DNA of 64,000 nucleotides from Gari tellinella (taxonomy: Eukaryota; Mollusca; Bivalvia; Cardiida; Psammobiidae): positions 100,364,794 to 100,428,793 of the forward strand of contig OV277858.1 in NCBI GenBank assembly GCA_922989275.2, written 5' to 3'. Position 1 is the stretch's first letter. Each line of letters starts with the position of its first letter. Below, piece by piece: positions 1-64,000 of the stretch. The position numbers were made by a program, and so were the translations under genes. Below the pieces are notes generated by a model. It did no database searches, was not told the origin of the DNA, and was given only the letters and a program-made list of their open reading frames with translations.

Positions 1-506
1 TCTAGCTAAAACTACATCATCCCGGCGAATCGACTGGCATGAGTTCAAACTTTCACCTAATACAGGTTTATAATGGCATGGAGTTTGTTGTGAGTTTCCT
101 CACTCCAAGACTCCTGCCAATTACTTAAAATAAATCTAGTATTCTGTGGTTTGAAATCCGAATAAGGAACATCCATATCAGATTCAGGCAATGCTAGGGC
201 AGACTTAGCTTCTTAGTCTGCTCTCTCATTGCTCTTAATTCCACAATGACTTGGTACCCAACAAAATTTTACATCTTTAGAATTAGACAGTTCGTGATGT
301 TTTAAAACAATATTGTAATAAGTACATTTTTAGTAGAACCTTTACTCAATGATTGTAAAAGAGAAAGAGAATCCGAAAAGATTATATGTTTACTACATTG
401 TATATGATTCATCAGCAATATAATCAAGAGCTAAGTCAATGGCCTTGATCTCTGCTGAAAATATAGAGGCATTGTCAGGGAGCCGAAACTTTGTAACCGT
501 ATTGTC
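1..506 (-). mobile_element. 3' part of an I/Nimb-like LINE: RNase H domain and C-terminus
   Basis: Reading the minus strand gives an RNase H domain: a segment RLPDNASIFSAEIKAI at about 430-500, then WVPSHCGIKSNERAD at about 215-265, which holds the conserved His and the downstream acidic residue of retroelement RNase H. It continues to a RIGHSYLTH-type C-terminus at the left edge of the window, where the element is cut off. RNase H removes the RNA strand during reverse transcription. The domain is typical of the I superfamily (I, Nimb and relatives) and usually absent from CR1. The upstream RT of the same element resumes at 4443, beyond an inserted CR1-like LINE. Frameshifts and stops make it non-functional. 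The clade assignment is inference. Confidence 0.8.
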
Positions 507-797
507 AGTCTTGGTTTCCGTTTCCGGTGGTGCGCGACGGTCACTTTTCTCCTCTCGACTTTTTCTATATTTTCTCAGTACAAAACCATTTTTGCTGAGA
601 AACCTTTACTAGTTTTGGTCTATTAATGCCTAATAAACATCTTTTCATTCAGGTTGGATGGTAAAATATCTCGTATAACCAGAAATTGAATTCTCTATTT
701 TTGACAGTCAATGACATGTACATTTTTTGTAAACCCGCCATTTCTCACGAGCCGTCATGTAAACATCCGGTTGTGAACCAACGTACTGTCAGGTAAC

Positions 798-1532
798 ATG
801 TTTCAGTCTTGTCTACTGTCATTTGTTGTTGCTACTGTCCTAATTATCAACAAGCTTGCAGATGGGACCTATCAGAAAGAGGATAAAGCTCCTGACGAGC
901 TCCAGATTACACGCATTAGACCCATTTCCCTCCCCACCCAGTTTGTCACATGCATGAAGCTGCACATGGGTAAGGCTAAAGGGCCGGTTTGTCGCAACAA
1001 GCTGGTACTCTTATACCTCTGTTCGTTATTATTGGCAGAATCCTATGCCCCAGAACCAAACCCTGGCCCTAGAGCACCAAAGTATCCTTACCAAATATGC
1101 AATAAAGCGTGTAAGTGGACAACGCCTTGTGTCTGCTGTGATAGCTGCGACCTCTGGTACCACCAGGATTGCATGGGAATGTCTGATACAGTGTTTAAAG
1201 TCCTTTCTAAATGTACATGGGAATGTCTACAATGTGGCATGCCTAATTTCTCTACCTGTATTTTTTATTCTTCCTTACTCGACACAAGTAACTCATTTGC
1301 CAGTCTTAGTGATACAACCCACAGCGATGGAGAAATCAGCTTCAGCTGTCCGAATGCCACTTCGTCACCTCGACAACCACCAAGAACAAGTCACACTGAA
1401 AATCGCTATGACTTGCGACTTAGGGTTATTGTTGTTAATTGCCAATCTGTTAAAACTCCAGGCAAAAAGGGCCAACTTGAAAACATGATTGCCTCATCCC
1501 AAGCCGACATCATTATAGGCAATCTTGGTTAG
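798..1532 (+). pseudogene. CR1-like LINE N-terminal region: 2A-like motif, PHD finger, start of endonuclease
   Basis: This 244-codon frame opens the coding part of the CR1-like LINE. Residues about 70-91 are a hydrophobic leucine-rich stretch ending in EPNPGP, which resembles the 2A ribosome-skipping motif known from some APE-type LINEs. Residues about 101-147 form a PHD finger: paired Cys, CDSCDLWYHQDC, then a final CLQC pair. PHD fingers bind histone tails or act as zinc modules and are known in CR1-type elements. Residues about 210-240 start the APE endonuclease (VNCQSVKTPGKKGQLE). The frame ends early because about four bases are missing near 1527, just where the catalytic Glu of the endonuclease should be. 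The Met at 798 is the first available and not otherwise supported. Confidence 0.75.
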
Positions 1533-2649
1533 ACAGCAGCATAAACTCTCAAGAAGTCTTTCCCCCACACTTCAAGTCCTACAGGCGTGACAGGGATGGT
1601 GATTTAAGAGGTGGAGGCGTCTTCATTCTGGTCTCGGACAGTCTCACCAGTAGCGAGCCAGAAGAACTGACCCAAATGGAGACTGTGAGCTGTTATGGGC
1701 CAAAGTCAATGTGAAAGGAACCCAGGACCTGTATATCGGTGCCTTCTACAAACCACCCTCCAAGACAGATCCAGAGTATCTAGACCTGCTCAGCGACAGC
1801 CTCACTAGAATCCCAAGGGGAGCTCATCTATGGCTGGGAGACGACTTGAGTCTTTCGTATTTATTCAATCTCGCCGACATAGACTGGGAAAACGAGTGCC
1901 CCAAGCCACAGGCTGTGAATAGGAACCAATGTCAGCAACTCATAGAGGTTTCCAGGGACGCATTTCTTGAGCAGATGGTTGACAAGCCTACCAGAATCAG
2001 TGAATACACGGTCACAACACTGGACCTTTTCTTCACTGGAAACAAGACTTTGATCAACCGCTGTGAATTACTCCCCGGCATAGGAGATCATGAGGCAGTC
2101 TTCATTGAATCGAGCCTCCGCCCAATGAAGACGAAAACACCTGCCAGGAAAGTCTACCTGTACAAGAAGGCCGACTATGATAACTTCAGAAAGGACCTTA
2201 CAGACTACCTCCCCAAGTTCCTGATTGACACAGCTACTGACACCACTAATAGAATGTGGAACACCTTTGAAAACAAACTAAGTGACCTGATTTCCAAGTA
2301 CATTCCCTCCAAGATGATGACCAACAGTAAGAGGAAGAGACCATGGATAACGAAGCCTATCAAATCCCTCCACCGGAAGAGAAATAAGCTCTACCGAAAG
2401 CTCAAGACATCACATTCTGTCAAAGACCGACAACGCTACCAGCATTCAAAGAGAGAAATCCAGAGAATGGAAAGACAGGCATATTTGCGTTACGTCCAGG
2501 ACCTCATAGAGATTGGTGACCCAGACTCGGACCAGTCCCCTTGTAAGCAGAAGAGGTTCTGGAGTTACATCAAGTCTTTGAACAAGGACAATTTCGGGAT
2601 TTCACCTCTGAAGGACAAAGGCAAACTGCACAATGACCCCACCGACTAG
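1533..2649 (+). pseudogene. CR1-like LINE endonuclease (remainder) and linker
   Basis: After the frameshift the endonuclease can be followed through 1535-1710 (WLDSSINSQEVF, then RDRDGDLRGGGV, which is typical of these enzymes), and then in one open frame from 1711 to 2649. Visible landmarks are LYIGAFYKPPSK, a WLGD core, TTLDLFFT and GIGDHEAVF, the last carrying the catalytic Asp-His pair. The GD(F)N motif is split by six extra codons at about 1846-1863. A basic linker towards RT follows (SKRKRPWITKPIK, RKRNKLYRKLK). The frame ends at a TAG at 2647-2649, and the RT frame continues directly beyond it in the same phase, so this is a nonsense mutation rather than an ORF boundary. Confidence 0.75.
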
Positions 2650-4196
2650 GCAAACATTTTGAACCGACAGTACGAATCTGTATTTACAAGAGAAGATGTA
2701 TCCAGCATACCAACACCAGAGGGCGACCCTATCCCGGACATGCCTGACATAGATGTCACAACTAAGGGGATCACCAAGCTACTCTTAAAGCTCAACCCTA
2801 GGAAGGCTACAGGACCAGATATGATACCAGCACGTATCCTCAAAGAAACGGCACACCAATGTGCTCCCTTCCTGTCTACCATCTACAGGAAGTGCCTCTC
2901 CTCTGGTTCAATCCCTGAGGAATGGAAGACGGCAAATGTCACAGCAATCTTCAAGAAAGGGGAGAGGTACAAGGCCAGCAACTATAGGCCGGTATCCCTC
3001 ACGTCAATACCATGCAAGATGCTGGAGCATATTATTGTTAGTATTATTATGAACCATTTTGACGCCAACGCCATACTGACAGATTCTCAGCACGGTTTTA
3101 GACGGGGACGTAGCTGCAAAACACAACTACTGACCTTCTCTGACGAGCCGGTGAAATCGCTTGACAGGAAGAAACAACACGATGTAGCAGTCCTCGACTT
3201 CAGCAAGGCATTTGACCGGGTCCCACACCATTCTTGACCGACACATCACAGACAGTCATCGTTGATGGAGCCAGTTCCGAGCATGCACCCGTCATAAGCG
3301 GAGTCCCTCAGGGAAGTGTCCTCGGACCCATACTCTTCCTGGCATTCATCAACGACCTTCCCCTTCAAGTTTCTTCTAAGACCAGACTCTTCGCTGATGA
3401 CTATGTAGTCTATAGAGAGATAAACAGCGAGCAAGACTGCAATGCCTTGCAAGAAGACTTGGACAGGCTAGCGGAGTGGGAAAAGCGTTGGGGTATGTCG
3501 TTCCACCCAGACAAGTGTAGTATCTTGCATGTACACCGAAAGAGACAGCCGATCCTTCATGAGTACTCTTTGAAGGGATGCAAGTTATCAACAGAAGATC
3601 ACTGCAAGTACCTCGGAGTCCACATATCACAGAATCTTTCGTGGAACTATCATATAGACAAGACTGTGAAGAATGAAAACAGCACCCTTGGCTTCCTCCG
3701 CAGAAACTTGCATGTCACCAACGAAGACGTCAACAGTATGGCATACAAGACACTCGTCCGACCAAACATGGAATACTGTTCGACAATCTGGAACCTTTAC
3801 ACAAAGGAACAGACCAAGAAGCTGGAAATGGTCCAAAGGAGGGCTGCAAGGTTTGCGACCAACCGCTACCACAATACTAGCAGTGTCACCAGTATGCTCG
3901 ACCATCTGGATTGGGACACTTTGGAGTCCAGAAGAACCTGTTCCCAGCTAACGATGCTCTACAAGATCTCCAATGGCCTTGTAGACATCCCGGCTGACAG
4001 GTACCTCACCCTGGCACAGAGCGTCACCAGATCTACCCACTCCATGAACTATCGGATGCCATCCACATCTACATCGTATCACAGATACTCCTTCTTTCCA
4101 CGGACAATAGCAGCATGGAACAGTTTGCCAGCTGATGACGCAGAGTCCCCCGACTTGGTATCCTTCAAGCGGGGACTCGGATCCCTCCCTTTCTAA
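2650..4196 (+). pseudogene. CR1-like LINE reverse transcriptase
   Basis: RT motifs appear in order: RKATGPDMIPARIL, TAIFKKGE and NYRPVSLTS, QHGFRRGRSCKTQL, and VAVLDFSKAFDRVPH (motif A) in the frame ending at 3237. Then GVPQGSVLGPILF (motif B), RLFADDYVVY (motif C, catalytic Asp pair) and KYLGVHIS follow in another frame ending at the stop at 4196. The junction at about 3230 lacks the roughly 20-25 residues usually found between motif A and FLTDTSQTV, so a deletion rather than a single-base slip caused the frame change. Catalytic residues on both sides remain. RT would copy the element RNA at the nicked target. The copy is non-functional. Confidence 0.85.
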
Positions 4197-4442
4197 ACCT
4201 TAAGTAGGGCCCCAGCTGTAAGTAGCCACCAGTTATACTCAAGGCTGTGCCGGCCACGGCCACCGCAACCGGAGAGGTTTGGGATGAGGGGGTGAAAAAG
4301 CAGCTGTCGTATCTTTTTCTACTTCTGACTTTACTCAACCTATTTCTATCTTTCCTTTACTTCATTTCATACTCTTTTCTTGACTAGCACCACCGTTGCG
4401 TAATAGTCACGATTGACTGCGTCAACGTACGATGTAGATGTA
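4197..4442 (+). other. 3' untranslated tail of the CR1-like LINE
   Basis: Non-coding sequence with a pyrimidine-rich block (about 4315-4380) ending in GATGTAGATGTA. A short repeated terminal unit instead of poly(A) fits CR1-group elements. The 3' boundary is set by resumption of the host LINE at 4443. Confidence 0.65.
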
Positions 4443-5319
4443 GACAAAAACAGCGGCCACCTTCTCATCATCAGTATAAACATGTTGATAATCTTCAAAT
4501 TAAGAAATGATTTCATTAAAAAAGATTTGAATTCAAGCGAGCTTATTTCATTCTTCTTATGCCAAGTAAGATAAAAATGCCTTTCGGTTGTTTAATAGTC
4601 CAAGGTGGTAAAGATTCGACTTTGGACTCTTCAACCAAAGGCAAATCAAAAGAGTTTTTCATACGTATTCCAAAAGATGGAATAACATTTTCTTTAGATT
4701 TAAATAAACGTTCATGTTTAGGTTTAAACACGTTATTACATGTTGAATTTGAACGGTTTGAAGCTAACTTTGAAGTATACTGCATGGATAGTTTTTCACG
4801 ACGAGAGTAAAGAGAAGGCTCAGTGGCCTCAACATATAAACTTTTAGCAGGAGATGTCCTAAAGGCACCCAATGCTAAACGTAAACCTTGATGATGAATT
4901 TGGTCAAGCATCCGCAAGTATGATTTCCGTGCAGAGCCATAAACATATCATACATAATCATGTTTGGATATTACTAAACATCGATCTGTATAATCTAAGC
5001 ATTATAGTGCGATCTGCACCCCAGTCGGTTTGTGCAAGAACGTGAAGTAATTTCAATTTTTTCTGGCATTTTGCCTTTAAATATTTAATATGAGGGATAA
5101 AAGGAAGTTTGTTGTCAAATATGACGCCGATAATTTCGCCTGATCCACGACTGGAATGGGCTACCATTCAGGTGCAATTCGGGATCAGGATAAAAAATTT
5201 CTCAGTTGACAGATTGTACACAATATGATTTTGATCTAGAAAATTTAAAACCATTCTCAGTAGCCCATTCTGGATTTCATTAATTGACAGTTGAAGTTGA
5301 CATTCAGCTGTATTAATGT

Positions 5320-5612
5320 TGTTTTTTTGGAACGGATGGATAAGTTGGATTTTACGGCACTGCGACACAAAATAGGTCATATAGCGCCGATGATTGATGA
5401 GAGGTGATGAGATGAAATGATGATTTCAGGAAGATGGTTTCGGCTAATCCCATTCGTTGACCAGCAGCGCATGGGATCAAAACCACCGACATGCCTTCCT
5501 TTTAGTTTTTGTCAGAGGGAATAATCTCGGTCTAATAAACAGAAACAATTGCATTTGACAATTAAGTCCCAGAACTGCGGCAAAGTAGGAAGGTCTCTGG
5601 GGCCACCAACAT
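5320..5612 (-). mobile_element. SINE-like repeat inserted in LINE RT (family S1)
   Basis: On the minus strand the repeat starts GCCCCAGAGACCTTCCTAC and ends with a LINE-type tail GTGTCGCAGTGCCGTAAAA. Its 5' half recurs at 58353-58470 (plus strand) and the opening 35 bases recur, diverged, at about 12010-12050. The tail recurs at 13424 and 59853. It interrupts the RT frame at the YVDD box. The internal GGTTTTGATCCCA could be a pol III B-box remnant, but no convincing A-box was seen, so tRNA origin is unproven. Confidence 0.6.
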
Positions 5613-5751
5613 ATAATGAACAATCTATGTCATTTGTTAAACATTTAACAATATTATTAATTTTGACATTAAAAAGAGTCATTCTCAGTGTTGTTATACT
5701 TTCTGGTCCTTTGGAATCATTGATTTAAGCGCATTTACAGTTGAAAGTTGA

Positions 5752-5875
5752 ATTCCGCTTAAGCTGGTGCTAGGGGACGTGAGCACTGTTGCATATTACA
5801 GTATTGCTCATGAACAGACTCAATTAAACCGAGTCTGCAATTTTCAGTATTTGCTTTGTTTTCTGTGCTTTCGAA
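5752..5875. repeat. Short inserted repeat with a GCTCATGAACAGACTC core
   Basis: A segment of about 120 bp interrupts the LINE RT just after motif B. It contains GCTCATGAACAGACTC followed by AATTAAACCGAGTCTGC, an imperfect inverted repeat around the GACTC/GAGTC pair. The LINE reading resumes on both sides. Family unknown; boundaries approximate. Confidence 0.45.
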
Positions 5876-6044
5876 GGATCTCCCCTTATTCAGATTTACT
5901 GACAAAATGCTTCCTTGTGGAACACCCATTTCCTCCTTTTGCATATCAGAAAGGGCAGTTCCAAATCGGACTTGAACGTTTAATTATTTCCCGTGTTACT
6001 AATAATCTTCTTGTCATAGAATTTTTGTTAGATGTTTTACATGT

Positions 6045-6440
6045 ATTTACTTACTGTGTTGACGGTCTTTTTGATTGTAAGGTTGTGGAACAGGGTTTAT
6101 ATTTCATGTACACTGTTCGTCTTTATAGGTGAATATAGGAGATAAGAGTTAGGTTGGGCGCCCCTAAACCCAAGTTTAACCACCAGTGGTTATTAATAAT
6201 TAATTTATAATTAATTATTGATTGCTACTGACCGTACCAAGGCGGGCTCCTATGTTCACTTTGCTTTTATGTTTGTCTTGCGTGTTTTCTATTTAGTGTG
6301 TAGATGAAGGAATGGCATTGCGTGTGTGTGTATGTGTGTGTGTTTGTAATGGTATGACTGTGTGTGTTTTCTGCTTGAGAGATGGGTGTATCATTTGTGT
6401 TGCGTTTCCTGCTTGAGTCTTTCGTATTTATTTGAAAATC
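6045..6440 (+). repeat. GT-tailed dispersed repeat, copy 1
   Basis: A ~395-bp unit containing GTTGGGCGCCCCTAAACCC, GACCGTACCAAGGCGGGCTC, a TGTGTG microsatellite, and an end reading CTTGAGTCTTTCGTATTTATT (quoted in two parts here: CTTGAGTCTTTCG and TATTTATT). It recurs at 12785-13181 (same strand) and 17636-17945 (opposite strand). It interrupts the minus-strand LINE RT. There is no coding content: frames through the TG tract are poly Cys/Val artefacts. Class unknown, probably a non-autonomous element. Confidence 0.7.
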
Positions 6441-7467
6441 CCTAAATTTAAAACAAATTTCAATAAAATTGGAAGTCGGCCTTGAATGCCGTTTTCATAT
6501 AGGTCTTTCATAATGCCGTATTTCCATGTTGTATCATATGCTTTCTCAAGATCAAAGAAGACAGCAACTAAGTGCTCTTTCTTGACGAAAGCTTCACTAA
6601 TAAAATATTCAAATCTGCTTTAATGATCATTAGTGCTTCTTTTGCTCCTGAATCCACACGATACTCCGTAATGAGATTGTTGGACTCAAGATACCAAACA
6701 AGTCTTGCATCAATCATGCGTTCTAAGGTTTTGCATACGCAACTCGTCAAAGCTATGGGACGATAACTATTTGGATCTGTGTTATACTTACCAGACTTTG
6801 GAACAGAGATGACTGTCGCCTGTTTCCAAAACTTGGAAACTTTACCACTTGACCATATGTGGTTAAAAATATATAAAAGAACATTCATACAAATTATAGG
6901 CAAGTGTTTTAAAAATTGATAATGAATATCATCAGGACCAACAGCTGTATCGTGGGATTTGTTAAGAGAATCATGGAGTTCTTTTTCAGTAAAGGTAAAA
7001 AGTTGATATTCCTAAATTCAGGAGTAGACTTAGCGGATGAAGAGTTTTTAGCAAAAGTTTCAGCCAAGAAATTGGCGATGTTTTTAACATCTGTTAATTT
7101 CTGATCATCAACATTTTAATGTCCAAATGAAGATTTACCTTTATCGCTTATTTTACGTATCATATCCCATACCTTCTATACTGATGAGCGATAATTTAAT
7201 TTAGATACATAGTTCTTCCAAGACTGCGAGTTTGCAATCTTGAAAGTACGACGAGCTTTAGCCCTATATACTCTAAAATGGTTTAAATTGTCCTCAGTAA
7301 AACTAATTCTAAACCTTCTTAGAACACGTTTACGAATAGCAATAGCCTCCTTACAATCATCATTATACCAAGGTTTTTGGAGGTTTCTTAGGGTTTGATG
7401 AGGACTGAGGAATGCATTCTTCTGCTATTGAATATAAAATAGAGGTGAACTTTTCAATGGGGTCATC

Positions 7468-7497
7468 CACAGGTACTTGACACATACTTTATTATCT

Positions 7498-7532
<35 letters not shown>

Positions 7533-8526
7533 TATATAAAAAAAAAATTTTTTTTTTTTTATTATACTTCTATTATAGATACAAGGTAAACAGCGCAATT
7601 CAACACCTAGTCTTTACTATCGACTTAAGCTGATGCTAAAATAGACTCGATCGCCGATATTCTCTTGTGGTACCCTCGGGAAATGATTAATTTATCAATA
7701 TCTACTTTTTATTTCATCAAATTCCGTCAAATAACGCCACAGTATGTGAATTATAACGAAAATAAGCATAAAAAAGTTTTCTGTCGTTCTCTTGGTACAT
7801 AGCAACGAATGTACATGTAGGGGTGATCTGTTATTTGTCCACAATAAACGGCCTATGCCACTGGAACTTTCACCAAATATTATAAATCATCTTTAAATGA
7901 AATATTATCAGTTTTATATAATTTACATAGAATGCAAAATTAAAAGAAACTTTACCTGTTTAATTTTGACCAATGAGATCGCTCCGTTCATTCAATTCAT
8001 TCCGGTATTCAAAATGGCATTCACAATGAAATGAGTCTTTCACTTGTCAATTTCATGCCAAATTACATGTATATTTCATATAGCTGATAGTGAAGAGGGT
8101 CATGTTCCGACACAAACGCGTTTGCTCTAATGAAATTAGGTGAAAGTTCCAGCCGTAAAGGCCGTTAAATGTGCAAACCGACTAGATTACCCCTTATTTT
8201 GGGCAATAAATTCTGTACCAAGAGAACGACAGAAAACTTTTTTATGCTTATTTTCGTTATAATTCACGTACTGTGGCGTTATCTGACGGAATTTGATGAA
8301 ATAAAAAGTAGATATTGATAAATTAATCCTTTCCCGAGGATACCACAAGAGAATATCGGCGATCGAGTCTATTTTAGCATCAGTTTAAGTGGATAGTAAA
8401 GACTAGGTGTCGAATTGCGCTGTTTACCTTGTATCTATAATAGAAGTATAGTAAAAAAAAAAAATTTTTTTTTTTTTAAGGGGGGGGGGTGTTAATAGAT
8501 AATAAAGTATGTGTCAAGTACCTGTG
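7468..8526. mobile_element. Non-autonomous DNA transposon, ~410-bp terminal inverted repeats
   Basis: The left arm 7468-7878 and right arm 8118-8526 are reverse complements, starting CACAGGTACTTGAC. Each contains a long C/G tract (about 30 C on the left, 10 G on the right) and an A/T tract. It is flanked by a perfect 8-bp duplication, GGGTCATC at 7460-7467 and 8527-8534. Deleting the element plus one copy restores the host LINE frame (DDIDDP joined to IEKF). There is no transposase ORF. An 8-bp duplication and terminal CA fit hAT, P or some Mutator-type elements; the long arms do not decide between them. Confidence 0.88.
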
Positions 8527-8534
8527 GGGTCATC

Positions 8535-9301
8535 AATATCATCAGATACATCTGAATCAAATTTCTCCTGACACAGAATTTCAACATTTTCCCAATTTGC
8601 CTTTTTGAGTTTCCAGCGAGAAACACATTCCTCGACTGGAGAAGCAATATTATTTAGAAATATTGGAAAGTGGTCACTTCCACATTGGTCGTCACCAACT
8701 CTCCAATCATTATCCAAATAAACAGTTGGGTAACAAATAGAAAGATCAAGGCAAGTTAAGAACCCTGATGCCGGGTGAAGATAAGTTGGAGACTTATTGT
8801 TGAAGATGCACAAATCGTGCTCACCAACAAAATCCTCAACAACCTTACCCATAGCATTAGTATTATCAGAACCCCATAATGGATTATGACTTTTAAAATT
8901 ACTTTAAAACAAAATAAAAGGTGACGGCAATTGTTCAATCAGAGCATCAAGATCTTTTTTTTATCAATAGTGGTCCTTGGCGGAATATAAGTTGAACACA
9001 TTGTAATAGCTTTGTGAAGGGTTGCACTGACAGCAACAACTTGTAAATTAGTGTTGATAGATAAATGACTATGAACAACAGAGTTGTTCACAATAATGGA
9101 AGAGCCGCCAGCAGCTCTTTCACCATCATTAAAAATATGAATATAAATAGAATAATTTCTAAAGTTGATTTGATCAGTGTCTTTCAAGAATGTTTCTTGA
9201 AGACACACGATCGAATGATCGTGCTTATTCAATAACAGAAGAATTTCATTGTAAGTTGCCTTAAGTCCTCCACAATTCCATTGTATAACGCAATTTTTCA
9301 T
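8535..9301 (-). pseudogene. I/Nimb-like LINE ORF2 N-terminus: APE endonuclease
   Basis: The minus strand from 9301 starts MKNCVIQWNCGGLK, the usual opening of ORF2 in this group. It continues IVCLQETFL (catalytic Glu), ERAAGGSSIIVNN, STYIPPRT, then after a frameshift near 8938 FGDFNSHNP-like sequence, NTNAMGKVVEDFV, and GSDHFPIFL (catalytic Asp-His) at about 8670. It runs into the linker to RT at the 8-bp duplication of the TIR element. APE endonuclease nicks target DNA to prime reverse transcription. The key residues are present, but at least one frameshift near 8940 and the later insertions disable the ORF. Confidence 0.85.
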
Positions 9302-9334
9302 TATTGATTAAAGATTAAAGAATGATAAAATCAT

Positions 9335-9640
9335 TTAGTCAGATGGAGGTTGAATAGGGACAATCTTTTTGTCCCTAGATTTCTTAATGGGAGACTTTGA
9401 GGAAGGGGCGGTGGATGTATTAACGTCCATCGACCCATTCATCAAAGTCGCCACATCCAGGCATCTTTGCAGGCTAATTTCGTCATTGGCCAGGATCGCC
9501 CGATCGATGGTGGAAGATTCAACTCGATGGATTTCACCCAAGAGTGTTGAAAGCGATAGTAGGTTGCATTTAAACACCCTTAAACACCATATCCAGAAAG
9601 TCTTTGGACTCAGGACATCTACCAACACAATAAAAACAAG
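9335..9640 (-). pseudogene. I/Nimb-like LINE ORF1 C-terminal remnant
   Basis: On the minus strand, immediately upstream of ORF2, an open frame ends LMNGSMDVNT then KSPIKKSRDKKIVPIQPP, a basic tail, and stops about 30 bases before the ORF2 Met. Position and basic composition fit the end of a LINE ORF1 nucleic-acid-binding protein. The zinc-knuckle part is not readable. The 5' part of the LINE is missing because a CR1-like fragment abuts at about 9640. Confidence 0.5.
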
Positions 9641-11045
9641 GCCAGGTCACACCCATTTTCAAGAAAGGGGACCGACGTACACCGGGAAACTACAGGCCTG
9701 TTAGTTGGACGTCAGTCCTTTGTAAGGTTATGGAGAGCATAATTGGAGAAGCAGTAATGAGGCATATGACTGGTCATGACTTTTTCTGTGATGAACAGCA
9801 TAGTTTCGTACCAGAACGCACCTGTGTGACGCAGCTGTTAGTGTGCCTGGATGAGTGGTCAGAAGCTCTATAGACAGAGGAAAACCCATTGGCACAGTCT
9901 ACCTCGATTTTAAAAAGACATTTGACACTGTTCCACACAAGAGCCTGTTGTAAAATGTTGAAATCTATGGTATCAGAGGCAAAATCAGTGCATGGATAAC
10001 CTACTTTCTTGAAGGCCGATCGCAACGGGTATCCATCAATGGCAGCAGGTCTAAGTTGTCTGATGTGATACGTGGAATTCCGCAAGGCACCATCCTCGGA
10101 CCTTTGTTCTTCGTTGTATTTATAAACTACCTCCCCGATGCCGTGATTTGTGTGACATGCATTTTTGCAGACGACACGAAGATTTATGGGAGATCCGCTA
10201 CAGATAACGACAAGGCAAGAATACAGGAAGACATTGAGAGGCTGTCAGATGTGTCCGACAAATGGCAACTCAAGTTCTATACGAGCAATTGTAGTGTGAT
10301 GCACCTAGGGTGGAACAACCCCAAACACTCCTACAGTATGAAAGACAATGATGTTCAACAGAATGAGCTTTAAGCCACATCGAAGGGGAAGGACATTGGC
10401 GTGTTAATTGATAACAAACTGTCTTTCCATCAACATGTCAAGAGCGCTGTAGGGAAAGCCAACCGAGTGTTAGGAGTCATCAAAAGGACTTTTGTTACAA
10501 GGAACAGCACAGTCACCAAGATGTTGTACGCAACAATGGCTCTTCCAACACATGAGTATGGCACTGCACCTCGGATACAGCACTATGCAGGCGATACCGA
10601 TAAGTAAGAACGGATACAGAGACGGGCAACGAAGCTTTGCAACGACATCAGGAATCTCCCCTATGAAGAAAGGCTACAACGTCTTAAACTAATGTTCCTG
10701 CACTACAGAAGGAAACGAGGTGACATGATACAGGTGTATAAGATTCTGACCGGGAAAGACAGAGTAGACAGTGAAAAGTTGTTGCCAATGTCCAACACAA
10801 GCAACACCAGAGGGCACAGGATGAAGCTTATGAAAAGACACAGCCGTCTTAACACCAGGAAGTACTCGTTTGGAATGAGAGTTGTGGACTGGAACAGTAT
10901 ACCTGACTGGGTTGTGTGCGCAAAGGACTTAAACAAATTTAAGACCAAGCTTGGTAAGTTCTGGAAAAACGAGCCCTATCGAAACAGACCCACGCATGCA
11001 GTATTGTGTTCAAGAAGATTCGACTGGGAGTCACAGGCCTAGCCT
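9640..11045 (+). pseudogene. 5'-truncated CR1-like LINE, reverse transcriptase part
   Basis: A plus-strand RT remnant starts at the fingers (VTPIFKKGDRRTPGNYRPVS) and runs through a degraded motif A near 9900, GIPQGTILGPLFFVVFIN (motif B, about 10077), CIFADDTKIYG (motif C with its Asp pair, about 10158), IGVLIDNKLSFHQHV (about 10397), and a C-terminal part FLHYRRKRGDMIQVYKI to the stop at 11041. Several stops and shifts (near 9870, 9950, 10372, 10605) break it. It differs from the CR1-like copy at 507-4442, so it is another family. 5' truncation is typical of LINE insertion. The 3' untranslated end lies at about 11100-11150, with no clear tail. Confidence 0.85.
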
Positions 11046-11149
11046 TTTTTACTGTAGAAGAGGTATCAAGGTATGGGTACGGATGAGCAGGACCTGGGTA
11101 GTATGCAAGTCGTATGGTGTTTTTCGATGAACCGTCTAAACCGGTCATT

Positions 11150-12318
11150 TTGGGAAAGTTTAATAGCTTCTGCTAAGATGTAGAAAATATTTCTTATGGT
11201 ACAGATTTCGGACTGTATAATTTTCTTCATAAACTTTTTCTTCAGTGGATGAACATGTTAAAGGCATATGTAATATAAATCTAACGGGTTAATAAATTCA
11301 ACTACGCGGCATCTGATTTGGATCCTAACTGTTTTTAATGTTAGTCAAGTTGCATTTAGCATGATAAGAATTAAAACATTTTCTATCGTTCTCAAGCATT
11401 TGATTGGACAGCTTTGAGTTTTTGCTGAGCAAAAACTCAAATCTGACCAGTAAATACTTGAGTATGATTTCATACTCACCTCAAAAGCTATATAACATTG
11501 GGATCAGGCTCCTTATTCTCAAACGCTCACGTTTCTCTACTAATACTCTTGGGTTACCATAAGCTGCTCATAAAATTCATAATACTTCCCGATTTTCTAT
11601 TTTGAAAACGCGCTATTCGTCTGCTCATCTTTCCAAAACAAAATATCACTATTACAGCAATCATTTTTTTAAAAACACACACAGAACAACAGAATGAATT
11701 TATTTCAATTTAATTCCGAAGAGTTCGGAAAAAAAATCCGTAGGTCCGGAGAAATTGAGCAAAATCAAAAGATTTCGCGAAATCCTGAGAAGTGGAAACC
11801 TTGAATTATCCGGACGTGCAACTTCTCTGCATATATATGTATATATCCAAATGGTTTACCATGCTGTTATGAAAGGTTGATTGCTTATAAATACATGTAG
11901 TATTTTATAAGCATACACTTTTAACTGTAATTTAAGTTGCATGCTTTTAGTTTTGTGATTAAGTGTCATATTGCTAGATCTATACTTCCTCTCATAACTC
12001 ATATTTGAATGCCCCCGAGACCTTCCTACCTTGTCGAGGTTCTGGGTTTCCACAGAAACTTTGCAGAAATCAAGAAAACATATTTCTTATGGTAATATGT
12101 TTACTTTATTTAATACAAAACAAAAAATATATAAATTGGAACGAAAAATATGAGTGATTAAAATAAGTCGGTTTCTGAAAAAGAGAGAAGGGACGTATAT
12201 AAAGAAACCTCAGGTGCGATTCCCTACTCTAATTGGCTGGTTATTTTAGATACCCAGTGTAAAGAACTGATCAATACATTGGGCTTCGGTTTTTATAAAG
12301 TCTTATCCGAAGGAATTG
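11150..12318. other. No gene seen; one dispersed repeat
   Basis: AT-rich sequence without credible coding. About 11385-11525 carries a repeat with an internal inverted pair (GAGTTTTTGC/GCAAAAACTC) that recurs at 41156-41265. About 12010-12050 matches the head of SINE family S1. Confidence 0.5.
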
Positions 12319-12389
12319 GTCGGGCGGGGGATCGATCTCACGACCCCTGGTATCGTAGTCGAGTGCATTACTCTTCGACCACGTCCGAC
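12319..12389 (-). tRNA. tRNA-like sequence (pseudo-tRNA or SINE head), possibly Arg-ACG-like
   Basis: The minus strand has an A-box match TGGTCGAAGAG, a B-box match GATCGATCC, and acceptor-like ends GTCGGAC and GCCCGAC that pair at six of seven positions. The anticodon loop reads CTACGAT (ACG), but its stem and the D stem have mismatches. It is therefore a decayed tRNA or a tRNA-derived SINE head rather than a working tRNA. Confidence 0.4.
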
Positions 12390-12784
12390 GATAAGTAACA
12401 AAAAGTCATTAAAACAGTATCTTTTGTCAATTTAGACAAAAAAACGGTTTTAATTCAGTAACGCCTTTGTCCAGCATCGTTTATAACAGCCTGACTTCGA
12501 CGTCATATCGACGTTACGCATAGTTGAACGGCTATTCAACGTCGCTTGATGAAGATATTCGTCCAACAATATGCTTTTCTAATGTGCGGCTTGACAGGGC
12601 TTAGCACTACATGATGATGTATCTCTAAAGCCGTCCTTAACCGGGAGAGTTATGTCGGATTTTCGTGCTTTGGTTTTTCTGTCGTACCCTAAACCCTCCC
12701 ATGTCTTACAGTTACTCGTGACTACAGACTATTCGCTTGAGTACAATTTGACCGTTGCCATAGTGGGTTATTTTTGAACACGGG

Positions 12785-13181
12785 CTTACTGTGCTGGCGG
12801 TCTTTTTGGTTGTAAGGTTGTGGAACAGGGTTTATATTTTATGTACACTGTTCGTCTTTATTGGTGAATATAGGAGATAAGTGTGAGGTTGGGCGCCCCT
12901 AAACCCAGGTTTAACCCCCCAGTGGTTGTTAATGGTTAATTTATAATTAATTATTGATTGCTGCTGACCGTACCAAGGCGGGCTCCTATGTTCACTTTGC
13001 TTTATGTTTGTTTTGCGTATTGTTTTCTGTTTGGATTGTGGGATTGCGTGTGTGTGTGTGTGTGTGTATGTGTGTGTGTGTGTGTTTGTTATGGTATGGC
13101 TGTGTGTGTTCTGCTTAAGAGATGGGTGTATTGTTTGTGTTGCGTTTCCTGCTTGAGTCTTCTTTCGTATTTATTTGATAG
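12785..13181 (+). repeat. GT-tailed dispersed repeat, copy 2
   Basis: Same unit as at 6045-6440, with GTTGGGCGCCCCTAAACCC, GACCGTACCAAGGCGGGCTC and a longer TG tract at 13044-13092. The end differs by a TCT insertion (GAGTCTTCTTTCGTATTTAT). Confidence 0.75.
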
Positions 13182-13616
13182 CGAATGCAACATAAAAATA
13201 TCGAAACAATTTCTCAACAGTTCACGATTTTCTCGTGCAAATTAAGTATTTTGTCGTTTCATGGTTCACTGGGTCTTCAAGCATTTTTTTTTAATTTGAT
13301 AACGATATGACATTTCAATGTCCGTCAATAGCCAACACTCACAATATTGTGCAGAAATTCTTATAAATAACAGATATATAGCGAAAAGAAAAGTGCACAG
13401 TTAGAAGATTCGTTAAGTGTATGACCTATTTTGTGTCACAGTGCCGGAAACCAAAATCATCCATCCATATTTGAGTGGTTCCATACATTTTACATACTTG
13501 CGTTTGTTAGGTATACCATGTATAGAAGCGAGACATAATTAAAATATCCGTGTCTCTATGTGTCTGTGCATGTATTTAAACGAGACACTAGCAAGAAACA
13601 TTCATACAATACATTT
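13182..13616. other. No gene; contains one LINE/SINE tail motif
   Basis: Non-coding. At 13421-13475 there is a copy of the tail GACCTATTTTGTGTCACAGT followed by GCCGGAAACC and CATCCATCC, matching the 3' tails at 5341 (minus strand) and 59853. Confidence 0.45.
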
Positions 13617-14045
13617 AGCTCACCTGGCACAACGTGCCAAGGTGAGCTATTTTGAGCGTGATGTGGCCTGTATCCGTCGTCAACAATTTCTTTAAAACGA
13701 CATTTTCCCCTTAATTACCTGATGGGTTTTAACCCAAACTTGACAGGAATGGTCCTTAAATGGTCCTCTTAAACAGTTGTTCAGAGATATTTGGCACAAA
13801 GGATCATCTACATATCCTTTATCAAGAATGTTCAAATTATGTTCCTAGGGTAAAAAATGACCCCGCTCCGGGGGTCACACATTTGCATAGAGTTACCGGT
13901 ATATAGTGAAATCTTCAAACATCTTCTCTGAAACGAATGTGACCAAAGCTTTGATATCAAGAATGTTCAAATGAAATCCCTGGTGTAAAAAAGTACCCCA
14001 CCACGGGGTCACAAATATACATAGACTTATATAACCATAGGAACA
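13617..14045. repeat. 'TAGCTCACCT' palindrome-headed dispersed repeat, copy 1
   Basis: It starts with the short hairpin TAGCTCACCTGGCAC/GTGCCAAGGTGAGCTA and continues with CCGTCGTC and two degenerate internal repeats (ATCAAGAATGTTCAAAT at about 13820 and 13959; TACATAGACTTATATAACCA-type end). The family recurs at 59246-59850. It abuts or is inserted in the Helitron helicase remnant. Function and class unknown. Confidence 0.65.
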
Positions 14046-14650
14046 ATGTCTAAAAACGTCATTAGGCGGAATCCTTTTTTCTAGAAAATATAAAGCCGCT
14101 GGGATCCAATGGACCCCAAAGTTAATAAAGTTAAACATTGCATTGCCAATCATTGAGCATTCGTCAACAATGAGTAACTTCACATGTTTGTATTTGCATC
14201 TTAGTGTATTTCTCTTTTCATTTGACATTGTTTTGTAAGTGAAGCCTTGGGATGCTGGTATGCTGAAAAGATGGTGGAGGGTGTTGCCTCCTAGAATAAA
14301 TGCAGCTTTTCCGGTTGGTGCCCATGGATGAAACAGCAGTAGAATTTCCCTAAATTGGTTTTCTGTATCTTTTTCTATATGAAATCTGACATACCAATTG
14401 CACACCTGTTTCTGACGTCGTATCAACTGGTATCCAATGGTCAGGTTATATATTCGAATGGGTTTTTCATCTTCTATTTCGTCATCATCAGTATTGTGTT
14501 CTCCTTGTTCAACTTCTGTATTTTGTTGCCCTGGTTTTTGGGTTGTACATTTGACTCTCTTAAACCAGAAAACAAAATCAGCCAAACATTTGCTTTCTAA
14601 TTCTTTTGGCCTGTTGCTGTAGTGACACAGCATTCCTTCTGCAAAAACAT
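14046..14650 (-). pseudogene. Helitron helicase (PIF1-type) remnant
   Basis: The minus-strand frame contains LADFVFWFKRV, RFHIEKDTENQFREILLLFHPW, then APTGKAAFILGGNTLHHLF (helicase motif Ia region) and KLLIVDECSMIG (Walker B, DEC-S). This order is that of the linker and start of the PIF1/RRM3-type helicase in Helitron RepHel proteins. Helitrons transpose by rolling-circle replication, with Rep nicking and the helicase unwinding. The Walker A segment that should come between the LFHPW part and APTGKAA appears deleted, and the helicase stops soon after Walker B at the repeat at 13617-14045. Confidence 0.75.
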
Positions 14651-14674
14651 CCTGTGAGTCATCTGCTAGATCCT

Positions 14675-15890
14675 TTATAATGTTAAAGTGTTTTTTTCTG
14701 GCTCACTGGTGTTTACAAAAATCACATCTCGTGAAGCCTTATGGAGAGGTAATTGAAGCAATGTGAAAATTGCTTCCTGGGCCGACATTTCCACATTAGT
14801 TAGGAATTTGTTTCCTATGAGTTTACTCTCCCCTAATGTCATAGTTGCATTATCTTGCTTCTTTTGCAGCATGGTAAAGGAGATTGCTCATTCCTTTCTG
14901 GCTTTTGGCTATATATGAAACAATGTACATAGCACAAGAAAAGGCATCTAGGACATACTGTATGTCCATGTTTGCTCGTCAGCACTTCAGTAGGAGGTCA
15001 TTGTAGTTATTAATTCTGGACTATGCCAGAGACCGTTTCAGGAATATTTTTGGTGAACTTAATGCTGATTGAACAGCTATCTTGTATTTCTCCTTGTTTA
15101 GTTTCAAATGTGCTAAAAATTCGTCGAAATTGAAATGCTCCTGGTCAGGTTTTTTATTTTGAAGAAATGTACTGATTTTTCCCAGTTTCCTCTGCCGGTG
15201 TTCATCTTCTCCTTGTTCAATGTGTAACGGTTGAAGAATAACCGTGTGTTCCATTGGTGGTACTGGAAAACCAAATCTACAGACTGGCTTGTTCTTCTTT
15301 TTTGCAGGTTATCGAGTGTGAATGTTTCTGTAGACCAATCCCCCATATCTACCGTCTTTTTACATGAAACATATTTTTCGATGAAGTTTATAACTTCATC
15401 ACATCATTTTCTTCATATATTGGTGCATCTTTCAACCATATCAACATGTGTATATGTGGGGACCCTCTCTGCTGGAAATCAACCTTGTTGAAGTAGTCTA
15501 CTATTTCTCCAATGGTTTGGGCTGTATTTTTCAGCACTTCATGGGTGAATTTCCTGACTTGAAATTCAAAATGGCGTGCACATGTTACAGGATCTTTTTT
15601 CATCAACTCTTGCTTCTTGTACCAGGAGAAGTTTCTAACTTGCTCTTCTGGTTATTTCATCTTGTCTACTGTGTCTCCCAATATCTGTAGCAGATGAGCC
15701 AAGCGAGTGCCTGCTGGGGAAAAAGCCAGCAAACCAAGTTGGAATTCCTAAAAATCTAATCGGAGCAAACAAATCTTTTTTAACCTTCTCCCAATAAGGA
15801 GGGGAACCGCGCAGATCTCTGAATACTTTGTATACTAAATCTGTGTGAATGAGCTTCTCAAGATTATCGGTGTTTTGTTTTTAAATAACC
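14675..15890 (-). pseudogene. Helitron Rep (HUH endonuclease) remnant
   Basis: On the minus strand from about 15890: FRDLRGSPPYWEKVKKDLFA, IRFLGIPTWFAGFFPAGTRL, then DPVTCARHFEFQVRKF, and VDYFNKVDFQQRGSPHIHML at about 15440-15500 with the HxH of the HUH motif. A further part contains PKIFLKRSLA (about 15050). This is the Helitron replication initiator. The expected catalytic Tyr region is not clearly readable and several frameshifts occur. It lies directly upstream of the helicase remnant on the same strand, so both come from one RepHel ORF. Confidence 0.75.
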
Positions 15891-15899
15891 GGCTGTGAG

Positions 15900-16740
15900 A
15901 TTTTGTTTTTTTCCTAAGGAGGAAAGAAAAAGTCCCATAAGCAAACCAAAGAATACAAGAAACAAGAAAGGGAAAACAAAACAAGAAGGCGCTCAGAGCC
16001 AGAAAAGAGGATGAAAGACAGAGAAACTAAAAGGCTGTGCCTAGTGACAAATATTATTACAAACGTTCATGCTAGTGTTTTAAAAGGGCCAAATTATTCA
16101 TGCTGCTGTTGTGATCAACTTTGGTATAGAAACAATGTTTTTACTAAGCAGTTTGAGAATAACTGAAACAATGAAACTCTAAATGAGGTTGACCTTTATT
16201 GAGCAAGATGAATTTCTATACTCAAGACTTGAGAATTGATTCAAGATCAATAATGGACAGGTTCATTTAAAGTTCAAACAGAATTTGTTGTTTTAACTTG
16301 AGAAATTACCTTTGCACATATCACAACTGTGAAACTATGACAATACGACTCCTTTGCGTGATCCATAAATGTCAAGGTCATTCAGTGGTCATTTAAAAAT
16401 GATTTTATATTGGCCATACCTTCTGGATGCTGGTACATGAGATAGATACTTCATATTTGGCATGTGTTCAACTGAATCACTCCTTGAAATACATTTAAAT
16501 GACCATGCACTGATCGAGACCTTTGTAACAAATTAACCACCTTGTACTGAGAATAAGTTCGAGTACACATGTCCAGTATTAAGTCTCTATCACATGTAGT
16601 TACAAAGTTAATCATGTACAGACAAACAGACCGAACAAACATAAAAGTCTTTTCTTGTACGTTTTATCAATATAGACCTAATGTCACATTTCAGTTAACA
16701 TAAAGTTGTAAAAAACTACTGCTTCAGCTTTTTACATGAT
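15900..16740. other. No gene recognised; Helitron upstream region
   Basis: AT-rich sequence between Rep and a coiled-coil ORF, with one lysine/arginine-rich run of codons at about 15915-16030 on the plus strand that looks like low-complexity purine sequence. No motif or repeat partner seen in this window. Confidence 0.35.
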
Positions 16741-16744
16741 GTAT

Positions 16745-17240
16745 TGTTGTTAAAGTCCATGTTTCTTTAAGTTGCATCTTCGGATGTTTCCAATTCGTTT
16801 TCTTCACTTAAAGTCTGCTGCTCTTCGTCCTCCTCCATTCTTCTTCGCAGTTTTTAAACAAATCTTGGGATGCCTGGATTTCAATTTGTTTCCTTAATTC
16901 TTTAATTTCATCTTCCTTCCTTCTCAAAGTTTGTTGTGCCTTTGCAAGTTTAGACTCCATTTTTCCTAAATTTAGCAAAGCATTGACTTTCTCTTTCTTC
17001 ATATGTTCAAGGCTGGAGCGTAATGTTTTAACCTCATTACGTAATTTTTTCCATTTCTGTTACAGCTGTCGCGTTTCTGACCCATATGGTTCTTGCTGCA
17101 CACTTTATTTTCCGTGCCATGGTTTCTAAATCAGCAATTGCTTCATTGTTCTTTTTTTGGATTAAATTTATATGTGACTCCTAGGATTTGTAACTCCATA
17201 TCGGCCAATGCAGTTATTGGCTTGGTGTTCTCCATTTTGT
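16745..17240 (-). pseudogene. Unrecognised coiled-coil protein remnant
   Basis: The minus strand from an ATG at about 17236 reads MENTKPITALADMELQILGV. After a frameshift come an EAIADLETMARKIKCAARTI segment and, from about 17030, a strongly heptad-like charged stretch (LRSSLEHMKKEKVNALLNLG, KMESKLAKAQQTLRRKEDEI, KELRKQIEIQ). It ends in an acidic tail after another shift near 16850. About 150-160 residues, mostly coiled coil. I do not recognise the family. It lies on the same strand as, and about 0.9 kb upstream of, the Helitron Rep remnant, so it could be an accessory ORF of that element or an unrelated gene fragment. Confidence 0.4.
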
Positions 17241-17454
17241 GATTTTGTGATGAGAAAATGTTAATATTGATATTACAAGTATACTTTGTTTATATTCCGC
17301 CCTTTTCTCACAGGAGTTGTGTGTTGAAAAGTGCTTAACATGAAATCATAATTATAAATGTAATAACAAAGTGAAAAAGACAAAAAATACATTTTCACTA
17401 CATAGATTAAAACACTGATATTAATTCCAGAAAAGGGAATTTCTTTCTGAACGC

Positions 17455-17633
17455 GTTGTGCATAACATGTTCATATCAGTGACTTTGTATACTTCTGTAG
17501 TGTATTACTCTGAAATGCAGTGGCACATTATTGCTCTAGATGGCAAATGGCCTTCATCCACCTAAAGAGCTTTTGGGGCGTTTCAGAGCATCCAAATACC
17601 GATTGTATTGGATGTTAGTGTAATTGAGTGATA
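17455..17633. repeat. Duplicated ~180-bp segment, unit 1
   Basis: It contains TAGTGTATTACTCTGAAATG, AAAGAGCTTTTGGGGCG and ATACCGATTGTATTG, and is repeated with moderate divergence at 17985-18165 in the same orientation. The two units flank the inverted GT-tailed repeat at 17636-17945. Confidence 0.7.
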
Positions 17634-17635
17634 AA

Positions 17636-17736
17636 TAAATACGAAAGAAGACTCGAGCAGGAAACGCAACACAAACAATACACCCACCTCTAAAGCAGAA
17701 CATACACACAGCCATAACACTAACACACACACACAC

Positions 17737-17776
<40 letters not shown>

Positions 17777-17945
17777 CCACACACCAAACAGAAAACAATA
17801 CGCAAGACAAACATAAAGCAAAGTGAACATAGGAGCCCGCCTTGGTACGGTCAGCAGCAATCAATAATTAATTATAAATTAACCATTAACAACCACTGGG
17901 TGTTAAACCTGGGTTTAGGGGCGCCCAACCTCACACTTATATGAT
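17636..17945 (-). repeat. GT-tailed dispersed repeat, copy 3 (inverted, 5'-shortened)
   Basis: Reverse complement of the unit at 12785-13181, with an AC tract at 17720-17773 and GGGTTTAGGGGCGCCCAACC near 17915-17934. It lacks the first ~85 bases of the other copies. Confidence 0.72.
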
Positions 17946-17984
17946 AAAGTTGGAGTTTGGGCCACTGACATATCGAGTCATGTG

Positions 17985-18165
17985 CATGACATGTTCATAG
18001 CAGTGGCTTTGTATAATACTGTAGTGTATTGCTCTGAAATGCAGTGGCATATGATTGCCCTAGAAAGCAAAGGGCTTCAACCACCCCAAAGAGCTTGGGG
18101 CGTGTCAGAGCAACCAAATACCGATTGTATTGCATGTTAGTGTAATATAATGTGTGAGCAGGAGC
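17985..18165. repeat. Duplicated ~180-bp segment, unit 2
   Basis: Partner of 17455-17633: it shares TGTAGTGTATTGCTCTGAAA, CAAAGAGCTTGGGGCG and AATACCGATTGTATTGCATG. Confidence 0.7.
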
Positions 18166-19110
18166 ACGCACCATTGACATGTGCCCTTTATGTGTTCATA
18201 TAAGTGGCAATGGTGAATTGAAACAACTGTTTTAGTGTCCAGGTATATTTGTGTAAGCTATGTTGTTGCTAGATGAAATGGTAAAAACCTACTGATACTT
18301 GTTACGGGTGGACTCACGCACAGAGGGAAATAGAGACAGACTACCACCATCACTATATACCTTCACATGCATGGAGGTCAGATGCACCAAACAGCTGACA
18401 CCTGGGTGTAGAAAATTTGGACACACATGGTTTAATTGAAACAATGTTGGTAGAGGACCGGTATATGATGCTACATACCAAATATCAAACCTCTAGTTCT
18501 TAGATAGACAGATTATAGCAGTTTGGATTCACAATAAAACGTTCCTCTATCACAGTATATAAACGCCTTGTATTTACTAAATTATCCAGTCAATGACAAA
18601 TCTGAAAGTAGAAAGCATGTTATTGATATTTGAGTGTTACAAATAGCAAGTATTACAGAAGAGTAATACTTGCAAATGCCACTCTGGAGGCAAGAGACGT
18701 TACCTTTTTCTTTCATCTTAGTAGCATATTTCAATGGAGACTTTGAATTACTAGCATATAATGCGTAGAGTATATTCAAAGTTCATGAGAAACTTGCTTG
18801 AAGATGCCCTAGCCATAATAATAGAAAATAGATGGGTTCCTCGGAATACATGTGTCACCTGACAGCAAGCATCAGTGTAACATTCCCTTTCCATAAAATA
18901 ATTTTTATTTCAAAATCTTCAGTAAAAGAGAAGAAAATGTTGAAAGGGGAATAACTCTCACAATATTGATACAAGAGTTATGATCCTTGTGTAATACACT
19001 TCCACTTGAGATGCTCTTTCCAAAAATGAAGTTTTATCTTAAAAGCTCCAGTAGAATAGGAGTGTTGAGGCTTGACACAAAGAGCGTGACGGACATACAA
19101 ACGGACTTGC
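18166..19110. other. No gene recognised
   Basis: AT-rich non-coding sequence. Nothing with a partner in the window was identified, and the short frames here show no motif. Confidence 0.35.
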
Positions 19111-19111
19111 T

Positions 19112-19262
19112 GACAAAGTCGGTTAAAGGGCCTTTTCCTTTGTTATTTTCTTTTGTTGAATAACGGGCCACGGTACCTTATTCTTTTGTTACGGAATTAA
19201 CTCTATTGTCTTCCCTCGTTATGTTTAGTGTTATCTGGCCCTCTAACCAACTTTCGTAGAGC
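19112..19262. repeat. Small inverted-repeat element
   Basis: The ends GGTTAAAGGGCC (about 19124) and GGCCCTCTAACC (about 19240) are near-perfect inverse complements, with AATAACGGGCC and GTTATCTGGCC repeated inside. Probably a small MITE. Termini approximate. Confidence 0.4.
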
Positions 19263-19281
19263 CGACGGACATCTCTTAATT

Positions 19282-19372
19282 TGAACAATAGGTCTCCATT
19301 ACTTTTCGCAACACAAGTTTGTAATAGTTACACAAAGGTGTTGAAAAAAGTAATGGAGACTTATTGTTCCGA
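19282..19372. mobile_element. Short foldback MITE
   Basis: Arms of about 33 bp: GGAACAATARGTCTCCATTA (R, either purine) then CTTTT and CAACAC, on both strands, separated by about 25 bp. No ORF. Confidence 0.6.
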
Positions 19373-19388
19373 ACGCTCCATTCCTGAA

Positions 19389-19521
19389 TACAGTGGAGAA
19401 TGCGTTATTCTATCTAGTAAATAAACGCAATTACACTAAAGCTTGTATTTCCATTGCAATTAGTTTGGAGCCGGATCAGACGCCGGGTAACCCGGCGTCT
19501 GATCAGGCTTCAAACTGTTTG
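19389..19521. mobile_element. Partial MITE (TACAGTGGAGAA terminus) with hairpin H1
   Basis: The left terminus TACAGTGGAGAATGCGTTATTC matches (quoted in parts: TACAGTGGAGAA, CGTTATTC) the ends at 38853 and 24765. It is followed by the hairpin 19461-19521 with arms TTTGGAGCC/GGCTTCAAA and a GACGCCGGGT/ACCCGGCGTC core. The right terminus is missing. Confidence 0.6.
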
Positions 19522-20510
19522 CCACTCAGATTAAAATGGAAACGCAAATGAAATGAATTTACTGTTATCTGTTGTACTCAATACCCAATAAGTGACCTTT
19601 TGTGCACTCCGACGGATGTTCTTATGGTAGGATACTTGTGTGGCTATTTTCTATTGTTTTGTTTTGCGTGGCTAGCCACACAACAGACAATTTCTTTTTG
19701 CTTTTACTTGGAATAGAATAATCTGAAGGCTAACCCTATCCCTAACTCTATGTCCTACGACTGGCCAGGTCAATGTCAAAAGAAATGACCAGGTTAATGT
19801 CACACGAGACGGCCAGGTTAATGTTATTCAATTATTGGGCTAAAAGTTTAGCCACATAAGTGCCCTCCCGTAAGCACGCACGCACGGACGGACAGACGAC
19901 GGAAAGGTGAACCCTTAGTGGCACCTCTGCCTGCAGCAGGTGACACAAAACAACGGAAAATTACTGACGACATGCAATAAAAATGAAATAAACTTAATGT
20001 AGTTAGTCTCTGTATTTACCAAGCTTTGGACTAATAATTGAAATAAAAAACAAATAGAAATAAATAGAAAATAAATATAAACGTTTCTATTTTAGACATT
20101 TAAAACATCGTGGGCTACATTTTCGACCTTTTTTTTTTTTTAAAAATGTTTGTTAAATCTTCATAGAGGAAACAATGGAACAAAACATGATATTTATCTT
20201 CAACCTCATTACAAAATGAAAATTTTAGATTGTTAACGTCTAAACATTTGTATCTTCCCGCGTCAATCCATCACGCGGGCATAACACCGTGTCTAAATCA
20301 CGTGTCTTAGTGCCATAATCAGTTTAGAAAATATGTTTCAAGAAATCGTTTTAAATAACCTATAAACCATTTGCTGATTTCTTCCCACAATCTGTATCTA
20401 CCATTTGGTGTCGTTGTAGAGAGGGAACAGTGAACACTGTATTTTATTTTTACTTTTGTTGCACCATATGGTTTTCAGTCTCATTATAAAGGACGATAAG
20501 GTTCCTAAAA
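19522..20510. other. No gene; short tandem repeat
   Basis: At 19758-19828 a ~28-bp unit (GGCCAGGTYAATGTCA, Y either pyrimidine) is repeated three times. The remainder is AT-rich with no credible coding. Confidence 0.4.
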
Positions 20511-20558
20511 CAGGGCGACCAATCACGTGACTTTTGTATTGATAGTATCTACTAACAA

Positions 20559-20582
20559 TGGCCGACAGCTTTCAAGAAAAAA
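20559..20582 (+). other. Candidate 5' exon: ATG plus splice donor in each arm of the TIR element
   Basis: ATGGCCGACAGCTTTCAAGA encodes MADSFQ, and the next codons EK(R) lead straight into GTGAGT, a strong splice-donor consensus. An E-box-like CACGTG lies about 35 bases upstream. The identical cassette is present inverted in the right arm (minus strand, about 23735-23758), so both read inward. This looks like a captured or native promoter plus first exon. No downstream exon was identified. Confidence 0.4.
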
Positions 20583-22199
20583 GGTGAGTTATGCATTTTT
20601 CTTCGTCTATAGGTATTCTTGCAATCCGACTTATCGACCATGGTCTGGTCCACACATTTCCGGTCATTTTGGTACCAAAGGCTCAACGCCGCATGCCATA
20701 GTTTCTTTGGAATGCTTGTCACAAGTTTCGAATTGAGGGGAAAGATTCTTAAATTTTCGGGATACGGTTTACTAACGAAGCTTATTTTTTGGCATCTAAC
20801 TCGAAAACGGTTTTATGTCCTGTGACTTCAGATGTAGAAACACATTCTACAAGATTCAGTTTGCCCAAAAATGTGTGTTTTTCATAAAAAATCAAATAGT
20901 TGCGTGATAGAAAGGATGATGTACAAGTAGAGTAGTGTATTTAAACGAAATAATGGAGATAGAGTATACTAATCAAAATGGATAGAGTATTTTAATGATG
21001 GCAGTATGTCCAAAACGGACCAGTTTGCGTGGCATTTCCGAAAAGAGACACCGTTTTTTCAAGAGCTCACGAACAACATGTCATCATTACCTTTGAACTA
21101 TCTGTTTGTTTGATATAGTTTGCTAGTCCCGTTGAAAATGTTTAATTATAAAACCGGTAAGTGTGCCCGCCAAGTGGTCCATGACATTCTAGGACAGTTT
21201 AATTGACCACTCTGACCTGATAGCTTTTAGAAAATTGGTTACTCAGATCTAATATCTCTAGTTGAGGTCTGTGTTCCCGTTGCTGATTTGTGCCTTTTAG
21301 AGCGGACTCATACGCCCCACCACGATTGCCCAAATTTATGAATTTTTAAACCGTTTATCTTTTTAAATATGAATTTTTAAACCGTTTATCTTTTTAAAAA
21401 AATACGATTAAGTTTAGTTTCGTTGGCCAAAAATTCGAAAAACAGAATAACCTGCCCTGCAGAACCCTAAAAGAAGAGAATACTATTTGTTAGAAGTGCT
21501 TACGACCTTGTTTTGTTTTTGTTGTTACGAAAGTCTGGAACCTAACCCGATCCACTTAACTGAAAATCATGGACCCGCACCTGATTTATCTTGAACCAGC
21601 GATAAGGAGATAAGTTACAAAAATATCCCACAAATTTCACGCATGCACGGATGTTTAACAATTTGTAAGGAGTATTGTTTATTGCTACTAAACATATTGT
21701 AAAGTAAAACACGCTCATACATTCTGCTATAGCTGCCCACATTTAAGAACCAGTGAGTGTAGTTCAAGTTGTATTTTGCTCATGAAAAAAGGGTGATGCT
21801 CAAAATTGGCTTCCAACGATGGATCATAATCCGTAGGATTCTCTATACTGCCCAACTTTAAGCACTGATACAATATAATGGCTCGTGAGGTTGGAAATAC
21901 CGAGACGTTTCTCGATTCATTTCGACGATTTAATTACATGCCTTAAAAATGTTATAATTCCTTTAATCACTTGAAGTCTTTCGATATAAGAGTTATAAAA
22001 TCATATTCCATACAGAAGGTGCGAAAGTATTATTGGATTTAGGGTTGTCTGTATGTTAATTCTGTCCGTCCACTAGTCTGTCCATACGAAAAATTCTAAT
22101 GTCTATCAATTCAATTGAATAACGGTGCGTCGTCCGGATAACTCCGTTAAGCTTGGTTTATCAAGGACGAATTTATTTTCATTTTACGAGTACGACGTT

Positions 22200-22486
22200 T
22201 GTTTTATGTTTATAGAGAGACATGGAGCACGTCTGCACAACTTTGTGGCAAAATGTACAGAAGCAGGGCTGGTCTTAGCATCCATGAGCGCCAGCACATC
22301 AACAAGGCGCCCTACAGATGCTGTGGAAAGAATTTTTACAGCATCATCCACCTGCTAAGCCACAGATATAGGTCTTATCCATACAAAATGGCATTGATTG
22401 CTTGTGTACAAAATCACCGCAGTCGACAACATTTTAATGGTTTTAATGAGTATTTCCACTGTCAGTGTTGCCACAGACTCTGAATA
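22200..22486 (+). pseudogene. C2H2 zinc-finger protein relic
   Basis: One 94-codon frame reads GKMYRSRAGLSIHERQHINK then APYRCCGKNF, SIIHLLSHRYR, matching the spacing of a C2H2 finger (K-x-Y-x-x-R-x-x-L-x-x-H-x-x-x-H) and its linker, with the first Cys pair and several later residues degraded. A further CQCCHRL may be a third finger start. No domain outside the fingers is visible. It lies in the interior of the 3.3-kb TIR element, so it is either a host fragment the element picked up or host sequence. Confidence 0.45.
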
Positions 22487-24151
22487 ATGGTTCAGAATTA
22501 TTGAGTCATTATATCATAATCCTCGCGTAAAGGAATATAGTATCTCATCACGATCTTACAAATACAAATGGCGATCTGACAGCTCCAAAGTATGTCAAGT
22601 TTTTGGAAAAGCGTTAAAACTTGTAAATTGAAAATTCATGATAAAGCGAATTTGCCGCCTCTTGCTTATCACACATCATATTCCGAAAATGGACATCATT
22701 AAAACGACAGAAGGATGATGAAAATATGATGATTCCATCAGTTTTCTAAACTGTAATTTTGAACAGCGATGTGAAGTGAATATTAAGTCACTTTCAAGTT
22801 ACTAATTTGTTTTCACTTATCCCCTATTGTTTTAGTTTTAAAGGTTGACAAACATGGAGTTAAAATACCACTATTAAAATTAACACGGAGCTCAACATCT
22901 GAAAAATCACAGTTATGATGAGGCAAACGTTTAATTAATTATGAATAAACACATAATATTGAACACTCAAGTTTATCTGGTTCGCCTTCACAATAAATTC
23001 TGCTTAAGTAAACACAGTTTCATTCACCATCATCAGAAATTCCCATGCGCTTCCCAACCAGCATCTTTGAATAAACACATCATATTGAAAACACTCAAGT
23101 TTATCTTGTTCGCCTTCACAATAAATTCTGCTTATGTAAACACAGTTTTCTTAAAGTGGTTCTTCTTTTTCCCATTATCTGAAATAAAAGTCATACTGTA
23201 GATAGAAGCAAAGCTAAGTTACACTTTAGATAGAAGTCAAGTTTAACATCTTTAACCGTTTCCTCCACTCCAAAGTATATATATACCATGCAAACTGGCT
23301 CGTTTTGGACATACTGTCATCATTAAAATACTCTACCCATTTTGATTAGTATACTCTATCTCCATTATTTCGTTAAAATACACTACTCTTCTTGTACATC
23401 ATCCTTTCTATCACGCAACTATTAGATTTTTTATGAAAAACACACATTTTTGGGCAAACTGAATCTTGTAGAATGTGTTTCTACATCTGAAGTCACAGGA
23501 CATAAAACCGTTTTCGAGTTAGATGCCAAAATAAGCTTCGTTAGTAAACCGTATCCCGAAAATTTAAGAATCTTTCCCCTCAATTCGAAACTTGTGACAA
23601 GCATTCCAAAGAAACTATGGCATGTGGCGTTGAGCCTTTGGTACCAAAATGACCGGGAATGTGTGGACCAGACCATGGTCGATAAGTCGGATTGCAAGAA
23701 TACCTATAGACGAAGAAAAATGCATAACTCACCTTTTTTCTTGAAAGCTGTCGGCCATTGTTAGTAAATACTATCAATACAAAAGTCACGTGATTGGTCG
23801 CCCTGTAAAAGGCATGTCTGTTTAACATTTGTCTTGCTTTGAGCAGCTGTGCATTCAGTGGTCGTAAAAAGATGATTTACTGTATAGTCAAAATGGTTTC
23901 AAGAGGATTCATGGTTAGTCCGAACTTAGCACACATTTTTTGTTTTCGTACACCCAGGGTCAGTTATTTTCATTCCTTCTCTTACAGTGAAGAATCTGTT
24001 ATTCTTTCCCGTTTAAAGCGACTCGCAACCAGATGGTGCATTAAAAATAGTAGTTTGTAAATATGTGTCAAACGCTTATATGAATGGTAAAGAATTAATT
24101 TAGGATAAGAAATTCTGTTTAAAAAAATGTATTTCAATAAAAAAAAATACT

Positions 24152-24240
24152 GGTCTCTGGTGGGATTCGAACCCGTGGCCCGGCATTGGCGGACAGAAGG
24201 CAAAATAGGGGAAACCGCTTAGACCAATGGACCACGGAAC
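24152..24240 (-). tRNA. tRNA-like sequence (SINE head or tRNA pseudogene)
   Basis: The minus strand has an A-box match TGGTCCATTGG and a perfect B-box GGTTCGAATCC, followed by a T run that could end pol III transcription. The 5' and 3' acceptor strands do not pair, so it is not a functional tRNA. Confidence 0.45.
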
Positions 24241-24529
24241 TATCCGTTTATCTGGGATCGATTTAACGTATATTAATGTGTAGCGATCGAAAGTGCATAC
24301 AACTTCGTAATTCGGCTCGTGTTTATGTCTGAGCCCGTGTAGAGAAGCAACAACAACAACTATACCGTCTACTAGTCGGTATAGAAAAACAATGGAAAAT
24401 ATCTAAAAATCTAAGATTCGGTGACGATTCTTGAGACTTTTTTTGGACTGATCATATTTTTTTAATGTCAGAAGCCAAATAATGCCACAAATTTGCTTTT
24501 ATTTGAGTATTTTATTTTATTTTGACAAG

Positions 24530-24765
24530 TACACCATCCGGTTGCGAGTCCCTTTAAACGCAAACGTACGCAACGCAAAACACTAAAACGTAAAGTGCAA
24601 CTTTTGGACAATTCTGATAATGCATGTTTATCATGGTGGCAAACAGTTTGGAGCCTGTTCAGACGCCGGGTTACCCGGCGTCTGATCTGGCTCCAAACTG
24701 TTTGCACTGCAAATAATAGTTTTAGCGTCGCGTTTATTGGGAAAGAATAACAGATTCTCCACTGT
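24530..24765. mobile_element. MITE (CTCCACTGTA terminus) containing hairpin H2
   Basis: The right terminus GAATAACAGATTCTCCACTG-TA matches the ends at 19389, 38853 and 41318. Hairpin H2 (24639-24705) is nearly perfect: GGAGCC/GGCTCC and GACGCCGGGT/ACCCGGCGTC. The left end, within a GCGTTT/AAACGC-rich segment near 24550, is approximate. Confidence 0.6.
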
Positions 24766-25129
24766 AACCCCTTCACCGCTATACCGTCATCAAATTTAAA
24801 CCATTTATTGTCATCTGCTTTTATTTCTCAAATATAAGTTTTAGGCATTTTGACTTAACTCTTTCAACACCACGGACCAGTTTAAAATGTACACATTACA
24901 TTTGCAAACAGTGTAGAGATCAGAAGGCTCCTAAAGGAGTCCTCTTAGCAGGATCTTATATGGTTTGCTAATTCAGAGCATTATTTATTGAGCTACCCAG
25001 AGTACCTCAAATATCCACAATGGAACATAATAACCCTCAAGAGTTACTTAGTGTTGAAAGAGTTAAGGAATATTGAAATGAGCATAAAATATAAGGTGTC
25101 TGATCAGGATCCAGCTGTGAAGGGGTTAA
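24764..25129. mobile_element. TTAA-type MITE, outer of a nested pair
   Basis: The termini TAACCCCTTCACCGCT and AGCTGTGAAGGGGTTAA are inverted repeats. The right one carries TTAA at 25126-25129; the left one is altered to GTAA and abuts the MITE at 24530-24765. A second TTAA-type MITE (24855-25066) lies inside. Confidence 0.6.
24855..25066. mobile_element. TTAA-type MITE, inner, with hairpin H3
   Basis: The termini TTAACTCTTTCAACACCA and AGTGTTGAAAGAGTTAA are inverted repeats with TTAA at both ends. It contains a hairpin copy at 24904-24969 (core GGCTCC/GGAGTCC). Confidence 0.7.
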
Positions 25130-25340
25130 AACTTAAAATAACTTAAGGAAAATGCACCGACAGGAAGACTGTTGGGGGTAGTCCGGAGCATACACACATC
25201 GTTCGTTTCCGTACACCCAGAATCGGTTAGTTCCGTTCCTCCATCTGGAGGTGACTTCTGTTATGGGAATACGGTACAGTGTCTGCAGTTTAAATCATTT
25301 GAGCCGTGCCATGAGACAATCTGCCTTATTGCATTCAAAT

Positions 25341-25524
25341 AGCGTAGATCAAGGCCATCCGCCGCGTCAAAGACGCGGTGGCTGGTGTTGATCTACACTG
25401 TTTGACAACCACATGCATCTAAAAGCATTGTATTTAGCAGTGTTATATACGGTTTTTGGCAGTGTAGACCAAACTCTGATACATAGCCTGGGATGACAAC
25501 GGTGCTTGGTCTGTACAATGTTGC
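25341..25524. repeat. Two hairpin copies (H4, H5) in tandem
   Basis: H4 (25341-25414) pairs GCGTAGATCAA with TTGATCTACAC, with core CCGCGTC/GACGCGG. H5 (25459-25524) pairs GTGTAGACCAA with TTGGTCTGTAC and has lost most of its core. Confidence 0.6.
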
Positions 25525-26990
25525 AAATACAATAAGGCAGGTGTTATCATTGCATTGTTATACATCTTCCGTGTTTTGTAATTGTTCACATTTCAATTTA
25601 TATGAAATGAAATACATATATATATATATATATAAAGTCTTAATCATGTAAAAAGTAACATAAGTGTTAGGCAATCAATCTTTAAGGATGCATATAACTC
25701 TTTGCACTCAGAGAATTGCTTGATACAGAAAACATGTAACACAGATATTATACACATTTTCCATAGGAGGCAATTCACTTTGCAGTAAAAGCTTTAAAGC
25801 TTGATTCATAAACTCGTCATTACAGGGAGTCATTTCGACTCATTTGCTGCTCAGGTATTCACATGTATTTACTGTGCCTGTATTTTTCACTTATCTTCAA
25901 TAGCATACGAGCGTTTAAAACTCGCATACGGTGCTCTTCTTTGATAATTCTTATCTTCCATATGTAAGATTTGAGGCAATCATGAGATTTGCGTTAATTT
26001 CATGTAACATTCAAAGGAACTGAATTTCAAGTTAAGAAAACGGCTTTTTTGAACGCGCAGCTTAACTTGTGTTAACTAGACACTAGTTTTGTGAAAAATG
26101 ACTTTGGCCCCTAGGTTACTTGGGACAGTGCTACAGCGAAGATGTAATTGATATCAAACTACTGGAAATATTTTAGACTAGCCAAGACATGCATCTAAAT
26201 TGGAAAATGGTTTGCGTTGGTGTTCCTTCGTTCCATGGCTTTCTGAGAATTCCATAACTTTTCGTGTTGAGTATATTTGCCACTCATATAAACATGAATA
26301 GTCGAAAGTGTAGAAAAGTTGTCCTTTCTATATTGTATTGTGATTTGTTTTGCGTATCGTTTGCCCCGCGATACTTTGACCATTAAAACTGCGATATTAA
26401 ACCCATTCACTGCCACGATGTCTTCTACTTTTACGTCTGCTTTTATTTCTGAAATTTAAATTTTGGTTAAACTGAGTTTAACTGACTGCAAAACGAATCG
26501 TAATGAGTGTATACATATGTATTCATATAATTCACTGCGCTACATGGTGTGTAAGCAGAATAAAAACTTGTTCGCAAGTAACCATTATACTCGGAGGAAT
26601 GCAGAGAATGGATTAAGACAAATGGCTGCGTAAAGTCCAGTTATATTTTCGAGCAAACATGCAATCTGACAAATGCAATGTTCGAGGACGATCACAGACT
26701 CCTTTCAAGCAATTGGAATTGCCTAATGTCATAAAGCTTTTGGGATGAGTCTGATATCGTTCTCAATTTTTGATTGGTCAAGTTTAAGCTTTTGCTTTAT
26801 AACCACTGGACTCGATCAGACGCAATGTTACTCTGTATCCAGATTGTCATCCGCCACAGAGTTCAACATTTCGATAGCCCAGCTGCTTGAAATATTAACA
26901 CACTCACCCCTGAAACTTTTAATGGACAATTCCAATTTAAAAATAAGTCTAGTCCATTTTTTACTATTTAGGGTTGATGTTAACACTCTT
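25525..26990. other. No gene recognised
   Basis: AT-rich sequence with a short TA microsatellite at 25615-25634. Frames are short and motif-free. About 26735-26830 resembles the repeat at 11385-11525 and 41156-41265 (GATTGGTCAAGTTTAAGC and an inverted GCTTTTGC region). Confidence 0.35.
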
Positions 26991-27003
26991 TTTTTAAAAA
27001 TGA

Positions 27004-27070
27004 CAAACAGTGCAGACCCTGATCAGAGGGCTCCTTAAGGGGCCCTCTGATCAGGGTCTACACTGTTTGC
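27004..27070. repeat. Hairpin H6, near-perfect
   Basis: Arms CAGACCCTGATCAGAGGGC and GCCCTCTGATCAGGGTCTAC with outer AACAGTG/CACTGTT. The core differs from most copies (GAGGGC instead of GACGCC), yet pairing is kept. Confidence 0.8.
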
Positions 27071-27531
27071 ATAAGACAAGTGTAATCCACACAGGTACAC
27101 TGTTTGTAAATGACGACTATACTCGTCGCTAAGGTTGAATGTGTCACGTTGACAATCGCGGGTAATATTAAAGACAGAGCTAAAATAAATAATATGTTAT
27201 GTCTAAAAAAGGCATGAATGGCCCAGTTTCTAGTTATCAGGTCTGTGTAACCACAAACTCATTTTGTTCAAAACTGGACCTTCATTTACACCAACACGTG
27301 GCAGAAACCCTTTCACTCTATATTGTAACCTACGTGGTACGTTTGTTTATGCAAATGAGGCTTCCCAAATCGTTGTATGTTGGAAAGTGAGTCAAGTAAA
27401 TAGCGCAACAAACATCTCATTGTGTGAGCTTAAGCTTTGCACAGACGGTGTATGCTGTTGCTGGGTCACTCGGTTTGCACTTTACAATACTATCTATAGA
27501 GTGTTTACAGTGTTGAAGACAGATGGTTGCT

Positions 27532-27770
27532 TTAACCCATTTATACCCAGTGGATTCTTCCATGTTTATATAATATATAATATTGGATTAGTCAATGTTT
27601 TATCAAACGGATGCCAGGTCAAAATTGTCATTTTTTCATTTTGTTTTATATTGAAATTCCTATCGGCAAACAGTGTAGATTCTGAACAGACGCCGCATTA
27701 TGCGGCGTCTCATCAGAGTCTACAGTTTGCCCATATCCCATATATGGGATCGAGGGCACAGATGGGTTAA
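27532..27770. mobile_element. TTAA-type MITE with hairpin H7
   Basis: The termini TTAACCCATTTATACCC and GGGCACAGATGGGTTAA are inverted repeats with TTAA at both ends. Hairpin H7 (27666-27730) near the right end pairs AGATTC with GAGTCT and GACGCCGCAT with ATGCGGCGTC. Confidence 0.75.
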
Positions 27771-28006
27771 GGAGCATTCCAGGACTGAACTATGCATCCT
27801 CTCAGATTTCCTACCTGGGATCTATCGAACCTCTATAAATTCCACGGTCATTGTACATTTTGCAGTCTTAAAAACATTTAAAAGAAACAATCAATGCCAT
27901 TCGAGCTCTGATTTGGATCCATGCTGTATGCTGAAATAAGTCAAGTCGCGATCAGCAGCCAAAAGGTTAAGATATGTAAACAATATAAGTCTGAGAAAAC
28001 GTATAA

Positions 28007-28205
28007 TACAGTCGAACTTCGATATCTCGAACTCGCTTAATTCGAACTATCCGATTTGTCGACACACGAATTGCATTATTTTGTGTTCGGTTAAGTCAAA
28101 CATATACCCGTATTTCAAAGTTAAAACGTGACTAAGCCACCTTTTAACTTTGAAATACGGGTATGTTCGACATAGCCGAGTTCGAGATATCGAAGTTCAA
28201 GTGTA
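28007..28205. mobile_element. Tc1/mariner pogo-like MITE
   Basis: The ends TACAGTCGAACTTCGATATC and (inverse) GATATCGAAGTTCAAGTGTA, extended by GAACTCG/CGAGTTC, form ~28-bp TIRs next to TA. A longer internal inverse match (ACCCGTATTTCAAAGTTAAA) makes the element foldback. Such ends are typical of pogo/Tigger derivatives. Confidence 0.8.
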
Positions 28206-28295
28206 GTAATATTCTTTTCTGAAAAAAGTAAAGAACTGTTAAAAAATTGATGTTACGAAAATTCCGTTTTCAAACGGCTTAATGAAGGAACAATT

Positions 28296-28544
28296 ACTGT
28301 AAAACAGGTATTTTTCGCGTCATGAATATTTCGCGTAATGCGATTTTGTATTAATTCGCGACATCATGCAATATTTCAAGCAGGTGGCAGCTTAAAGCAG
28401 GTTGAAAGTAACGCAGAGTATGTCTTAAGGCACATTCTGCTTTACTTTCAACCTGCTTTAAAAAGTCACCTATTTTCAAAACTAGAGACATTCGCGAATT
28501 AACGCGTAAATTATATTCTCGCAAATAAAACCGGTTTTACAGTA
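28296..28544. mobile_element. TA-flanked MITE carrying the second hairpin family
   Basis: The ends TACTGTAAAACAGGTATTTT and AAAACCGGTTTTACAGTA are inverted repeats, and TTCGCG/CGCGAA motifs are repeated inside. The centre (28386-28465) is a hairpin with arms GCTTAAAGCAGGTTGAAAGT and ACTTTCAACCTGCTTTAA, also found at 40231, 47354 and 48892. Confidence 0.75.
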
Positions 28545-29880
28545 TTCATATAATCTCTTTCGATGTAAACTGAGTTATATCATATCGTTTAATCTCCTTA
28601 GCACTTAATGTATGACTTACAAAGGCAGTGTAATAAAAGAAACTCATTAATTGTATCTGATCTGGGTCTTAACTATTTCGAATTGTTGATAATGCTAGTT
28701 TCATGTGTTATAATATATATAATAAACTCGTTGACTAAAACTAATATGACGCTTGCTAATAGACTTCGAGCTACTGAAGACCCCCTCCCCCCATGTGGGG
28801 ACTTTTGACCACCATACTTTTCTGAAACCTCATGGTCTTCTGAGTAAATTCTGATTTTCTGCCCTTTGTACGTTGGGGCTTTACCCGATCAGAGCAAATT
28901 GAAATTACCTCCCCTTTGGGAAAATTAAATTCTGATAGATTAAGTATTGATGACTTTTTTTAGTTGCAAAATAGCTGGTCTTCACAAATATCACCATTGT
29001 TTTTATCGATACACACTATTCATCACAAGAATCGATCTAAACGAGTGTTTTCCATACTTTTTTACTGAAGTATCTCCCCTTGAAAATATCAAATACCATA
29101 AACATTAGCTAATTCATAGTTTATTACATTTAAAGCTTATTTGAAAACCTAGTTTTTCTTTAAATTATGATAAAATATTCAACTGGGTATAGTGAGGGTG
29201 TTTTCTAGCATACATTAAATATATTTTCGCGGAAAATATCGTCTTAAATTATGAAATAACAAAAATATCGACAAAGACTTACATACTGTGAATAACAGTA
29301 AGAAATACAATGAGGATAATTAGGCAGTCATGGATCATGGAAACTGATTACCATAGAACATCATGATGATGGGGGTGTGCACAAGTTATTAGGGTCTAAC
29401 GATTCTAATTTGGGTTTACCGATATACAGAGTTATCCCAATTTCTGTCATGAGTGAACTCCCCTGATAACTGTTGAGTAGCTTTCGGTTTAAGATCACGC
29501 AATATTGACTGTGTAACGACTTAGAAATGAATATTGAAGTCGGTTTAAAATACTGTTGCACAGTAAAATGTCCACCTCTGGCATTGCATTTACCTATCTT
29601 TAAACTAAAACTGAAAAAAATACTGATTTAATTCACACTTGAGCAATGTGATGTTTTATACTTTAAACGTAAAACGTACTTTCAGATACAGTTGAATTTA
29701 TTCTAGTTACCATTTCCAAAGGGATTGTGAGCGTAATAAAGATTAAAAGAAAGGGAATAATAAACTTGCATGTGGATTCTTCTTTTCTTTCTGCTTTACT
29801 TATGTCCTAAATAAAGCAGTCAATGTCTTAAGCGATCTATTTTAGTGACTGCTTAACGCTTTGCCTGCTGATTGCGACTA

Positions 29881-29928
29881 GATGGGAGCCGCGTAACACG
29901 GCGTCTGATCTGGATCCAGACTGTTTGA
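29881..29928. repeat. Hairpin fragment H8
   Basis: The right arm is intact (CGGCGTCTGATCTGGATCC then AGACTGTTTG). The left arm is shortened. Confidence 0.55.
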
Positions 29929-30244
29929 CACTAATCTTTATGTTTATGTACTTAAAAATGTACAAACCAAAATTTCACAACTTTTGCAGACCACAATTTC
30001 GAAGCAAACGATATCACCGCAAGATAAGAGCCAATATGGGTTATATTGTAATATTATATTTCTTTAATTCTAGTACATTACACAACTGTTCATTGTGTAA
30101 GGCGATTTAAAAATGATGTGAAGTTGGCTACTTTTACTTAATATTATTATATTAATGAATTAAATGAAAATAATGGATGTTCACTTAAGAATAAAATGAT
30201 CAAGTAAATAGTGTGCTAAATGACAAACTATGTATCTGGATCAA

Positions 30245-30935
30245 ATCCGTTTGTAACTGCAAGGAGGCATTCGCCTTGAGACCAAGCTTTCAGTGTACCG
30301 AGCAGTGGTTCTACATGTAACCACATTGCTGTATGCCAGTGAAACATGGACAGTTTATGCGTGTTATGCCAGACAACTCAACCACTTCCACAGAAGCACT
30401 CTTCGCAAGCTTCTTGGTATTAGATGGCAAGACAAGGTTCCTGACACTGAAGTTCTCAAAAGAGCAAAACTCCCAACTGTACATATGCTCCTTCAACAGT
30501 CACAGATGCGCTGGACAGGTAACGTGTGTCGCATGTCAGATGAGCGACTCCCAAAGCAGCTCTTATACGGAGAGCTCTCCACTGGTAAAAGGAAAGTTGG
30601 CAGCCAGAAAATAACGGTTCAAAGACTGCATGAAGGCTTCGCTTCGCAAGATAGACCTTCACACAGACACTTGGGAAGACCTGGCTCAGAGCCGCCCTGC
30701 ATGGAGATCAGCTGTGAGGAAAGGCTTGGTTGAAGCAGAGACAAGTAGGTTAGAGCATGCCAGGAAGAAACGTATGGACCGGAAGGCTCGAGAAGCCAGT
30801 ACCTGAACAACACCATCCGACAACGTGTGTATTTACTGTGGACGTACCTTTGGTGACAGGATAGGCCTTATTAGCCACATACGCAATCATCCCAGAAACT
30901 CAACAACTTGAAGGTGCGGTCATGTTCGCATGGCG
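30245..30935 (+). pseudogene. 5'-truncated LINE: RT C-terminal domain and zinc finger
   Basis: The frame 30293-30733 reads LLYASETWTVYACYARQLNH, FHRSTLRKLLGIRWQDKVPD, TEVLKRAKLPTVHMLLQQSQ and RWTGNVCRMSDERLPKQLLY, the well-known C-terminal region of many animal LINE RT proteins. After a frameshift, 30820-30895 encodes a C2H2-type finger CIYCGRTFGDRIGLISHIRN-H, then a stop. Insertion started within RT (5' truncation), so no catalytic motif is left. The clade (RTE-, Rex- or CR1-related) is not decided from this part. Confidence 0.82.
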
Positions 30936-31055
30936 ATGGACGAACAGCACAGGTCTGCCATATCACATTACAAAGGAACGTGACATTACGTAACCCAACA
31001 CAGCAGCCCTATATAGCAAGACATAAGCGCCATTAACACTCCGAGCATGATTTGA

Positions 31056-32070
31056 GCCCCGTTCTCACTGTCCCAGATTTGGTGATCGGAGAGTCCCGGT
31101 TTAGCAAACCGGCAGTCGCCGGGAGTCACCAGGAGTTCAACATTGGCGACGCCCAGGACGATCTGGGATCGACCGTGTTCATCTGGCTGCCACCGGCTAA
31201 CAGCCCCGGATGCTTTAAACTGTTTAATACAACCGGGGGTCACCAGAACCGGCTTATTCCTGGTAACACCGGTGCAACGCAGGGAAATGCCGGAGCAACG
31301 CTATTACCGGCACATCCGTGGCAGGTCCGTGAACAACCAAGGTGTTAGAGGCATAGAAATGGATTTCTTTTTTTTTTTAACAAAAATGCAATTTTCTGCA
31401 TTTCATTTTTAGAGTTTGCATTTCGTCAGCGTTTAAATAGGAAATAATATCATCTTCTCTATTGTATAGAGTAAATATAATACATAAAACGAAGTTACTC
31501 TTTCTAAATAAATGGCTTCATGCTTAAATTTTTATGTACACTACAAACAGTATGGAGCCAGATCAGACGGCGGGCAAACTGTTTGCCACTCAAATTAAAA
31601 TGAAGTTTGAACAGTCTACAACATTATAGTGTTCTACTTTATTGTATTACGTTTGCATTTCATATCATTTACCCTGAGAGACAAAAGAGAACTGATGCTT
31701 ATTCATGTTCGCCCCGGTTTAAGTCCTTTCCGGCGAACACCGGGTAACGTCGGCACGTCACCTTTGAACAACCGGGGTATGACGGGACGCCACCAGTGGT
31801 CACCGGGATACCACCAGCGATGACCGGGTTACACCGTGTTATACCGGGATTAACCGGGAACAGGCCGGCTCTACACCGTAATTACACCGGGCCAAACTGG
31901 GAACTAACCGGGATAGTCAGGGGAGATGCGGCTTCATAGCCGGTTGTCCACCGGGGGAGACACCGGGAATATGAGAACGCAATGTATTTTTTTTTATGAA
32001 AAACGTCCCAGTTCATCCCCGGTTCACCGGCTATCTTTTACCGGGACCTACACCGTGACAGTGAGAACGG
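31056..32070. mobile_element. GC-rich ACCGGG-repeat element with short TIRs
   Basis: The ends CCGTTCTCACTGTC (31058-31072) and GACAGTGAGAACGG (32057-32070) are perfect inverted repeats. The subterminal parts are dense in CACCGGG/CCCGGTG-like words (about 31080-31340 and 31700-32050), far richer in G+C than the surroundings. The middle (31350-31690) is AT-rich and has hairpin fragment H9 (31543-31587). No ORF. Confidence 0.65.
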
Positions 32071-32281
32071 TGCTTAACTTCTTTTACAAGCCGATTAATG
32101 ATGAAATGCATATCTGGGTACTGTTATCCACATGATAGATCTACTGCCGTAATGAAAACACAAATCTACTTGCGTTACTTGAACATGAGTTTTTGACTAC
32201 TGTACTGTACCGCATTATGTTTTTGATACAGATCACAATAATAAATAAATAAATAAGTAAATAAATTAAGATAAAAAGTTA

Positions 32282-32490
32282 AAGCACCTGGTTTGGTTGA
32301 TGGCTTTTGATTAACGCTTTCAACACTGAACACCAGTAATGATGACTATTGCAAACAATTTTATCCAGATCATGCTGTACAGAAATTGGATTCATAGAAT
32401 CTATCTCTTCGCATAAGGACATAAGGATGCTTCTACACTGTCTTAAGAATTCTGAATGCATGCAGACGATGGTGTGAAGCAAAGGTAACT
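32282..32490 (-). CDS. Candidate internal exon of an unrecognised protein
   Basis: A minus-strand open frame reads CMHSEFLRQCRSILMSLCEE, IDSMNPISVQHDLDKIVCNS, HHYWCSVLKALIKSHQPNQ, and is followed by GTGCTT, a possible splice donor. A possible acceptor (TTATTAAG) precedes TTACCTTTG. Composition is amphipathic-helical and gene-like, about 65 residues, with no stop and no repeat signature. I do not recognise it. It could be an exon of a host gene whose introns hold the surrounding elements, a captured exon or chance. Confidence 0.3.
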
Positions 32491-32614
32491 TAATAAAGCA
32501 GGGTGGAAATCATGCTGAAAGGTCCTAAAGCAAGGTTAAGATTTACTTTCATTAATTTTTCACTGATGCCTATGGGGAAGAAGGTTTGATATGTAAAGTA
32601 GACTGAGACAATAA

Positions 32615-32722
32615 AGAGAATGAGAGGAAGAGAGAGTGAGAGAGAGATAAATAGAGAGAGATAGACAGAGAGGGGGGAGATAGAGAGGGAAAGAGGAGAC
32701 ATGTGCAGAGAGAGAATTATGA
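32615..32722. repeat. GA-rich low-complexity tract
   Basis: AGAGAG/GAGAGAGATA simple sequence. The minus-strand Ser/Leu-rich frame through it is an artefact. Confidence 0.8.
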
Positions 32723-33960
32723 GATCCTGCAAGATTAAATGGTGGAACTAGAAATCACGTTGATTGACGAAATATTTGACGATGTTAACGATGATAACGT
32801 TGATAACCCAACTTAAAAAGTTCTGTTTGCTATTGAATCGATATGAGCATGTACATTTAGATCCCTTTTTGGGAAACTTGGTGATGATCATTTGAAGGAT
32901 TATTGCTGTACACAATGCTCAAATAGACCAAGTAGGATAATGTGTATTCATCTTTTGAAAAAAAGAGACAGCGGAACTGAAGAACAGGGCATGGGAAATG
33001 ACTCGTCACCTCAGTGCAATACAATCGTAACTTAATACGAATTTATATATTGAGTTAGTTTGTACATGTATTGGGCTGAGGCAACGAGTACTATCCGATA
33101 ACTGAAATGAGTTTTTCAAGACAAGGTTGTTTTACACAACTAAGGTTAAAGTCCCATGGAAGCAAATCTTGTTTGCTAGTATGTAGTATCTAAATCATTA
33201 CCAAAACACGCTTTTCAATCTAATGTGTTTCTTGTTTTGCCCGAAATGGAGGCAATTACCTTACTCACATGAAAACTTTTTTAAAAAAACGATCAACTTG
33301 AGTGCTTTTCACTTGGTAATGTTGTAAAATAACATGTAATTGGCAACAAAAGGCCTATGTTAATATGCAACTAACAATATACATGTACATATATATCATA
33401 AAACTGCTTTTTTACCCTAAATCAAGGGCAGACAATTCAAACAAAAGAAGACTTTTAGTTGCAAACATTATCCTATTCTATCAATTATGTATAAATCCAG
33501 AATTTCTAGTTAAGATTTATTAATTGAAGTGTCCTTTTCTGCCCCCAAAAATGTTCGACATAGTAACAATATGACAGAAATTAAAAAAGGGAGGTAATTA
33601 TTTTTTTTTAATTTCACTCAAAGACTGTGCTTTTATAAGCCAAGGGTTATATATTTGGTTTGTGAATATATAAGGCTTTCATGTTAAGAATATTTCATGA
33701 TTAGAACTTGTTTCTATGATGTATATATTCAACATTTATAAAGGGAAAAACTGATTTGTTTTGTATTAAAATTGCATTTTGTACTTTAAAGGGGAGATAA
33801 CGTGACTAAATGATGAGTTATGTCCAGTTTGTTTGCATTTTTACTTTCAGTTGGATAATGTCACATAAATGAATCACTTTGTGTTAGATATGTAAGTTTA
33901 TAAAAAAAATTATATTAGTGCAACAACTACACATAAAATTACGTATTTCTCGATTTATGC
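32723..33960. other. No gene recognised
   Basis: AT-rich interior of the long-TIR region, with scattered GGGGAGATAA/GGGAGGTAAT words (33588, 33790, 33962) that echo the TIR inner part. Confidence 0.4.
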
Positions 33961-34478
33961 AAGGGGAGGTAATCTTCAAAGTCAGATTTCTGACCAAAGC
34001 CCCAACGCTCAAAGTGCAGAAAATAGGATCTGAACCTACAGACCCTGCACTTTCAGAAAAACATAGTGACCAAAAGTCCCCCTATGGGGGGAGGGTTCAC
34101 AGTATTGGCCAGTAGCCTATAAGGCTCGCGTCATCAATGATTATTTTAGTCAACATGTTTATAAAAACAAAGATAAATAATGAGCACTCATGTAAGATCC
34201 TCTATTTACATCAAAGGGCGTTTTCAAACTAGGCACTGTAAAGCAAATGGCTTTTAGCTCTAGTTTTCCAGTATGTGGTACTTTAAAGCAAACTTCATGT
34301 CCAACAAACCTTTTCTGTGGTTTGCACTTTAAATCCCAGAGACCTAGGGATTGACCGTTCCTTGGAATATCAACTATTCCACCTTTATACGGTTCTCGTT
34401 TGAAGAGAAACGACCGAACTTCCGAAAACGTTCTTAACCTGTACTAGAAAAATATAGAGAATTGTCAGTAATGCGTTG

Positions 34479-34808
34479 GACAGTGTTCCCTACAAACAAC
34501 GACTCCCTCCCTGCTACGACTTGCCGCTCTTCCTGTATGTCAAAACTTTTCAAGGCTGCAATATACATGTAGTCTACTTAAAATTGCTGTTTTCTCAAAT
34601 TTACATATTAGACATTTTGACAGAATAAAAACATAATGACGAGTGGCAAACAGCTTGAATCCAGATCAGACGCCGCGTTACGTGGCGTCCGATCTGGATT
34701 CAAGCTTTTTGCAAATGTAAGCCAATGTCCCTCCCTACAATAACTCCCTCCGAACAACGCACATTTTTTTGTCTCCCATTGTGTGTCGTTGAAAACAGGG
34801 AGCATTGT
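34479..34808. mobile_element. MITE (CAGTGTTCCCT terminus) with hairpin H10
   Basis: The ends ACAGTGTTCCCTACAAACAA and GTTGAAAACAGGGAGCATTG-TA are diverged inverted repeats. Hairpin H10 (34646-34712) has arms TTGAATCCAGATCAG and CCGATCTGGATTCAA. The same element, inverted, is at 50869-51232, and part of it is at 47151-47300. Confidence 0.7.
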
Positions 34809-35011
34809 ATTATGATACGCGACACTACATCATCCAAAGATGTACTCGCTTGGTATCTCTGACTGATACCTACTGAAACATGCTTCGGGGAAGCTTTTTC
34901 TATGTTTGAGATCAGAAGTCAATGTAACAGCGATTTGAATATGGTACACAACACTTCGCCATCCCCGGACATACTCTACCCTTATACTGGAAGTCCTAAC
35001 TGGTGTGGTAC

Positions 35012-35110
35012 TAGACTGGGTTATGTCCCTTTATCTTCAGACAGTTAGGGACAGGCAACGTAGACTGGGTTTTGTCCCTTTATCTTCAGACAGACAGGGA
35101 CAGGTAACGG
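35012..35110. repeat. 49-bp tandem duplication
   Basis: TAGACTGGGTTATGTCCCTT at 35012 and TAGACTGGGTTTTGTCCCTT at 35061 start two nearly identical 49-bp units, each continuing TATCTTCAGACAG. Confidence 0.8.
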
Positions 35111-35112
35111 AG

Positions 35113-36930
35113 AAAAATGGCGGCATCCATGAAATAGAGGAAACCGGGAACCATAATGAAAAATGGCGGGTGGAGTTATATGAGCTTAATAGGGCATTTT
35201 CTTATATTAGGTGGTTCACGATAAGCCATTGTAGTAAATGGCAACAGTTTTATACAAAGTTACATTTTCAATAAAAAAATACAGGCGAACCAGTTGAATT
35301 CAGTATGAATTCGGGCAACGAATTTATTTCAAAACTAGCCCTATTATCGGATATTATACAGGTCCGTTGACATTTCGGATAAATAAAACCTCGCCAGATT
35401 GTATGATTATTATTGAATTAAGGACATACGCGCCCAAATGAAATCTTCGTAGGATCTCTATGAAAATTTCTACATAGGCTATTCGAACGTACCTTACTAC
35501 TTTGGTAAAAAAACATAGCTTATAATGTTCTTGTTTGTCTATGGGCATTTGAAATGTATAATATAGCCATTCGCGGCAAAGAATTGGCATGCATTATTTT
35601 TGGCTTTCTGAAATAATGTTAAGTAATAATTGGCACAAACAGACATTAAAACAGTTAAAGGTGATGCTTACTAAAAGTATGATGCAAAGTGTATACATTA
35701 GAGTTTGTTGCCTAAAGTATGCGCATTTTTCTTAATTGTTTTTTGCTCAAATTCAATGAATACACTTACTAAATCAAATATATCCTTAAGAAATTAATCA
35801 AACTTCATAAATATATCTAAATGCTTTAGGTGTGAATAATAAGTAATGGTAAAAAAAGCACATATTATATTTTTTAAAAAAACGCCCCTAGAACGCACCA
35901 AAGACAATAGAAATAAAAGATGTCCCGGGAAGCATGCCTCGGACACCCTAGTAAAAGCGTGAACACTTATCGGAGGGGGTAGATGTAGACTAAGCTAATA
36001 GCCGGAAGACAACGTCAAAAAATATGATCCTATATCATTAATAATTTGTTATTTTAAGTTAAACATTTACATGGATTTTTATTAGTATTTTACCTGTTTT
36101 AAATGCACAGCACGACCGTGAACGCTTCTGAAGCTATCTAAGAATAAAATTTCCCCAGGGTAGCATGTCCCCGAACCCCAACTACTTAGAGGGGGTATAC
36201 TAATATTAGTATGTAGGGTAGGGGTTGGAGCTTTATATCTGGAAAGCAACCTGTCGAGAAATGTTGTCGAAGATTTAAATATTTGGGGTCATTTGGAGTA
36301 TTTTTTTTTACATAAACTGAGCAAAAGTAGAAACGTCCCACACGATTACAGGAACATTTGCTGGAAAGTTATAATGTTGATGGTCAAAACCCTATACCGA
36401 AAATGAGGTTTATCATTTTTAATCCATATCAGTTAACCTCATAATGCTGTGATGAATATTTTTTTTGAGTGATGTAATGAAGAAGTTGGTAGGGGTCAAA
36501 ATGAAAAATCTGAATAAATGTTTAGGTGTTTAATGAATTATCATAAAAAAGTCCAAAGTTGTATTCGGTACTATTTGCACCAACACACGCTACATTTCTA
36601 CGGCGTAGCGTAACGTTCAATAAGTACCTCAGTCCTCCACGCTTGCCTGTGAAGCCTGTCTCAAATCTTGACTGTTGAATCTTGGATGTTAAAATTTTGC
36701 GTAGCCTACAATCTGTATTGCTCGGTGAGATTCGTCAGGAAAGAGAACTGTGTGCCAGTCTGCCTGCTTCTAATTCAAATGACGTCGTGACCATAATTTA
36801 ACATAGCACCACGCGTCTAAATTTTGACCGAAATATAACTCCACCCACTTTCCTCTATTTCATGGGGGCGGCCATTATTACGAATTGCCTGACGTACTTT
36901 GCAAGGACGACGGGTACCAGACTCATGTGG
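35113..36930. repeat. ~1.8-kb segment bounded by inverted repeats, with an internal duplicated motif
   Basis: CATGAAATAGAGGAAA and GGGTGGAGTTATAT near 35130-35180 recur inverted at 36826-36872. The surrounding AAATGGCGG/GGCGGCCATT also matches. Inside, CCCGGGAAGCATGCC (35924) and CCCCAGGGTAGCATGTCCCC (36152) start two diverged copies of a further repeat. No transposase frame. Confidence 0.5.
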
Positions 36931-36989
36931 TACAGGATTTCTGATTTCTCTATCTAGTTTAAACATATTTTATTACTAATATATACATG

Positions 36990-38056
36990 TAATACAGTTG
37001 ACATATTAACAAAACGTGTAACACCACAAAGTATGAATATAAGTAAAAGGGTTAGGCCACAAGTTCTATCAACATTATTAAAGGCCCTCCCCTAAAATGG
37101 GGCATTTGTAACATTGGCAGTGGTTTATGTTTGTTAACAGAATTAACAACTGGAATTGTTCAAAGAATATAAGTGCTATGTTCGTAATAAAGATTATCAT
37201 GTCGTGTTACATCTCTTTGGAATCGTCTTTTCAAGACGAATGTCACAAGACAGGATTAGATGGAGAAATACATAATAATTGAGACTTTTATAATCTGACT
37301 TACGACAACATTTGTCGTACGAAGTTATAAGAAACGGGCCCCAGGTTATTATAACAGCGACTTGGAACTGGTACACTACACTCCACCATCCTAAGATGTA
37401 AGCACGCACCATATTTGATATCCCTTGCTGAAGATTATAGTAAAAGTTATATAATCCAGACAATTATATTTGTCTAAACTTGATGTCAAATGTCATTCCT
37501 AACATCCTAAGATGTACATGTACTCACGCAAAAAGTTTGGTGTCTCTAGATATGATGTGGTTTTGCAAATATGCCCAGGATAAGCTGTTTTCTATTATTT
37601 AGGTCAAAGAGAGTTCGGATAGCGGACGAACGGATGGGCTCACGCACAGTTTATTCACTGTATGCGTTCACATCTATGCTTTGGGAACATGATCATGTAA
37701 TTTACTCCTTAACGTTCACCATCTGATAAATGTTTGAACTAAATTGTTAAACGTCAAATTCACTCCCCTTAGTATCATTTTCAGCGATTTGATTTATCTA
37801 TAAGTCTTCTTATCCCATTACCCCCATCAATACGACTTTTTTATGACTTTAATTTATTTCTCCACAGAAGAAAATAATTCCTAATTATACACTGATTGAT
37901 TTGTTCCAGAACAAATATTTTATTTTTTCCTAGTAGAGTAAAGCTTAAAGCAGGGGTCATCGCTTTATTGTCGTCTGCTTATATATTTTTCTCTGCAAGA
38001 CAAGTTTCAACGTTAGATTTAAGGTTGAATAACTCAATAAATATCAATAAGAGTGT
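36990..38056. other. No gene recognised
   Basis: AT-rich. TCCTAAGATGTA recurs at 37390 and 37505 with similar neighbouring sequence, suggesting a decayed duplication. No coding. Confidence 0.35.
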
Positions 38057-38129
38057 TAAACAGTATGGGTCCTGATCAGACGCCGCTTTATGCTTTACGT
38101 GACGTCTGATCGGGACCCAAACTGTTTGC
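38057..38129. repeat. Hairpin H11
   Basis: Arms GGGTCCTGATCAGACG and CGTCTGATCGGGACCC, outer AACAGT/ACTGTT. The loop is enlarged (TTATGCTTTACGT region). Confidence 0.75.
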
Positions 38130-38689
38130 AAACGCGCTTTAAGGCGTCATTGAGAGTGAACGGGTTAGAATTGTCCTCGGGTGTCAAGCTTTTGTTTACT
38201 ATTAAGACGCCACGTAACTTGTGACTCTCATTTGTAGTCATACAGTTTGCACCAGATATTAACACTCATTCTTGCATAAAAAGCCGTTCCCAGGGGGTGC
38301 ATTAACGAGTACTTTAACGTGTATTAACAAGGCGATTCACGTGCACACGCGCCGTTAATGCCCGCTATAGTTATGATTGTTCCGGGGCCCAGTATAAACA
38401 ATAACAATGACGGTTTGAACAGCGTTCTGGCCAAACTGCAGCCTACACTGTCAGTGCAAAGATGCTGGTGAATGCATTGTTATTGAAATTACAAAATAAT
38501 CACCGTGCGCCAAATACACATAACGGTCATTAAGGCGAAATGCAAAAGGTTTTCACAGTAACAACCCGAAGTATTTGGACAGACAATAGCTAACAAATGG
38601 TGTAGACTCCTGGGGGAGCATTCTGGTCGGGATATAAACAGTTTCCCATTCAGTTTGCACCTTTTGAACTCATTACTATTTAGTTATCC

Positions 38690-38718
38690 GGCGGCTGATC
38701 TGTTTCCAAACTGTTTAC
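38690..38718. repeat. Hairpin fragment H12 (right arm)
   Basis: GGCGGCTGATCTGTTTCCAA then ACTGTTT: a right arm only. It is followed at 38765-38802 by a MITE end similar to that of 24765. Confidence 0.45.
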
Positions 38719-38852
38719 GATGGAAAACTATATTCAAATATAGTTTTAGCATTAAACGAGTTTATTGGGAAATAATAGCGTCTTCTCCATAGTATACAGT
38801 CCAACCAAACTTGTACAACTAAATAATTCTGTTGACAGGTGACATTATTAGG

Positions 38853-39101
38853 TACAGTGGAGAAAACGTTATTCTTTCCCAATAAACGCGTTTACGCTAA
38901 AACTATTATTTCCTTTGCAAACAGTTTGGAGCCATATCAGACGCCGGTTAAGCCGGTGTCTGATCAGGCTCGAAACTGTTTGCCACTCTGAAAAAATGAA
39001 AGGTCAGAAATGCCGAAAAATTGTCATTTTCTACATTTTAGTGTTTTGCGTTTGCGTTTTGTTTGCGTTTAAAGGGGAAGAATAACGTGTTCACCACTTT
39101 A
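38853..39101. mobile_element. MITE (TACAGTGGAGAA terminus) with hairpin H13
   Basis: Left TACAGTGGAGAAAACGTTAT, right GAATAACGTGTTCACCACTT-TA, inverted repeats of about 28 bp. Hairpin H13 (38916-38983) pairs GGAGCC with GGCTCG and ACGCCGG with CCGGTGT. It is the most complete copy of the family at 19389, 24530 and 41318. Confidence 0.75.
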
Positions 39102-39109
39102 GGATGGAT

Positions 39110-40230
39110 ACAAAGCAGAACACATCATATAAGTAAACACACTAGGCAAAGTAACTTTTGATTTATTATTAAAACTTGCAGTTAACTCATTAATAAAAGC
39201 GATAACAAACAGCTTGAATCCCATTTCTCGTATACGAGTTATTTATACATTGTACCGTAATTGTGCACATACATGTACATATTTTTAAAATGCCGAACTT
39301 TCGACGGCAGCGACTTGCTATTATAGATGACATGAAATTGACACAACATCGGCGCTATTATGACAACCTTTGTGTCACAGTTTGCGGCCGTAAACCCAAA
39401 TCAATCAATTTTGAAATTGACAAAATCGGCCATCTGACACTCCAATTGGTCTACAACCAGATAGTTCATTTCAGTAAAATGTCCATGACAGCGACTATTT
39501 GCATACGTTGGCCACAGTTAGGCGAAATCTCTCATTCAATAACCACTGGAGATTTAAATGTACATTTAAAATCAAAATAAAAGTTTGTCCATCTTGTTTA
39601 ATTGCGTTCAGTTTAAAGTATACATGTACACCGATGCATTGAAAATTATTCTTCGTGTGGCGACCTTGATCAGAGGGCTCCTTTAGGGGATGTTCTGTTC
39701 AAAGTTTACACTGAGGCAGAAGACAAGTGCATTCCTTGTAAGTACACTGTAGTGAAGCATGATACTTGCAAGATATACAATTGGTGTGCAATTAGAATAA
39801 AGGAAGCTGTGATATGGAAGAAAATGACTGATATTAATAATAAAAAAAATGGAAATGGATCTCAAATATAAAGACAAAAGTTCTTGTTATTATTTATATC
39901 TATGCAAAATTGTGCTTATTGAAATACATTTTATTTGAAATCCTGGTTTTGTACACATATTTCAAGTACTTAAAAAATTACATAGCTCAAGATAATAAAT
40001 GTACTTGGTAAATATACTGAAGCACAATGTAATAGATATGTTCTAAGAAGTAGCCAAAGTAATGCATTTAGGAAATAATTAATTTTTAGAAATGGAATTA
40101 AAAATGAAAAAATAGACATTTAGAATATTTGAAAATAAGATAAAATCATGCCTTTTACCTGTAGCTCTGTAGTAATTTGATCTTTCAGACTATGTCTGTT
40201 TAACCCTTTACCCTTAATCCAGGTTGTTTA
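39110..40230. other. No gene recognised
   Basis: AT-rich. About 39660-39715 is a decayed hairpin copy (TTGATCAGAGGGCTCC). The 105-codon frame at 39263-39580 shows no recognisable motif. Confidence 0.35.
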
Positions 40231-40302
40231 TTACAGCATGTTGAAAGTAAAGTAGAAAGTACCTAATGGTATATTCTGCTTTACTTTCAAAATGCTTTAG
40301 GC
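40231..40302. repeat. Second hairpin family, copy b
   Basis: Arms GCATGTTGAAAGTAAAGTAG and CTGCTTTACTTTCAAAATGC around a CCTAATGG loop. Confidence 0.65.
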
Positions 40303-40465
40303 TCCTTATAGTGCATACATTCATGATTCCATAGTGTTGAGCTATTTTGCTCAGTGGAGAAATAGATAAGAGGGGGAAACTGCATATTGATTGAGTGATA
40401 GGTTAATGTGCAATCAAATTATGTACATGTACATGTTATAGATGTCTTGGGTTAGCTGCTCCTCA

Positions 40466-40722
40466 TTAAACTAAGACTTTTCCTGTTATTTTGAGACCAG
40501 CCGGGTGATGACTTTGTGTAAACATAAATTCATCATGAGTTAAACTTTGTTTTGTTAAATCTGGTTCATTCTCGTTATTGTCACTGTTCTCTGTTGAGTA
40601 AGCACCAAACACATTTTGTTCACAGTCAATGAGAAAGGATGACTCCAAGGTTAATATTGCAGACTTCTCAAGATTTAGACCAACATCCAAGGCTGATGGC
40701 CAGTGACATCTGGTGATAGAAT
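40466..40722 (-). CDS. Candidate terminal exon of an unrecognised host gene
   Basis: The minus strand has a good splice acceptor (TTTGTTGTTTCAG) directly before an 85-codon open frame: SITRCHWPSALDVGLNLEKS, AILTLESSFLIDCEQNVFGA, an acidic stretch STENSDNNENEPD, then TQSHHPAGLKITGKVLV and a stop. A possible AATAAA lies about 240 bases downstream on that strand. Composition is protein-like and not repeat-derived in this window. I do not recognise the family. Upstream exons would lie at higher coordinates; none was found with confidence. Confidence 0.45.
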
Positions 40723-41155
40723 CTGAAACAACAAACATGCATGAAAATAAATAATAACAGTTTAAACATATAGACAGCTTTATCATCTTATTTAGAATTA
40801 TTTTTGATTCTTTAATGAAGGCAATGATTAAATGAGACAATTCAAATTCAAATCTTTATTTAAAACCTACAAGTAAATCTAACAGACACACACGTTTAGG
40901 ATCTATAACGGCAATGTTGATAAAATAGCATGTCAACCCAAATTCCGTTCTGCTATTTCAGTAACTGACTCTTAGTACGCTCCTAATATTTAAATGGCTT
41001 ACAAAATTATCAAAACATATTTTCAAAATTATTCTAAATTCCTAGACAACTGTAGTATAAAAATGGTTACCAAGCACAATCACAGTTAGACGTATAGAAA
41101 GTTAAAACTTTTAAGTTGAGTCTTATATGGTTCTTAGACATTAATAAGTCAAATT

Positions 41156-41265
41156 TCAGTTTTTGCTCATCAAAAACTCAAATCTGACCAACCAAACGCT
41201 TTAGGACGATTTCAGACTCAACTCAAAAGCTTTATAACCTTGGAGCTAGGGTCTCTGACGTAACA
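41156..41265. repeat. Dispersed repeat shared with 11385-11525
   Basis: TCAGTTTTTGCTCATCAAAA then ACTCAAATCTGACCA and CTCAAAAGCTTTATAAC match the earlier copy in order, including the short inverted GTTTTTGC/CAAAAAC. Confidence 0.6.
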
Positions 41266-41317
41266 TTCTAGCACTCTAACGACTGAGCTGTAGGGACTTG
41301 TTGAGTTTCTACATAGA

Positions 41318-41576
41318 TAACAGTGGGAAAAAAAACGTTATTCTCTTAAACTATTGTGTCCATTGCAAACAGTTTGGAGCCAGTTCAGACGTCGGTTTGG
41401 AGCCAAATCATACGCCGAGTAACCCGGTGTCTGATCAGGCTCCCAATTGTTTGGTACTCAGATTAAAATAAACAGTCAGAAGTATAAAAAAGATGTCATT
41501 TTCTCCATGTTAGTGCACTGCGGTTGCATTTCTTTGCGTTTAAAAACGGGAAAGAATAACGTTATCTCCTCTGTGC
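41318..41576. mobile_element. MITE (ACAGTGG terminus) with rearranged hairpin H14
   Basis: The ends AACAGTGGGAAAAAAAACGT and AATAACGTTATCTCCTCTGT match the family at 38853. The hairpin (41364-41453) has its left arm duplicated in tandem (TTTGGAGCCAGTTCAGACG and TTTGGAGCCAAATCATACG) against one right arm. Confidence 0.65.
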
Positions 41577-42040
41577 CTGTGTTCGAAATGGTGCACCTAG
41601 AAAGTGCCCCTTCTCATAATCATAAGAATTGATGGCGTAGAAGTAATAAATAGAAATAGAAATAGACTACACTCGATCCCGCTAGACTACAGTATGGAGT
41701 TATAATGAGTTAAATAACTGCAATCGACTGCTGGTAATCCATTCATGTGTCTGATATTTATTAATAAATATAGCATTATAAATAAAGTCCTACCCTAAAC
41801 ATGCTAAACTGTAAATCGGTGTACCTGTATTTCCATAGAATTGGTCTAGAGAAAGTCTTCTGTGTTGCGTCGCACCTGACCAACTCATTCAACGTTATTC
41901 CAACATCCAACCACATTTCTTCTCATATCCAGATATATTTAACATTTTCAAATCCTTGAATTAACCGACGAAGAACAGCATGATGTCTGTTGAGTGCCAA
42001 GCGTAAATTATTTATTACACATGCGAATCGAGTCGCTTTT

Positions 42041-42134
42041 AAAAATGGCCGACATTGATAAATCAGGTGCATGTGGCCCTGTATCTAAGCCGTTGATATA
42101 TAAAATACATGAACATTTTGTAAACAAACTTGAC
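42041..42134 (+). CDS. Candidate first exon of an unrecognised gene
   Basis: An ATG in good context (AAAATGGCC) opens MADIDKSGACGPVSKPLIYK then IHEHFVNKLDLSR, where AG/GTGCGC could be a donor; the frame otherwise runs on to a stop at 42183. Low-complexity and repeat signatures are absent. No downstream exon is identified. Low confidence. Confidence 0.28.
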
Positions 42135-42234
42135 CTCTCTAGGTGCGCGTATTCTGTCAATGTATTAGAGAACGGAGTTAGGTGAAATCCAACAAGAAGG
42201 GGAAATAGACATATTTTTATGCAAGAATAGTGTC

Positions 42235-42366
42235 AATACACCTGTTTTTCGTGCATTAACATCTGCAGAAGCCCTTGTGCTGTATTGGAGCCCTCGGCTA
42301 AAGCCTCGGGCTTCAAATACAGCCCGCGGGCTTCTTCAGATGTTAATGCACGAAAAAAGGTGTATT
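42235..42366. mobile_element. Nearly complete 132-bp palindrome (foldback MITE)
   Basis: Arms of about 60 bp, AATACACC...TTTTTCGTGCATTAACATCT and the inverse, with a loop of only a few bases around GGCTAAAGCC. Mismatches are few. Confidence 0.8.
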
Positions 42367-42369
42367 AAC

Positions 42370-43598
42370 CCTATAATGCCATATATATTTATATACACAT
42401 TTACGCATATACATGTAGTTTCATAAGAAAATAGTGCCATTATATTCAGTAATGAATAAGCAATATCAGAAATATTTCTTGTATCCTAACAGATCGTAGC
42501 TTAAAGGGCCACCTGTCTTCAAACTATTAACAGTCTATGGCATTTAGGGTTATAACAAACGTTCTAAGCGTGCTTCGTGTAAGATTGAAACATGTTTTAT
42601 GCGGTAATACTGTAAAATACTTACGTTGGATGCGCCATAATTGAATAAATGTTTTGTTTTAATAGATTGCTTCAGATAAGATGTATAATATTTTATCTAC
42701 ATATATTGTGTGATTGTGATTAATTCGGATTTGTACTGAAAACCTTTTCGGAATTTAAAACATCCAATTGTAATAATGCGAGATTTAGTAGAACCTGATT
42801 AGAAAGTAGCTATATCACAGAAAGTTTTCATAACAGTTGTCACAGTAATTAAGTCCGAATTAAGTTTTCACGCCACTTAACAATGATCAAACATCTTGTG
42901 ATTATTTCCGCTGAATTGGCCTCCCTCAAACAACAATCTGTTAATACCTTTTTACCGCTCAAAGCAAAAGGGTTTCGGAAATCTGACACCTTGAGTTGAG
43001 CTAATTACGTCGATGCATGCAATTTTGTGTGTGATTTGATTGGTTATTGCTTGATCCGCAAATTCGATTTAAATGCGTGTCTTTACGTGATGACGCATCT
43101 GATAAAGCTTATGGGGGACTAGAAACCTTAGCAGCAACAACAAATCTTACCGTGGGAAGGTCACATTTGTGATCTGACCAAGTTGTATGCAATACAAAAT
43201 ATGGAAAGGACTTTTTTATAGGTAAGAAAATTTACCACGTCGTTTTTGTTAAATGTGTGACTGTAACACATTCATGTTGTTTTCATCATTTGATTATTTT
43301 ATGTTATGGTTATTTTAACACAAACTAAAAGTTACGTTAACGCTGCAGTTGAATGTGAAATATCTTGCATTTGGCTAGTTCCTTCGAAACTTAAGAATAG
43401 TATTAGAAATTTGCAATAGTGCAAAGTTAATAAACGTATAAAGTTCACACATTTCCACATTAACACACATGGAAGGGTGGTTTATTGAAATGTGTGTATG
43501 CTGCATATACTTTTACCTCGAATAAGTTATGGTGCATTCAGTGTTGGTCTGTATTGGGCTTTAAGTTCTTGTTATGGAGACAAGACTGTATATTTGTA
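42370..43598. other. No gene recognised
   Basis: AT-rich non-coding sequence. A possible ATG-plus-donor at 43201 (ATGGAAAGG, GTAAGA) has a stop just before the donor and is not called. Confidence 0.35.
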
Positions 43599-44068
43599 AT
43601 ACCCCATTTCACTAGACGGCGCTCGATGGCAATCTCCGCGCTTCGACCAGAGCGCCATAGCTCGCCTCAGGATGAGGCGGTCTAACGGCACTTACGATCT
43701 GATTGCGACCGGATAACGATCCGATGGCGATCCGTTAACGATCTGTAGGATCCGATGGCGACTTCATGGTCATTGGTCGCCACCCAATTCATAAAAAATG
43801 TCACAACCTTGAATTATTAAATTGCGCTAATTGGCGCTCACAGGCGACTAAGATGCGATCGACTGCGCTCCGATGGCGACCACTGCGATCTATGGCTTTC
43901 AAACGAGATCCGATAGCGATGTTAGCGACCGATGGAGATCAATTACCGCCTTTTTAGCGCTCTACTTGATACAATTAGGGAGATATTCTATGGAGACATG
44001 TGGCGCTCTGCCGCGTTCATTCGTTTTAGATTCGGCAGCAGATGTTTAGGCAAATAGACATACATATA

Positions 44069-44260
44069 CAGGGCTCCAGATAAGGGGGTATTTCAAAAAC
44101 TAAAATCTCTATTTCTGCTTTGAACCTTATCGTGTCACTACTCATTAGAATCGTCTCTGCGATACGATTCTAATGAGTAGTGACACCATAGGATTTGATG
44201 CTGAAATAAGTGAGAAAATGTTGGATTTATGCAGTTTACTCCTTCTTATCTGGAGCCCTG
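44069..44260. mobile_element. hAT-like MITE nested in the GCGATC element
   Basis: The ends CAGGGCTCCAGATAAG and CTTATCTGGAGCCCTG are perfect 16-bp TIRs. CATATA lies directly on both sides (44063-44068, 44261-44266). An inner palindrome ACTACTCATTAGAATCGT/ACGATTCTAATGAGTAGT occupies 44140-44185. CAGGG ends suggest hAT, although its usual duplication is 8 bp. Confidence 0.75.
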
Positions 44261-44466
44261 CATATAGCTGCTTTCTTTTTGACATGTGTCCACTTAATGC
44301 AGTAGGATAGTAATGCAGACAAATCCTATAAGTGCTTTCTGCATTACGTTTGTACTGCCACACATCTTTAGAAATCTGTGTTTTCCATTTAATAGCTACT
44401 ACAGATGTTCTAACGGACATCAATATAACGCCATTATATCAATACTTTTTTCGGTATCATCATTGT

Positions 44467-44500
44467 TTAGGTATATAACAGTTTGGATCCGGATGAGACG
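44467..44500. repeat. Hairpin fragment (left arm)
   Basis: AACAGTTTGGATCCGGATGA then GACGTCG: a left arm only, of the 19461-type hairpin. Confidence 0.5.
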
Positions 44501-44929
44501 TCGAATTACATCATGCAATTTGGATATATTGATAGAAAATACTATCGGGTATTTTAAAATGCAGAGAGTCACTATCAGATCGCCACAGAGCCCGACGTAT
44601 CTACTGATCTGCTTTGGTGGGTCATGGTGGCGCTCTAAGGTGATCTGATAGCACTCCAGTTACGATCTTGGCGATCAAGTAGCGTTCCGATGGCGACTTA
44701 GGCGATCAATTAGCGGTCTGATGGCGTTCTGGCCAGAGCGCCACGGATCTTTGTGCAGGGGAGTAAACCGACGGCGACCTTTGCGCCCATGGAGATCAGA
44801 TAGCGATCCGTTTGCGCTCAGGTAGCGCTCCTGGCGATCTAGGCGCTCTGTATGGCGACCTGCGGCGCTCTCACAGAGCGCCATAGATCGCCGTCTAGTG
44901 GAATGGGGGTATAACATTTACTATCTTGT

Positions 44930-45560
44930 TAAACACACGCAATTCGATATGCATGCATGTCACACGTATTTTAGATTATTTTCAAATAACTGAATAATAA
45001 TATAGCAGTCTGAAATTTCCACGCAGTGTATAATTTACAGTAGTATAACTTTCACTCGGCGTAAATTTCAGATAATGTTTATTACGTGGTCATATACTGA
45101 ATAAAAATGATTTTCATGCCAAATTATGTATTAAGTGTAGTTTGTACAATCATGTTAAACGCACGCAAGACGGTACAATATAAAGTGTAATATTTACGTA
45201 AATGTTAAACGCATGGAGGCTAGTATGCGTGCATGCCACACGCATGTTAGATTCTTTCAATTACCGTACCTAGATAGCATCAACAGATAAACAGTACGCA
45301 ATCATATTATTTTGTGGATCTCACTCAGTGTAAAATTTACAATTGTGTATATTTTACACAGCGTAAAATGCATGTCATGTATACAGGTAATCTTTAAACG
45401 CACGCATGGCGGTATGCGTGCATGTTGCACGTATTTTGGATGGTTTCAATTATTAACTTATAGTATTTAATGTTTACAGTGTGAAATGTATGTGTAATTC
45501 ACGCATTGTTAAGTTTACAATCGTGTAAATTTCACGCAGCGTAAAACTAGGACAGGGTAT
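44930..45560. repeat. Degenerate ~200-bp tandem repeat
   Basis: GTTAAACGCACGCA-like starts, GTATGCGTGCATG, CACACGTATTTTAGAT and GTGTAAATTTCACGCAGCGT recur three to four times at about 44930, 45150-45205 and 45390. The last block is incomplete. Confidence 0.6.
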
Positions 45561-45702
45561 AGTACGGGTGTATAGGTAAATTTTGTGCGCTGAACCGTGA
45601 CTGAGCTTTTCTATTTATAGAAGTTGCAACCATTCCATGTTATGGGTAAGTTAGGTTTCAAACCTTAACTTGATATTTAAAATAAGATTTTGATATATAT
45701 TA

Positions 45703-45790
45703 GTCATCGTGGTCGAGATAGTAGAGTAGTTGCTGCACGTGCAATAGTGTTTTGCTGAGTAAGGTCATGAGTTCGATACCCGGTGGATGC
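45703..45790 (+). tRNA. tRNA-like sequence (SINE head)
   Basis: A-box-like TGGTCGAGATAG and B-box GAGTTCGATACCC at SINE spacing. The long, unpaired middle excludes a working tRNA. Confidence 0.4.
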
Positions 45791-46096
45791 TGTTTTATTT
45801 ATGTTTTTGGTTTGGAAAGGTATTTTTTATACTTTATATGACGATAACCACAAGGAAACTATAGTAACTGATAAGTATTTAAAAAAAATACATTATTCAA
45901 TTTCTTAGTACATTTCAGTATAACCACATTGTTAAAACTAAAGATTCTACTACGTAAGACAGAACCATCGGATCAATAGTCTAAATTCCATGATACATTT
46001 AGCATATATGTTGAACAATTCAAATAAGTAATTATTTGAAAATTAATGCAATAAAACATAAAAATTAATTATAATTTTAAAATAAAATAAAATAAT

Positions 46097-46190
46097 TCCT
46101 ATCGGGAATCGAACCCACAGCCTTTTACCCTATTGCAAGTACCCATACAATAAGGCTTACACGCGACCTATTTACTCTACTCTAACTCGA
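46097..46190 (-). tRNA. tRNA-like sequence (SINE head)
   Basis: The minus strand carries B-box GGGTTCGATTCCC with a GTAGAG-type A-box region upstream. Stems are incomplete. Confidence 0.4.
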
Positions 46191-47150
46191 TTATTGATTT
46201 AGTTTCAAGACACAAGGCACACTATCCTTAGTATACCATGAAAGGTAGGTAAGTCCTGATCGAATTCATGGTTTGTGGTGCGTTTTACCTCTACGGGTGG
46301 ACTCGTCCTAAAGGTCACGGCTCACGTGTCAAAATCCGACTATACATGGCCACGTTTTTAAAGTAACTGATTTACACGTAAAGGAGTCCAACTCGTTTTA
46401 CAAATATTGTTTTTTATAAAAGTGGTATGCAATGAGCGTCGGTGTACTTATGTACTTGTTATTATAAAGATACAAACACGTGCATACGCTGACTCAACTA
46501 AAACGCTTTATACGCACTGGGCCAGGTGTGCATTGTAAACAGTTTAGGACCTGACAAGACGTTGCATTTTTAAAACATTTTTGACTAGTGTTGTTTCAAT
46601 GTTATTTGCACAATTGTAAATCCAACCTGTATTGAATGAAATCTAAACCTCCTTAATCTAGAACTCTCTTTAAATCGAACTGCTTCAGGACTTTTCCCTT
46701 CTATAATAGGGGCCAATAACAGTTGACTTCCCAATTGCATACAACCTTTTTTCCAATTTTGGTGAAAGACTTTCCCGAAAATGCAATGCATTATATGATT
46801 CTCACGAACAAGAGGATAAACTACATTAGAAATGTCCTATTCTATTACCAGTCCTGTTTAAATGATAAACAACTTTGTTTTTAAATATTTAGTTAAAACA
46901 ACTTTCTTTTTTCTGTATTTAAGTAGATTTTAGTTTTCTAAGTGTCTTGAATGTCAGTTTACTTTCCCAATTTGGCCGAAAATTGCGTTTGAATTTCCCA
47001 ACATAAAAGGCGAAGGCCTGTTCCCGTTTTTAAGAAAAACAACAACCATAAAACGGCCATTTGTTTACTTTATACGGAGGGGTTTGAATTTTAAATATTT
47101 CAACGTATATCTAAGTGTAACTCTTTCTAGGTCAGGACGTCATCTATTTT
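46191..47150. other. No gene recognised
   Basis: AT-rich. A left-arm hairpin fragment (AACAGTTTAGGACCTGACAA) lies at 46537-46566. Frames show no motif. Confidence 0.35.
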
Positions 47151-47300
47151 AAGCAGCGTTACGCGGCGTCTGATCTGAATTCAAGCTGTTTGCAAGTGTA
47201 AACCAGTTTCCCTCCCTATAACGACGATCTCCAAACATCACATGCAAACTTTGCCTCCAATTGGATGTCGGTGTTGAGAGGGAGCACTGTTCATACCTTT
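47151..47300. mobile_element. Partial MITE of the 34479/50869 family
   Basis: A hairpin right arm GCGGCGTCTGATCTGAATTC then AAGCTGTTTGC, followed by TTCCCTCCCTATAACGACGA and the terminus GAGAGGGAGCACTGT. The left half is missing. Confidence 0.55.
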
Positions 47301-47353
47301 TTCAGGGCTGCCATTTCTCCGGATTTTTCCTAAGTCTTCGGATTTTTATCCTA

Positions 47354-47450
47354 GCAGATGGTAGCTTAAAACAGGCTAAAAATAAAAGCAGAATGCACCT
47401 TAAGGCGCCTTTTGCTTTACTTTCAACCTGTTTTAAGCAGTCATGTATCT
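47354..47450. repeat. Second hairpin family, copy c
   Basis: AGATGGTAGCTTAAAACAGG and CCTGTTTTAAGCAGTCATGT arms, loop GCACCTTAAGGCGCC. Confidence 0.65.
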
Positions 47451-47907
47451 TCAAAACAAGAAACAGACTATGGGGTAAAGGTACGATTAGTAAACTTCCA
47501 TGATCGCATCTGAAAAATTGAAACTTTGAAATCTTAGGAATTTTATTATCAACTTATGGCAGCCCTGCTATTTCGTTCATAGTTCTGTGTCAGTCATATT
47601 TTTCTCTACAGTAGATATCACGAAATCATTGTCCTGAAAGTTGAGATGAAAAATTGAACCTTCTGAAGCTTAAAGTAGGATAATACTCGGGCTCGGTAAT
47701 TCTCTGTGACAACACTATACCTAAGCCAAATTAAAATTAAAGGGACTCGCAACCAAAAGGTGTATTTGCACAATTAAATGAAATACTCAAATAAAAGCAA
47801 ATGTGAATCTTTATCGTGCATCTGGTATCATGATCAGTTTTTAAAATATCCTCAAGAAAAGTAATCAAATCTTAGCTTTTAGTTATTTTCCATTGCTTTT
47901 TTAAATC

Positions 47908-48135
47908 GAAGGGGTATTCGGATATCGCACCCGCTTCTCACTAATGCGGTATCGAGTTCGATCCCGGGTCGGGGCAGTATGTGAGAGAGTACATTTGTCG
48001 ACCGTCCGAACACGTGGGGTTTCTCTGGCCACTCCGGTTTCCTCCCACAAAATGACCAAATATGCCACCATTCGAGCCATTGAGAGTGAATTGCCCTTAG
48101 TTGTTAGAACTTGTTTCAATAAATAAAATTTAAAC
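47908..48135 (+). mobile_element. tRNA-derived SINE
   Basis: A head with B-box GAGTTCGATCCCGGG, a conserved-type body TTTCTCTGGCCACTCCGGTT then TCCTCCCACAAAATG (a block shared by many animal SINEs), and a tail AACTTGTTTCAATAAATAAA. About 230 bp, apparently complete. The 67-90 codon frames here are artefacts. Confidence 0.75.
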
Positions 48136-48651
48136 AAAAACAAAAAGCGTTTTCAAATCCGTTTAAAGACGGATTGAATCCATTTCAACTCAATTGAAAC
48201 CGTTCGCACATGATATTGAATAGGGGGTTAATATCCTGATCAGACGCCGAGTTACTCTGCGTTTTAACAGGATCAAAACTCTTTTGTCATCATCTTCTAT
48301 AATCATAATCTATAACAACAGCAGAATCTGTATGAAATTGTCTATGTGAATAATGTTACATTGCTACAGTCAATACTCTGATATGTTCTCTAGGTTACGT
48401 TTTGTTTTGGTAGAGGGCGTTGTCGTCTGAGTTTCTGTACAGTGATGTGTTGTTAGAACTGTTATTTTCATATAGACTCGAATATGTTCTCTATGTTTCG
48501 TTTCGCTAGTGGGCTCAGTGATGTGTTAAGGTGGTTCGACAGCGGGCGGCCCGCATCTCGAGTTCCAGAAATGCTGATGACTTTCACCTGATCTTTGCGG
48601 CACGTGCTTATAGTAGAAAATTTAGATAAAGAAAAGTTTGATCTGCTTCAG

Positions 48652-48735
48652 TGTCGTCTCTGTTAGCGCAGTTGATACGGTGATTGACTTGCAATCCATA
48701 GGTTCTAGGTTCGATTCCCACTCGCTTCAAAACTT
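48652..48735 (+). tRNA. tRNA-like sequence, Ala-TGC-like loop
   Basis: A-box TAGCGCAGTTG matches the consensus and B-box GGTTCGATTCC is good. The anticodon stem ATTGA/TCCAT pairs at four of five positions around loop CTTGCAA (TGC). A T run follows. The acceptor ends do not pair, so probably a pseudogene or SINE head. Confidence 0.45.
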
Positions 48736-48891
48736 TTTTTTTTTTAACAAATTGTCCGATTTTAGTGACTAGTCAATTCATAACGCAGTGATCAAAGGAC
48801 AGGCTATGTTTAGTCTATTAATAATGAATAATATCAGATGCAAGTATAGTCAAGTGACAGCTAAATTTGTGAGGATTTATAGCCTATATAA

Positions 48892-48985
48892 CAGATGGCA
48901 GCTTAACACAGGACAAAAGTAATGCTAAAAGATAGACCCTAAAGGAGCTTTTATACATTACTTTTGTTATGCATTAAGCAGTCAC
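48892..48985. repeat. Second hairpin family, copy d
   Basis: Arms CAGCTTAACACAGGACAAAA-GTAATG and CATTACTTTTGTTATGCATT-AAGC, loop ACCCTAAAGGAGC. Here TTTTGTCC replaces the TTTCAACC of copies a-c, and the other arm differs in step. Confidence 0.65.
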
Positions 48986-49139
48986 TTGCCTTTAAAGATC
49001 TAAAGGCTACCGTATTCAATGGTCCCTTATTACAGATTTGACTTATGGTATTATTTAGAGCTGACGGCATTTTAAAGTTGAACTCAAGCGAGGTTACTCG
49101 TTTTGTGTTAAGATTTTGTCAGAATTTCAGGAAATCATG

Positions 49140-50160
49140 TACAGTATAACCTCTGTTGGTCGACACCTCTCTTGACCGGAAACCTCTGTTATCCGACCCT
49201 GCTGTTTGGTCCCGGCAGTTTCCCTATTTGTTTTATGTAACCAAACTCTCTCTTGATCGGATCCTCTGTTAACCGTTATCCGACATACCTTGACGGTCCG
49301 ATGAAGGCAAATTAGAGGTTGTTCACACCTCGTTATCCGACGGTATGCTGACCTGTGGTCATTGACAGCGACTATGTACGTGCAGGTGATAATGACACAC
49401 ATCGCTCGGATGGCCGTGTAAAACACAGTGTGTTGTTTTAACAGTGAGTGAATGATATGAGGGTTAATAAGATAACTTAAGCCAACAATTGTATAAGCAG
49501 TGTCGCAGTGCCGAAAACCCAACTCATCCATCCTTTCCATTAATGGCTAAACATGATTTCGTGTTTAAATTGCACAGGTGTCCTCACTGTCAACATGAGA
49601 AAGTGAGAAATATATATCTAATTCGCCCTCCGCATAATTCGAGGTCTATATCAATAGTCGCAGGCGTAAAAATATATGCTAAAGTTATATTGAGAGAAAA
49701 TAAATACATTCATGCGATTTGAAGTTTTTGTTAATTTCCAGCGAGTTCGACCTAACGACAGTGGACTATACTTGTACATAAAATGTAAATACGAATATGC
49801 CGATGTTTTCATCGAACCCTTGATATGTACATGCGTGTTTACTTCCGATTTTACACTATATATACACGCTTTATGCCTACTGTAGTTTAAAGGAATAATG
49901 AGAAGAACAGTGTAGATCCGGACCAGGTGACTCTTAGTTTAATCTGGAACGATCTGATCAGGATATATGCTGTATGCTGCAGTCATACATATTTAACATG
50001 TCGGTTGGCATCGAGGAATTCCCCTCGCAGCGAAAAATGGACTGAATCTTTGGGTGTGTAAACTTGTGAATGTAGGCATAATTCCGTTAACCGACACCCT
50101 CTCTTAACCGACTTACAAACGTGGAACCATGGGGTGTCGGATAACAGAGGTTATACTATA
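49140..50160. mobile_element. Pogo/Tigger-like non-autonomous element
   Basis: The ends TACAGTATAACCTCTGTTGG and GATAACAGAGGTTATACTAT-A are inverted repeats next to TA. Subterminal words TTATCCGAC/GTCGGATAA and TTAACCGAC recur inside. No transposase. It also holds a LINE tail (49497-49535) and a decayed hairpin (49909-49979). Confidence 0.75.
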
Positions 50161-50785
50161 TAAAATGTAAATTCTACTGTAGATTTTCATTAAATTTTTT
50201 GTGACTAATAGAATTTAGTTATATCTATCTAATAAGAGTAAAATTAGTGTATGTTAAACAGCTAGATTTTTTGTAATTTGATATTTTCAGAATTTGACTT
50301 TTTTAAAACATTGATATTTCAAGAAAATATGTCATGAAATACTTTTGTTTGCCCAATATCTTATAGTCCATGTACAGTTTACTTGAATGTACAGAAATTA
50401 TTGAGTTATATCATTCTATAAAGAAAATATTCCTGTTTATTAAAAAAGGAGCTTTTCTTGACAAAAAGTCCTGTCAGAAAAAAACGGCACTGTCACTTTT
50501 TTTTTATTTTAACGATGTTTCACTCTCCATATGGTATATTTCAATTTAATCAAGGTTTCAAAGAATTCTAACACAGAATAAGCTGACCCGCGAACCACCT
50601 TAAGAGATAAACTATTTCTGTACAGTCAACTCTTTCGCTGCAAAATTTAATCGTCTGCTTTAACCCTCTTACCGCCAAAATATCGTCTGCATTGGTTTGA
50701 TTAAGTTGGGTTCTACGGCACCGCGAGGCATGAAATGGAAGTCATACTAAGGGCTGTTTTGACTGAAGAAATGTCGATACGAGTG

Positions 50786-50818
50786 TCGCGGCGTCTGATC
50801 AGGATCAAAACTGTTTGA
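50786..50818. repeat. Hairpin fragment H17 (right arm)
   Basis: GCGGCGTCTGATCAGGATCA then AAACTGTTTG: a right arm only. Confidence 0.5.
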
Positions 50819-50868
50819 AAGTGTTTGGCGACGTTGACATTGAAATACTTAAATTTGAGTTTTACGGA

Positions 50869-51232
50869 TACAGCGCTCCCACTCTACAATGACATCCAAT
50901 GGGAGACGAAAAATGTGTGCGTTGTTCGGAGGGAGTCGTTATAGGGAGGGAAATTGGCTCACTTTTGTAAACAGCTTGAATCTAGATCAGTGGCCGCGTA
51001 ACGCGGCGTCTGATCTGGATTCAAGCTGTTTGTCACTCGTTATTAAGTTTTTTATGTCAAAATGTCCATTATGTATCTTTGAGAAAAACAGCAGACGGCA
51101 ATTTTAAGCAGACGGCATTGTAGCCGTGAATAAGTTGAACACATGATTGTCCTGTTGAGGGAACAATGGAAAATGTCGCTGCAAGGAGGGAGTCGTTGAT
51201 TGGAGGGCCGTTGTAGAGAGGGAACACTGTAT
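50869..51232. mobile_element. MITE with hairpin H18
   Basis: The ends TACAGCGCTCCCACTCTACA and TGTAGAGAGGGAACACTGTA are inverted repeats. The interior is an inverted copy of that at 34479-34808 (GGAGGGAGTCGTTATAGGGA). Hairpin H18 (50967-51032) pairs TTGAATCTAGATCAG with CTGATCTGGATTCAA. Confidence 0.75.
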
Positions 51233-51646
51233 AATAGTGTATATGCAATGTTACCTCACTTACAGGTCTGTATACGTTGTAAACTGTAAAAATAGAATGC
51301 CAGGTCGGAAAAAATACTAATAGCTTTTTTAATACATGAAGGATCGATCTGTCATAGGTCTTTCCACCCCTGATAAAGAAGTGTATGTAAATATTGCAAC
51401 ATTCTTAAAATGGGCTAGTCCATGTACTTAACCCCGTCAGTGACGCCATGAAGCTGTTTAACACTCGTATCGACATTTCTTCAGTCAAAACAGCGCTTAC
51501 AACCTTTAATCTAACTTTGAAACGTGCCTTGCAGACAACAATACTGAAGAAGACAAAGCGGTGAGAGGGTAAAATCTCCCAAATACTTTGATTATGAAAG
51601 GGTTGAATATTTCGACACATGCCACTATACCACTTAACTGCGGTAC
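51233..51646. other. No gene recognised
   Basis: Non-coding. The short frame overlapping 51405-51686 shows no motif and runs into the LINE tail. Confidence 0.35.
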
Positions 51647-52040
51647 ACCGAATGAATGAATGGTGTTTTACGGTCCATCGACACAAAATGATAATTTAGA
51701 ACCGAATAAATAATGACGATATTAGATTACGTCAATGTCAGTCCCGATCCCCGGGAAAGTAAACAAAATATGGACAAAACATAATCAACATACTAATATT
51801 CATCTTTTTAAAAAATATAACATTTCAAATTTTATAATATAAATTAATGGCTTTTAAAAATTCAAGTATTTTATAAACGTCTACAAATTCAAAAAGTTCC
51901 CGCAGGGAATCTGCCTGAAAGAACCTACATTTTTTGTATTTCTAATCAAAGTTAAATCAGCACAATCAATAAGAATGTGCTGAATTGTGTAAGGTTCAAA
52001 ACAAAATAAACATTCTGGTTGAGGGATTAAAGAAAGTTTC
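51647..52040 (-). mobile_element. LINE 3' end, copy A (5'-truncated)
   Basis: The minus strand reads CFEPYTIQHILIDCADL, the C-terminal zinc-knuckle-like part of the I/Nimb-like LINE ORF2, then a 3' UTR ending TTTTGTGTCGATGGACCGTA-AAACACCATTCATTCATTC. The ATTC-repeat tail marks the true 3' end. Same family as copies B, C and the element at 1-506. Confidence 0.8.
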
Positions 52041-52142
52041 TTGTCAAATATGAAGACGAGAAATATAATTTCATTTGTTTGTTTAGTTTACTTGTTCATT
52101 AGATATAAACATATTTCTAATGAAACATTATTGTTCTTTCAG

Positions 52143-52557
52143 ACGCTGACAATCCTAGTGAGTTTGTTAGGCAACAGGAAAGTTCATTTCAACAAGCTAT
52201 GTGTACATAAATATTCACAGAACGCTGCAGGAAATATGGAGGAAGAGTTGTGTATGCATTTGCATCACAAAATGGAGCCAATGCATATGTGCATTTATAT
52301 CTACAACACCATGAGTCAGACATACATTTTAGGTAGTTTGTTGCATGAATTGGTACACTGTTTTGTGATAACCAATGTACAATGTAATTGGTGGACATAC
52401 CGAGGAATGGTTAGATACTACAAACAAATTAATAATATTAAGTAACAATTTCACTAATGAATTACCGGTGATAGACAGTGTTAGACATAATCTGTGTGCA
52501 GCGACCTATGGCTCTAATTTCTGTGATCAGTTCAATTCTGTGAGGAATTTACAATAG
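52143..52557 (+). pseudogene. Unrecognised multi-exon protein family: exon-3/4-like fragment, copy 1
   Basis: A splice-acceptor-like TTGTTCTTTCAG precedes DADNPSEFVRQQESSFQQAM. After a one-base shift near 52205 follow RCRKYGGRVVYAFASQNGAN, AYVHLYLQHHES, a degraded GTLFCDNQC, and in another frame GGHTEEWLDTTNKLIILSNN, FTNELPVIDSVRHNLCAATY, GSNFCDQFNSVRNLQ and a stop. A diverged copy at 58120-58352 plus 59915-60056 preserves the same order, which supports a real ancestral protein. I do not recognise it; no catalytic motif is visible. Confidence 0.5.
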
Positions 52558-52674
52558 AGAATTTACAATAGTGATGTTATAAGGAATGTTTTTAAGTAAG
52601 TGATTCGAAGTTTACAGTAACGCTCACTTATTGAGAAATTCGTGTAAATATTTGGTAAAAAACTTTGCCATTTG

Positions 52675-53095
52675 TCATTTACAGCCGAATAAATAATGAC
52701 GATATTGAATATTAAACGATTTTAAATAATAGATTCAGTCAATGTCAGTCCCGATCAACGGGGAAATAAACAAAATATGGACAAAACTAAAAGGTATCTT
52801 TAAAAAAATAATTTATCAAATTTTAAAATTTCAAGTATTTTATATATGTCTAAATTCCAAACAGTTCCCTCAGGGAATATGTTTCGAACTAAAGTTAAAT
52901 CGGCACAGTCAATAAGAATGTGCTGAATTGTATAAGGCTCAAAACAAGATAAAACATTCTGGTTGAACCTCAAGATTTAACAAATAAGAATGTGTAATAT
53001 AAGAATGTCCAATTCTCAATCTAGCTAAAACTACCCCATCCGGCGAATCGACCGGCATAAGTTCAAACTTTCACCTAATACAGGTTTAATGGCAT
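52675..53095 (-). mobile_element. LINE 3' end, copy B (5'-truncated)
   Basis: The minus strand reads NLMPVDSPDGVVLARLRIGH, SYITHSYLLNLEVQPECF, then in another frame CFEPYTIQHILIDCADLTLV and the 3' UTR shared with copy A. The UTR is shortened at about 52680. Confidence 0.8.
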
Positions 53096-53198
53096 GAAGT
53101 GTGTTGTTACTGGACACAAAACGTGTGTTTAAAAATTGTACTTCGTGATGTTATTGTTGCTGTATGCTTTTAATGTGTATACTATCATTTTTGTGATA

Positions 53199-53860
53199 GA
53201 ATGGCTCTCGAGTACGTAAAGGAACAAGAGATAGAGGGTGCTATAAAGGTTCTCCTATTCGATGATGACACGGACGTGTTGGCCCAAACCTGTGAAGACG
53301 ATGGAGATTGGAACCCACTCATTAAATAAAAGGGTGGCAGAGAAGAAACATTTCCTGGTGAAGAAGACACATATAGAATCATCCATCAGTCAACACCTGT
53401 CATAGATATGAGGTCCTACACTAAAGTTTATTTATTTGTTTGTCATTTGTTTCAGATATGTGGATTTCTTCAAGGTGTAATAGGTAACAGACATGTTATG
53501 TTTGAAAACCTGGATATTATTGTGAATGACACTGAGATTAAACGTGATCATGAGACACTTTATAGAGAAACATGTTTTATAGATTGCATTCTATATAAAA
53601 TAGAGTCAGCACATAAGACGTAACAGATCTACGTTAGTTATGATATAACGCATGCTTTGACACTAAATCATGATCATGGCGAAGTTTGGTTGTTAACCTA
53701 TGGATATCTTTTTGGTTTAGTTTCTGAAAACATACATGATTACATGTATAAAGATCTAACAAATTAACAGTTTATGTCTTGTTGGGCAGGACAAAATGTC
53801 AAATTCAATATAAATGCACCAGTCTTTTTCAATAGAACTTATGGAATACAAATTATAAGT
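53199..53860 (+). pseudogene. Unrecognised multi-exon protein family: exon-1/2 fragment, copy I
   Basis: From the ATG at 53201: MALEYVKEQEIEGAIKVLLF, DDDTDVLAQTCEDDGDWNPL, a stop near 53328, then EETFPGEEDTYRI and TPVIDMRSYT. A splice acceptor TTGTCATTTGTTTCAG at about 53440-53455 leads to ICGFLQGVIGNRHVMFENLD, IIVNDTEIKRDHETLYRET, CFIDCILYKIESAHKT, stop, then NHDHGEVWLLTYGYLFGLVS and VKFNINAPVFF. The partner copy at 62730-63640 aligns throughout. Compared with it, about 265 bases are missing between MRSYT and the acceptor. Acidic N-terminus; otherwise no known domain. Confidence 0.5.
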
Positions 53861-53869
53861 TTTAATTAT

Positions 53870-54020
53870 GTGTGCGTGTGTGTGTGTGTTATTTTAAAAA
53901 AAATAAAAAGTTGAAAATTGAAAAAAAAGAAAGAAAAGAAAAAAATTGAAAAATTAAAAATATATATTAAATTTTAAGATAATAAAATTAAAAGCAATTA
54001 AAAGAAAAAGAGGCATTTGC
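53870..54020. repeat. A-rich low-complexity tract after exon 2, copy I
   Basis: GTGTGTGTGT followed by AAAAATTGAAAA-type sequence. The same arrangement follows the partner copy at 63650-63800. An acceptor-like TTTTTCCTTCATATAG at about 54168-54183 leads to GGCTAGGCAGTGCTGACAAT, which resembles the start of the exon at 52143. Confidence 0.6.
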
Positions 54021-54249
54021 CCAAAATAAACACAAAGAAAAGAAACTATAGCGGGGAAATCTATGCGTTTGGCAAATCGCCTGATGAGACTCATTGAGGG
54101 GTCGAAATAGTTTTATTTTGAATTATTTTCAAACATGTTTCATTTACTTACTGTGTTTACATGCTTTTTTTCCTTCATATAGGCTAGGCAGTGCTGACAA
54201 TCCTCTTCTTTATTGTGTTCATCACATCCGCTAAACTATGAAATCCTTA

Positions 54250-55200
54250 TATGCAAATGAGCCCCAACCTTGTAACTAAATATAGTAACCGCGGCACCGA
54301 AAGTAGGTCAAATTACGCAATGTTACGTCCATGGTGGCCACCTTTTGTGTACCCGTCTAGTGACGCTTATACTACTCGCATTACGTGTAATTATTCACTT
54401 GAATGATCAATGTACTTTACTATAAACATTTTACTGTAGAGAGGATGGTGCTGAACAAATGCATAACAGTAGTAATATTAATAATTATAATGGAGTATTT
54501 ATTTAACGAGAGAACTCGCTGCACAACGTCAATCTTCCAATTTCAACCTCTCTCAATGTTTACTTTTGAATACCCTCTGTACATAGGTTTGACTGTAGTC
54601 TCGGTGCGATTGTTATTTTAACACGCCTGTGCGAAAAGTAAACTAGATTGGCGCGTTGAAGTTACGTGGAGATATCTTCGTCGTCATGACAAATACAGTC
54701 AAACTTATATACGATCCATTCGTCTCTTATGAAAATCAATGGATAGTCTATTATAAACGAGGGATGTAACGCAATATGAGAGCGGATCGCGTAATTGAGA
54801 AAGATCTCGATCGCTAGATGTCTTTCATTAAACATACGCTCGAGTAAAGATAATCGCGTTTCTTGCGATCAGTCGCCGTATGTAGGATTGACTGAAGATC
54901 TGTGAAGCGACGTGACAATTATTTTGATTAACGTCTTAATGAAAAGCAAAATATATATATCGTGACGTTGCATACATAGATCACTATGATAATTATTTTT
55001 TTACTAAGAATGTGTTTACATTTTGGATCAACTTGCAAACTCCAAACGATCAACCGCCGTTTCCTTCACATACAAGTTGTTTGCTACTATAATCCCACAT
55101 ATCCAATATATACCGCATCATTTCTATTGTGCTTCACAATGTTCTCTAGATTTATCTCGTAAAACTGTTCACGTAGTTATCTACAATATTCATATTAAAT
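54250..55200. other. No gene recognised; upstream region of the MASKR ORF
   Basis: AT-rich sequence with several GATCGC/GCGATC words near 54785-54880. No clear repeat partner in the window. Probable 5' region of the ORF at 55202. Confidence 0.35.
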
Positions 55201-55201
55201 A

Positions 55202-55957
55202 ATGGCATCCAAACGCGCTGCTGATATCGTATATTCTTCTACCGAAGAGAAGAAACTGAAGATGAATGATTCAATTGAGCTTCCAGAGGATGTATTCACT
55301 GTTTCTGTTGATGCGTCAGAAGATGGGGCTATTTCCATCAGGCTGATGTATGACGAGATGTATGAGGATTTCTACGCCTGTACATGAGAAAAGGGGTATG
55401 TCCAAGTCGGAGGACAGACGAATAATTTTAAGTTTAGAGAGCGTGAAAGCTTTGGACTCATGTTTAGGGAAACTTGATCTACTGATACAGAGATACGAAA
55501 AGTCAGGGAGAGATGTCACCTTCTCGTATGGTATAGGACAGGACATCACTGTGAAGTTGTCCAGCAACTCCAGCACGTCGTAGAGGTACAATATTTCTTC
55601 TCTAGTGCGCACGCTGTATTGCAGAAGGTGGCAGATGTTCAGAGGGAATCGAGTCGGATTCTAACACTATGCCAGTATGCTGTGCTGATTAAGGAAATCA
55701 ACCTCTTGCATACACTTGAAAAACCGTTCTGTGAAGGGTACCAAATAAATCACAATTCGCAGAAGGAGCATATGGGGGATAACGGATGTTTAGGAGACCA
55801 ACCCCCATGCTGGGGTGATGTTGTCGAGTACTTCTTTAAAGAAGTATTCAATTCCCTCGACGATGAGGAATGTCAGAAACTGGCAGAGAAATACTGCCAG
55901 ACCAAAGACATTCCTCTAACAGACCTGAGGTTAAGGATGAGTTGGCGAATGCAGTGA
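55202..55957 (+). pseudogene. Unrecognised intronless protein (starts MASKRAADIV), frameshifted
   Basis: The ATG at 55202 opens MASKRAADIVYSSTEEKKLK (a short basic, NLS-like start), then LPEDVFTVSVDASEDGAISI and a stop at about 55387. A shifted frame carries KSEDRRIILSLESVKALDSC, LGKLDLLIQRYEKSGRDVTF, SYGIGQDITVKL, and from about 55559 the first frame resumes with VQQLQHVVEVQYFFSSAHAV, LQKVADVQRESSRIL, WGDVVEYFFKEVFNSLDDEE, CQKLAEKYCQTKDIPLTDLR and a stop at 55957. Two compensating shifts leave about 250 residues. The middle vaguely recalls small beta-sheet DNA-binding proteins, but I cannot assign a family. It lies 5.2 kb upstream of the polB remnant on the same strand. Confidence 0.5.
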
Positions 55958-55959
55958 TG

Positions 55960-57210
55960 ATCTATTCAGATCTGTTTCCGATTTAGCTTAACTCGTTAAC
56001 CCGTGAATATTCATATAACGTCTTGGTAAATAGTGTATATCTATACTCAGCAAAATTGCTCAGTATCCCAACATAAATATTAATTTGTTTTTTTAGTTTT
56101 GAATCAAATAAATTTTGGTTACACGCCAACACGTGTGCATGGAGATTCTTGATCGACTGAAACCGGTTTTAGTTGTGTTCAGTCAGCCGTTTTGTGCAGC
56201 CGGTCCACAGGCTCGAACCAGGGTGCAGCACGGTCTGTGTTATGGTACACACATTTCACTTGAAAATTTAACGGGTTGACTTCGATAGTTGGAAAAATCA
56301 AAAACTGGGTCGGACGTCCCTTGAAGAACGAGGTAAAACCATATTACTTTTACAGAGCGTGCTGACCCACGTTGAGGTCATTGAAAGCGTCTTTCATTTT
56401 AACATCATCATGTTTCTTTTTCTGTTATGGTTTGATACCAGCATTATCTGCTGCAGTAGAGTACTTTTCATAAAGTTTTGCTCGCTCATGCAATCAATGA
56501 TCAAGCTTCTGGAAAAGTACCGCAGAACCGGAAGTGTAGCAGATGAGCAATGACGTCAGCGATCCATGGGCACAACATCATCGGGAATTGCATAACGTCT
56601 ATGAGGGTTCGGTGCATGGCTGTACTTTAGTGAGTGCTATTGGTGGTCATACACATTATTGACATTGCTCCAAAAATGTAACTTTTTGATTGGCACTTTG
56701 CTTTGTTCTTCAACGTATAAAAGCATAATTTTCTCACAGTGTTATGTTTTTCATAAAATAATCAAAAAATTATTATATTTCATAATCTGAAAAGCCTTTT
56801 ACGAAATCATGATCCATGAAAAAGAAAACTTCAACATAGTCCCTGAGGTACGTAGCAGTTTTGCCAAGTATATTTGTATGACCGATTAGGATCTACACTG
56901 TTTGGCAATATTCAATAAAGTTTTCTCCCCTTAGTATAATTCAAAAATTCATGGCCACCGTTATACGAATAATCACGGATTAACGGGTTAGTGGACGTTA
57001 TATGACCATAATTATGTACATTCAGTTTATATTTATATATATATTTTTTTTTAATCTTTAAGTGTACAATATATTGTCAAACAGAATAAATACTGAGCAT
57101 AAGGTTCGTGTAGAAACTGTCTGAACAGGGTCTATACTGTTTGTATTGGACAAGTATATTTTTCACATGTATTCTGCGTAAATATAGAGGAATGAGTTTG
57201 ATATGTTTAA
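55960..57210. other. No gene recognised
   Basis: AT-rich. Hairpin right-arm fragments GGATCTACACTGTTTGGC (56888) and GGGTCTATACTGTTTG (57127). No coding. Confidence 0.35.
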
Positions 57211-57212
57211 AT

Positions 57213-57275
57213 GAAGAATGAATGAATGAATGAATGGTGTTTTACGGCCCATCGACACAAAATGTAGATTTAAGA
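57213..57275 (-). mobile_element. LINE tail, copy D (about 60 bp only)
   Basis: The minus strand ends TTTTGTGTCGATGGGCCGTA-AAACACCATTCATTC. An extreme 5' truncation of the LINE family at 51647. Confidence 0.65.
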
Positions 57276-57629
57276 ATTAAAGATGAAAACAAATAACGCA
57301 GTAGTTGTGTTGTATTTTATTTCTTCTGAGATGTGCGTAGATGAATTAGTTTGAAAAAGTGGTCTTTTTTCGAGACACGAGGCGAGAAAAAACAACTAAC
57401 ATCTTTTATTTCACTCTTCGATCGTTTTCCCGTATCTCAAAAAAAGGCCTGGTTTCCCAAGTTACATTTACATACGTTTAAAAAACAAACAAACCAACTG
57501 TGTATAGGTTTGCTTTTTTATAAGAGATTAAACAAGTTCGTGTTAACTTCGAAGTGTGATAAAGAACTTGTTTAAACTTTTATAAGAATACAAACTCATC
57601 GCAAACAAGTTTAAACGATAGAGAATGCA

Positions 57630-58113
57630 TGAATGAATGTTGTTTTACGGCCCATCGACTAAAAAAGGTCATTTAGAGCCGAATAAATAAAGACAATATC
57701 AAATTTAAAACAATATCAACTAAAAGATTACGTCAATATCAGTCCCGATCAACGGGAAAGTAAACAAAATATGGACAAAACATAATCGACATACAAAAAT
57801 TATCTTTAAAAAATTAAATTTATTCAAATTTTATAATATAAATTAATGGCTTTTAAAAAATCAAATATTTTAGAAATATCTACAAACTCAAACAGTTCCC
57901 GCAGAGAATCTGCCTGAAAATATCTATTACAAATTAAATTTAAATTAGCACAATCAATAAGAATGTGCTGAATTGTGTAAGGTTCAAAACAAAATACAAC
58001 ATTCCGGTTGAACCTCACGTTGTAATATAAGAGTGTCAAATTCTTAATATAGCTAAAACTACCTCATCTCGGCCAATCGACCGGCATGAGTTTAAACTTT
58101 CACCTCAAACAGG
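57630..58113 (-). mobile_element. LINE 3' end, copy C (5'-truncated)
   Basis: The minus strand reads FNRNVVFCFEPYTIQHILID, CANLNLICNRYFQADSLREL, then the 3' UTR (GATATTGACGTAATCTTTTA region) and a tail GGCCGTAAAACAACATTCAT. At its 5' end MPVDWPR-type sequence matches copy B and the element at 1-90. Confidence 0.8.
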
Positions 58114-58119
58114 TATCTG

Positions 58120-58352
58120 GTGCTGACAATCCTAGTGCGTTTGTTAGGCAGATAGAATGTTCATTTCAACAAGCTATGTGTATATATATTCAAAGAACGC
58201 TGCAGGAAATATGGAGGAAGAGTGGCGTATGCATTTTGCATCACCAAATGGAGCATGTGCACATGTGCATTTATATCTTCAACACCACGAGTCATACATT
58301 TTGGGGAAGTTTGTTGCATGTATTGGCACATTGTTTTGTGAAAACCAATGTA
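58120..58352 (+). pseudogene. Unrecognised protein family: exon-3-like fragment, copy 2
   Basis: GADNPSAFVRQIECSFQQAM, then in shifting frames RCRKYGGRVAYAFASPNGA, HVHLYLQHHES and ILGKFVACIGTLFCENQC. It parallels 52143-52380 at both DNA and protein level. The sequence is interrupted at 58352 by SINE family S1, and its continuation is at 59915. Confidence 0.5.
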
Positions 58353-59905
58353 AATCCCCAGAGACCTTCCTACTTTGCCGTAGTTCTAGGGCTTAATTGT
58401 CAAAGGGAATTGATTCTGTTTATTAGACCGAGATTATTCCCTCTGCCAAGAACTAACAAGAGCTGTCGGAGAACAGCAAATCTGGGATGTCTTTGATTTG
58501 GAAAGATCAAGTTCCACAATAGCAAAATCAAATATGGCCGCCCCAGCCATGCTTGTTTGGAAAATAAACGAATGTAATACCTCTCTATTGATAATATTTG
58601 GGTGTTGAACTCATTTCTGAGGCATTTTGTGCAATCTGGAATGTATTTGATTTGGAAAGGTCAAGTTTCACAACTCATCAGAAGTGAGTTATACTCTAAA
58701 AATCATCAATTTAGAAGTATTATATTTGATTTTTCTTAAAAAACAACAACGAAAATAGCTTTTCCAACATTGTTTGCGGCGGCCATATTGGATTTGGCTA
58801 ATGTGAAACTTGACCATCCAAATCAAAGACACCCCAGATTGCACAAAGGGCATCAGATATGAGTTCCACACCAAAAAACAATCAATTTAGAGGTATTACA
58901 CTTGTTTATTCTCCAAAAAACAAAAACGTTAGTTTTTCCAAAATGGCTGACGGCGGCCATATTGGATTTGGATATTGTGGAGCTCGTGACCGTGTGGCAG
59001 ACAAGCGCCTCAGTGATTTGTGATGTATAGGGTCTCGTTAACTCACATCAAGTGAGAAACTTTCTCAACACCATTTTGCAAACGGGTCTTCAGCAGGCAT
59101 GGGGTCAATTACTTGAGAATGTAATTCATTACATTACAATTACATTGCCAAAACAGTGCATTAAATTACAAAACTTTTTCAATTGTAATGAATTAAATTA
59201 CAATTACATTGGCAAAGTAATGCATTACATTACACATTACATTTTTAGCTCACCTGAGCCGAAGGCTCAGGATGAGCTATTGTAATACCATTCCGTCCGG
59301 TGTCTGGCGTACGTCGTCCGTTCACATTTTCAAATAACATCTCCTCAGAAACCACTTACCAGATTTCAACTAAACTTTGTCAGAAGCATCAGTGACAAGG
59401 GAGAACGAAATCTTGTTCAAAGATTTTGGCTAGAGTTATTCCCCTTGCTGTGGGACCAGATTTTCTAACATGACCGTATAGACAACTTTTAATACATACG
59501 AAAATCTTAAAAAAATCTTCTTCTCAGAAACCAAAAGGCCCAGACCATTTGGTATGTATCATTACCTAATGATCTTCTATCAAGATTGTTCAAATTTTTT
59601 CCCTGGGGCCAAAAATGCAACCGCCCTGGGGCTTATCAGTTTTACTTAGGAAATCCTTTAAAAATCTTCTTCTCAGAAACTGTATGGCCTCGATAATTTA
59701 TATTTGACATGTAGCTTTGCCTTATGGTCTTCAACAAGATTGTACAAATTATGACCCCCGGGTCAAAATTGGCTCTGCCCTGGGGCTTATCAGTTTTACA
59801 TAGACTTATATAAGAAAACCTTTAAATATCTTCAGGCCAGGTACAGGACTAATATGACCTATTTTGTGTCGCAGTGCCGTACAACCCAACTCGTCTTCAT
59901 CATCA
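58353..59905 (+). mobile_element. SINE S1 copy, itself filled with other repeats
   Basis: The head CCCCAGAGACCTTCCTACTT at 58353 to about 58470 matches the SINE at 5320-5612, and the tail GACCTATTTTGTGTCGCAGT then GCCGTACAACCC at 59853-59900 matches its end. Between them sit a repeated GGCGGCCATATTGGATTTGG segment (58483-58990, two diverged units in opposite contexts), an ATTACATT-rich low-complexity tract (59118-59243), and the 'TAGCTCACCT' repeat copy 2. The whole splits the unrecognised gene fragment. Confidence 0.6.
59246..59850. repeat. 'TAGCTCACCT' palindrome-headed dispersed repeat, copy 2
   Basis: Head hairpin TAGCTCACCTGAGCC/GGCTCAGGATGAGCTA, then CGTACGTCGTCCGTTCAC, and three internal degenerate units (CTTCTCAGAAACC, AAGATTGTTCAAATT, GGGGCTTATCAGTTTTAC). 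Partner of 13617-14045. Confidence 0.65.
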
Positions 59906-59914
59906 TCAATATAA

Positions 59915-60056
59915 ATGGTGGACATACAGATGAATGGTTAGACACTACAAACACATTAATGATGTTAATTAACAATTTCACCAATGAAATACCGATGATA
60001 GACAATGTTAGACATAATATGTGTGCAGCGACCTATGACCCTATTTTCTGTGATCA
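59915..60056 (+). pseudogene. Unrecognised protein family: exon-4-like fragment, copy 2
   Basis: INGGHTDEWLDTTNTLIMLI, NNFTNEIPMIDNVRHNMCAA and TYDPIFCDQ are open through this stretch and match 52381-52535 closely. The reading is then broken by the repeat element at 60057-60771 and resumes at about 60772 (TTCAATTGTCAGGAATTTAC) as in copy 1. Confidence 0.55.
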
Positions 60057-60771
60057 ACTAGAGCTTGTTTTTGAGAAAAACAGATGTCTCCCCCCGGTAC
60101 CCCGCCCCAGCAGCCATAAGAGGAATACATTCACCCCCTGGCACCTATAAGAGGAATAAATTCATTATGTCAAAAAACTAACATGGTAAATTGTAAGCAA
60201 TTTATTTTCAGATTAAAATTGTGTGTATACTTACTGTGTGACTTCTGTCATAATTGTTGCAGCCCATATGCCTATCTAGATTACCATCCTCACATATAGC
60301 TGGTTCAGATGTAAAAGTTTGAATGAAAACTCTTACATAGTATAGGAGGAGTTAGCTGCACAAGAAATTTTCGCTATATAAGGAAAAACTCCAAAGGGCC
60401 ATAACTTCTGTCAAAATTGTTGGAGTCAAAATTCCAAACCAAATGACAATCCTCACATATAGCTGGTACATGTGTAAAAGTTTGAAGTAAATCCCTCAAA
60501 TAGTAGGAGGAGTTAGCTGCACAAGAACTTTTCGCTATACACTCTATATAAGGAAAAACTACAAAGGGCCATAACATCTGTCAAAATAGTTGCAGCCAAA
60601 AATCCAAACCACATGACCATCCTCACATATAGCTAGTACATGTGCAAATGTTTGAAGTAAATCCCTCATAAAGTGTAGGAGGAGTTAGCTGCACAAGAAT
60701 TTTAACAGACATACAGAAAGCACAACACCAATATGTCTCCCTCCCCTAAAGGGGGGGGGGGGGGAGACATA
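60057..60771. repeat. Repeat element with ATGTCTCCCC ends and three internal ~170-bp tandem units
   Basis: The ends CAGATGTCTCCCCCC (60082) and a G-rich GGGAGACAT (60763-60771) are inverted. Inside, TAGGAGGAGTTAGCTGCACA, AAGGAAAAACTACAAAGGGC and CCTCACATATAGCT recur about every 170 bases (60285, 60450, 60625). It splits the unrecognised gene fragment. No ORF. Confidence 0.7.
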
Positions 60772-60977
60772 ATTCAATTGTCAGGAATTTACAATACCAA
60801 AGTAGTGTGGTGCATCGAGGGGCTACGCTCATTAAAGGCCCCTTCTGCTCAACTACCAGGATCACATCATCCGGAAAACAGGTTGCTCCTTTTCGGGAGA
60901 TCTTACCCCTCTGCAGAAGATGCGCTGACGTATTCTAATTTCCGCCAGCAGGTGTAAGTTCAAGTTTGAAGATGTAG
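60772..60977 (+). other. Continuation of the unrecognised gene fragment, uncertain
   Basis: It starts with the exon-4 continuation, then an open frame with VVWCIEGLRSLKAPSAQLPG. No partner elsewhere in the window and no recognised domain. Confidence 0.25.
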
Positions 60978-61136
60978 ACATTAAAATAAGTACAAAAAAT
61001 GTGGCGTATGATCTTGGAAGTGAATATTCTGTAGAGTGTGATGAAGATCATATTTCATATACGACATACTTCATCACATTCTACAGAATTTTCACTTCCA
61101 AGATCACTCGCCACATTTTTTGTAATTATTTTAATG
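60978..61136. repeat. 159-bp inverted repeat abutting the polymerase remnant
   Basis: The arms 60978-61046 and 61067-61136 (ACATTAAAATAAGTAC, AAAAATGTGGCG, ATCTTGGAAGTGA, and the inverse) pair over about 69 bp with few mismatches. It could be a foldback MITE or an inverted duplication of coding sequence. Confidence 0.75.
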
Positions 61137-62291
61137 TCACAGACCGAACGACTAGACCCAAGAGAGAGTTTCTTCGGTACGTTCCAATGCGAGTCAGCTC
61201 TATTACAAAACCGATGACCATGAACAAGTGAAATATGTTGACTTCACGAGTTTGTACCCGTGGGTCAACAAGTATTGTCGGTATACCGTAGGACACCCCG
61301 TGATCTTAACACAAGATTTCGGGGATATTTATAAAGGAGTATAGTAAAGGTCTTGCCCCCGATAGGACCGTATCATTCAGTCCTCCCGTACAGATCGACT
61401 GGCAAACTAAATTTCACTTTATGTACAACCTGCGCAGATACCGAGAATCAAACCTCCTGTTCATGTTCTTCAGAAAAAAGAGTCTTGACTGGTACGTGGT
61501 GCACCCCTGAGATTGAAACGGCTCTCAGTCCTCCTGAAACAGGACATGATTCACTATATGGAAGAGTATCAAAAGAAAGAGGGTGTTTTCTTGGATCGAG
61601 ACAACACTGTAAAGAACGCAGGATTGGGGGCTCTGGCCAACCCCTGCCTCAATAGTTGTTGTGGCAAGTTTGGGAAGAGACTCAACATGCGTCCGACTGC
61701 GATTTATCATGAAAGTCAGGCAAACATTTCTTTCAATTGTTCTCTGATCCCACGAAACCTCTTGACTTTCATATTTTGAATGACGATATGATACAAATAG
61801 AATGGAAATACAAACATGACTGTCAACCCGAAGACAACAAAACAAACATATATTTGGCGACCTTTACCACGTGTTGGGCCCGATTCAACCTATACAGTGT
61901 GCTGGAACAATTACACAGAAGAGTGTTGTATTACGACACTGACAGTGTCATTTACGTGAGTAGAAACGGAGAGGTGGATCCACCTCTCGGGGAAGACTTA
62001 GTTGAATTGACGGATTAACTAGACAGCGGAAAGCACATTGTAGAGTGTGTGCCTGGAGGTCCCAAAAACTATGCGTATAAAACAAACACCAACAAAGAGA
62101 CGTGTAAAGTAAGGGGATTTACCCTCAACTACTCGAACAGTCGATTGATTAATTTTGACAGCGTCAAACATATAGTCACATACTCATACAGCACACGTAC
62201 CATTACAGTCACAAACCCAAGTAAAATATGTTGGGACATGAGAAGAACAGAAATCGTATCAAATGGTGTATACGAAACGTCGAGGGGTTGA
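61137..62291 (+). pseudogene. Type-B DNA polymerase remnant (polymerase domain)
   Basis: Across several frames: YYKTDDHEQVKYVDFTSLYP at about 61201-61260 (motif A, D-x-x-SLYP), then RYTVGHPVIL, a GTW segment near 61485, EEYQKKEGVFLDRDNTVKNA, ANPCLNSCCGKFGKR at about 61640-61680 (motif B, NS and GKFG), TNIYLATFTTCWARFNLYSV, RRVLYYDTDSVIYVS at about 61920-61965 (motif C, catalytic DTD), PPLGEDLVELTD, a stop at 62016-62018, then GPKNYAYKTN, CKVRGFTLNYSNSRLINFDS and VTNPSKICWD. This is the family-B polymerase type found in Polintons, linear plasmids and related viral elements. The exonuclease part is missing. At least four frameshifts and one stop: dead. Confidence 0.85.
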
Positions 62292-62354
62292 TAGTAACTG
62301 TTATGATACAGTACCATACGGATACTAAACCGACATCATGTAAATAGATTGGAC

Positions 62355-62655
62355 GTAAAAACACGTCCTTATTAGACACAAAACGTGTCATTACTGTTTG
62401 TAAAATGTTTTGTTACTGGAAGAAAAAACGTGTCGATAATAGAAGCAAACTATGCTGTTATTGGAAGCGAAACGTGTTGTTACTGGACGCAAAACGTGTC
62501 GTTACTGGACGCATTTTTGTTCGTTTCCCTAGACTTAACATAGAGTCACAGACTAGTTTTATGTCGTTACTGGAAGCAAAACGTGTCGTTAGTGGAATCA
62601 AAACGTGTCGTTACTGGACGCAAAACGTATTGTTACTGGACACAAAACGTGTGTT
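62355..62655. repeat. 22-bp minisatellite
   Basis: Units of the type CGTGTCGTTACTGGACGCAA-AA repeat about ten times, with the centre (62510-62560) disrupted. One or two units also stand just before the partner gene copy at 53105-53130. Confidence 0.85.
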
Positions 62656-62729
62656 TACAAATTGTACTTTGTAATGTTATTGATGCTGTATGCTTTTTTG
62701 TGTATAATATATATTCTATTTGTGATAGA

Positions 62730-63020
62730 ATGGCTCTCGAGTACGTAAAGGAACAAGAGATAGCGGGTGCAAATAAGGTTCCTATATTCGATGATGACAT
62801 GGAAACTTTGGCCCAAACCTGTGAAGACGATGGAGATTGGAACCCACTCATTATACAAAATGGTAGTGGAGAAGAAACATTTCTTGGTGAAGAAGACACA
62901 TATAGAATCATCCCTCAGCCAACACCTGTCATAGATATGAGGTCCTACACTAGTTTTATACTCCACGTGTTCAGGAAGCGACCATATTGTATCATTGATT
63001 CCCATTCCCAAAGACATTGA
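62730..63020 (+). CDS. Unrecognised protein, exon-1-like ORF, copy II
   Basis: From ATG 62730, a 96-codon frame runs MALEYVKEQEIAGANKVPIF, DDDMETLAQTCEDDGDWNPL, IIQNGSGEETFLGEEDTYRI, IPQPTPVIDMRSYTSFILHV to a TGA at 63018. It is open here but has a stop in copy I (53201). The acidic first half has no match I know. The ORF may be a complete small protein or the first exon of a longer one, with a possible donor at about 63042 (AGAG/GTAGAG) beyond the stop. Confidence 0.45.
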   Translation: MALEYVKEQEIAGANKVPIFDDDMETLAQTCEDDGDWNPLIIQNGSGEETFLGEEDTYRIIPQPTPVIDMRSYTSFILHVFRKRPYCIIDSHSQRH

Positions 63021-63247
63021 CATTAGATTAGATTGACATTAGAGGTAGAGTTCTATTGTATTAAAATTATTTAATAAATGATTTGAATTTAGTCTATGAC
63101 TCCATGCTTTTTATATTAAATTATGCTGTATGTCTTAGATGTACATGCAGCACATTTTATAATTGATTTTATTTTAATAGCTTTGTTTAATGTTAGATTA
63201 ATTGAAAACATATTTATGTATTTATTATTTTTTGTCATTTGTTTCAG
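63021..63247. other. Putative intron, copy II
   Basis: AT-rich sequence ending in TTGTCATTTGTTTCAG, a strong acceptor shared with copy I. Most of it is absent from copy I. Confidence 0.45.
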
Positions 63248-63640
63248 ATCTGTGGATTTCTTTAAGGTGTCATAGGAAACAGATATGTTATGTTTGTATA
63301 CATGGATATTATTGTGAATGACACTGAGATTTAACGTGATCATGAGACACTTTAAGGACAAACGTGTTTTAAAGATTGCATTCCATATAAAATAGAGGTC
63401 AGCACATAAGACGTAACAGAAATGCAATTTTGTATCTACGTTAGTTATGAGATAGCACATGCTTCGACACCAAATCATGATCATGGCGAAGTTTGGTTGC
63501 AAACCTTGGGATATCTTTCTGGTATAGTTTCTGAAAACATACATGATTATAAAGATCTAACAAATTATCAGTTTATGTCTTGTTGGACAGGACAAAATGT
63601 CAAATTCAATATAAATGCACAAGTCTTTTTTTCAACAGAA
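63248..63640 (+). pseudogene. Unrecognised protein family: exon-2-like region, copy II
   Basis: ICGFL, stop, GVIGNRYVMF and IIVNDTEI are degraded at the start. From 63422 an open frame reads MQFCIYVSYEIAHASTPNHD, HGEVWLQTLGYLSGIVSENI, HDYKDLTNYQFMSCWTGQNV and KFNINAQVFF, matching copy I at 53620-53850. It ends in a G tract at 63648-63667. An A-rich tract and an acceptor-like TTTTCTTCCTATAG at about 63955-63969 follow, as in copy I. Confidence 0.5.
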
Positions 63641-63647
63641 CTTATGG

Positions 63648-63800
63648 GGGGAGGGGGGGGGGGGGGGTTATGTGTGTGTTATGTAAAAAATAAAAATAAA
63701 AAAGAAATTGAAAAATTAAAATAAAAAAAATTAAAAATTAAAAAAAGAATTTGAATTTTAAGATAATAATAATACAAAAAAAAATCAAAGAAAAAGAGGC
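63648..63800. repeat. G tract and A-rich low-complexity sequence, copy II
   Basis: A run of G with one break (63648-63667), then TGTGTGT and AAAATTGAAAA-type sequence, parallel to 53870-54020. Confidence 0.6.
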
Positions 63801-64000
63801 ATTCACCTGAAATAAACAAAAAGAAAAGAAACTGTAGCGGGGAAATCTATGCGTTTGGCATAACGGCCTGATGAGACTCATTGAGGGGTCGAAATAGTTT
63901 TGTTTTTAATTCTTTTCAAACATGTTTAATTTACTTACTGTGTTTACATGCTTTCTTTTCTTCCTATAGGATAAGCAGTAATTACACTCCTCTTCTTTTT

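Follow-up and report, generated by a model that had tools for sequence, protein, structure and literature searches.

The window (the whole 64,000-nucleotide stretch of Gari tellinella DNA analysed here) contains 22 matches to a hairpin that we term hp1 when it is searched with the family sequences, and 21 of these lie within positions 19,456-57,143. This agrees with the first-pass annotation, which had reported more than 20 copies or fragments between 19.4 and 57.2 kb, although its statement that none occurs in the first 19 kb needs a small correction because a fragment, the sole match in that part of the window, sits at 11,303-11,334. The search used 11 hp1 source families seeded by hand, among which H and K (three copies each) and I (one copy) have weak consensuses; in family F one base is added symmetrically, in both arms. 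Family search and DNA folding together identify family A hairpins at 19456..19522 (+ strand) and 24639..24705 (- strand, 99 % to the family consensus), a family K hairpin with a TTAA apex at 27003..27070 (+), family G hairpins at 34646..34712 (+) and 50967..51033 (-), and a family H hairpin at 38056..38129 (+). Folding identifies further hairpins of family C at 27666..27728 (+) and family A at 38917..38983 (+), and family search a partial family A copy at 41395..41453 (+) and an old family K copy (73 %) at 57078..57143 (+). The family I hairpin at 25335..25405 (+) has divergent arms and inverted flanks on either side, and these flanks have no match in the local sample. The arm pairs quoted earlier for individual copies are all located where they were placed, but the pair AGATTC/GAGTCT at 27666 is imperfect, with one T-G mismatch.

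Folded as DNA, a check that had been proposed at the outset, nine of ten window copies score well below their dinucleotide-shuffled versions (z -8.0 to -14.4), whereas the copy at 24904 does not (z -1.75). This last is a decayed D-type hairpin (24904-24967) within a TTAA-ended element with TIR TTAACTCTTTCAACAC at 24855..25066. Hairpins of this general kind are abundant: 102 long hairpins (score at least 20) are present in 314 kb (the window plus 25 grid loci of 10 kb each), as against none in mononucleotide-shuffled sequence, and these 102 include one AT microsatellite and one pair of adjacent TIRs. Throughout the 1.6 Gb genome, 131,437 places match one 16-base hp1 pattern, compared with five for the reversed control. 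A known structured RNA was rejected as the identity of the hairpin, there being no Rfam match above gathering score within the window.

Other MITE-like elements carry hairpins of similar size and differing sequence. The second type, hp2 (CTTAAAGCAGG..CCTGCTTTAAG at 28391..28461), is also present at 40231..40299 and at 47365..47437, the last inside a CAGGG..CCCTG-ended element (47303-47567); an hp3 hairpin at 44128..44190 lies inside a CAGGGCTCCAGATAAG..CTTATCTGGAGCCCTG element, and an hp4 hairpin at 28104..28164 inside a TACAGTCGAACTTCGATATCTCGAACTC-ended element. Genome-wide, hp2 is found at 83,911 places (control, 0). It occurs in TTAA- and CAGGG-ended elements, and a sample of 250 kb has 112 places, at least 16 of them in one tandem array (L033). 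Since hp2 is related in sequence to hp5, and hp3 to hp6, there are fewer hairpin types than labels. Comparison of the hp1 and hp2 sequences gave no match, and hp1 of family D matches hp5 weakly (E 0.003).

Host elements of the hairpins

With few exceptions, well-preserved hp1 hairpins are the inner core of short non-coding elements of the DNA-transposon type with inverted ends. Among the 41 hp1 copies with at least 95 % identity to a family consensus, 39 have a flank in common with another hairpin place and 38 share both flanks, and the shared flanks form short MITE-like elements that end in TA or TTAA. The ends are TA in families A and G and TTAA in families B-F and H (for F, as read in one copy); TTAA ends are of the piggyBac type and TA ends of the Tc1/mariner type. 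In families A, B, C, D, E and G the TIR-bounded elements are about 205-365 bp long, too short for a transposase gene, and the family A MITE is found at 87,501 genomic places (control, 0), which differ in length by at most 31 bp. These are thus short, TIR-bounded, non-coding units of high copy number and uniform length, as is usual for MITEs. Within the window they are represented by a 249 bp family A MITE with TA ends and TIR TACAGTGGAGAAAACGTTATTC (38853..39101), a family A MITE around the 24639 hairpin that is apparently split by a 551-bp TIR element (24010-24560), a TTAA-ended MITE (TTAACCCATTTATACCC..GGGCACAGATGGGTTAA, 27532..27770) that contains the family C hairpin, and a family G MITE of about 365 bp with TA ends and TIR CAGTGTTCCCTCTCTACAACGG / CAGCGCTCCCACTCTACAATG (50868..51232). 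The hairpin sits some 40-100 bp from the nearer element end, inside distinct TIRs. It is dispensable for some TIR families, as 10 of 25 local TIR clusters (from loci L001-L032 and the window, L001-L008 having been chosen by a hairpin pattern) have no palindrome above score 9.

The same hp1 hairpin family is found within differing TIR types (TA and TTAA), as would be expected if the hairpin were a small mobile or recombining module of its own, a parasite of MITEs, that had thereby entered TA and TTAA elements as hp1 and TTAA and CAGGG elements as hp2. No host is obvious for two of the 41 best-preserved hp1 copies, for some older hp1 copies and for some hp2 and hp5 palindromes, which would also fit such a module. 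We nevertheless regard it as improbable, since by eye the family consensuses have no target duplication at the hairpin edges, flanking sequences such as GAGTG are common to copies beyond the hairpin, MITE flanks accompany nearly all of the best copies, and alignments resembling an empty site were obtained at just six of 228 places tested and were weak (72-88 % identity). The TTAA hairpin apex was also considered as an insertion hot spot, which is not supported. A local count of 2 of 48 TTAA elements versus 25 of 3,368 TTAA sites (p 0.05, with a threshold chosen afterwards) had hinted at one. Across the genome, however, TTAACCC follows 617 arm ends and an intact apex follows 18,151 (3.3 %), close to the background rate at which TTAA runs into CCC (2.7 %; 167 of 6,128, both strands, window plus 24 grid loci).

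There are 86 matches to PF13843 in the genome, some with open frames, and locus L035 is a complete piggyBac element of 3,124 bp with an 18-bp TIR (TTAACCCTTTCGGCGCCA). The piggyBac end at locus L034, whose second end was not located, resembles the end of the hp2-MITE (TTAACCCTTTCCCACATGGAAGC versus TTAACCCTTTCCCCCATAGAAGC). A near-perfect hairpin of the hp1 kind is absent from the two complete piggyBac elements examined. KolobokP was considered and rejected: as described in PMC9587614 it shares TTAA, but has RR..YY ends rather than the YY..RR found here.

Covariation between families and signs of selection in propagating lineages

The arms of all 11 family consensuses form near-perfect palindromes, and across pairs 2-28 the family-level pair states are Watson-Crick in 291 of 297 cases, with one G-T. 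When eight of the consensuses are compared (families D, I and K being excluded), 13 of the 32 pairs change on both sides and none on one side, 18 are invariant, and one departs only by unpaired cells; none of 500 shuffles gave as many two-sided changes. The arm covariation described from individual copies is therefore real, but it resides between source families and is absent as a property of single copies.

Mutations private to one copy were distinguished from those shared among copies. Among 25 family A elements the private mutation rates are equal in hairpin (2.6 %), TIR (2.3 %) and remainder (2.5 %), yet the ratio of private to shared variants is 43:11 in the hairpin and 79:62 in the rest (odds ratio 3.1, p=0.003). 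An earlier indication of stronger hairpin conservation inside copies (2.2 % versus 5.4 % in 13 elements, sub-families mixed) vanished with 25 elements. Pooling family A, the hp2-MITE and family D gives an odds ratio of 1.69 (p 0.0062); alone, only family A is significant, with the hp2-MITE (p 0.24) and D (p 0.59) in the same direction, and the difference is non-significant when the hairpin is compared with the TIRs only (A, p 0.18; hp2, 0.31; D, 1.0). Since shared variants are depleted in the hairpin while private rates are equal, selection in propagating lineages is supported: statistically, and mainly in family A, the hairpin of these lineages is better preserved than the remaining parts of the element. 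The earlier suggestion of a fold under selection thus holds for source lineages only and does not extend to inserted family A copies, which show no constraint. For the hp2-MITE the rate of private change, too, is lower in the hairpin than in the rest (2.5 versus 3.7 %, p 0.02), which conflicts with free decay unless the remainder is aligned worse.

The first-pass annotation had offered RNA as an example of the selected fold. Double-stranded RNA formed by MITE transcripts could be edited, processed in the manner of miRNAs or, where inverted repeats pair, cut out of the mRNA, and insertions would in this way be tolerated. At about 30 bp the hairpins are stable, the TIRs pair around the hairpin when several of the whole elements are folded as RNA, and the lower rate of private change in the hp2 hairpin would also be compatible. 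MADE1, as described in PMC1784062, yields miRNAs, and transposon inverted repeats reportedly trigger RNA surveillance (PMC13155455). On the other hand, selection on the fold appears to act on DNA, as hardly any one-sided G-U states are seen between families, and tolerance would act on inserted copies, the very stage at which the family A hairpin lacks constraint; we therefore think an RNA role quite unlikely.

Decay of copies and a possible role in amplification

After insertion the arms of each copy mutate largely independently. The mean numbers of arm mismatches within the same copy and between different copies are 1.80 and 1.89 in family A, 5.14 and 6.16 in B, 2.00 and 2.39 in C, 1.70 and 2.11 in D, 2.00 and 3.07 in E, 1.62 and 1.54 in F, 4.86 and 5.26 in G, and 4.20 and 5.33 in J, so that same-copy arms are closer in seven of eight families, by 5-35 %, with F opposite (186 of 211 sequences placed, drawing on 89 of 100 among the matches listed, 11 that were not 67 bp long being omitted). 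In a separate comparison (122 of 198 places) same-copy arms are closer in all seven families, significantly in A, B and E, but in D, E and G comparisons of left arm with left arm give differences that are no higher. Family A arms carry 189 single changes, six compensatory and five other two-sided changes. A looser 'A-like' set of 82 was set aside, other families being mixed in. A mismatch at pair 18 persists as A-A in 95 of 108 family A and 5 of 10 family D copies, and as T-T in 6 of 10 family J and 2 of 3 family K copies.

Routine repair of one arm from the other, which had been proposed to account for the matched arms, is unsupported because one-sided changes dominate, same-copy arms are nearly as different as arms from different copies, and the pair-18 mismatch is retained. 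Such templating, as quasipalindrome correction by template switching, might still occur in copies or, rarely, in sources; the sources are palindromic, the one-base difference of family F is symmetric, same-copy arms are somewhat closer, and two-sided changes exceed those in shuffled arms (A, 6 versus 2.2; B, 14 versus 5.7; E, 5 versus 1.5; J, 10 versus 4.4), an excess that could come from sub-families or from rare arm copying. As the main explanation it is very doubtful. Plain source-family history, in which palindromes are born with each MITE and go unmaintained, is likewise very unlikely: copies do decay, and the alternative posed at the outset, a few source families followed by decay of pairing, largely describes them, but all eleven related families have compensated, near-perfect arms and shared variants are depleted in the hairpins of source lineages.

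The best explanation overall, which we hold tentatively and at a little short of probable, combines a limited number of palindromic source families, arm-by-arm decay of their copies, and a hairpin that aids amplification as DNA. The copies derive from a limited set of source families, in each of which the palindrome is distinct and nearly perfect, and after insertion they decay one arm at a time. The palindrome would be a putative cis-acting amplification aid: its folding as a hairpin or cruciform, say where strands separate at replication or under supercoiling, might ease excision, synapsis or re-copying of the short element. Elements with broken hairpins would multiply less, and new families would start from palindromes that had been compensated or made anew, giving rise to the covariation. 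The tendency of parent lineages that multiplied to retain the hairpin suggests such help in element spread. The similar-sized hairpins of other sequence in other elements, and the lack of a near-perfect hairpin in the two complete piggyBac elements, also favour this explanation, whereas the TIR clusters devoid of a palindrome, the lower private rate in the hp2 hairpin, the greater likeness of same-copy arms, the excess of two-sided changes and the base added to both arms in family F tell against it. A broader proposition, possible but on balance unlikely, is that TTAA, TA and CAGGG MITE lineages each acquired a near-perfect DNA hairpin of 60-80 bp as a general amplification device, the hairpin sequences having no fewer than two, and perhaps at least four, independent origins, and that selection on foldability, confined to propagating lineages, produced a covarying structure while inserted copies came under hardly any selection or none.

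These elements resemble piggyBac and Tc1/mariner MITEs in their shortness, TIRs, TTAA or TA ends and very high copy number, but have an extra inner hairpin of about 65-72 bp that is common to TIR types and covaries between families. PAL elements of C. elegans are likewise palindromic TTAA elements, and SINEs offer a parallel in a core domain common to otherwise different elements. Bacterial REPINs also have hairpins with compensatory changes, which here lie between families; as described in PMC3116915 they are free-standing paired-REP units tied to RAYT enzymes, whereas the present hairpin lies inside eukaryotic MITE-like elements, the best copies nearly always having shared MITE flanks. MADE1 (80 bp; hsa-mir-548) is also a MITE that forms a stable hairpin, but by the account in PMC1784062 its TIRs themselves form it, whereas here hairpin and TIRs are separate. 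The palindromes near the ends of piggyBac and piggyBat, as presented in PMC11707139, are 14-19 bp sequence-specific sites bound by the transposase, while those described here are about 65 bp and vary in sequence by family. Six hairpin words searched in 5.39 million open papers gave four papers, which all matched one short word; among the papers listed in searches on internal MITE hairpins, bivalve MITEs and compensated hairpins, none was found to describe such a hairpin, and the main text of a bivalve transposon survey (PMC10294476) contains neither 'palindrom' nor 'hairpin'.

With natural variants of a single structural part in the tens of thousands, this genome lends itself to asking what lets certain MITEs reach enormous numbers when their autonomous relatives remain scarce. 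Comparison of private with propagated mutations separates decay after insertion from the needs of multiplying elements. If the hairpin does aid amplification, non-autonomous transposons would have a cis-rule open to testing, and the case would warn that strong covariation within a repeat family need not imply a functional RNA.

Abundance and host elements of the hp1 hairpins

The hairpins with matching arms (hp1, about 65 bp), sought with eleven hand-seeded source families (A–K) told apart by arm sequence, occupy 22 places in the window. Those quoted in the first-pass annotation are present, although the arm pair AGATTC/GAGTCT contains a mismatch, and 21 of the 22 matches lie within the 19.4–57.2 kb range that it gave; the other is a fragment at 11.3 kb, in the first 19 kb, where it had claimed none. 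Since the same search finds 150 places, or 3.5 % of bases (8,807/250,000), in 25 loci sampled on a grid, each 10 kb long, the window is ordinary for its genome. The pattern GCAAACAG-N(42-60)-CTGTTTGC has 131,437 matches across the 1.6-Gb genome, against 5 for the reversed pattern.

A flank in common with another hairpin place is found in 39 of 41 copies whose likeness to the family consensus is 95 % or more (on both sides in 38) and in 27 of 29 copies with a likeness of 90–95 %, and terminal inverted repeats (TIRs) bound these common flanks. The family A element is 250 bp long, with TA ends (also found in family G) and the TIR TACAGTGGAGAATCTGTTATTCTTTCCC; the hairpin lies inside 18 of the 19 A-type TIR pairs of grid sample and window, and family A with exact 11-bp tips occurs at 87,501 places genome-wide. 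Families B, C, D, E, F and H have TTAA ends (F from one copy), and the hairpin is about 40–100 bp from the nearer element end. MITEs are a known class, in which we place the hp1 hosts, with ends of piggyBac and Tc1/mariner type. We note that a 551-bp TIR element without a hairpin (CGTTTAAAGCGACTCGCAACC; window 24010–24560) is apparently inserted into a family A MITE. The window also contains a broken non-LTR retrotransposon (798–4196), with PHD-like, endonuclease and reverse transcriptase pieces, and a piece of a PIF1-like helicase, perhaps from a Helitron (13893–14633).

Three piggyBac transposase loci were read (L034, L035 and L036). No near-perfect hairpin lies inside the complete elements L035 692–3815 and L036 767–3469, the latter having one imperfect inverted repeat (56 bp, 79 %); the left end of L034 was not identified. 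The L036 element has an open frame of 553 aa and lies precisely at the TTAA that forms the apex of a family D hairpin (L036:737–3501); a MITE (L014:4589–4838) likewise occupies the apical TTAA of a hairpin resembling hp5. Genome-wide, apex use is about background (3.3 versus 2.7 %).

Other hairpin types

A blind scan of 314 kb yielded 102 long hairpins: 52 are hp1, 32 belong to another type, hp2, and 18 to neither. The arms of hp2 are CTTAAAGCAGG..CCTGCTTTAAG, found at 83,911 places genome-wide (control, 0), and sequence comparison gave no match to hp1 families A, D and F; its hosts are a MITE with TTAA ends, about 250 bp long, and a CAGGG..CCCTG element (window 47303–47567). Types hp3, hp4 and hp6 reside in CAGGGCTCCAGATAAG, TACAGTCGAACTTCGATATCTCGAACTC and GGGCCCGTTTCATAAA elements respectively; hp5 is related to hp2, and hp6 to hp3. 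Among 25 local TIR clusters the palindrome score is at least 20 in 13 (partly redundant), 17 in two and no higher than 9 in ten. A tandem array at L033:1–10000 has units of about 1,277 bp, each with two hp2-like hairpin relics. That the hairpin is itself a small mobile module seems unlikely. Palindromic MITEs, MADE1 among them, have been described (PMC1784062); in the open-licence literature, as far as its texts are accessible, no report was found of an inner hairpin common to several MITE superfamilies.

Pairing of the arms

The hp1 consensus arms are palindromes of about 31–33 bp, the outermost base excepted, and the outer CAAACAG is the part common to all eleven families. Families A, D, J and K have a mismatch at pair 18 (CCAGATC versus CCTGATC), where E has G-T; K further departs by a single C-A, and H by a single G-T close to its apex. 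Copy by copy, pair 18 is A-A in 95/108 of family A and 5/10 of D, T-T in 6/10 of J and 2/3 of K, and paired in 6/7 of E. This A-A or T-T mismatch recurs midway along a stem that is otherwise nearly perfect, in TA and TTAA elements alike. A mismatch may be kept in hp2 too, since near its 12th pair GGCTG in one arm seems often to face GGTTG in the other.

When families are compared, both sides have changed in 359 of the 392 pair states that are not the same (family pairs not being independent); among eight consensuses 13 of 32 pairs vary on both sides and none on one side only, covariation as high as this being reached in 0 of 500 shuffles. The covariation proposed between copies thus holds between family consensuses, whereas within families one-sided changes prevail. 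The hairpin sequence varies so long as both arms vary. This joint change of the arms, together with an almost complete lack of G-U intermediates, suggests that the constraint is on DNA pairing in both strands; that lack points away from a fold working as RNA, which we consider improbable. Compensated hairpins have also been described for bacterial REPINs (PMC3116915).

In family A, changes on a single side number 189; of those on both sides, 6 are compensatory (2.2 expected from shuffled arms) and 5 are not. In eight families the two arms of a copy show almost as many mismatches as arms taken from separate copies (mean values, same/different copy: A 1.80/1.89, B 5.14/6.16, C 2.00/2.39, D 1.70/2.11, E 2.00/3.07, F 1.62/1.54, G 4.86/5.26, J 4.20/5.33). 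With single-sided changes dominant and this likeness of the two values, copies mostly decay, and strong covariation is a property of their sources. A separate comparison covered 122 of 198 places, in seven families with at least four copies: the within-copy left–right value was below the cross-copy value in all seven, a gap of 0.4 to 1.2 out of 31 positions that reached significance in A, B and E, and the between-copy left–left value was as low as or lower than the within-copy value in D, E and G. Two-sided changes are somewhat in excess in B, E, J and A; rare arm copying, or sub-families, would yield this. Templating of one arm by the other, in copies or, rarely, in sources, is improbable, the family A changes being mostly single-sided.

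A test for selection on the hairpin

Twenty-five family A elements were gathered by TIRs and length alone. Their rate of private substitutions (those in one copy) is equal in hairpin (2.57 %), TIR (2.29 %) and remainder (2.51 %). Shared variants, found in two or more copies, are either copied on or recurrent. They are less common in the hairpin, where the private:shared ratio is 43:11, than in the remainder, where it is 79:62 (odds ratio 3.07, P 0.0027; P 0.014 when shared means three or more copies); against the TIRs (32:16) the difference is not significant (P 0.18). The same lean, not significant, is seen in the hp2 MITE (26 elements; 44:31 versus 126:124) and family D (14 elements; 36:13 versus 91:42), and the three pooled give an odds ratio of 1.69 (P 0.0062). 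Against this, the hairpin of the hp2 MITE has the lower private rate as well (2.5 versus 3.7 %, P 0.02). We read these counts as indicating that the hairpin can decay freely once inserted yet is constrained in propagating lineages, with strong evidence in one family only. The palindrome may promote excision, synapsis or copying of these short elements.
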